From a virus: DNA of 29,854 bases. The stretch lies in IMG/VR virus record IMGVR_UViG_3300008448_000428, positions 1 through 29,854 of that record; one strand, given 5' to 3'. The position numbers and the translations under genes are program-made. A model generated the notes under the pieces. That model was not told the DNA's origin. It did no database searches and saw nothing but the letters and a program-made list of their open reading frames with translations. Below, one piece after another: positions 1-29,854 of this stretch; the stretch's first letter is position 1; each line of letters opens with the position of its first letter.

Positions 1-448
1 TAAAGCCACTAACTCCTGAACCACTAAAGCCACTAACTCCTGAACCACTAAATCCGCTTCTACCTGAAAAGCCACTTACACCAGTAAAGCCACTGACACC
101 GGTGAATCCACTAACTCCTGTGAAACCACTGTAACCACTAACTCCTGTGAATCCACTAACTCCTGTGAATCCACTAACTCCGGTGAATCCACTAATACCA
201 GTAAAGCCACTAATACCAGTAAAGCCACTGACTCCAGTGAAACCGGATATTCCTGAACCACTGAATCCACTTACGCCAGTCGTGCCACTAAAGCCACTCA
301 CACCCGACCCACTGAATCCACTAAATCCTGATCGTCCAGTAAAGCCACTTACACCAGTAAATCCGCTAACACCAGTGAAGCCAGACCATCCACTTCTTCC
401 AGTGAATCCTGAAATTCCAGTAAATCCTGATATCCCGCTGAAACCTGA
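1..448 (-). repeat. Collagen-like coding tandem repeat (Gly-X-Y)
   Basis: On the minus strand this is a degenerate tandem repeat of 9-nt and 18-nt units encoding GFT-GVS, GFS-GIS and similar triplets. Near-identical blocks such as the complement of CCACTAACTCCTG recur many times. The unit is coding and in frame throughout, so length change by multiples of 9 would keep the fibre open. It continues beyond the left window edge. Confidence 0.9.
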
Positions 449-1108
449 TTGATTACCTGCATTAGCCCATGATAGATTTCCCGAACCGTCGGTAGTTAAA
501 ATATGTCCACTAGTTCCGCCGGTTATGTGCAAGTTGCTAACGCCGCCTAATGATACATTCGCTCCAGTAAACGATACATTTCCTGTACCTACTAAATTAC
601 CTGCTATATTGGCATTATTTAATATAGCAGTGCCATCTACATCAATGTTTCCTATTACATTTATATTACCGGTTACGTTTGCGTCAGTAGTAACACTAAG
701 ATTTGCTAGAGTCGATAATCCATTTACTAGTAATGCACCATTAATATTAGCATAACCATCTAATATTATATTATCAATATTTGCAATTGTAGCAGGCAAG
801 TCTATCCACAATGTTTGCGAACTAGACGTAATAGAAGTATCATATAAGCCATTTGCATCTCTACCGATACTTAATGTACTAGTATGTACTTGCACACATG
901 CAATATTTGCAGTGATAATAACATTGCCTGTAGGGGAACTTACTGTTATGCCGGCGCCCGGTGTTCTATTTACAGATACTACTGATCCGCCGGCAAAACC
1001 ATTATAAATTTCTGTGAAGTTTTGTTGTACTTTTTGAAATGCTGTTCGTATCGCATCCGAATTTGGATCATCAGGAAAAGTACCAAAGTCAATATTTTGC
1101 TGACTCAT
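1..1108 (-). CDS. Collagen-like tail fibre/adhesin protein, C-terminus cut by window edge
   Basis: The ATG at 1108 opens a frame that runs without a stop to the left edge, so at least 369 residues are present and the C-terminus is missing. Residues 1-220 form a non-repetitive virion-type region with many NAN/NIxG turns, ending in a segment (HILTTDGSGNLSW) also seen, in variant form, near the N-terminus of the protein at 22260-25406. From residue 221 on, glycine occurs every third position (GFS, GIS, GFT, GVS, GRS), broken four times by a two-residue GS step. This is a collagen-like Gly-X-Y array without proline. Such arrays are known in phage fibres, where they are thought to form trimeric shafts; a host-binding role is inferred. 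A Shine-Dalgarno (AGAGG) abuts the ATG, and a late-promoter motif lies 73 nt upstream behind a strong terminator. Confidence 0.85.
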   Translation of the reverse strand, partial: MSQQNIDFGTFPDDPNSDAIRTAFQKVQQNFTEIYNGFAGGSVVSVNRTPGAGITVSSPTGNVIITANIACVQVHTSTLSIGRDANGLYDTSITSSSQTLWIDLPATIANIDNIILDGYANINGALLVNGLSTLANLSVTTDANVTGNINVIGNIDVDGTAILNNANIAGNLVGTGNVSFTGANVSLGGVSNLHITGGTSGHILTTDGSGNLSWANAGNQSGFSGISGFTGISGFTGRSGWSGFTGVSGFTGVSGFTGRSGFSGFSGSGVSGFSGTTGVSGFSGSGISGFTGVSGFTGISGFTGISGFTGVSGFTGVSGFTGVSGYSGFTGVSGFTGVSGFTGVSGFSGRSGFSGSGVSGFSGSGVSGF

Positions 1109-1181
1109 CCTCTATTCCTTTTGTTATTTTTACAATTATCTATATGATATACATAGAACATATTCTTGTCACCTTATTATG

Positions 1182-1189
1182 TATTTATC
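1182..1189 (-). promoter_or_regulatory. T4-like late promoter GATAAATA
   Basis: GATAAATA on the minus strand matches the T4 late -10 element (TATAAATA) in 7 of 8 bases. It lies 73 nt upstream of the fibre gene start at 1108 and just after the terminator at 1215-1245, so the fibre gene looks like its own late transcription unit. Confidence 0.7.
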
Positions 1190-1214
1190 GTTGAGTGTAT
1201 AAACATACGATCCA

Positions 1215-1245
1215 AAAAAATACCCGGCGTGTGCCGGGTATTTTT
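1215..1245 (-). terminator. Rho-independent terminator, probably bidirectional
   Basis: Inverted arms ATACCCGGC (1220-1228) and GCCGGGTAT (1233-1241) form a perfect 9-bp, GC-rich stem with a 4-nt loop, extended by A/T pairs. On the minus strand the stem is followed by a run of seven T. It lies 12 nt past the stop of the 831-residue gene, ending that transcript. The A-run on the other side gives a U-tract on the plus strand as well. Confidence 0.9.
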
Positions 1246-1256
1246 AGTAAAACAAT

Positions 1257-3752
1257 TTATTTTAATCCGGCTAATTTGATCCAATCACTGATAGATTCAT
1301 TAGTCATTCTATCTTCTTGTCCGGCTATAACTGGTACTGTTGTTTGTCCAGTAGACTTAGGTTTGTTCAATCCACCACTTATTGTTTTTGTTATGAAATC
1401 TATGTCAGCCTTAAAGTTTTCTTCGTCAAAGTCAGAAGAACTTTCACCTGCATCATTTGCCCATTCGGTTACTTGTTCTTGATCTGTTGTGTTTGACAGG
1501 CGTCTGTTAGCCATTGCCTGACCTTTTTCATAGCGATTCATTGCATCAGTAGTGTCACCTGACTTGGCTCTGTTCCATGGATCTGCTTTGTCTTTATAAC
1601 TTTGAACGGTAGACTGATCTAATTCATTTAGTTCATCGGCTAATGCACTATCTTCTTGTGCTTCGGCATTCTCATCTGCTGTAGTTTCTGCTTCGTCACT
1701 GTCAGGATAATTGTCTTCGGCTACATTTTCTTCTTCTTGATAATATGATTCAGTTTCTTCTACTGACTCATCTTCACATTGACAAGATTCATGACCGCAT
1801 TCCTCACAGGTAGATGTATCTTCTGACTCTTCTTCTGCATAATCACCGTCATCTGTTACCTTTTTGATAAGTGCCATCATGCCATCATGATCGCCGACTA
1901 CATCAATATCACCGTGCTTTTCAGAATCATGACCTGCTAGAGAGTCAGTTGCACCTGCTTCCTGACCAAACAATCCTAAACCTGCTTGTTTGATTATGCT
2001 TAATAACTGATCTGCTTCTCCGTCTTGTGCGGTTATACTTACTGTATCTGGTGCTCCTTGATTTCCTTTAGAAATAGAAACACTCATTCCTTCACTAACT
2101 GATGTTTCATTCAACAAATCATTTAGTTGCTTGTCTAATGATTCGAATGCCATTTCACCTAAACTATCACCGTAATTAGATGTGTCTGTGAATGATTTCC
2201 CACCTAATGTGAATTTTTCACCTTTTGGTGTCTTAGCCAATGCAGCAGTGAATGCATTGCCTTCTTCCATGTCTGCCTCTTCTAAAGACTCACTTTCTGC
2301 TTTATCAAATCCTTTACTATATAGTTGTAATGCTTTTGCGCCAATCCCGTATGGTGGATTCATAAACATACCTTTTTTACCATGTTCGAATCCCATACCG
2401 TACCAATCGATATTGGAATACCCACCTACTTTAGATGCTTCTGCTTTCCAAATACTAGCAGCATCAGAGCCTTCCGCCACATCTTGTGCTGCTGCGAGTT
2501 TCATTTTTCTATATTTTGCTGGAGAAAGTCTCTCTTTAGAACGTCGATCAGCCTCAAGATCATAAAGTCTGCTAGCCTGTCTACGTAATTCTCCGGCTGA
2601 TATAGAATCATTTTCTTCCTCGGCATCGTCGGCACGACTACTTGCCGTATTAGCAGCACGATTAGCCAAAGCTGAACTTACCTCGTCAAGGTCATACGAG
2701 CCTTCCGCCACACCTTCATAGACACCCTGACCATAACATTCGTCTAATCCCTCTTTGTATCCTTCATGATACATTTTTACTTCATCTAAATCATCATATT
2801 TACAATTATATGATTCTCTTGCAAGTGCGTGTGCTTTACCTAATAGTCTAGCAGCACTATGTTTATGTGCGTTTTCTTTTAATTTCTTCTTTTTCTTTTC
2901 AGCATCTTTTGCTGCATCAGACATTGGTTCTTTCTTATTCTTATCTTTATCCAAATCCAAGAAATCAGGTTTTTTACCTTCAAACGTTTTATTGTTACGT
3001 CCGGCACCTAATCCAGCACCCATGTCAACTTGATCTGATGGGATATCTGCTTCGCTTACTTTCTTTCTTAGTTTTGCTAATACAGCACCAGCAACCTTTT
3101 CACCGCGTTCTTTAGAACCATATTTTTCACCGGCACTCTTTGCGATTTGACTAAATTGTTTTCCTGGCTTGCCTATATCTTTGCCTGCACGTGCTTTTTT
3201 AGCACTATAATCACCAGTAGAATCTTCACCTAAATCGTCACCGGTTAGTGACATTTCACCTTTACCTATGCTCTGTTTAATTTGAGCAGCCAATTGTGGA
3301 TTTGAAACAGTACCTAATGTTTTTGTACCCTGTTTGATAACTTGTGTATTCTGCTTTGCAGGTTCCATAGTGATCTGCTCAGCCTCTGTAACATATTTCT
3401 GCTCAACTTCTTCTACCCATTCTTTAAGGCTGTGTTTTGTTTTAGGAAGTTTTTCTAATTCTTTACTTTTCTTTGGCTGATTTCCTACAATATAGGATTG
3501 CAGTTGTTTTCCTGCTTCTTCTCTACTCTTCAATCTTTTCTTTTCTTCAGGGCTTTGTGTATGGGCACCTGTCTTAGGTGGACGGCCACGACCGCGTTTT
3601 GGGGTGTCATGCTTTACTTTTTTCGTATCAGTACCGTCATCATCTTCTTCGTCATCGTGTTGAGCGGCACCGCCATAAGCACGGCCAGCAATTTTTCTTG
3701 TTTCAGCCTCTGACAATTGGCTTAGTTGTGTTAATATTGATTTAAAATCCAT
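1257..3752 (-). CDS. Large acidic AT-hook virion/head-associated protein (831 aa), function unproven
   Basis: This charged, low-complexity protein has an AT-hook-like motif RGRGRPPK at residues 53-60, a lysine-rich segment (265-292), and a globular-looking block at 430-480 with WYGMGFEHGKKG and NPPYGIGAKA. A compact segment at 555-600 (GMSVSISKGNQGAPDTVSI) is followed by a very acidic tail region and a Cys cluster CEECGHESCQC (649-659) that could bind zinc. From recall, similar segments occur in unassigned large proteins of marine T4-like phages. The AT-hook suggests contact with DNA, so an internal head or core protein is plausible but inferred. The start has a good Shine-Dalgarno (AGAGGA). 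It follows the 3768-4391 gene by 15 nt and ends at a strong terminator, so it is the last gene of its unit. Confidence 0.8.
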   Translation of the reverse strand: MDFKSILTQLSQLSEAETRKIAGRAYGGAAQHDDEEDDDGTDTKKVKHDTPKRGRGRPPKTGAHTQSPEEKKRLKSREEAGKQLQSYIVGNQPKKSKELEKLPKTKHSLKEWVEEVEQKYVTEAEQITMEPAKQNTQVIKQGTKTLGTVSNPQLAAQIKQSIGKGEMSLTGDDLGEDSTGDYSAKKARAGKDIGKPGKQFSQIAKSAGEKYGSKERGEKVAGAVLAKLRKKVSEADIPSDQVDMGAGLGAGRNNKTFEGKKPDFLDLDKDKNKKEPMSDAAKDAEKKKKKLKENAHKHSAARLLGKAHALARESYNCKYDDLDEVKMYHEGYKEGLDECYGQGVYEGVAEGSYDLDEVSSALANRAANTASSRADDAEEENDSISAGELRRQASRLYDLEADRRSKERLSPAKYRKMKLAAAQDVAEGSDAASIWKAEASKVGGYSNIDWYGMGFEHGKKGMFMNPPYGIGAKALQLYSKGFDKAESESLEEADMEEGNAFTAALAKTPKGEKFTLGGKSFTDTSNYGDSLGEMAFESLDKQLNDLLNETSVSEGMSVSISKGNQGAPDTVSITAQDGEADQLLSIIKQAGLGLFGQEAGATDSLAGHDSEKHGDIDVVGDHDGMMALIKKVTDDGDYAEEESEDTSTCEECGHESCQCEDESVEETESYYQEEENVAEDNYPDSDEAETTADENAEAQEDSALADELNELDQSTVQSYKDKADPWNRAKSGDTTDAMNRYEKGQAMANRRLSNTTDQEQVTEWANDAGESSSDFDEENFKADIDFITKTISGGLNKPKSTGQTTVPVIAGQEDRMTNESISDWIKLAGLK

Positions 3753-3767
3753 TTTATAATCCTCTGT

Positions 3768-4391
3768 TTATGCCATTGCGCCTGTCTTTGGCTTGGGCGG
3801 TCTAGTGATTTTACTCATAGGGCTATTTGCACCCTTATTATCTTGTGGAATAACTTTGAACGGATCAAACACAGTAGGTGTTTCTTTACCCGCATAACTC
3901 ATTTGAATTTGATTATCTTTCAATTGATCTTTAATCATAGATAGATAACTTTCTCCATATGCTTTATTTGCATCTTTAGCATTAGGCTGCTCTTCCAAAT
4001 CAGTATGATTTAATAATGGGCTGTGATCGGCTTCATTTGAATATGCTTCAGTTTCTGTGTTGATACTAGCATTGTAATTGGTTTGTATTGCACGAACCAT
4101 GTTAACATTATAACCTAGTAATTGGGCTATCTGTTGAATCATAGGTTCAGTTGCTGGATATCTAAAATTTGCCTTAATGATAGTCACTGACTGATTGCGT
4201 AATTCAGGAAATCCATATGGATCTTTTTGTATAGGAGTGCTTACAGGTTTACTTATATCAACTGCATCAAACTTTTCTTTTAGATTATGGCAAAATAGGT
4301 CTAGAAAAGTCTTATCGACTTCCCCTGCTATTTTTATAGTATAATCGTACAGTTTTACACTCTCTGTAATGTATTGTTTAAAACTTTTCAT
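3768..4391 (-). CDS. Conserved virion protein with capsid-targeting-like N-terminus (207 aa)
   Basis: The N-terminus MKSFKQYITES closely resembles the capsid-targeting leader of T4 internal head proteins (MKTYQEFIAEA in IPIII), including an I-x-E site of the kind cut by the gp21 prohead protease. The next ~80 residues look globular (YTIKIAGEVDKTFLDLF; PIQKDPYGFPEL; FRYPATEPMIQQIAQLLGY). The C-terminus is basic and proline-rich (ITRPPKPKTGAMA). I recall close relatives in marine T4-like phages without an assigned function. Packaging into the head is inferred from the leader. It has its own late promoter 19 nt upstream and a Shine-Dalgarno (AGGAAT), and sits between the terminase-small-like gene and the AT-hook protein. 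Confidence 0.8.
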   Translation of the reverse strand: MKSFKQYITESVKLYDYTIKIAGEVDKTFLDLFCHNLKEKFDAVDISKPVSTPIQKDPYGFPELRNQSVTIIKANFRYPATEPMIQQIAQLLGYNVNMVRAIQTNYNASINTETEAYSNEADHSPLLNHTDLEEQPNAKDANKAYGESYLSMIKDQLKDNQIQMSYAGKETPTVFDPFKVIPQDNKGANSPMSKITRPPKPKTGAMA

Positions 4392-4410
4392 TGTTTATTC
4401 CTGTATCTAG

Positions 4411-4418
4411 TATTTATC
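4411..4418 (-). promoter_or_regulatory. T4-like late promoter GATAAATA overlapping an upstream stop codon
   Basis: GATAAATA on the minus strand overlaps the TGA stop of the 4417-4902 gene and lies 19 nt before the ATG at 4391, with AGGAAT in the leader. Promoter and stop codon share bases, a sign of tight packing. Confidence 0.7.
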
Positions 4419-4902
4419 ATTCTTCACTTTTTTTAGCAGTTAGAATTTTTAGCAACTCATTTCTATCCAATTCCTTACCTTCACCTATAGGAGTTGCATC
4501 TAATTCTTCATTCTTATTTGCCATTTTTTGATCCAAACTAGCCTTTTTTAACTGCAATTCTATCATTTTTATTTTTTTATTTATTTTAGCAGTTTTAGCA
4601 GTAATTGCATGCCCCAACATATTACTTGCTACTCCGAATATTTCTGCGCTAAATCTGCTATCTACTTGCAATCCTAGATCCATTAAATCTTTATAACTAT
4701 CTTTTGCTAAATTGGCAAGATCATCCATTTCAATATCAGATGCTTCTAGACCTCTAACCTGAGGTAAAGCATTTTCAATTTTTTCAAGATTGGAATAAGC
4801 ATCATGAGTGATTACATCTGCTACAGCCTTTTCTAAATTAGATTCATTTACGTCTTTTTCATCTGTAGGCAATTCAAATAAATTTTCAAGTTTTTTTGTC
4901 AT
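4417..4902 (-). CDS. Probable terminase small subunit (gp16-like, 161 aa)
   Basis: This is a small, highly charged, helical protein. The N-terminal peptide MTKKLENLFELP is followed by an acidic linker, then a long helical hairpin region (about residues 50-130: DIEMDDLANLAKDSYKDLMD, then FGVASNMLGHAITAKTAKIN). This pattern matches, from recall, proteins annotated as the T4 gp16-type small terminase in marine myoviruses; gp16 forms a ring and regulates the large-subunit packaging motor. No large terminase is in the window to confirm it. The ATG at 4902 has no Shine-Dalgarno; instead CATAAATA ends 4 nt upstream (4907-4914), which suggests a leaderless late transcript. An alternative is a prohead-core helical protein. 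Confidence 0.5.
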   Translation of the reverse strand: MTKKLENLFELPTDEKDVNESNLEKAVADVITHDAYSNLEKIENALPQVRGLEASDIEMDDLANLAKDSYKDLMDLGLQVDSRFSAEIFGVASNMLGHAITAKTAKINKKIKMIELQLKKASLDQKMANKNEELDATPIGEGKELDRNELLKILTAKKSEE

Positions 4903-4906
4903 ATTT

Positions 4907-4914
4907 TATTTATG
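4907..4914 (-). promoter_or_regulatory. Late promoter-like CATAAATA 4 nt before the ATG
   Basis: The minus-strand motif CATAAATA is followed by only AAAT and then the ATG at 4902. T4 late transcripts start about 6 nt after this element, so the mRNA would begin at the start codon. It also overlaps the TAA stop of the 4910-6031 gene. Confidence 0.5.
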
Positions 4915-6031
4915 AAAAGGTTAACATGTTTTTAAATTTGAAACGATTTGGTATATGTATTAATGCATTTTCATATAAAATTTTATGGTTATGTTCAATA
5001 ATTTCTTTGCATTGTTCTTCTATTTTTTCTAATTCTGAAAGTGATAATTTATTTAATCTATCTATTTCTTTTATTATTGCTAATAATCTTTCGTTATAAT
5101 CAATGATATCATCATATGATTCATCAATATATGGACTAAATGTTCTATATCCTTCAGCCTTTAATACCTTTAATGCATTAAATTGAGAAATCATTATAAA
5201 TGGTTTTTTATAAAATATTGCCCTATAAGTTTTTTCAGTTATAAAACTACTATTATTGGGTTCTGTTTCCAATGAAATATGAATAGGTGCAGATTCAAAA
5301 TAAGATTGCAACTCATAAGGATAATGATACTTTTGATACATTTGTGTATCAATTTGTATGATTTCCGTATACGGTATACCTTTAATCCAAGATAAAATTT
5401 TGTCTTTGTGCCTATTAAAATTTTCAGGTACGTCGTTTATCATTTCTAATTTATTTCTGTGTATAAACCTATCACCAACAAAAGTATAATTGAAGTCCTG
5501 TAATAGATCATTGATTAATAAATGACAATAAATTTCCAATCTCTCTGGCTCATATCTTTTACAAAAAATAGAAAATTTTTTACGATGTAATGTATTTGTA
5601 TACTTAGGTCTAGAAAAGCTTAACACGTTGAACTCAAATAATTCAGATAACCATCTATCATAGGATAATACATTTATGTTTGGTATAATTTCTAAAATAA
5701 AATCTATATCATATTTTAATTGTGTTATTAAATATACTTTAGAAAAATCAAAATTATATTCTTCTATAAATTTTTTATATCTATTAATAATAGATGATGA
5801 ATTTATAGATAAAGATTTACCATGATGTATAATGAGTAACGATTTATTTTTTATTTCTTTAATTTTTCTTTTAAAATCTTTATTAATTTCAACAGAAAAA
5901 TCTGTTGTCTCTATAAACAAACTATTTTCTTTTAATTCATCTACGTTTGGATCAAAAAAATCACAGGAACAATCAATCATTTTCTTTAAAAGAATATAAT
6001 CTGTTTGTTTTAAATTGACATAGATATTCAT
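4910..6031 (-). CDS. Glycosyltransferase-like accessory protein (373 aa)
   Basis: The C-terminal half carries SSFITEKTYRAIFYKKPFIM (residues 261-280), then LKAEGYRTF and a DESYDDI block. The pattern 'TEKT-x-AI-x-KKPFI ... G(Y/F)-x-TF ... DESYD' is one I recall in phage and bacterial proteins related to glycosyltransferases, resembling the nucleotide-sugar half of GT-B enzymes. The KRYEPER stretch (about 158-164) fits a conserved middle segment. The acceptor is unknown; host or virion glycans are inferred. The gene is visibly more AT-rich (K, N, I, Y-rich) than the flanking structural genes and sits between gp4 and the terminase-like gene, as an inserted cargo gene would. Its ATG overlaps the gp4 stop (ATGA), implying translational coupling. 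Confidence 0.55.
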   Translation of the reverse strand: MNIYVNLKQTDYILLKKMIDCSCDFFDPNVDELKENSLFIETTDFSVEINKDFKRKIKEIKNKSLLIIHHGKSLSINSSSIINRYKKFIEEYNFDFSKVYLITQLKYDIDFILEIIPNINVLSYDRWLSELFEFNVLSFSRPKYTNTLHRKKFSIFCKRYEPERLEIYCHLLINDLLQDFNYTFVGDRFIHRNKLEMINDVPENFNRHKDKILSWIKGIPYTEIIQIDTQMYQKYHYPYELQSYFESAPIHISLETEPNNSSFITEKTYRAIFYKKPFIMISQFNALKVLKAEGYRTFSPYIDESYDDIIDYNERLLAIIKEIDRLNKLSLSELEKIEEQCKEIIEHNHKILYENALIHIPNRFKFKNMLTFS

Positions 6032-6462
6032 TTTTTACCATTGTAAAATAAAGAATCTTCATTGATTACTCTAAAAGTGTATCCTTGACTTTTACAGTAT
6101 GCCATAGCAGCAGCCCATTTAGCATGATTGATTGCAACTACTAATCTATCTTTAGCATTTGCCACTTTACTTTCAATTATACTTTGTTTTTTTGGTTTGA
6201 TTTCAACAACTTCTGCTAGTTTTTTTCCAAACTTATTTTCATATACTACAAAAAAATCCGGAACATACATGGATTGTTTTCCGGTCACTGGATTTTTATA
6301 CGGTATTCTCAATGATTCGCTGGCCCAATATAATATGTTTTTATTGTTGTCACAAAAAGTCATAAAGGTTAGTTCCCAACCGGATCGATATGTGGGTACA
6401 TGATTTCCTACATACTTTTGAGGATTCTTAGGAGTATATTTTCCTTGGGCCCATTTTGTCAT
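6028..6462 (-). CDS. 4: Head completion protein gp4-like, nuclease fold (144 aa)
   Basis: The pattern YRSGWELTFMTFCDNN near the N-terminus, then WASESLRIPYKNP, YVPDFFVVY and EVVEIKPKK is the signature of T4 gp4 (head completion). This family shares a TnsA-like PD-(D/E)XK fold: E in GWE, D in PDF, and E-x-K in EIKPK are the likely catalytic residues. In T4, gp4 acts after packaging to prepare the head for tail joining. Length (144) is near the T4 protein (about 150). It follows the 6464-6829 gene by one base (TAA-A-ATG) and overlaps the next gene by ATGA, so it is part of a coupled operon. Confidence 0.85.
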   Translation of the reverse strand: MTKWAQGKYTPKNPQKYVGNHVPTYRSGWELTFMTFCDNNKNILYWASESLRIPYKNPVTGKQSMYVPDFFVVYENKFGKKLAEVVEIKPKKQSIIESKVANAKDRLVVAINHAKWAAAMAYCKSQGYTFRVINEDSLFYNGKK

Positions 6463-6463
6463 T

Positions 6464-6829
6464 TTATAGAACTACGTTTCTAGCAACAGGTACCACTGGA
6501 TGAGGTATTACGCTAATACCATATAGAGAAGTCTTAGACTTCAAACTATTGATCCAATAACACATTTGTTTATTTATTTCTAATGTATTAGAATTTTTTC
6601 CCTGTAAATCATTCAATAAAGTCTGAATAGACGTTCCTGTTTGCGTAGATATTCTAAATAGTACCGCAGTAAAATTAGACGCAATATCCTTAGTATCGCA
6701 TACAGAAGTAAAATATCCATATACAAGATCGAATTCACTAGGATTTACTACTAGGTCACTTTGATAGAATGAGTCAAAAATTCTTACTGTTTTATCTAAA
6801 CTGGTTCTATTATCAACTATTCTTGCCAT
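6464..6829 (-). CDS. Conserved structural-type protein (121 aa), function unknown
   Basis: The protein begins MARIVDNRTSLDKTVRIFDS and ends in VARNVVL. The middle, FTSVCDTKDIASNFTAVLFRI and LEINKQMCYWINSLKSKTSLYG, looks like a single mixed alpha/beta domain. I recall relatives in marine T4-like phages between the tail tube and gp4 genes, without an assigned role; a head-tail or baseplate component is inferred from position. No clear Shine-Dalgarno precedes the ATG, 9 nt after the previous stop, so translation is probably coupled. Confidence 0.7.
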   Translation of the reverse strand: MARIVDNRTSLDKTVRIFDSFYQSDLVVNPSEFDLVYGYFTSVCDTKDIASNFTAVLFRISTQTGTSIQTLLNDLQGKNSNTLEINKQMCYWINSLKSKTSLYGISVIPHPVVPVARNVVL

Positions 6830-6838
6830 GATATTATT

Positions 6839-7105
6839 TTAAAGTTGTTTTCCTGCGTAGGTAGTACCTAATGTTGAAACTGAATTTATAGTAACACCAG
6901 TCAAAGTAGGACTGTTTATATTAAAATTAGGTGTAGCGTAGTCAGTAGGAAAAGAAAACATGATATTTCTATTTAAGTTACTTCTGTCACGCATTGCAAT
7001 TATTAATCCGGCTGTCGATTGTACATTATCAGATTTTACTAGATTGGGTACTTTTTGATAATTATACGCGACATTAGCATTATTGGATGTATTTATAGTA
7101 GACAT
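6839..7105 (-). CDS. Small hypothetical virion-region protein (88 aa)
   Basis: This is a short Asn/Ser/Thr-rich protein (STINTSNNANVAYNYQKVPN at the start, LIIAMRDRSNLNRNI in the middle) with no recognised domain, signal peptide or membrane segment. The ATG has an AAGGT Shine-Dalgarno overlapping the stop region of the upstream tube-like gene. Its place between tail and head-completion genes, with tight spacing on both sides, suggests a minor virion or assembly protein. Confidence 0.65.
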   Translation of the reverse strand: MSTINTSNNANVAYNYQKVPNLVKSDNVQSTAGLIIAMRDRSNLNRNIMFSFPTDYATPNFNINSPTLTGVTINSVSTLGTTYAGKQL

Positions 7106-7114
7106 TATAGTACC

Positions 7115-8041
7115 TTATATAATACCTTTCCATTGCTCTTGTAAAGATTGAACATAACCGCCATTTGGATCTTCATACCCTGCCTTACCAGGCACAGGGG
7201 AATTATTTCCTGCAGGTGTAACTGTACTTAGAGTCCTATCATAAAACTGTTGATTCCCGAATCCAGGTATAATTTGATCAGGATTATTTCCATCGATTGC
7301 ACCCTCATTATATACAACTGATTCGTAATTTATATCCATCTTACATTCCATTGTTCCGTTGCCTTCGGAATAGTTATACGTGTCATGATCAAATTTAGTA
7401 ATAATAGGATTGATTAATGTGTATGCGGTAAATTGATGCCTAGACAATCCATATACTGTAATGTTTTTAAAGAATGGGGTCTTAGTGGTTGATGTATTGT
7501 TTGCAAACATTTCGCCTATATATCCCCAATTGTTATTCCCGGTTATATCTCCGGCGTATACATTTCTTGAGTTGTAATCTTGTTTAGACGCGCTTTCGCT
7601 TACTGGACCGGACGATACATCTGTTCCTCTGTTACCACGTAATACGTTCAAATTGGTAGTGTCTTTGTAGTAATAAGAGTAATAAGATCTCCACATTTTA
7701 GTAATACTATTAGAATTGTCGTCATGGAATGTTATTCCAACCGGTTCATAGTTTATCTTTGTTTGTATTATTCTTTTTCTATTATACTGATTGTATTCTT
7801 GAGTTTTAATTTGAAATGAAGGCAATTTTATTGTTTTAACGAGTACACTGAAATTGGTAGTAGTACTAGGGTTATATACAGATGGATTTATTTCAAAAAC
7901 GGTGTGAAATAAAAATTTAAATTTAGGTGCTAATGCAAAAGAAGAAGTTCCGAATATTTTATTTGCATGTCGATAGTCACGGAGATAGGCGCCGCTAGCG
8001 GCGCCCTTCTGTAATGACTGTCCCCAATAACCGTTGGACAT
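7115..8041 (-). CDS. Tail-tube-fold protein, probably baseplate-tube junction gp54-like (308 aa)
   Basis: The N-terminus has YLRDYRHANKIFG and LAPKFKFLFHTVFEIN. The core is LVKTIKLPSFQIKTQEYNQY, NRKRIIQTK, YEPVGITFHDDNSNSITKMW and RSYYSYYYKD. The run KLPSF...NRKRIxQTK...PVxxxFHDD is typical of the gp19/gp54 tube superfamily, and the later YGLSRHQFTAYTLINPIIT and FDHDTYNYSEGNGTMECKMD fit the same beta-barrel. T4 gp54 (about 320 aa) starts tube assembly on the baseplate; 308 aa fits gp54 better than gp19. The gene follows gp19 by 4 nt with no Shine-Dalgarno, so coupling is likely. Codons 13-18 lie in a GC-rich 18-bp palindrome (7988-8005). Confidence 0.65.
   Translation of the reverse strand: MSNGYWGQSLQKGAASGAYLRDYRHANKIFGTSSFALAPKFKFLFHTVFEINPSVYNPSTTTNFSVLVKTIKLPSFQIKTQEYNQYNRKRIIQTKINYEPVGITFHDDNSNSITKMWRSYYSYYYKDTTNLNVLRGNRGTDVSSGPVSESASKQDYNSRNVYAGDITGNNNWGYIGEMFANNTSTTKTPFFKNITVYGLSRHQFTAYTLINPIITKFDHDTYNYSEGNGTMECKMDINYESVVYNEGAIDGNNPDQIIPGFGNQQFYDRTLSTVTPAGNNSPVPGKAGYEDPNGGYVQSLQEQWKGII
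7988..8005. other. 18-bp perfect GC-rich palindrome inside a coding region
   Basis: GGCGCCGCTAGCGGCGCC is its own reverse complement, 16 of 18 bases G or C in an AT-rich phage. It encodes Gly-Ala-Ala-Ser-Gly-Ala (codons 13-18) of the gp54-like gene. In RNA it can fold to a 7-bp stem with a CUAG loop about 36 nt after the start codon. Confidence 0.9.
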
Positions 8042-8045
8042 TAAA

Positions 8046-8684
8046 TTAGATACCGACTGAAGTTACTGTACCTGTCGGTGTACCACGAGTAACTGGTGTT
8101 CCTACTCCGGAATTTAATCCGTCCGGCGCACTTTGAACAGCATTATCATATTGAATTGTTAGTGCAATTTTCACATCTTCTGATGTTCCATAGTTAACGT
8201 TATTGTAATTAACTTGTTCTATGTAACAACCATACAATTCCCATTTTTCTAATACTACAGGTCCTGTGTTACCGTTGCCACCGTCTAACATGTCAATTTC
8301 CATTGAAAACTTGTAATCACTTGCAGATGCAGCAGATGCTTGTTCAACAAAGTCCATTTGCTTTTGAAGTTGTTGACCAATCAATCTAGAAACAATGCCG
8401 GATGCATCATCTCTGATGTTAACTGATAGGGTTTGCCATGTTGCTTTACCTGCCATGTATAATGTAGAGTTATAAACAGGTAAAGTTATTTTTTGAAATT
8501 GAACGTTAGGGCGACTAACGTCAACTACTTGTCTAGTCATTTCTTGTGGATTAGGATCCAATCCAAAATTCAAAAATAGAACTCTAAATCTATATTGTAA
8601 TTTTGGCATCAGTAGGGTACCATTCTGCGGTGTAGCATCTGCCGCTACTGAAAAGTTATTTAATGATTGAGAGGCTGTTGCCAT
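8046..8684 (-). CDS. 19: Tail tube protein gp19 (212 aa)
   Basis: The protein shows the gp19 family pattern: MPKLQYRFRVLFLNFG, TRQVVDVSRPNVQFQ, LPVYNSTLYMAGKATWQTL, NIRDDASG, QQLQKQMDF, DYKFSMEIDMLDGGN, VLEKWELYGCYIEQVNY and ALTIQYDNA. gp19 stacks as hexameric rings to form the inner tail tube through which DNA passes. The C-terminal ~25 residues are a Gly/Thr/Val tail beyond the usual fold; T4 gp19 is about 163 aa. It has its own late promoter and a strong Shine-Dalgarno (AGGAGA), and follows the sheath gene as in T4. Confidence 0.9.
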   Translation of the reverse strand: MATASQSLNNFSVAADATPQNGTLLMPKLQYRFRVLFLNFGLDPNPQEMTRQVVDVSRPNVQFQKITLPVYNSTLYMAGKATWQTLSVNIRDDASGIVSRLIGQQLQKQMDFVEQASAASASDYKFSMEIDMLDGGNGNTGPVVLEKWELYGCYIEQVNYNNVNYGTSEDVKIALTIQYDNAVQSAPDGLNSGVGTPVTRGTPTGTVTSVGI

Positions 8685-8706
8685 TTTGTATTTCTCCTGA
8701 TATTAA

Positions 8707-8714
8707 TATTTATC
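8707..8714 (-). promoter_or_regulatory. T4-like late promoter GATAAATA for tail tube gene
   Basis: GATAAATA on the minus strand lies 22 nt upstream of the gp19 ATG, with AGGAGA between. It sits directly after the hairpin at 8717-8747, so tube mRNA can be made separately from sheath mRNA. Confidence 0.75.
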
Positions 8715-8716
8715 TT

Positions 8717-8747
8717 TTAATAATGCGCCTTTTGGGCGCATTATTAA
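8717..8747 (-). terminator. Intergenic hairpin between sheath and tube genes
   Basis: Arms TTAATAATGCGCC (8717-8729) and GGCGCATTATTAA (8735-8747) form a perfect 13-bp stem with a 5-nt loop, one base past the sheath stop codon. No T-run follows on the minus strand (AAAGATAAATA follows), so it may protect or process the sheath mRNA 3' end rather than act as a classic terminator. Confidence 0.7.
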
Positions 8748-8748
8748 T

Positions 8749-11700
8749 TTACGCTGATAATTCACCTGTGTTTAGTATACGAACTGGAATGTAAATAAAT
8801 TCTACTGCTTTAACAGGTTCTATAGCAACATCTACCCATAACTCATTTCTGTCTATTCTAGCAGGTGTGTTGTTACTTTCGTCACAAACCACGAGATAAT
8901 CATATATACCACGTTTTGCAACTAAATCTAAACATAAAGATTCAATTGTATTGGCAATCTGACCTCTGGTGAATCCGTCATTAGGTTCGAACACATATGG
9001 TCTTCCTGCCAATGTTAACTGTCTACGCATGTATGCAATTAAACGTGCAACATTAGTTCTATCTAGAGCACTTTGTGAGTTAAAACTTGTCTTATTACCA
9101 TAGTTTAACAATCCTTGTCCTGTAAAGAATACTAAAGGATTAATAAAGTTAGTGTAAAGAACGTCACGAACACCTAATCTAGTTTTAATTACTTGAAACT
9201 CACCGGTTTGTCTATTTACATAACCGATATTTGCTGCATTATCGATGATACCACGTCTGGTTCCAGCTGCTGCTAACCAAGGATAAGCAACAGTGTCATT
9301 TCTTACGAATGTTCTTAGCATCATATGACTTGCAGGCACAGCAACTAAATTACCACTTAGATCACTTGTGATACCACTTGGATAGAATAGACCCATATAT
9401 GTGTTTCTAGTTACTAATCCCTCCTCACCTGTACCTGTTGCGCCGGCTGCATTAGTAGCCCAATTTTGTATATCAGTTGCACTATCTGCTAGACCAAGTG
9501 GAGTATCACCTAAAATATATCCTGTTTCACCGCGATCTGCATTTAATACAATCATATTGGGTTGTAATTCTGGATAATTAGGTGCTGCCATTAAGTTAAA
9601 GAAATTATCTTCATCTCTAACATCAGTGTTTGTATCTATAACTGATCTCAATGCTTCGACTACCATAGCACGTTGCGCCTTTCTACCCATATAAGGTGCA
9701 CCATTGCTCATTAATCCGCTTACACTTACCCAAGCATCACGTTCAGTTGGTAAAGATCCGCCAGGGAAATTAGCGTTACTAAAGTAATTCTCTTTGAATT
9801 GTTTTACGTTATATCCTGAACGGCGTGTATTAAATAATAACATTCCTACTGGATATAATGCTGATTCAGGTGCATCCAAATCTAAGTAGTTACTAGTAAG
9901 TAAACTAGTGATTGTAGGGAAAGGGTCATCAGTTACAGAAGTAACTCCATTAGTCGCCCAGCGTGCGTCAGAGAATACTATTCCATTAGGATTTAGTTGA
10001 TCACTATTGTCAATCAACACCCATTGATTGGTTCCATTAACTGATTGCCAACGATATATAACTGGATAGTTTTCTAGATTACTAGTGTCAATCCATAGAT
10101 CACCCCATACTAAAGAAGTGCCATCGCTCTGAGTTGTAGGTTCGCTTGCACTTACAATAGGCCCATTAGGATCTGTTGAGTTGGTTCCGGTTGGTGTCGG
10201 AAATCCATTTAGGTCATAGTTTTGATTCTTGTAGCCTTTCCAGTTTCCATTATAATTTACCATTATGTCAACTTCATCTACTACTGAATAGAACCAATTA
10301 CGATTATTTTCAGGATTGGCCACCGGTGCGCCTTCATTAGCAGTATAATCAAAATATCTCCAATTGCTTGCTAAAAGATTGTTTCTAACAGGAGGTTGTC
10401 CGGATACATATGTTATAGCGACCACTGCTCCGCCTACACCTACTTCAGTTACTTCAACTTCTAAATCATTAACTACATCCACACCACCAAGTTCACTGCC
10501 TCGGAATGTACAAATTTCTCCTAATGTATACCCTGTGCCGGCATTAGAAAATGAGTTAGTATTAAGTGTATAAATTCCAGCTCCGGAAACTGTTACGATT
10601 AATTCTAATCCTGTTCCTGATCCAAATATACTAGAATATTGCGGTACATTATTAAACTGGACGCTTATGCCGTTATTATATTTTATTCCATCCGTTGCAG
10701 TAGTAAATCCGGCTTCATTTAATACACCGTTAGAAGAATATAAATCACTATTTGATCCAGTATATATATGGTCATCTAATAGAATAACTCCACCTGTAGT
10801 GTGTGTTAATTGAATTGCACCGGATGTTGTAACCTCAGCAGTAGTATTAGGTATTCCTGCAGCAGACCAAGCTATCACAAAATCTTCGGCATTATCACCT
10901 TCATTAATAGTCACTGTGTATACATCCGAAGGAATAGTTGATTGATTTGGTACTGAAGACCTAACATATAAGAGATAAGGACCGGTACCTAATGGACTCA
11001 ATGAACTAAAATCAGGATTAGTATTAGTTCCAGTTACTATCATTGGTCCAGTGGTAACTCTTTCCCAAAAATATACCGGTGATATTTGAGATGTAGCCAG
11101 GTTATTGAAATTATATTGAGCGTATACTGTTCCTGCAGGTACCGCTTGCCCGCCGGTAGGATCTAATTGATATATGGCATCAGAGTCACTTGTTGATAAT
11201 GTAACATTTTTTGTTATCCAACTTTCGGTCACATTGCTCCATTCTTGCAATACAGGATTTAATCCCGAACCCCCCACTTTAAACCACACAGAGCCAGTCG
11301 GTCTAGGCGTAGATTGGCCAGCCTGCCATAAAGGTTGTTGTGCATTTGTACCCCAAAATACTGTAGGTTGATAATATATTCCGGCGGCTATTCCTATATC
11401 GTCTAAAATATCCCCTGCTATACTTGCAATTGAAATGTATCTTGCCGGTCCAGCAGATGACTCAGGTATGTCACAGAATATACATACTTTATTATTTCTA
11501 ATGGCTGCTGACAAATATGTATATCCATAACTATTTATTAAGTTTACTATGCCTGTAGGGGTATTATTTGGTGCTATTGGAACAGTTACTCCGAAGGTAA
11601 AATCGCCATCTAAATTGATAGAAAAACTATCACCTGGATTTAATGTTGATGCACTTTGTGTGCCTTGTATTGTGGGTATATCTGATCGCCATTCTGATGT

Positions 11701-12348
11701 TCCTACGCGAGCCCAAGTGTTTGTAGTAGTTTTGTAGAAAAACTGACTAGCAGTCTCATATGGCAAGGTTCCTTGATTTAACGCATATACTGCATAATCA
11801 CCTATTTGTCCTACGGAATCAACAGGAGCTCCACTCACCATATATGCATTATCAGTAATTACAATAGGAGCTTGGATTCCAAAACTACCGGTAATTGCAT
11901 CGAATTCATATATGCCCCAAGTGGTAGTAGTCGTATCTAACCAATATGTACCGTTATTTACATTTCCGGTTGGTCTACTAGTTGTTCCTACTAGACTGGC
12001 TAAGTCGATATCTGCTCTTAATACGTAACAACGATTTGTAACACCTAGCACGGAATATGCTGCCAATAAGCCATATTCGTTTAATTCATATCCTTGTAAC
12101 GGAGTACCATTACTAGTAGTGTAAAAGAATGGATTTCCAAATAAGGTAACCAAATCACGCTGACTAGTAACTTGATAAAGTTTACCAGCATTTGCTGCGG
12201 TCGTTCCTGATGCGATACCAGTACCAGTAGGATCAGCCTTGTTTTCTGCGGTTGCTACTAAAACGAAAGGTACTGTACCAGGGGCGGCTGGTAAATACTG
12301 ACTTTGATCAATTATTTGTACTTCTACGCCCGGAGATGTTAATGCCAT
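8749..12348 (-). CDS. 18: Tail sheath protein gp18, enlarged (1199 aa)
   Basis: The N-terminus (ALTSPGVEVQIIDQS, then PFVLVATAENKADPTG) and the C-terminal ~370 residues identify a phage contractile tail sheath. C-terminal marks are MVVEALRSVIDT, YPWLAAAGTRRGIIDNA, INPLVFFTGQGLLNYGNKT, NVARLIAYMRRQL and EPNDGFTRGQI. Sheath subunits contract around the tube to drive it into the host. T4 gp18 has 659 residues, so this one is nearly twice as long; the excess lies between about residues 116 and 830. That insert contains small beta-rich modules, three with a 'GxxW...W' layout (125-156, 349-384, 745-783) and one GTGYTLGEI-type module (604-650), and would decorate the tail surface. A TATAAATA late promoter lies 54 nt upstream and the Shine-Dalgarno is AAAGGAAT. 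Confidence 0.93.
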   Translation of the reverse strand: MALTSPGVEVQIIDQSQYLPAAPGTVPFVLVATAENKADPTGTGIASGTTAANAGKLYQVTSQRDLVTLFGNPFFYTTSNGTPLQGYELNEYGLLAAYSVLGVTNRCYVLRADIDLASLVGTTSRPTGNVNNGTYWLDTTTTTWGIYEFDAITGSFGIQAPIVITDNAYMVSGAPVDSVGQIGDYAVYALNQGTLPYETASQFFYKTTTNTWARVGTSEWRSDIPTIQGTQSASTLNPGDSFSINLDGDFTFGVTVPIAPNNTPTGIVNLINSYGYTYLSAAIRNNKVCIFCDIPESSAGPARYISIASIAGDILDDIGIAAGIYYQPTVFWGTNAQQPLWQAGQSTPRPTGSVWFKVGGSGLNPVLQEWSNVTESWITKNVTLSTSDSDAIYQLDPTGGQAVPAGTVYAQYNFNNLATSQISPVYFWERVTTGPMIVTGTNTNPDFSSLSPLGTGPYLLYVRSSVPNQSTIPSDVYTVTINEGDNAEDFVIAWSAAGIPNTTAEVTTSGAIQLTHTTGGVILLDDHIYTGSNSDLYSSNGVLNEAGFTTATDGIKYNNGISVQFNNVPQYSSIFGSGTGLELIVTVSGAGIYTLNTNSFSNAGTGYTLGEICTFRGSELGGVDVVNDLEVEVTEVGVGGAVVAITYVSGQPPVRNNLLASNWRYFDYTANEGAPVANPENNRNWFYSVVDEVDIMVNYNGNWKGYKNQNYDLNGFPTPTGTNSTDPNGPIVSASEPTTQSDGTSLVWGDLWIDTSNLENYPVIYRWQSVNGTNQWVLIDNSDQLNPNGIVFSDARWATNGVTSVTDDPFPTITSLLTSNYLDLDAPESALYPVGMLLFNTRRSGYNVKQFKENYFSNANFPGGSLPTERDAWVSVSGLMSNGAPYMGRKAQRAMVVEALRSVIDTNTDVRDEDNFFNLMAAPNYPELQPNMIVLNADRGETGYILGDTPLGLADSATDIQNWATNAAGATGTGEEGLVTRNTYMGLFYPSGITSDLSGNLVAVPASHMMLRTFVRNDTVAYPWLAAAGTRRGIIDNAANIGYVNRQTGEFQVIKTRLGVRDVLYTNFINPLVFFTGQGLLNYGNKTSFNSQSALDRTNVARLIAYMRRQLTLAGRPYVFEPNDGFTRGQIANTIESLCLDLVAKRGIYDYLVVCDESNNTPARIDRNELWVDVAIEPVKAVEFIYIPVRILNTGELSA
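9859..12003 (-). other. Modular insertion within the tail sheath gene
   Basis: This encodes residues ~116-830 of the sheath. Visible modules are RPTGNVNNGTYW... at 125-156, RPTGSVWFKVGG... at 349-384 and SLVWGDLWIDTS... at 745-783. Two TxNxGD-type beta segments lie at about 235-295 and 476-520, and an AGTGYTLGEI segment at 604-650. None resembles the sheath core; boundaries are by eye. Confidence 0.6.
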
Positions 12349-12402
12349 TTTATTATTCCTTTATGTAAAATTATGAGGTTTACCACCTAGTTTGCATATC
12401 AG

Positions 12403-12410
12403 TATTTATA
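12403..12410 (-). promoter_or_regulatory. T4 late promoter TATAAATA for tail sheath
   Basis: An exact T4 late consensus TATAAATA on the minus strand, 54 nt before the sheath ATG, with AAAGGAAT near the start codon. It is in the divergent region shared with the HNH gene. Confidence 0.8.
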
Positions 12411-12438
12411 GTTATTACCAAAAAATAGCGTTTAACCG

Positions 12439-12452
12439 TGCCTTCGAAGGCA
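12439..12452. other. Perfect 14-bp palindrome/hairpin in divergent intergenic region
   Basis: TGCCTTCGAAGGCA is its own reverse complement. It lies upstream of both the sheath gene (minus) and the HNH gene (plus). On the plus strand it is followed by TCTTTTCT, terminator-like; it could also be an operator. Role unproven. Confidence 0.5.
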
Positions 12453-12457
12453 TCTTT

Positions 12458-12465
12458 TCTAAATA
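12458..12465 (+). promoter_or_regulatory. Possible degenerate late promoter TCTAAATA
   Basis: TCTAAATA (one mismatch to TATAAATA) lies 7 nt before the HNH ATG, with no Shine-Dalgarno. Weak match; listed because the short spacing is like that at 4907, 16135, 19308 and 29273. Confidence 0.3.
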
Positions 12466-12472
12466 CAATATA

Positions 12473-12820
12473 ATGAAAAGACCCATATGTAAAACTTGTA
12501 ACAAATTATATTGTGCTGTGAATTATCACCGTGATGGAATAATACACTATAGAAGTATTTGTGATGATTGTGGTAGGAAAAAAAAGAGCCAAAGACCTAG
12601 AAAATCTCTTTGGCTACGAGGAGGGTATGAAAAAAAGAAAATCTGTGATCTATGTGGTTTTCATTCTAAATTTAATTCACAAATAACAATTTTTCATGTA
12701 GATGGAAATTTAGAAAATATAAATCCAAGTAATCTTCGAAGTATCTGTTTGAACTGTGTTGAAGTAATTAAAAAACATGAAGTTACTTGGAAAAGGGGCG
12801 ACCTAGAGATTGACCATTGA
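12473..12820 (+). CDS. HNH endonuclease-like zinc protein (115 aa)
   Basis: From the ATG at 12473 the protein begins MKRPICKTCNKLYC. It has CxxC pairs at 6/9, 30/33, 58/61 and 92/95, so it should bind two zinc ions. The segment FHVDGNLENINPSNLRSICL (about residues 74-93) has the HNH layout: H75, D77, N79, N87, then CxxC. HNH proteins cut or nick DNA; in T4-like phages they can be homing enzymes or junction/packaging nucleases. From recall this family is widely conserved in marine T4-like phages, which argues against a recent homing element. The upstream in-frame ATG at 12392 is rejected because the sheath promoter lies there. Its 3' end overlaps the dNMP kinase gene by 18 bp, tail to tail. 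Confidence 0.75.
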   Translation: MKRPICKTCNKLYCAVNYHRDGIIHYRSICDDCGRKKKSQRPRKSLWLRGGYEKKKICDLCGFHSKFNSQITIFHVDGNLENINPSNLRSICLNCVEVIKKHEVTWKRGDLEIDH

Positions 12821-13435
12821 TTTGATCTTTTTATGCAATTCGTCTATAGATCCATTATTATCAATATAATGATCATATTCAATACCAACACTACTGTATT
12901 CGCTAGCATGAATGCCTAAATCCATTAATTTTTTTCCGGCTAATGCCCAACCAATATTTCTAGGCCCTTTATTTAATGATATTGCATCACTGTACCACGT
13001 TGGTCTAGGACCTCTTTCTACTCTGCAGGTTATTCCACCTACATTTTTAATAGCATTCACCTCATTTATAAATCTGCAATCGGTAATTACTATATTATCT
13101 TTTGAATTACGAAGTTTATTTTCTATACTTGCTACCCAAATATCTTGGTGAAATCCGTTTCTGCATACCTCTGTACCCCAATGTTGTAGTACCCATCTAG
13201 GAGTAAGATTAGGTATGTCTAATCTTTTAGACCACCAAATATCAATTTGTTCTCGCCATTCCCTACTAGTTTTTGTTGTACCTTCAAGTAACTCTCTATC
13301 CCAACCGAATATATTAGATACTGCATCTTTTAAACTAGCAGCAAAACTTAATCTTTTAAATCCATGAAAGGTACAAAGATAGTCTGCTATAGTGTCTTTG
13401 CCGCTATTAATAAAACCGGTAACTCCTAGAATCAT
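12803..13435 (-). CDS. 1: Deoxynucleoside monophosphate kinase, gp1-like (210 aa)
   Basis: A P-loop GFINSGKDTIADYL at residues 7-20 opens the protein. It is followed by LSFAASLKDAVSNIFGWDRE, TPRWVLQHWGTEVCRNG, IVITDCRFINEVNAI, and a lid/base region rich in Arg and Trp. This is the layout of T4 gp1 dNMP kinase, which phosphorylates dNMPs (in T4 including hydroxymethyl-dCMP) to dNDPs for phage DNA synthesis. Length fits (T4 gp1 is about 241). The Shine-Dalgarno GGGAG lies 9 nt before the ATG. No clear late promoter is seen upstream, in line with early or middle expression. The 3' end overlaps the convergent HNH gene by 18 bp. Confidence 0.85.
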   Translation of the reverse strand: MILGVTGFINSGKDTIADYLCTFHGFKRLSFAASLKDAVSNIFGWDRELLEGTTKTSREWREQIDIWWSKRLDIPNLTPRWVLQHWGTEVCRNGFHQDIWVASIENKLRNSKDNIVITDCRFINEVNAIKNVGGITCRVERGPRPTWYSDAISLNKGPRNIGWALAGKKLMDLGIHASEYSSVGIEYDHYIDNNGSIDELHKKIKSMVNL

Positions 13436-13499
13436 GCGTAGACTCCCTTTTAATGATACTTAGTATATTACAAAGAGATTACGAAATAAAGTATTAAGG

Positions 13500-14297
13500 T
13501 TAACCTTGGATCCAAGTTAGAGGCTGAGAAAAATCTACATATCGTTTAAGATCATCAATTAATTGTTCTTGTGATGCTTTGGACTCTGACTTCATTGCAG
13601 TACCATTTAATGATGTGCCACCACCCGGGCCCGCAATAGATGCAAATTTTTCACGTGCTTCACCTATGATTCCTTTTAGCACGGCCAATGTAAAATCACC
13701 GATCCAAACGCCTGCACCAGGGTCTTGTAATAATTCAATTTCAGTACGCTGCACATCAGCCCATATAAGAATACGTTCGCCGGTTCCCTTAAAATCACGC
13801 ACTACTCTCAATACTTTAGTAACCGGATTAAAAGTATAATTGACATATCCACCGAACATACGTGCCGCTAATTCAACATAACCTGCATAAAAATCGTATG
13901 TTGCCATGCCGCCTGTATAATTATAATTTAATAAGTAAGTATTAAGTATGGCACTTGAAAACGGATCAAATGATGTAGAACTAGGGCCGGTCTCTAACCC
14001 CACTGTTCTACGAAATAAACTTCTTACGTTGATGAATTCACTAGGTAACGTATAGGTATCGACGTTTTGAATCACTGTCATTAGTGTATATGATTCTACT
14101 GTAGAATTTTGTGCTCGTTGACGATAAATTTTTATAGCATAATTAAATGCTGCTTCATAATGTTGCGGATCTAATTCTAGATCCACAATATCTCCGCCTA
14201 ATCTAAGACGAATATTATTAAAAAGTGCTTCTTTTAATTCATCCAACGTGAGGCTAGATGGAGTACTCATGGGAGTTGCTAATACACTGACAGTCAT
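13500..14297 (-). CDS. 13: Neck protein, gp13-like (265 aa)
   Basis: The N-terminal block has LDELKEALFNNIRLRLGG, VDLELDPQHYEAAFNYAIKI and YRQRAQNSTVESY. It is followed by TYTLPSEFINVRSLFRRTVG, SFDPFSSAILNTYLLNYN and a Gly-rich FASIAGPGGGTSLNG loop near the C-terminus, ending QPLTWIQG. I recall this pattern in proteins annotated as neck/connector gp13 or virion structural in marine T4-like phages. In T4, gp13 and gp14 form the neck that closes the filled head. T4 gp13 is about 309 aa. A gp14-like gene is nearby on the other strand. A late promoter lies 20 nt upstream with AGGAAT Shine-Dalgarno. Confidence 0.6.
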   Translation of the reverse strand: MTVSVLATPMSTPSSLTLDELKEALFNNIRLRLGGDIVDLELDPQHYEAAFNYAIKIYRQRAQNSTVESYTLMTVIQNVDTYTLPSEFINVRSLFRRTVGLETGPSSTSFDPFSSAILNTYLLNYNYTGGMATYDFYAGYVELAARMFGGYVNYTFNPVTKVLRVVRDFKGTGERILIWADVQRTEIELLQDPGAGVWIGDFTLAVLKGIIGEAREKFASIAGPGGGTSLNGTAMKSESKASQEQLIDDLKRYVDFSQPLTWIQG

Positions 14298-14317
14298 AAT
14301 CGATTCCTGTAATAGTG

Positions 14318-14325
14318 TATTTATC
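14318..14325 (-). promoter_or_regulatory. T4-like late promoter GATAAATA for neck gene
   Basis: GATAAATA on the minus strand, 20 nt before the ATG at 14297, with AGGAAT between. It lies just before the stop of the MazG gene, separating the early-type genes upstream from late neck expression. Confidence 0.75.
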
Positions 14326-14331
14326 TAGAAA

Positions 14332-14751
14332 TCAGAGGTCTCCATCTTTCCTATTTTCGGAATAAAATGCATTAAATTTCCCACTAGGATATCGTGCTTC
14401 AAGTTTACGAACATTTTCTGCAATAACATCGTTGGGATCTAGGTTAAGTGCCATGCAAAAGTTAATCCAATAAAAAATCACATCACCTGCTTCTCTTTTC
14501 AGATGATATCTGATATCTTCATTCCATTCTTTTCCTTGAAATTTCATCTTTTTCAAGATTTCCATGGCCTCACCCGACTCAGCCATTAAACCAGAGATAG
14601 CAGTATCCAGACGAGTTATATCACATCCTTGCGTTTTTAATTCATCTAACCTTCTCAAATATAATTCGTGTTCCTTACTTGTATTAGAAGTCAAGGTATC
14701 AACAAAATTAAGATACCTTTTCATGTCTACTTGATTTTCATTAATTGTCAT
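14332..14751 (-). CDS. MazG-like nucleotide pyrophosphohydrolase (139 aa)
   Basis: The motif LMAESGEAMEILKK (E58, E61, E64) and, about 25 residues later, REAGDVIFYW (E87, D90) form the ExxE...ExxD metal site of the all-alpha MazG/dUTPase-like NTP pyrophosphohydrolases. The tail ENVRKLEARYPSGKF is typical of short phage MazG-like proteins. The family hydrolyses (d)NTPs to NMPs and pyrophosphate; phage versions are thought to clean or reshape nucleotide pools. The single-domain size (139 aa) fits. The Shine-Dalgarno GGAG supports the start at 14751. It lies downstream of the sigma-70-promoted gene at 16066 and near dNMP kinase, so it is probably an early gene. Confidence 0.85.
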   Translation of the reverse strand: MTINENQVDMKRYLNFVDTLTSNTSKEHELYLRRLDELKTQGCDITRLDTAISGLMAESGEAMEILKKMKFQGKEWNEDIRYHLKREAGDVIFYWINFCMALNLDPNDVIAENVRKLEARYPSGKFNAFYSENRKDGDL

Positions 14752-14778
14752 TTTTTACTCCATATAATATTGTAGTTT

Positions 14779-14798
14779 GCAGTAAGATATGTTACTGC
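14779..14798 (-). other. Intergenic hairpin
   Basis: Arms GCAGTAA and TTACTGC form a perfect 7-bp stem with a 6-nt loop in the 100-nt gap between the 404-residue gene and MazG. No T-run follows, so an attenuating or processing role is only a guess. Confidence 0.4.
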
Positions 14799-14851
14799 AT
14801 ATTTCTTTGGTAAGACTCTAAGATTGTGGTATTATTTGTTTATCAAGTATG

Positions 14852-16066
14852 TTACCAAGACTTGAGGATGATAATATTTTCGTTTGTTCTGCCATTGGGT
14901 GTTGTCCCCACTGACTTGATTTCATCAAAAAACTTTCTTCCTGCAGGTTTACCCAGTTTCATTAATGCCGGGAGTGATTCACCCGGCTTACGCAAAGTTT
15001 TAACCTGACTCTTGTTTGTATCAAACCCAAGAATAGTGGTCCCTTTTACAGTAAAAGTTTTACTATATTCATCCGCAGACAAATAGATCAATTTACGCTT
15101 TACAGTATCATATAGATAGCACTCACTAGCACCTTGAAGTTTGGTGGGAGATACACTAATTAAATCAAGTTTGGTACTTTCGTCTTTGAAAGATTTCAAG
15201 TATTTTAGTTTTGAAACCAATTTTTCTACAGGTACTGCTTTACGTTTACGCGGAGCTTTGCTAGCCTTTTTAATAGAGATATAACTATTTAGGTCAGTCA
15301 ATACTTGTTCAATATACTTAACAATATTCTTTAGTTGAGTTTTTGTAAACTGACTATAACCTTGAACTAGTTGGCTGTCTTTTCCTTCTAGTGCAGTTTC
15401 AAACTCATTTAATTTACTCTTCCATGCATCAGTGATAATACTGATATGCTGTGGCAAGATGTTGTTCTTTGCTACACGATCTACTGTTTTGGTATTAAAC
15501 TTAGATCCAGCACCAAATTTAATATAATCATCAAACGCACCTTCTAGTTCTCCGCCTGCCTCCCTAGCACGGTCACGCATAATCTCTTGTACGTTTGGAC
15601 GATTAGAATTACTGACAGTATCAGGTGAGGGTTTAGTTCCACCGGTCGCGCTAATCTTTTTGGCTTTAGGTTCGTTTACTGATTGAATCAATCTAGTAAT
15701 TTCACTATTAAGCGTAGTTGTCTCTTCTTCTGAAAGTTTTAGTCCTCGCTGACTCATCCTAGAAAGCCAGCATACGGCATTGATAATTTCTGAATCATCT
15801 ACTTTGCGGATAGATTTAGATTCAGATAGTTTATTATTCAATTCTAGATATTGTGCTAAAAATTCTTTTGCATCTTTTTTACCATAGAATCTGTTATACC
15901 AATTGAATCCTTTAACCAAAAGACCTTTACGAACAGACTGGTCTACTTCAATAGTGAAGAAAGGCTCTTCTCCTAGATATTTAGTATCCGGATCTTTTGG
16001 ATTCAGCGCAGTAGCAATAGAAGAATCCGCTACATCCGCTACATTTTGTTTAGACTTTCTAGCCAT
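14852..16066 (-). CDS. Conserved protein of unknown function (404 aa), probably early-expressed
   Basis: No family is recognised with confidence. The N-terminus is basic (MARKSKQNVADVADS). A helical region (about 50-140) contains FNWYNRFYGKKDAKEFLAQY and INAVCWLSRMSQRGLKLSEE. A charged linker is followed by REAGGELEGAFDDYIK, and a basic patch SKAPRKRKAVPVEKLVSKLK leads into a beta-rich C-terminal domain with a YLYDTVKRKLIYLSADEYSK segment. The basic patch suggests nucleic-acid or protein contact. From recall, relatives occur in marine T4-like phages as hypothetical proteins. A perfect sigma-70 promoter (16096-16124) sits upstream and GGAG lies before the ATG, so host polymerase should express it early. 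Confidence 0.75.
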   Translation of the reverse strand: MARKSKQNVADVADSSIATALNPKDPDTKYLGEEPFFTIEVDQSVRKGLLVKGFNWYNRFYGKKDAKEFLAQYLELNNKLSESKSIRKVDDSEIINAVCWLSRMSQRGLKLSEEETTTLNSEITRLIQSVNEPKAKKISATGGTKPSPDTVSNSNRPNVQEIMRDRAREAGGELEGAFDDYIKFGAGSKFNTKTVDRVAKNNILPQHISIITDAWKSKLNEFETALEGKDSQLVQGYSQFTKTQLKNIVKYIEQVLTDLNSYISIKKASKAPRKRKAVPVEKLVSKLKYLKSFKDESTKLDLISVSPTKLQGASECYLYDTVKRKLIYLSADEYSKTFTVKGTTILGFDTNKSQVKTLRKPGESLPALMKLGKPAGRKFFDEIKSVGTTPNGRTNENIIILKSW

Positions 16067-16095
16067 TATAACTCCAAAATTATAAATGTTTCATT

Positions 16096-16124
16096 ATTAT
16101 ATATGATTGTCCTTTTATTGTCAA
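16096..16124 (-). promoter_or_regulatory. Consensus sigma-70 early promoter
   Basis: On the minus strand TTGACA (16124-16119), a 17-nt spacer and TATAAT (16101-16096) form a perfect bacterial housekeeping promoter. It points to the gene at 14852-16066, whose ATG is about 29 nt further on behind a GGAG Shine-Dalgarno. No other site this good was seen in the window. Confidence 0.9.
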
Positions 16125-16134
16125 CAACTTTAAC

Positions 16135-16142
16135 GATAAATA
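16135..16142 (+). promoter_or_regulatory. Late promoter GATAAATA 4 nt before the ATG
   Basis: GATAAATA is followed by CATT and the ATG at 16147. With the T4 late start about 6 nt after the element, the mRNA would begin at the start codon. No Shine-Dalgarno is present. It is head-to-head with the early sigma-70 promoter. Confidence 0.6.
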
Positions 16143-16146
16143 CATT

Positions 16147-17844
16147 ATGCCTAGATTAAGCCTTTATAGAGAAAATAAGCAAAACGATTATCGTTTTTTA
16201 GACAGAACTATTTCTGAGCAGTTTACTGTCGGTGGAACCGATATGTATATTCACAAATACTTGGGCCCCACTAATCAAGGACCCAGTATAGATTATACAC
16301 AACCTGAATACGATAGTCTAGATCCTAATAATATACAGGATTTATTGTTTTTAGAAAATAGAGATAGGACATATGATCCTAACATTTACAGGCTTCGAGG
16401 TCATTATAATGTTCAAAATTTAGATTTTGATCTAAGCCAGTTCGGCCTATTTTTAAATAATGATATTATTTTTATAACAATGCATTATAATGATATGATT
16501 GAGATCATAGGTCGTAAATTAATGGTAGGTGACGTATTAGAATTGCCACACTTATTGGATTATAATCCACTTAAAGAAACAATACCTACTGCATTAAAAA
16601 GATTTTATCAAATTACCGATTCTAATTATGCTAGTGAAGGGTTCAGTCAAACTTGGTATCCTCACTTATGGCGTATAAAATGTGAACCGTTAGTTGACAG
16701 TCAAGAGTTTAGTCAAATACTACAAGAACCAATTAACAAAGATACTTATTTAGGACCATGGGATAATACAAAAACTTACCCTGCAGGTTATGTTATTAGT
16801 TACGGCGATAAGAATTATATAGCAAAGATAGAAGTTCCGATAGGTATAAGTCCACCCAATCAGACCTATTGGGAGATTGATACAGCAGATAATTTAAAAG
16901 ATATTCTCAGTACCTATAATAAAAATCTACAAATCAATGATGCTAATATTAATGAAGCAAAAAGATTATTACCTAAATCCGGTTATGACGTAGGTAAACT
17001 TTATGTAGTTCCTACATATGGGTTATACCAAGAAAACGGGGTACTATCCGGCAAACTAAATCAGCCGGCTCCGCCTATAGATATAATAACATCAGGCTCT
17101 GCACCAGTTGGTATTGTTTCTATGTTGTATAATCCTACATATAAAAATCCAAGTACAGTCATTAGAATTCCAAAATCTAGTGCTACCTCTTTGTATGACA
17201 TGACAATTGATAGTGGAAACACTATTGATAAATTTAATCAATTAAGTTTAGAATTACAATATGTTGCACCCGATAGAACATCTACTGGATCTGGTCCGGT
17301 TAGCGGTGATGTAACTTTATCTTTATATAGTTTAGGTCCAGTAACCGGACCATATGGTACCGCGGATAATACATATGCTACTTCTGATCAGAATCCTGAA
17401 CAACCGGGATTCATCGGTACTATAACTCCTCAAATGGATTATAGGGCTGATGCTGATCCTAGATTTCAATATATATCTAGATCCAGTCCTAGAAGTTTCG
17501 GATATGCATCAGGATATCTTACTGGTGATGGCACTGCACCAAATGGATTGCCCACTGGTGCAGGCATAAGTTTTCCGCAAAATCCTCAAGTAGGCGACTA
17601 TTTTCTAAGAATAGATTACATGCCAAATGTACTTTATAGATGGAATGGTCAACTCTGGGTGAGAATTTCTACTAATGTTAGAACAGAGACTGGGTTTACC
17701 GATCAAGACAAATCATTACTGTCTGGATTTATAAACAATGATAATGACATATACTTACAACAACAACAGGAATTGGTTCCAGAAAAACAAGCATTGTCTA
17801 CTATATTAAGATTAAAGCCAGATGATCTTCCACCGGTAGGATAG
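16147..17844 (+). CDS. 14: Neck protein gp14-like with added modules (565 aa)
   Basis: The first ~190 residues (LYRENKQNDYRFLDRTISEQ, GTDMYIHKYLGP, YRLRGHYNVQNLDFDLSQFG, MVGDVLELPHLLDY, FYQITD, SQTWYPHLWRIKCEPLVDSQ) match, from recall, the head-closure/neck gp14 family of marine T4-like phages; T4 gp14 is 256 aa. Residues 203-243 (WDNTKTYPAGYVISYGDKNY then PPNQTYW) resemble a carbohydrate-binding module of the CBM5/12 type inserted into the neck protein. A later segment (VGDYFLRIDYMPNVLYRWNG, about 482-501) is another small beta module. The neck gp13/gp14 complex seals the packaged head and receives the tail. The N-terminal assignment is moderately secure; glycan binding is inferred. Confidence 0.65.
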   Translation: MPRLSLYRENKQNDYRFLDRTISEQFTVGGTDMYIHKYLGPTNQGPSIDYTQPEYDSLDPNNIQDLLFLENRDRTYDPNIYRLRGHYNVQNLDFDLSQFGLFLNNDIIFITMHYNDMIEIIGRKLMVGDVLELPHLLDYNPLKETIPTALKRFYQITDSNYASEGFSQTWYPHLWRIKCEPLVDSQEFSQILQEPINKDTYLGPWDNTKTYPAGYVISYGDKNYIAKIEVPIGISPPNQTYWEIDTADNLKDILSTYNKNLQINDANINEAKRLLPKSGYDVGKLYVVPTYGLYQENGVLSGKLNQPAPPIDIITSGSAPVGIVSMLYNPTYKNPSTVIRIPKSSATSLYDMTIDSGNTIDKFNQLSLELQYVAPDRTSTGSGPVSGDVTLSLYSLGPVTGPYGTADNTYATSDQNPEQPGFIGTITPQMDYRADADPRFQYISRSSPRSFGYASGYLTGDGTAPNGLPTGAGISFPQNPQVGDYFLRIDYMPNVLYRWNGQLWVRISTNVRTETGFTDQDKSLLSGFINNDNDIYLQQQQELVPEKQALSTILRLKPDDLPPVG

Positions 17845-17884
17845 CCGGTCAATATAATCTTTCACATAATTGATATTTTGTAAA

Positions 17885-17892
17885 GATAAATA
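17885..17892 (+). promoter_or_regulatory. T4-like late promoter GATAAATA for gp15
   Basis: GATAAATA lies 43 nt upstream of the TTG start at 17936, with AAAGGAAT 6-13 nt before the start. This gene can be transcribed apart from the neck gene. Confidence 0.7.
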
Positions 17893-17935
17893 TTCATACC
17901 ATATAAAATAAGACGATTTGCAAAAGGAATAAATT

Positions 17936-19303
17936 TTGGCAGCATACTTTTATGATAATCAAATACGCAGATTTTTAATCCAGTTTGCAAAAATTTTTAG
18001 TTCTTGGTATGTAACTAAAGGAAAAGATCCTGCAGGTAACGATATATTAATTCGAGTGCCTATAATGTACGGTGATTCTAGTAGACAAGCAAGTACAATA
18101 ATAGCAAAAAATAGTGCAAGTAATCTACCCAGTGCTCCTTTAATTACATATTATATTACTGGATTAGAGTATGATCAACGTCGAACACAAGACCCAACTT
18201 ACGTAGAAAAGGTGCAAGTAAGACAACGAGCATACAATCAATCAACTCAACAATACGAAACTACTCAAGGACAAGCCTTTACTATAGAAAGATTAATGCC
18301 GGTCCCTTATACATTAAGAATTACTGTGGATTTTTGGACTACTAATTATAATCAAAAATTAGAACTGTTAGAACAATTAGGCACACTATTCAACCCTTCA
18401 TTAGAAATTCAATCTACTGATAACTTTATTGATTGGACTTCTTTATCTGTGGTATACCAAGATGGACTTACCTTTACTTCTAGAAGCATACCTCAAGGTA
18501 CCGGAAATCCAATCGATGTTATGACTTGGAAATTTTATATGCCTATATGGATAAGTACAAGTGCTAAATTAAAGAAAATGGGAGTAATTCAAAAAATTAT
18601 TGCAAGTATCTTTAGAGGAAGTGCATTGCAAGATATACAAGATGACGATTTATTATTGGGAACTAGGCAAAAAATTACTCCATATGGTTATAAAATATTA
18701 CTCTTGGGTAACAAGTTACAGTTACTCCCGGCAGATCAAGCATTCAACCCAACTAATGAGAGCTTGACCCTTCCTACTCCACCTGATACTTCACTATACT
18801 GGCCGTCTTTATTAAACATGTATGGAGCATATCAACCAGGAATAAGTCAGATTTGGTTACAGAATCCGTATATGGATACGGAATTAGTAGGCACAATAGT
18901 CGTAGATCCATTAGATGACCGACTTTTAATATACGATATTGATCCTGACACACTACCACAAAACACACTTGATCCAGTGGATGCAGTTATCAATCCACTA
19001 ACAACTGGTCCTTCTGTAGGGTTGCCTTCTGCTGTAATGGGAACTCGATATTTAATAGTAGAAAATATGGGCGGGTTAGCACCAACTGTAGCGTGGGGGA
19101 GTGTTGTTGCAAATGCAAATGATATCATAGAATATGATGGAACTGATTGGTTCGTTAGTTTTAATTCTGAAGAGGCTACTACAGTAGAGTACACTACTAA
19201 TCTAAATACAGACATACAATATAGATATGTGCCTAATGAATCGATGTGGATGAAATCAGTAGATGGTTGGTACGACCAAGGAGATTATTCTATAGTGATT
19301 TGA
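17936..19303 (+). CDS. 15: Tail sheath stabiliser/completion protein gp15, extended (455 aa)
   Basis: The start AAYFYDNQIRRFLIQFAKIF, then ILIRVPIMYGDSSRQAS, corresponds to T4 gp15 (FGYFYNSSFRR..., IRVPITYAS). PVPYTLRITVDFWTTNYNQK and a KFYMPIWIST strand follow. gp15 caps the sheath and tube end and joins the tail to the neck. T4 gp15 has 272 residues; the extra ~115 C-terminal residues (about 340-455) form a beta-rich module with GTRYLIVENMGG, AWGSVVANANDIIEYDGTDW and MWMKSVDGWYDQGDY. The start codon is TTG at 17936, chosen because the family N-terminus begins there and AAAGGAAT precedes it; no upstream ATG fits. Confidence 0.85.
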   Translation: MAAYFYDNQIRRFLIQFAKIFSSWYVTKGKDPAGNDILIRVPIMYGDSSRQASTIIAKNSASNLPSAPLITYYITGLEYDQRRTQDPTYVEKVQVRQRAYNQSTQQYETTQGQAFTIERLMPVPYTLRITVDFWTTNYNQKLELLEQLGTLFNPSLEIQSTDNFIDWTSLSVVYQDGLTFTSRSIPQGTGNPIDVMTWKFYMPIWISTSAKLKKMGVIQKIIASIFRGSALQDIQDDDLLLGTRQKITPYGYKILLLGNKLQLLPADQAFNPTNESLTLPTPPDTSLYWPSLLNMYGAYQPGISQIWLQNPYMDTELVGTIVVDPLDDRLLIYDIDPDTLPQNTLDPVDAVINPLTTGPSVGLPSAVMGTRYLIVENMGGLAPTVAWGSVVANANDIIEYDGTDWFVSFNSEEATTVEYTTNLNTDIQYRYVPNESMWMKSVDGWYDQGDYSIVI

Positions 19304-19307
19304 AATA

Positions 19308-19315
19308 GATAAATC
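19308..19315 (+). promoter_or_regulatory. Late promoter-like GATAAATC 5 nt before the ATG
   Basis: GATAAATC is followed by ATTAT and the ATG at 19321, between the gp15 stop and the Nudix start. It differs from GATAAATA only in the last base. There is no Shine-Dalgarno. Confidence 0.45.
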
Positions 19316-19320
19316 ATTAT

Positions 19321-19737
19321 ATGTCAGTATCAGCCGGTGTATTCTTTTTTTCTAGGTTATCAAATAGATATTTGTATCTATTAAGAAACGATAAAAATCC
19401 TACATGGAGTATTCCAGGTGGAAAGATTGAATCTAATGAAACATTGCTTCAAGGTATAGAAAGAGAATGCATTGAAGAAATGCAAATTTATAATAAAGAG
19501 TGGAAATTAATTCCGATACAGAAATTTGTTAATAACAATTTCATCTATCATACTTTTTTTTGTAAAATAGATTCAGAATTTATTCCTATATTGAATCACG
19601 AACACTGTGGATATGCGTGGGTAGATGAAAAAAATTATCCTAAACCATTACATCCCGGATTATTCAATACTTTTAATTTTGATGTAGTTAAAGATAAGAT
19701 TAAATCACTAACTATAGAGGACCGAAGTCCTCTATAG
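19321..19737 (+). CDS. Nudix hydrolase (138 aa)
   Basis: The Nudix box spans residues 34-56: G34-x5-E40-x7-R48-E49-x2-E52-E53, which gives the metal-binding REUxEE core; the usual glycine after it is Gln here. The preceding PTWSIPGGKIE is also typical. Nudix enzymes cleave nucleoside diphosphate-linked substrates such as oxidised dNTPs, ADP-ribose, dinucleoside polyphosphates or RNA caps; the substrate cannot be told from sequence. Phage T4 also encodes a Nudix protein (NudE.1). The ATG at 19321 has a late-type motif 5 nt upstream. The last codons and stop form one arm of a perfect hairpin with a UUCG-type loop, ending the plus-strand transcript. Confidence 0.9.
   Translation: MSVSAGVFFFSRLSNRYLYLLRNDKNPTWSIPGGKIESNETLLQGIERECIEEMQIYNKEWKLIPIQKFVNNNFIYHTFFCKIDSEFIPILNHEHCGYAWVDEKNYPKPLHPGLFNTFNFDVVKDKIKSLTIEDRSPL
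19712..19737. terminator. Hairpin with C(UUCG)G tetraloop between convergent genes
   Basis: Arms CTATAGAGGAC (19712-19722) and GTCCTCTATAG (19727-19737) form a perfect 11-bp stem with a 4-nt loop. Read on the minus strand the loop is TTCG closed by C-G, the extra-stable UUCG tetraloop known from T4 intercistronic hairpins. It spans the Nudix stop codon on the plus strand and lies 11 nt past the minus gene's stop, so it can serve both transcripts. No long T-run follows. Confidence 0.75.
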
Positions 19738-19748
19738 ATTAGCAAAAA

Positions 19749-21125
19749 TCAACTATTGCTGATAGTTACGATTGGGTTAGGCTGTCCATCGTATGTGTTA
19801 GCAGCATATGCTGTACCGAAGGTTGCAATAACATCAGCATTGGTAGTAGACAATACTGCTGTACCTGTTCCAGAGCCTGCGCCAGTTGCAGTAAATGTTA
19901 TGCCGGTCATATTAGCATGTGCACCAACTGCTGTCCAATTGGTAGTACCTACAGATTGAATTGTATATACTGTTCCTCCAACCAATGATCCTGCTGCTAC
20001 TGTAGTGGGGAACACTTCAGATTGATAATCATTGACGCTTTCTACATATTTGGTAGAGGTATCTGCATAGGTAGCGAGTATATTCATTGTATTAGGCGTT
20101 AATGCTGTATTTGCTAAATTTGCAGTGAAGCATTGAGCAGTTAGACCTGATGTAGCACCGGTTACAAGATATTTGGTTTTACCTTTTTGACGAACAATAA
20201 ATGATGCCTCATCATTAGCATATATCCAACTTGCCATTGGATTAGTATTAAAAGATGAATTGGCTGATGCACTAGCAGACAATGTAAATACATCTTGCAC
20301 TGCATTAGAAGTCGCAGTCTGATTAGAGAGGTCTACTGCCGTTCCCCCTAATTTAGCACTTACTTGCATGTGTGTAGTATTTGCACCGCTTAATACGAAA
20401 TATGTGGTTCCGGTTGTAAGTCCACCTATGTTAGCATCAAATGTTACAGGTTGATTCGCTGTAAGATTAGTGAAGTCTCCGGTCGATGTTACAACGAAAT
20501 CTCCTGTTGCGGTCGTGGAAGTAACTGCTTCGGTAAGATAACCACCTACAGAACTTATAAATCCTATGTTTTCTGCTATTCCTGTTTGTTGATTTACAAT
20601 TTGAATTGCAGAACCGGCAGAAAGATCTGTCGTGAAATCGGTTCCTGCTCCATATACGTCAGTACTACTTGTACTACTATAGATTGTTCCCGTGCCCGCA
20701 ATACCTATTGCTGCACGAACTAACACTTGGGAACCATATAATCCGGTATCACCGCCAACTACACCATATGATGTTGCATTGGTTGCTGTAGCAGAATTAT
20801 CTGGATTACTGAATCCGGTATCAACTAAACCTACACTCGCTTTTACAGATACAGGACCTGCTGTTGTTAAGTTTACAGGTGTTAAATTTGGATTAGCATT
20901 TATAGGTGTTGCTGATACAGTAAACGTGGTTGATGACACAACTTTTAATATATAATAGGTTGTTCCACCAGTCAACCCGCCTGTGGTAGATGCAGGAACA
21001 AATGGCATTCCGGCTATAATATTTAGGTTGTCTAGATTTTCACTAACTGTTACAACTTCCGTTGTTCCATTAGTTGCGGTTATAGTTATTATTTGCCCTT
21101 TGGCAATTTTTAGAGGTCTTCCCAT
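19749..21125 (-). CDS. Modular virion surface protein (458 aa)
   Basis: The N-terminus MGRPLKIAKGQ and the segment TSYGVVGGDTGLYGSQVLVR with EASFIVRQKGKTKYLV form what looks like the conserved core. From recall, short proteins of this type occur in marine T4-like phages as structural proteins. Inserted into it are beta modules: two copies of a 'GGLTxGTTYYxL...TTF/HMxVSA' unit (22-95, 210-282), a 'GTGTIxSSTSSTxVxGAGTxF' unit (143-211), and a 'GTVYTIQSVGTTNWTAVGA' unit (375-425). The copied module types are familiar from many phage tail and head-fibre proteins. The role is probably virion decoration or fibre. It has a long leader (81 nt) with predicted hairpins and a strong AAGGAG Shine-Dalgarno. 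Confidence 0.75.
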   Translation of the reverse strand: MGRPLKIAKGQIITITATNGTTEVVTVSENLDNLNIIAGMPFVPASTTGGLTGGTTYYILKVVSSTTFTVSATPINANPNLTPVNLTTAGPVSVKASVGLVDTGFSNPDNSATATNATSYGVVGGDTGLYGSQVLVRAAIGIAGTGTIYSSTSSTDVYGAGTDFTTDLSAGSAIQIVNQQTGIAENIGFISSVGGYLTEAVTSTTATGDFVVTSTGDFTNLTANQPVTFDANIGGLTTGTTYFVLSGANTTHMQVSAKLGGTAVDLSNQTATSNAVQDVFTLSASASANSSFNTNPMASWIYANDEASFIVRQKGKTKYLVTGATSGLTAQCFTANLANTALTPNTMNILATYADTSTKYVESVNDYQSEVFPTTVAAGSLVGGTVYTIQSVGTTNWTAVGAHANMTGITFTATGAGSGTGTAVLSTTNADVIATFGTAYAANTYDGQPNPIVTISNS

Positions 21126-21206
21126 TTGTTTCTCCTTGTGTTATGTAGGTTCTAGCCACTACGCGGCGGGGACCGCATAAATTAATACACCAATGCATTA
21201 ATATAG
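21126..21206 (-). promoter_or_regulatory. Long structured 5' leader of the 19749-21125 gene
   Basis: The leader between the late promoter and the ATG holds an 8-bp hairpin (21182-21201, loop TTGG, one G-U pair) and a GC-rich patch (21153-21178) with GCGG/CCGC arms. These precede AAGGAGA. Most late genes here have leaders under 55 nt, so a regulatory or stabilising fold is possible. Confidence 0.4.
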
Positions 21207-21214
21207 TATTTATT
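21207..21214 (-). promoter_or_regulatory. Late promoter AATAAATA
   Basis: AATAAATA on the minus strand matches TATAAATA in 7 of 8 bases and lies 81 nt before the ATG at 21125. Confidence 0.55.
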
Positions 21215-21297
21215 ATTTTTTAAAATTTATCACATTGGTTCGTAGTGAAATAACAAATTATAGACTAAAATACACAGTAGTTTTTATATCAACAAAC

Positions 21298-21660
21298 TTA
21301 AATTACACTATTATGATATTTTTTCTTTTCACGTATAGGATCGTTTAATTTTTCAGCAATTTTATTTTTTAATGCATACCTTTCGATATTGATATCACGA
21401 ATTAAAATTGCTCTGCGGCCTATTTCTTCTAATGGATATTTAAGCTCTACTACGCATTTTTTAAAATCATCTTCCATATCCCAAATACGACGATGAACTT
21501 CAATAAGTTGGTTTAGGTCTTCTTGGATATCGATTAAATTGAATTTATTGATTTGTTTTTCATAAAACTGAACTTCATCGATATTATTTTGTAACTTTTG
21601 ATATTTTAATTTAGCAATAGAGTATCTATCTACTAGTTCAATAAGGGCTAACTGAAACAT
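21298..21660 (-). CDS. Helical conserved protein (120 aa), function unknown
   Basis: The protein is almost wholly alpha-helical and charged: LIELVDRYSIAKLKYQKL, VQFYEKQINKFNLIDIQEDL, LIEVHRRIWDMEDDFKK, EEIGRRAILIRDINIERYAL. The layout 'DRxSIxxLKxxKL ... IxxxRRIWDxE ... RAxxIRxxN' is one I recall in small bacterial and phage proteins, often near sugar-modifying genes, without a proven role. No catalytic motif is visible. It has a perfect TATAAATA late promoter 17 nt upstream and AGGAGA Shine-Dalgarno, so it is expressed late. Another possibility is an assembly chaperone. Confidence 0.7.
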   Translation of the reverse strand: MFQLALIELVDRYSIAKLKYQKLQNNIDEVQFYEKQINKFNLIDIQEDLNQLIEVHRRIWDMEDDFKKCVVELKYPLEEIGRRAILIRDINIERYALKNKIAEKLNDPIREKKKYHNSVI

Positions 21661-21677
21661 GCATTCTCTCCTGTTTT

Positions 21678-21685
21678 TATTTATA
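21678..21685 (-). promoter_or_regulatory. T4 late promoter TATAAATA
   Basis: Exact TATAAATA on the minus strand, 17 nt before the ATG at 21660, followed by AGGAGA. Confidence 0.8.
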
Positions 21686-21708
21686 AGATAAAAACGGATG
21701 AGATAAAA

Positions 21709-22233
21709 TTAATATCCAGTAGTGCCGGTATTAGCATGTGCTGCACCTAATTCAGTAATACTGAATGGCGCAGCAGTGGCTCCGGTTACATTCAAATACG
21801 CAACTGTATTACCTTGCCCTACTATGATACTTCTTTCTACTGTATTAGAAGGTATAATTGCACTGTTTGCGGTTACGCTTACGTAAGGTACTCCATATGG
21901 ATTATAAGTGAATCCTGCGCCTGAAATAGCCACATTGGCGTTAGCAGTTAGAGTTAAACTAGTGTTATTAGCGATAGAAGATACAATTCCTACTGTTGTA
22001 CCGGTGCTATTACCTATCCAAGAGCCTATTGTTAACTGTGATAAGAATACTGTAGACGATCCAGTAATAGTTGTACTATTAGTAGCAGCAGTTACTGTTC
22101 CTGTACCTGAAGTGTTTGGAAATCCTGTAGAAAAATGAATAGGTGAACTAGTGGTTGCTATTCTTATTTTATCCGTCTGAATATTAGCAGATGCCGCTGC
22201 TGAACCTGATGCCGTGTATACGTATGATGCCAT
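21709..22233 (-). CDS. Small virion decoration-type protein with inserted module (174 aa)
   Basis: The ends form one domain: ASYVYTASGSAAASANIQTD-KIRIATTSSPIHFSTG at the N-terminus and SNTVERSIIVGQGNTVAYLN with SITELG at the C-terminus. I recall such short proteins in marine T4-like phages as structural. Between them (residues ~43-110) sits a 'GTGTVTAATNSTTITGSSTV' module that resembles residues 143-211 of the 19749-21125 protein. It is almost free of Lys and Arg, typical of surface beta structures. The late promoter is 18 nt upstream and AGGAT precedes the ATG. Confidence 0.7.
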   Translation of the reverse strand: MASYVYTASGSAAASANIQTDKIRIATTSSPIHFSTGFPNTSGTGTVTAATNSTTITGSSTVFLSQLTIGSWIGNSTGTTVGIVSSIANNTSLTLTANANVAISGAGFTYNPYGVPYVSVTANSAIIPSNTVERSIIVGQGNTVAYLNVTGATAAPFSITELGAAHANTGTTGY

Positions 22234-22251
22234 TTTTCTATCCTATTATAT

Positions 22252-22259
22252 TATTTATC
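22252..22259 (-). promoter_or_regulatory. T4-like late promoter GATAAATA
   Basis: GATAAATA on the minus strand directly follows the TAA stop of the large fibre gene and lies 18 nt before the ATG at 22233. Confidence 0.75.
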
Positions 22260-25200
22260 TTATAATCTTCCTACTGCCACTTCTATAATCCCCTCTATAC
22301 CTTCAAAGTTTTGTAATGCTTTGCCTATGATAGAACCTATTATAGGAGAGTTAGTAGGTCTGGCATAACCATTGCCGCCGCTGATTAGTAAATCTCCCTT
22401 ACGTATAGTTCCTCTAACTTTCACTGGAACTCGACCTTGAAGAGCAACAGGTAGTGCTATACCAGGACAAGAACTATTCATGATATATGCTGGATTAGTT
22501 GACACGACTCCTGCTACTCTTATAGTAGCATCACTAGCAATTGTTATTTCTTTTTCACCGCCAAATTCAACCACTGTACCGGGTTCATAATTTATGTCTG
22601 ATTCATAATATTCTGCCAAGTCAGCATATGTTGCATTTAATCTAGAACCGGCTGTTAACGACCAATTACCTGTTATATTACCTGCAGTTGTATTACCGCC
22701 CGTAGTAATATCTGTAGTTTGCAAAACGCCGTTCTTATTAACATTTAGCCTAGATACTCCGCCTACTTGAAGGTCTAAAAGGTAACTTGCGGCTGCACTA
22801 TTAGTATTAGTTATATTAAGTCTTAGTCCGGTAAATCCTATAGTTGCATTATTCCATGTTTGTTCTAATAAGAACGGGGCAGTTGCAGTCAAACTACCTG
22901 AATTTGCTGTAAGAACAGTTAATGTTCCGGTACTTGTTATATTAGGTTGTGCGTTAGTAGTTACGGTACCTGCAGTAGTAGCAGACGTAGCAGATGACAC
23001 TGCCCCTGATACATTTCCCCCTGGAATTGCGGTCAGGCCGGTTGCAGCACCGTAATAGGCAGATGCATATACGTTACCTGCAACTCCAAGACCTCCTCCA
23101 ATTACTAATGCCCCTGATGCAGTAGAAGTTGCAGCAGTTGTCATTACTACATTTACTGTAGTATCACTTATAATTGCTCTATTAGACAATACCTGTATGG
23201 TATTTCCGCTACTTCCAGGGGTAGAAGTTTGAAAGACAATTTTTCCGGCGTTAGCACTTCCAGTAGATGATCCGGCTTTGATGGTGATATCACCGCCCAA
23301 ATGATTTAATCCTGCTGCCTCTCCACCTGATAGAGTCATGGCGCCGCCTGCACCATCATAGGTACCACCAGTAATAACTACATTACCTCCTTTAGCACCA
23401 TATGTGTTTGCAGATGCACCTGAATAAATTCCTACTGCACCCCCTTGCCCTTGACCATAACCATTTCCAGCAGTTACCGTTGCAATGCCCCCGGCGGCAT
23501 TGCCTGAACTATTAGCACTGCCACCAGTCAATACTAAATTTCCACCGATACCAGTGCCATTACCTGACGCAGCGGTTATATTAATGATCCCACCCGCACC
23601 ATTAACATTAGTGTTACCGGAACCAGTAATATTCAATATATCACCTGCTGTACCTCCTTTTTGAACATTGCCTAAGGTTACAGTTCCAGTAACTGTAAGT
23701 GAAGTTAAATTACCTACACTAGTTACATTTGGTTGAGCAGCAGTGGTTAATGTGCCTCCTAGTAATACAGCACTTAGTGCGCCGGTTGCAGCATTAAATG
23801 TTAAATTTGCGTTAGCCCCTTCTGCTATATTACCTGAAGTAGCATTTGCTAATATCAGATAGTATGTACCTGTAGTTACTAAGGATGTGTTAATAAAATC
23901 AGCAACGTTAGCGTATGCGACATTAAGATTTGCTACCCGAGTTGTACTGTTTACTACTATAGGTGCTTGACCAGTTGCAACATTAGACCTCAAAAAGGCT
24001 GCTAAAACATTGCCCGGAGACTCGAAATTATTGCCTATTATATTACCTACTGCTTGTATAGTAGTATTGCTATAGAACTTAGTAGCAGACAGATTTCCGG
24101 TAGCAACATCAAACCCTAAATTAGCATTAGCGGATAATGCTCTATTTGCAGTGCTGCTTCCATTTACAAAAACAGGATAATATGTTCCGGTTGTGCGTGT
24201 AGTAACCACACCAAAATCACTTACATTAGAATATGTAACATTAAGATTTGATACACGTGTTGTACTAGTTACAGTTAATGGTGCCGTTCCTGTAGCCACA
24301 TTAGAAATGAAGCGAGATGATGTAACTAATCCAGATGAATTTAAATTACCTACATTCGCATTGCCGTTAATAGTCATCACGTATACTGCACCACTGGTAT
24401 TCCAAGTAAAATCAGAACTACCGCTTAGAGTACCGGATAGATTGTATTGAATGGCAGTATTTGCGCCTGCTGCCAGTAATGTTGTACCCGAAGATCCTAA
24501 AGAGGCAATTGCTCTACCACCAGTCGCATATACTGTGCAAGAACCTGATGCGGTAGTTAATGTTAGTTCAGTGCCTCCGCTTTCTAACGATAATGTTATT
24601 GTTGTTCCGGTAGGTTTAGTTTTTACGTAATAAGTAGTAGCAGAGTTTAGTACACCAAATGTTGTTCCTATAAATTTTATAGCATCTCCTACAGTAAAGG
24701 CTGAAGAAGAACTTACGGTAACTCTATTATTAGTTGCCGAAGTTGCTGTGGCAGTAGTATAAGGAAATGCAGTATCACCTGAAGCATCATAGGTGGTAGT
24801 TAATCCTGAATCCGTATATAAAGAAAAAGTATTAGCAGTTAGTACATTAGCATATAATGTTTGACCATTCAAGTCATAACCTACGCTCCCTGCAGCACCC
24901 GGTAAATTAGTAAATGTGACCTGAGCACCGTCAGTAAAAATGTTTTCATCTTCAGTAGTTACCACAGCAGGATTAGCATTAGATACATTTTCAATATATG
25001 ATACTAATGTAGATTTCGGAGTCCAAGACAAATTACCTGTGCCATCGGTTTCTAGTACATAGCCTATGGCGCCACCTGTTATCCTAACATTTCCAGCGTC
25101 ACCTAAATCTATTAATCCCCCTGCATCACCCCCTCGATTCACCCAATTGGTGCCATCATAAGTTAATACTTGTCCATCTTCAACTGATATTGCAGAAATG

Positions 25201-25406
25201 TCTAAATTTCCAACAGAACCGTCTAATTGGTCAAATGCAATATTTGAATATGAAGTCAATACTTCAATGTTTTCGTTAGGTGATACCTTACCTATAAATA
25301 ATCTTTTTGCATCGCTAGCGAAACCTAGTTCTGCTTCATCGAGTTGCGGCAAATCAACTATATTGCCTGAACGATGTTGTATTTTTGAAATCTGTACTAT
25401 GGCCAT
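22260..25406 (-). CDS. Large tail fibre protein (1048 aa)
   Basis: Residues 1-55 (AIVQISKIQHRSGNIVDLPQ, then LDEAELGFASDAKRLFIG) resemble the N-terminal attachment domain of phage tail fibres and tropism-determinant proteins. Next come a YVLETDGTGNLSW segment (116-128), beta modules (150-290), two ~75-residue repeats (368-443, 474-545), and a Gly-rich region (about 581-725, GGNxxxxGG pattern) that looks like a beta-solenoid shaft. The C-terminal 120 residues (ATYADLAEYYESDINYEPGT, VAGVVSTNPAYIMN, ALQGRVPVKVRG, KGDLLISG, IGKALQ, IEVAVGRL) are the common fibre-tip domain of many marine phages. The protein should bind the host receptor. A late promoter lies 29 nt upstream; no clear Shine-Dalgarno. 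Confidence 0.85.
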   Translation of the reverse strand: MAIVQISKIQHRSGNIVDLPQLDEAELGFASDAKRLFIGKVSPNENIEVLTSYSNIAFDQLDGSVGNLDISAISVEDGQVLTYDGTNWVNRGGDAGGLIDLGDAGNVRITGGAIGYVLETDGTGNLSWTPKSTLVSYIENVSNANPAVVTTEDENIFTDGAQVTFTNLPGAAGSVGYDLNGQTLYANVLTANTFSLYTDSGLTTTYDASGDTAFPYTTATATSATNNRVTVSSSSAFTVGDAIKFIGTTFGVLNSATTYYVKTKPTGTTITLSLESGGTELTLTTASGSCTVYATGGRAIASLGSSGTTLLAAGANTAIQYNLSGTLSGSSDFTWNTSGAVYVMTINGNANVGNLNSSGLVTSSRFISNVATGTAPLTVTSTTRVSNLNVTYSNVSDFGVVTTRTTGTYYPVFVNGSSTANRALSANANLGFDVATGNLSATKFYSNTTIQAVGNIIGNNFESPGNVLAAFLRSNVATGQAPIVVNSTTRVANLNVAYANVADFINTSLVTTGTYYLILANATSGNIAEGANANLTFNAATGALSAVLLGGTLTTAAQPNVTSVGNLTSLTVTGTVTLGNVQKGGTAGDILNITGSGNTNVNGAGGIINITAASGNGTGIGGNLVLTGGSANSSGNAAGGIATVTAGNGYGQGQGGAVGIYSGASANTYGAKGGNVVITGGTYDGAGGAMTLSGGEAAGLNHLGGDITIKAGSSTGSANAGKIVFQTSTPGSSGNTIQVLSNRAIISDTTVNVVMTTAATSTASGALVIGGGLGVAGNVYASAYYGAATGLTAIPGGNVSGAVSSATSATTAGTVTTNAQPNITSTGTLTVLTANSGSLTATAPFLLEQTWNNATIGFTGLRLNITNTNSAAASYLLDLQVGGVSRLNVNKNGVLQTTDITTGGNTTAGNITGNWSLTAGSRLNATYADLAEYYESDINYEPGTVVEFGGEKEITIASDATIRVAGVVSTNPAYIMNSSCPGIALPVALQGRVPVKVRGTIRKGDLLISGGNGYARPTNSPIIGSIIGKALQNFEGIEGIIEVAVGRL
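23772..23987 (-). repeat. Fibre repeat copy 2 (residues 474-545)
   Basis: Encodes SNVATGQAPIVVNSTTRVAN with NVAYANVADF, TTGTYY and ANLTFNAATGALSA, clearly homologous to copy 1 at 24078-24305. Confidence 0.85.
24078..24305 (-). repeat. Fibre repeat copy 1 (residues 368-443)
   Basis: Encodes SNVATGTAPLTVTSTTRVSN with NVTYSNVSDF, TTGTYY and ANLGFDVATGNLSA, homologous to copy 2. An in-frame duplication lengthening the fibre is the simplest reading. Confidence 0.85.
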
Positions 25407-25435
25407 AAGTGTTAACTTTTAAAAGGTTATACACT

Positions 25436-25443
25436 TATTTATC
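25436..25443 (-). promoter_or_regulatory. T4-like late promoter GATAAATA for the large fibre
   Basis: GATAAATA on the minus strand, 29 nt before the ATG at 25406. Confidence 0.7.
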
Positions 25444-25503
25444 ATTGACCTTTTATACAAACTGCATACATTGACACGATAAGTACGGAATAAAATGTCA
25501 GTT

Positions 25504-26187
25504 TTATAAAAACTGTTTATAATATTTTTCTATTCTGTCCCACATTTTAGATTCGTATATCTCCCATTCACCACCTTCTAAGATAAATTCTTGATATACA
25601 TTGTCAGCAGTACACATAAAGATTACTCCTTTTTTTATATTAGTTTGGTAAACTTCATTGTGTGCGGTTCCATAAAATACTAATTGAGAGAAATAATCAT
25701 CGATCCATTCTCGTTTTTTTAACTTATTAGTCTGTTTGTGATCCATTATTGCCGGACTACCTTGATGTACTCCTATTAAATCAGTCGTACCTGCATAAAT
25801 TTTAGGAAAGTATAAAGATACTTCGGTTCCCCAAAATTCTTCACAGTTGATTAAACCTTTATCTATTATAGACTTTGCCATTTTGTGACTTTGAATACTA
25901 TATGGGTTGCTACCGGGCTCACCGATAAATCCGTTTTTAATATAATCTTCAATCCATTTATGCATTCTAGTGCCACGGCCAGCAGCTTCAGTGGTGATCT
26001 GCTGAGCCTGTTGATGGCCCACTCTATTTCTCCACTCTTTCAATGCTTTTTTAGATTCTTCTGATTTTGTAGCATCTAAAATTGTAGTTACCGAGGGTAA
26101 ATTTTCATTGTCGGGTGTACTATATGTTCTTCCGTTAGGACCGGACTTTTTAGTCAAAATATTATATTTAAATTTTTCTATTATCAT
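25504..26187 (-). CDS. PD-(D/E)XK exonuclease, RecB/Cas4-like fold (227 aa)
   Basis: Motifs in order: SVTTILDAT (31-39), RGTRMHKWIEDYI with H76 and E80, EVSLY (E122), GTTDLIG with D136, AIMDHKQT with D149 and K151, and SQLVFYGTAHN with Q168 and Y172. This is the RecB-type nuclease core (GTxxH, D, D-x-K, QxxxY). No four-Cys Fe-S cluster of the Cas4 kind is visible. It probably degrades or resects DNA in phage recombination or host DNA breakdown; the direction of cutting cannot be told. It follows the SGNH gene with one base between stop and ATG, so it is coupled to that operon and close to an IscA gene. Confidence 0.85.
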   Translation of the reverse strand: MIIEKFKYNILTKKSGPNGRTYSTPDNENLPSVTTILDATKSEESKKALKEWRNRVGHQQAQQITTEAAGRGTRMHKWIEDYIKNGFIGEPGSNPYSIQSHKMAKSIIDKGLINCEEFWGTEVSLYFPKIYAGTTDLIGVHQGSPAIMDHKQTNKLKKREWIDDYFSQLVFYGTAHNEVYQTNIKKGVIFMCTADNVYQEFILEGGEWEIYESKMWDRIEKYYKQFL

Positions 26188-26188
26188 T

Positions 26189-26977
26189 TTATAACCAATC
26201 AGTGAATGATGGAGGATTAAGATCAGTTTTTTTCAAATAATCATTTAAAGATAGATAATTTTGACTTACTATTTCTATAGTTGGCAAACTTGTTTTAATT
26301 TTTTGTATTAAATAATCAGCAATTGCTTTATTACCCTCTATACCTTCATGACCACATTTAGTTTTAGGGTATGGTCTAGAAATTTTTACAAAATCCTCTA
26401 TTTTATTTGTAGCAGTTTCAAGATATTTTACAGTTTGCGAGAATCTAGTATCAACATTTGAAAGAATATCGCTGTTATCATTTTTGAAATTTTTAAAATT
26501 AAAATTGCCATCTGAAAAGAAACTAGAAAAATATTTAATATTTCTACTTTTGAACAAACTATCAATACTTAATCTATATAGTATAGTTTTTCTATAAAAA
26601 TCTTCTTCACTCCAAGTATCTAATAATGCGTACTCTAAATTATTAGATGCTTTGTTTCCATGCGGAAAAGAGATTATATTATACCCGTCATATTTATATG
26701 TATTATTGTATATTTTTTTACACCAAGCCTCACGCCTCCATGATTGTGACCATGCAATTATGTAAAGCGGATTATTAATGTTGATACTATCTTCTAATAC
26801 GTATTCATATGTTCTTCTATGAATAGCGTCATTACCAGATCCAGGGGATGCCAAGTTTACTACAGGCAAATTAAATTCTTCTGCTACTAAAGCAGGCCAG
26901 CCATGTAAGTTTGGTTTTTCAAGCCCTTGACAATATGTCCAACTACATCCATTAACTACTAAATGTGATAATAACAT
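26189..26977 (-). CDS. SGNH/GDSL-like hydrolase family protein (262 aa)
   Basis: The N-terminal block VVNGCSWTYCQGL has S12 in the GxS-like nucleophile position. NLASPGSGNDAIHRRTYEYV supplies the block II-III Gly and Asn (G46-G48, N49), and LYIIAWSQSWRREAW follows. Near the C-terminus TKCGHEGIEGNKAIADYL has H210, but the residue three before it is Lys, not the usual Asp, so catalysis by a classic DxxH pair is uncertain. The family removes acyl groups from sugars or lipids; in a phage it could act on surface or virion glycans. No signal peptide is seen. The ATG directly abuts the IscA gene's stop (TAA-ATG), so it is coupled. Confidence 0.7.
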   Translation of the reverse strand: MLLSHLVVNGCSWTYCQGLEKPNLHGWPALVAEEFNLPVVNLASPGSGNDAIHRRTYEYVLEDSININNPLYIIAWSQSWRREAWCKKIYNNTYKYDGYNIISFPHGNKASNNLEYALLDTWSEEDFYRKTILYRLSIDSLFKSRNIKYFSSFFSDGNFNFKNFKNDNSDILSNVDTRFSQTVKYLETATNKIEDFVKISRPYPKTKCGHEGIEGNKAIADYLIQKIKTSLPTIEIVSQNYLSLNDYLKKTDLNPPSFTDWL

Positions 26978-27298
26978 TTAAACTCTGAAACTTTCTCCGC
27001 AACCACATCGATCTTTTTCATTTGGATTTTTAAATTCAAATCCTTCATTTAATCCATTTTTAACGTAGTCTATTACCATACCTGCTAAATAAGGAACGTT
27101 TTTAGGACTTACATAAATATTACACTTTTCAAAAGGTAAAACGATATCAGTAGATTCAGGAGTATCCACAAACTCTAATACATAGGCTAAACCAGAACAT
27201 CCAGTGGTTTTTACTCCCACTTTTATTCCTAATCCCTTGTTTCTTTTTTCTAGTTGACTATTTATTTTGTTAATCGCAGATTGAGTTGCTGTTATCAT
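26978..27298 (-). CDS. iscA: IscA/SufA-type iron-sulfur cluster carrier (106 aa)
   Basis: The protein matches bacterial IscA along its whole length (E. coli IscA is 107 aa). TTGCSGLAYVLEFVD contains C34, LNEGFEFKNPNEKDRCGCG carries C98 and C100, and the end is ESFRV. These three cysteines bind the iron or 2Fe-2S cluster that A-type carriers hand to apo-proteins. All are intact, so it should be functional. No IscS, IscU or SufBCD is in the window, so it would draw on the host pathway. It lies inside a phage operon: its ATG overlaps the upstream stop (ATGA) and its stop abuts the SGNH ATG. It is an auxiliary metabolic gene. Confidence 0.95.
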   Translation of the reverse strand: MITATQSAINKINSQLEKRNKGLGIKVGVKTTGCSGLAYVLEFVDTPESTDIVLPFEKCNIYVSPKNVPYLAGMVIDYVKNGLNEGFEFKNPNEKDRCGCGESFRV

Positions 27299-27621
27299 TT
27301 TGTCATTGCGTCTTTGGCCATGTTTGCTACGATTTTTTGACCTTCATCTTTGTCTGCAACTTCAGGGTCATCAAACCCTTTAAATATAATCTTATCACCC
27401 TGAATATTTGAAATAAGAGTCTTTAATGGCATATTTTTTATCATATCATATAAATCTGATTTATCTAATATAATATCATAACTTTTTAGATATTGCAAGA
27501 AATCGGGGAGAGACATGTTACTATCTGCTCTCCCTTTTTCTAAATCAGTTTTTAACTGATCCGTAACTGCTACTAATTTAGTAACAGTTGGATCAGAACC
27601 GGCAAATTCATATAAACGCAT
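27295..27621 (-). CDS. Conserved phage protein (108 aa), function unknown
   Basis: It starts MRLYEFAGSDPTVTKLVAVT, followed by a helical region (LPDFLQYLKSYDIILDKSDL, YDMIKNMPLKTLISNI) and a charged C-terminus. I recall close relatives in marine T4-like phages with no known role. The MRLYEFA start is loosely like the capsid-targeting leader family (M-x-x-(Y/F)-x-(E/Q)-(F/Y)), but an (L/I)-x-E cleavage site is missing, so head targeting is doubtful. The Shine-Dalgarno AAAAGG is 6 nt before the ATG. It overlaps the IscA start by ATGA. Confidence 0.7.
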   Translation of the reverse strand: MRLYEFAGSDPTVTKLVAVTDQLKTDLEKGRADSNMSLPDFLQYLKSYDIILDKSDLYDMIKNMPLKTLISNIQGDKIIFKGFDDPEVADKDEGQKIVANMAKDAMTK

Positions 27622-27624
27622 TAA

Positions 27625-28323
27625 TTACCTTTTTGCTCTTCCTACATTACCTACGATTTCTTCTGGTTCTTCAATGGGGGGCATCTCATCTACTTCAGTA
27701 GAATCTACCTCAACATCAGTATCTGTTACATCTGTGCCCATTTGATCAAATCCTTCAGGCTCGGTTGGTTCAGGCTCTACAAAACTATCCCCTTGCCCGG
27801 TTATTAGATTTCTAGCAGCTTTGAGTTGAGAAAATGCTTCTTTTAATGTATCACTTAGAATATCTAATTGTGAGGAAACTTGCTCATCATAGCCTTGAGC
27901 CTCATTTACTCCAATTTCTGATTCTATAGAATCTACTATAGCAGGAAGTTCTTTGACTTGCATTTGTCCCACGTCCTCAAGCATTTTTTGAATAGAATCT
28001 ACTAAATCTTGAGCAGCAAGAACAACTTGAGATTTTTCTACTTCTTCATTTTCAACTACTATTCTAGTAGAAGGCGTTCTCATCAAATTATTGAAATGAG
28101 AGACCAATGCTTCTTCCATAAAAACTAATTTCATATAAGAAGGACTAGTTTGAGTTTTATGAAAATTAGGAGAATCTTTTGCTTCATTTGCTAATGTTCT
28201 AACTTTTTTTAGCATATTTTGTGTGTCTATTTTAGACATTTTTGACACATCAAATGATATCTTATAATTCTCTTCAAGAGCATTCAAGGCATACATTTTT
28301 TTATCAAAATCGTTTAATTTCAT
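27625..28323 (-). CDS. Helical, acidic-tailed conserved protein (232 aa), possibly head core/assembly
   Basis: The N-terminal two thirds are helical with coiled-coil character (MLKKVRTLANEAKDS, VEKSQVVLAAQDLVDSIQKM, QVKELPAIVDSIESEIGVNE, LDILSDTLKEAFSQLKAARN). The C-terminus is a Pro/Glu/Asp-rich tail (PEPTEPEGFDQMG, PPIEEPEEIV) ending in a basic GRAKR. Such a long helix plus acidic tail is common in scaffold and prohead-core proteins, but I do not recognise T4 gp22, gp67 or gp68 in it, so the role is inferred only. The late promoter is 25 nt upstream and the Shine-Dalgarno is weak. The gene leads an operon running through IscA to the nuclease. Confidence 0.7.
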   Translation of the reverse strand: MKLNDFDKKMYALNALEENYKISFDVSKMSKIDTQNMLKKVRTLANEAKDSPNFHKTQTSPSYMKLVFMEEALVSHFNNLMRTPSTRIVVENEEVEKSQVVLAAQDLVDSIQKMLEDVGQMQVKELPAIVDSIESEIGVNEAQGYDEQVSSQLDILSDTLKEAFSQLKAARNLITGQGDSFVEPEPTEPEGFDQMGTDVTDTDVEVDSTEVDEMPPIEEPEEIVGNVGRAKR

Positions 28324-28348
28324 AGTCGTATCTCACATGGTTATATAT

Positions 28349-28356
28349 TATTTATC
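28349..28356 (-). promoter_or_regulatory. T4-like late promoter GATAAATA overlapping a stop codon
   Basis: GATAAATA on the minus strand shares bases with the TGA stop of the 28355-28825 gene (TGATAAATA) and lies 25 nt before the ATG at 28323. It would drive the operon down to 25504. Confidence 0.75.
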
Positions 28357-28825
28357 ATTTTACAGAAAACTTTTCTGATTGCCAAATACGTGTCTGAACA
28401 ATGAAAGTATTCATTTCTTCTTGCATATATTTTTTTCTAGAAATTTCTTCACTAAGTTTAGAAGCATATATTAATTTATCCGAATAATCTATTGATTTTT
28501 TATTAAGTAAAGATTTATGAATTACAATTCCATTGTCTATACTTGATAATATTTTATCTAGATATTCTATTCTATTACATTCAGTAAATCTGTTCCTATA
28601 ATCGAATATGCACCAAGTTACTGCATTTTTTATACTAGAAAATATTTTTTCATTAGAGTTATATCTAAAAAGAATTTTATATCCGTTTTTCCATTTTGTT
28701 ATACAATATCTATCAAATAAATCGTATGTGCCATCTTCGTTTTGTAAAATGATTAAATTTTTATATTTTAGTATAAAATCTTTTGAAAAGAATTTTTCTA
28801 ATTTTTCATTGTTTCTATCAGTCAT
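28355..28825 (-). CDS. Conserved phage protein (156 aa), function unknown
   Basis: From the ATG at 28825 the protein begins MTDRNNEKLEKFF. A central region (YDLFDRYCITKWKNGYKILF, then FSSIKNAVTWCIFDYRNRFT) looks like a small globular domain. A long charged helix follows (RIEYLDKILSSIDNGIVIHK, SEEISRKKYMQEEMNTFI). I recall the 'SxKNAVTWCIFDxRN' segment in marine T4-like phages with no known role. The longer frame opening at 28867 is rejected because the 28825 ATG overlaps the previous stop (ATGACTGA), a normal coupled arrangement here. The gene is AT-rich compared with the structural genes. Confidence 0.65.
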   Translation of the reverse strand: MTDRNNEKLEKFFSKDFILKYKNLIILQNEDGTYDLFDRYCITKWKNGYKILFRYNSNEKIFSSIKNAVTWCIFDYRNRFTECNRIEYLDKILSSIDNGIVIHKSLLNKKSIDYSDKLIYASKLSEEISRKKYMQEEMNTFIVQTRIWQSEKFSVK

Positions 28826-29267
28826 TATGTATTCCAAAATGTATATTTTTATACTTATTACCGGCATCTAAGAAAGTAGATAAATTTTGATATTCTGACC
28901 CGCATAAAATCATAGGTACGCCATGACAATCGCTATACAATGATCCTAATTCATCTATACCATTATCAAACACACTATGATGCATGATATCAAAGGTGAA
29001 ATGCCAATATACCAATTTTTCATTTTTATGATATTCTGATCCAAAATAAACTTTAAATTCAGGCATTGTATTAATTCTTTTGGGATCAGTAACCACTTCA
29101 GGCTGTGATCTTAAATTTATTATTTGTAATATTGTATCAAAATTGGCCTGAGTGTTTCTATTTTTTAGCCATTGGTCATAGTTTTGCTCTATGTCGGGTT
29201 TTGATCTATTATAAATACCTGTTTTGGTAATATCAAAAAGTGTATAACATGATATTCTATAACTCAT
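28818..29267 (-). CDS. Conserved phage protein (149 aa), function unknown
   Basis: The protein starts MSYRISCYTLFDITKTGIYN, followed by KNRNTQANFDTILQIINLRS, a YWHFTFDIMHHSV strand and ELGSLYSDCHGVPMILCGSE. It looks like one alpha/beta domain without catalytic motifs I can name. I recall relatives in marine T4-like phages as hypothetical proteins. The true start is the ATG at 29267; a TTG codon three bases upstream is in frame but has no support. A perfect TATAAATA ends 5 nt before this ATG, so its late mRNA would be leaderless. It overlaps the next gene by 8 bp. Confidence 0.7.
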   Translation of the reverse strand: MSYRISCYTLFDITKTGIYNRSKPDIEQNYDQWLKNRNTQANFDTILQIINLRSQPEVVTDPKRINTMPEFKVYFGSEYHKNEKLVYWHFTFDIMHHSVFDNGIDELGSLYSDCHGVPMILCGSEYQNLSTFLDAGNKYKNIHFGIHND

Positions 29268-29272
29268 CAAGA

Positions 29273-29280
29273 TATTTATA
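29273..29280 (-). promoter_or_regulatory. T4 late promoter TATAAATA 5 nt before the ATG
   Basis: Exact late consensus on the minus strand, then TCTTG, then the ATG at 29267. It lies just after the terminator at 29289-29315, so it starts a new unit. No Shine-Dalgarno. Confidence 0.75.
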
Positions 29281-29285
29281 GAGGT

Positions 29286-29315
29286 AAAAAAATCCGAGAT
29301 AAAATCTCGGATTTT
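29286..29315 (-). terminator. Rho-independent terminator
   Basis: Arms AAATCCGAGAT and ATCTCGGATTT around a 3-nt loop (29301-29303) form a 12-bp stem including the outer A/T pair (29289-29300 with 29304-29315). On the minus strand a run of T follows. It lies about 20 nt past the stop of the 29334-29705 gene and isolates that gene. Confidence 0.9.
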
Positions 29316-29333
29316 ATCAAACTATAGTGAAAA

Positions 29334-29705
29334 TTAGTTTGTGAATGTTGCAGTTGCAGTTACAGTAGATGTACCACCTGTTGCGGCATCAACTGCTGTG
29401 GCTAATGATGTGGTTGTCCATGCACCTGAAGGATATACTGCAAGTCCTAGTGTATCTGTGCCAGTATCAGTGAATTCATATAAATGAATTGTTGCTAATT
29501 GTTGTACACACTGTATTGTTTGTAATGCAATTGTTGTATTTGCTGCTACGTCGGCTAATGTAACAGTAAAAAAGTCTAATTTAGGACCTTGTGGTTGAAC
29601 AGTTACGGCAGAAGTAACTGCGTTAACGCCTGAATTTGTATATGATCCGGCTTCGTAGTTGTTTAGTTGCTTAAAGTCACCACTTACTCTTGTGAATTGT
29701 GCCAT
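29334..29705 (-). CDS. Small virion structural-type protein (123 aa)
   Basis: It begins MAQFTRVSGDFKQLNNYEAG, followed by NSGVNAVTSAVTVQPQGPKL, QLATIHLYEFTD and a Thr/Ala-rich C-terminus. From recall, short 'QPQGPKLxFF' proteins occur in marine T4-like phages as presumed head decoration or minor structural proteins. The composition (Thr, Ala, Val, few charges) fits a beta-sandwich. It forms a single-gene unit: late promoter 45 nt upstream, a 5' hairpin at 29728-29744, AAAGGAAT before the ATG and a strong terminator after the stop. That suggests abundant late expression. Confidence 0.75.
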   Translation of the reverse strand: MAQFTRVSGDFKQLNNYEAGSYTNSGVNAVTSAVTVQPQGPKLDFFTVTLADVAANTTIALQTIQCVQQLATIHLYEFTDTGTDTLGLAVYPSGAWTTTSLATAVDAATGGTSTVTATATFTN

Positions 29706-29727
29706 TTTTAAATTCCTTTAAATAGTT

Positions 29728-29744
29728 TGAGACCTACTGTCTCA
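29728..29744 (-). promoter_or_regulatory. 5'-terminal mRNA hairpin
   Basis: Arms TGAGAC and GTCTCA with a 5-nt loop start about where the late transcript from 29751-29758 should begin, so the mRNA would carry a hairpin at its 5' end. Such ends can protect mRNA from decay; not shown here. Confidence 0.5.
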
Positions 29745-29746
29745 TA

Positions 29747-29854
29747 TCAATATTTATCATTTGTTTTAAAAAAGTCGGTTTTGGCTATCGGCCTTGAAGG
29801 TTCTGACGACTGAAGCCCATTCTGTCTACAAATTTTAATCCATGACTCACAAAA
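29747..29854 (-). CDS. Unresolved C-terminal end of a further minus-strand gene
   Basis: Two minus frames are open from the right edge. One stops at 29747 (about 35 residues, ending KTDFFKTNDKY) and overlaps the late promoter. The other stops at 29785 (about 22 residues, containing DRMGFSRQNLQGR) and leaves the promoter intergenic. The second fits the spacing better, but the fragment is too short to identify or to choose with confidence. Confidence 0.3.
   Translation of the reverse strand, partial: FCESWIKICRQNGLQSSEPSRPIAKTDFFKTNDKY
29751..29758 (-). promoter_or_regulatory. T4-like late promoter GATAAATA
   Basis: GATAAATA on the minus strand, 45 nt before the ATG at 29705, with AAAGGAAT near the start codon. 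Confidence 0.75.

Follow-up and report, generated by a model that had tools for sequence, protein, structure and literature searches.

Two spacings of a T4-type late promoter box suggest that some late mRNAs of uncultured phage T4 relatives are leaderless

The DNA analysed here, a stretch of 29,854 nt referred to as the window, covers part of the genome of a T4-superfamily phage whose relatives include PA5oct and Atu_ph07. Genes for a T4-like sheath, tube and head closure are found in the window, and the large terminase is found in relatives. The late box of this phage is NATAAATA, close to the T4-type TATAAATA with the first two positions variable. The second position is A or C in this phage group, as also reported for Aeh1 (PMC1524935). 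The locus raises the question of why such boxes stand at two quite different distances from the start codon. The initial annotation had proposed that the closer boxes give leaderless mRNAs, and all of the motifs that it listed are present in the sequence. The short-class sites and their genes are as follows:

4907..4914, minus strand: short-class late box CATAAATA, 4 nt before the ATG at 4902
4417..4902, minus strand: leaderless candidate gene, phrog_16202 (family without assigned function)
12458..12465, plus strand: weaker short-class box TCTAAATA, 7 nt before the ATG at 12473
12473..12820, plus strand: leaderless candidate, HNH-like endonuclease gene (HNH_3 at E 0.014, which misses the Pfam cut-off)
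16135..16142, plus strand: short-class late box GATAAATA, 4 nt before the ATG at 16147, with a divergent upstream gene
16147..17844, plus strand: leaderless candidate gene, virion structural protein (phrog_11591)
19308..19315, plus strand: short-class variant box GATAAATC, 5 nt before the ATG at 19321, last base off consensus
19321..19737, plus strand: leaderless candidate gene, Nudix hydrolase (phrog_1198, E 7.6e-20)
29273..29280, minus strand: short-class late box TATAAATA, 5 nt before the ATG at 29267
29286..29311, minus strand: intrinsic terminator ending the upstream gene, with its hairpin at 29293-29311 and its T run at 29286-29292, directly ahead of the late box
28818..29267, minus strand: leaderless candidate gene, protein of unassigned family with more than 560 IMG/VR relatives

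The four short gaps were thus confirmed, at 4 nt for 4907 and 16135 and at 5 nt for 19308 and 29273. The box at 12458, put forward as a weaker fifth case, is real, but its gap is 7 nt. The gene identities fared unevenly. The Nudix assignment holds, and the supposed gp14-like neck protein does belong to a virion structural family, although not identifiably to gp14, while the supposed terminase at 4417-4902 matches only phrog_16202 and finds no support as a terminase. The twelve long-class boxes are likewise correctly placed:

1182..1189, minus strand: long-class late box, 73 nt before the ATG at 1108; gene runs off the left end
4411..4418, minus strand: long-class late box, 19 nt, Shine-Dalgarno; gene 3768-4391
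8707..8714, minus strand: long-class late box, 22 nt, Shine-Dalgarno; tail tube 8046-8684
12403..12410, minus strand: long-class late box, 54 nt, Shine-Dalgarno; tail sheath 8749-12348
14318..14325, minus strand: long-class late box, 20 nt, Shine-Dalgarno; head-tail adaptor 13500-14297
17885..17892, plus strand: long-class late box, 43 nt; sheath-stabiliser-like gene 17936-19303, TTG start
21207..21214, minus strand: long-class late box, 81 nt; gene 19749-21125
21678..21685, minus strand: long-class late box, 17 nt; gene 21298-21660
22252..22259, minus strand: long-class late box, 18 nt; gene 21709-22233
25436..25443, minus strand: long-class late box, 29 nt, no clear Shine-Dalgarno; tail fibre 22260-25406
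28349..28356, minus strand: long-class late box, 25 nt; gene 27625-28323
29751..29758, minus strand: long-class late box, 45 nt, Shine-Dalgarno; gene 29334-29705

AGGA- or GGAG-like words precede the start in 10 of these 12 cases, the exceptions being 25436 and 28349.

The abundance of the core ATAAATA in the window is uninformative, because its 24 copies equal the 24.5 expected from shuffles. Its placement is another matter: 14 of the 24 copies stand on the right strand in the 90 nt before a start, where 21 permuted 7-mers average 3.0, and three lie at a gap of 4-5 nt, against 0.19 for the permuted words. Across related loci totalling 1.2 Mb, the distances from box to ATG form two peaks, at 4-5 nt and 18-22 nt, with few sites between; the initial annotation had named such a bimodal distribution as support for its reading. 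The shorter peak holds 93 sites, compared with about two per position elsewhere, and permuted motifs give a flat distribution with no peaks. All of the uncultured genomes and contig sets tested show the short peak, with 9-34 genes apiece (Poisson p from 1e-11 to 1e-41). The short spacing is thus strongly conserved in relatives, and the lack of conservation that the initial annotation had named as a refutation was not observed. The cultured Pelagibacter phage HTVC008M has 11 short-class genes, among them gp2, gp3, gp4 and gp48, all with a gap of exactly 5 nt to the annotated start. The same code found no short peak in T4, Syn9, Aeh1 or PA5oct.

Individual families tell the same story. The 28818 family is short in 35 of 36 distinct homologous upstreams and in 8/8 genomes, and its order of terminator, box and ATG recurs in relatives; the family of the nearby gene 27625-28323 is long in 8/8 genomes. 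The 16147 family is short in 14 of 16 distinct upstreams. In the 4417 family, 34 of 48 distinct homologous upstreams are short and 12 are long, with gaps of 19-24 nt. Upstream of the Nudix gene, an identical box and spacing occur in 7/7 nearest relatives, and L132 and L133 have the canonical ACTAAATA at 5 nt. The HNH-like family, whose likeness to the 12473 gene was judged from the N-terminus, has six short members and one long in other genomes. The 28818 protein has no match in Pfam or PHROG, and a sequence search for cultured relatives found none. Its structure is predicted with confidence (pLDDT 85.5); the model matches only uncharacterised phage proteins, including some from Atu_ph07 and RaK2, and none of the solved structures convincingly.

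The boxes would be T4-type late promoters read by the host RNA polymerase with a gp55-like sigma factor. Such a factor is encoded by the relatives G003 and G007 (phrog_12791, E 3.5e-73), although the gp55 homologues of this group share no more than about 28% identity with the HTVC008M protein; no gp55-like gene was matched among the genes called in the window, which is a fragment. BLAST with HTVC008M gp33 and gp45 gave no match in the uncultured genomes, a search that distant homologues could escape. Late boxes precede structural genes, and none stands in front of the early genes gp41 and uvsX.

In T4, the late box lies at -13 to -6 relative to the transcript start (PMC1524935, PMC2988020), and a 5-nt gap therefore puts +1 on the A of AUG. 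With a gap of 4 nt, strict T4 geometry puts +1 on the U, and a shift of one nucleotide must be assumed. By this analogy, a box 4-6 nt before the ATG would start the transcript at or within one nucleotide of the AUG, and the product would be translated as a leaderless mRNA. A box at least 16 nt away would allow a short leader that carries a Shine-Dalgarno site. The avoidance of 7-15 nt is most simply explained by leaders too long for initiation at a 5'-AUG and too short for a Shine-Dalgarno site.

The start regions agree with this scheme. Shine-Dalgarno-like sites precede 4.7% of short-class genes, 53% of long-class genes and 35% of all genes, and they are found in 0/83 short upstreams of three families. 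Start codons at a gap of 4-5 nt are ATG in 142 cases, GTG in one and TTG in two; non-AUG start codons are inefficient in leaderless mRNAs of E. coli (PMC9031893). The base before the AUG is weak proof of an initiator, since a pyrimidine is favoured there in the long class too, which likewise favours T. Taken with the second peak and the T4 promoter geometry, these features support the leaderless reading of the initial annotation, and it is very probable that gp55-type late promoters transcribe some of the late genes into leaderless mRNAs.

The spacing class is inherited gene by gene: concordance inside families is 0.84, compared with 0.50 when shuffled. For the large terminase, 60 of 68 upstreams belong to the short class, and the portal is also short, while sheath, wedge and tail fibres are long. 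This suggests a leaderless class for low-copy late proteins, a pattern that fits and rests on few genes. The likely use would be compact and probably modest expression of proteins such as terminase and portal, with leaders kept for abundant components, sheath and tail fibres among them; the case for altered protein levels or timing is no more than suggestive. A broader version is offered tentatively, and we would sooner bet against it: a two-tier late programme across a large part of the aquatic and soil T4 superfamily, in which spacing alone assigns genes to leaderless low-copy or to Shine-Dalgarno translation, possibly with ribosomes altered during infection.

The mRNAs might also be leaderless while the short spacing arises only as a side effect of genome compaction, without influence on expression level or timing. 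This reading concerns function alone, is compatible with leaderless mRNAs and is less likely than not. Gaps of 20 nt or less from the upstream stop are found at 44% of co-directional short sites (56 of 128) and at 8% of long sites, as compaction would have it, but divergent short sites are often roomy (median 80 nt), and the class tracks gene identity, as the split between terminase or portal and sheath or wedge shows.

The same crowded junctions are what would be expected if short genes were translated mainly from read-through mRNAs, by coupling or reinitiation, with the box a minor internal promoter; many relatives in the 4417 family have an upstream gene that stops near the start. However, the upstream gene is divergent at 62 of 190 short sites, and translational coupling is therefore excluded at those 62. 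In HTVC008M, the divergent gp2 and gp4 have 26 bp between their ATGs, and the 28818 family is preceded by a terminator. Nor would read-through require an exact 4-5 nt spacing to persist, and we consider this account improbable.

Still less probable is a promoter whose transcript starts further downstream, with the protein beginning at a later AUG. The transcript start in this phage group is taken by analogy with T4, which leaves room for such a shift, but codon periodicity begins at the short-class ATGs and is absent upstream, so that these are the true starts. Conserved N-termini begin at the first ATG, leadered relatives place a Shine-Dalgarno site before the same ATG, and the HTVC008M short-class starts are the annotated ones. 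The motif is AT-rich and its frequency in the window does not exceed that in shuffles, but a chance accumulation before ATG codons is already refuted by the conservation of the spacing, the significance of the short peak (p down to 1e-41), the flat permuted motifs and the missing peak in AT-rich T4 and PA5oct.

A phage-encoded ribosomal protein bS21 was considered as a partner of leaderless translation and rejected: it is present in HTVC008M and G001 and missing from the other short-class genomes, and it also occurs in PA5oct, Atu_ph07, Phosso and SCTP-2, all without a clear short class. Host class as sole cause was likewise set aside, given that the Alphaproteobacteria phages Atu_ph07, Phosso, phiM12 and OLIVR5 show little or no excess. 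HTVC008M also infects Alphaproteobacteria.

Earlier work did not find late promoters in pelagimyophages (PMC7029224), and the short spacing is a possible reason why they escaped detection. In uncultured phages, the spacing offers a simple rule to predict which genes are late and where they truly start, and the cultured HTVC008M and RHph_I1_18 are systems in which the purpose of leaderless translation can be tested.

The arrangement resembles the gp55/gp33/gp45-dependent late promoters of T4 in its 8-bp box, its gp55-like sigma factor and its association with structural rather than early genes. In T4, Aeh1, Syn9 and PA5oct, however, about 16-60 nt separate the box from the ATG, leaving a leader, and there is no 4-6 nt class. 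Leaderless mRNAs are known in phages, lambda cI being an example, and the predicted 5'-terminal AUG, the missing Shine-Dalgarno site and the strong AUG preference are shared with such bacterial and phage messages. Unlike in those cases, the class here would be built into the phage late promoter and would comprise 10-50 late genes in a single genome that also has leadered ones. Mycobacterium has leadered and leaderless gene structures within one genome (PMC7148126, PMC4633059) and so seems to share the two stable gene classes; the apparent difference is that a viral late sigma factor would drive the class here, in phages that also use Shine-Dalgarno leaders. The elements are thus known ones in what appears, from the genomes compared, to be a new layout, conserved in uncultured aquatic T4 relatives and at least one cultured ocean phage. 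Late mRNAs are leadered in the model T4-like phages checked, whereas here one promoter type appears to serve two modes of translation, with a sorting by gene that is maintained across hundreds of environmental phages.

T4-type late promoter motifs (late boxes, with an ATAAATA core) fall into two classes by their distance from the start codon, an observation that is confirmed in the window and its relatives. The initial annotation had proposed these two classes, one of them giving leaderless mRNAs, and its motif positions were all correct when checked against the sequence. ATAAATA is not over-represented in the window (24 copies against 24.5 expected); 14 of the 24 copies precede a correctly oriented start codon by no more than 90 nt, compared with a mean of 3.0 for permuted 7-mers (n = 21), and three are 4–5 nt before an ATG, versus 0.19 for permuted 7-mers. 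Ten of the 12 long-spaced genes have a Shine-Dalgarno-like sequence, as originally described. The genes with closely spaced boxes are:

4417-4902, sole match a family of unknown function, gap between box and ATG 4 nt
16147-17844, match to a virion structural family, gap 4 nt
28818-29267, no family match, gap 5 nt
Nudix hydrolase gene, gap 5 nt, off-consensus box GATAAATC
12473-12820, HNH-like endonuclease gene, divergent to the sheath gene, own weak late box, gap 7 nt

The first had been taken as terminase-like and the second as a gp14-like neck protein, names that these matches replace. The third has only uncharacterised phage proteins, including ones from Atu_ph07 and RaK2, as structural relatives.

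The phage belongs to the T4 superfamily and is of the jumbo kind, its closest annotated phages being Atu_ph07, Phosso and PA5oct (~40% identity). The window (29,854 bases, 35% G+C, no tRNAs) encodes MazG, a dNMP kinase, an exonuclease and the Nudix hydrolase, as well as these genes, all identified through PHROGs:

6028-6462, head closure protein
7115-8041 and 8046-8684, two tail-tube-like genes
8749-12348, tail sheath
13500-14297, head-tail adaptor
17936-19303, sheath-like protein

A host-type metabolic gene at 26978-27298 encodes an Fe-S cluster assembly protein (Fe-S_biosyn, E 1.6e-19), and the highly repetitive collagen-like coding sequence at 1-460 (minus strand) is probably a tail fibre truncated at the contig end.

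When TAAATA-to-ATG distances are tallied across related loci totalling 1.2 Mb, taking only ATGs that begin an ORF of at least 70 codons, they peak at 4–5 nt (47 and 46 sites) and at 18–22 nt, with about two sites per position in between; permuted motifs that do not overlap the box lack such peaks. Since this set is enriched in two query families, the count was repeated on whole contigs selected only for holding one relative. The conservation across relatives that the initial annotation proposed to look for is borne out: the distances are bimodal in the first set, and the 4–5 nt peak recurs in the second.

Sites at 4–5 nt, observed versus expected, in uncultured phages (G numbers) and two named phages; counts are approximate, as ORF calling relied on a simple script
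G001, two parts: 34 vs 0.92; 14 vs 0.27
G003: 18 vs 0.46
G004: 15 vs 0.57
G005: 14 vs 0.47
G007: 15 vs 0.49
G008: 14 vs 0.55
G011: 23 vs 0.17
G013: 9 vs 0.29
Pelagibacter phage HTVC008M: 11 vs 0.14, every site exactly 5 nt
Rhizobium phage RHph_I1_18: 4 vs 0.21 (p 7e-5), plus two sites at 6 nt

Shine-Dalgarno-like words precede 4.7% of short-class genes, versus 53% of long-class genes and 35% of all genes, and start codons at 4–5 nt are almost exclusively ATG (142, with one GTG and two TTG). In homologues of 4417-4902, differences after the ATG are 0.28, 0.08 and 0.44 at codon positions 1, 2 and 3, while upstream they are 0.65, 0.65 and 0.62; codon periodicity thus begins directly after the ATG, which shows short-class ATGs to be real starts. 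At 62 of 190 short sites the upstream gene is divergent, so that no upstream cistron could supply a ribosome. HTVC008M gp2 and gp4 are divergent, with ATGs 26 bp apart and one box each, a layout retained in close relatives.

The spacing is conserved among homologues of the short-class genes, for Nudix in the closest relatives; counts for the other three genes are on distinct upstream sequences. A box is present at 4–8 nt in 35 of 36 upstreams for 28818-29267, where the order is nearly always the hairpin terminator of the upstream gene, the box, 4–6 nt and the ATG, and in 14 of 16 for 16147-17844. IMG/VR contains >560 relatives of the 28818-29267 product, with a mean column identity of 71%; the gene is almost always short-class. 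The variant Nudix box and its 5-nt spacing are the same in the seven closest relatives (7/7), and ACTAAATA stands 5 nt before the start in relatives L132 and L133; the upstream DNA of many distant Nudix relatives has no box. For 4417-4902, the box is at 4–8 nt in 34 of 48 upstreams and at 19–24 nt in another 12. In a tree of this family, the long class is a single branch of 12 rows (support 85/74) nested among short rows, which indicates that the class switched about once and was otherwise inherited. The leadered homologues (loci L030, L043, L053, L054 and relatives) share a conserved ACTACTATTATAGGATAGTAG stretch before the gene, possibly a small hairpin around the Shine-Dalgarno site.

Next to 16147-17844, the divergent gene at 14852-16066 is preceded by a near-perfect sigma70 promoter (16096-16124, minus strand; TTGACA, 17 nt, TATAAT), with 10 nt between the -35 hexamer and the late box at 16135. 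Many relatives retain TTGTCAA here, which argues for divergent early and late promoters within 80 bp.

Promoter class follows the gene family: pairwise concordance is 0.84, versus 0.50 for shuffled labels (maximum 0.62). The large terminase is short-class in 6/6 uncultured genomes, and a wider search gave a box at 4–6 nt for 60 of its 68 distinct upstream sequences; three of four portal genes are also short-class. Sheath (6/6), gp6-like wedge (4/4), homologues of 27625-28323 (8/8) and a long repetitive family taken as tail fibres (19/19) are long-class. The gene for the major capsid protein is preceded by a Shine-Dalgarno site, with no box in the nearest 100 nt. In this small sample, the split fits expression level, low-copy versus high-copy. 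Compaction contributes too, since 44% of short co-directional sites, versus 8% of long ones, are in gaps of at most 20 nt.

In T4, late boxes span positions -13 to -6 (PMC1524935; PMC2988020). By this geometry, a gap of 5 nt would place +1 at the A of AUG, and gaps of 4 and 6 would be off by one. Relatives G003 and G007 encode proteins matching the late sigma family (E 4e-72 or better), a factor that would be available to read the boxes. The trough between the peaks may then reflect two translation modes, with either no leader before the AUG or room for a Shine-Dalgarno site. The leaderless reading is supported as far as the transcript start that we infer in this way.

Among other phages, sites at 4–5 nt show no significant excess in T4 (1), Aeh1 (0), Syn9 (0), for which a transcript map reportedly exists, or PA5oct (2), and simple pattern counts give no clear short-class excess in Phosso, SCTP-2, phiM12, S-SM2, P-HM1, Atu_ph07 or CBB. 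A small protein starting MPTYTF is short-class in both HTVC008M (gp190, 142360-142674; 5 nt) and RHph_I1_18 (6 nt). Leaderless mRNAs in themselves are well known (PMC9031893); a search of open-access papers gave no description of a leaderless class among T4-type late promoters, whose novelty is therefore provisional. A study of pelagimyophages reports that existing approaches to locating middle and late promoters did not work on them (PMC7029224), and the short-spaced layout is one possible reason.
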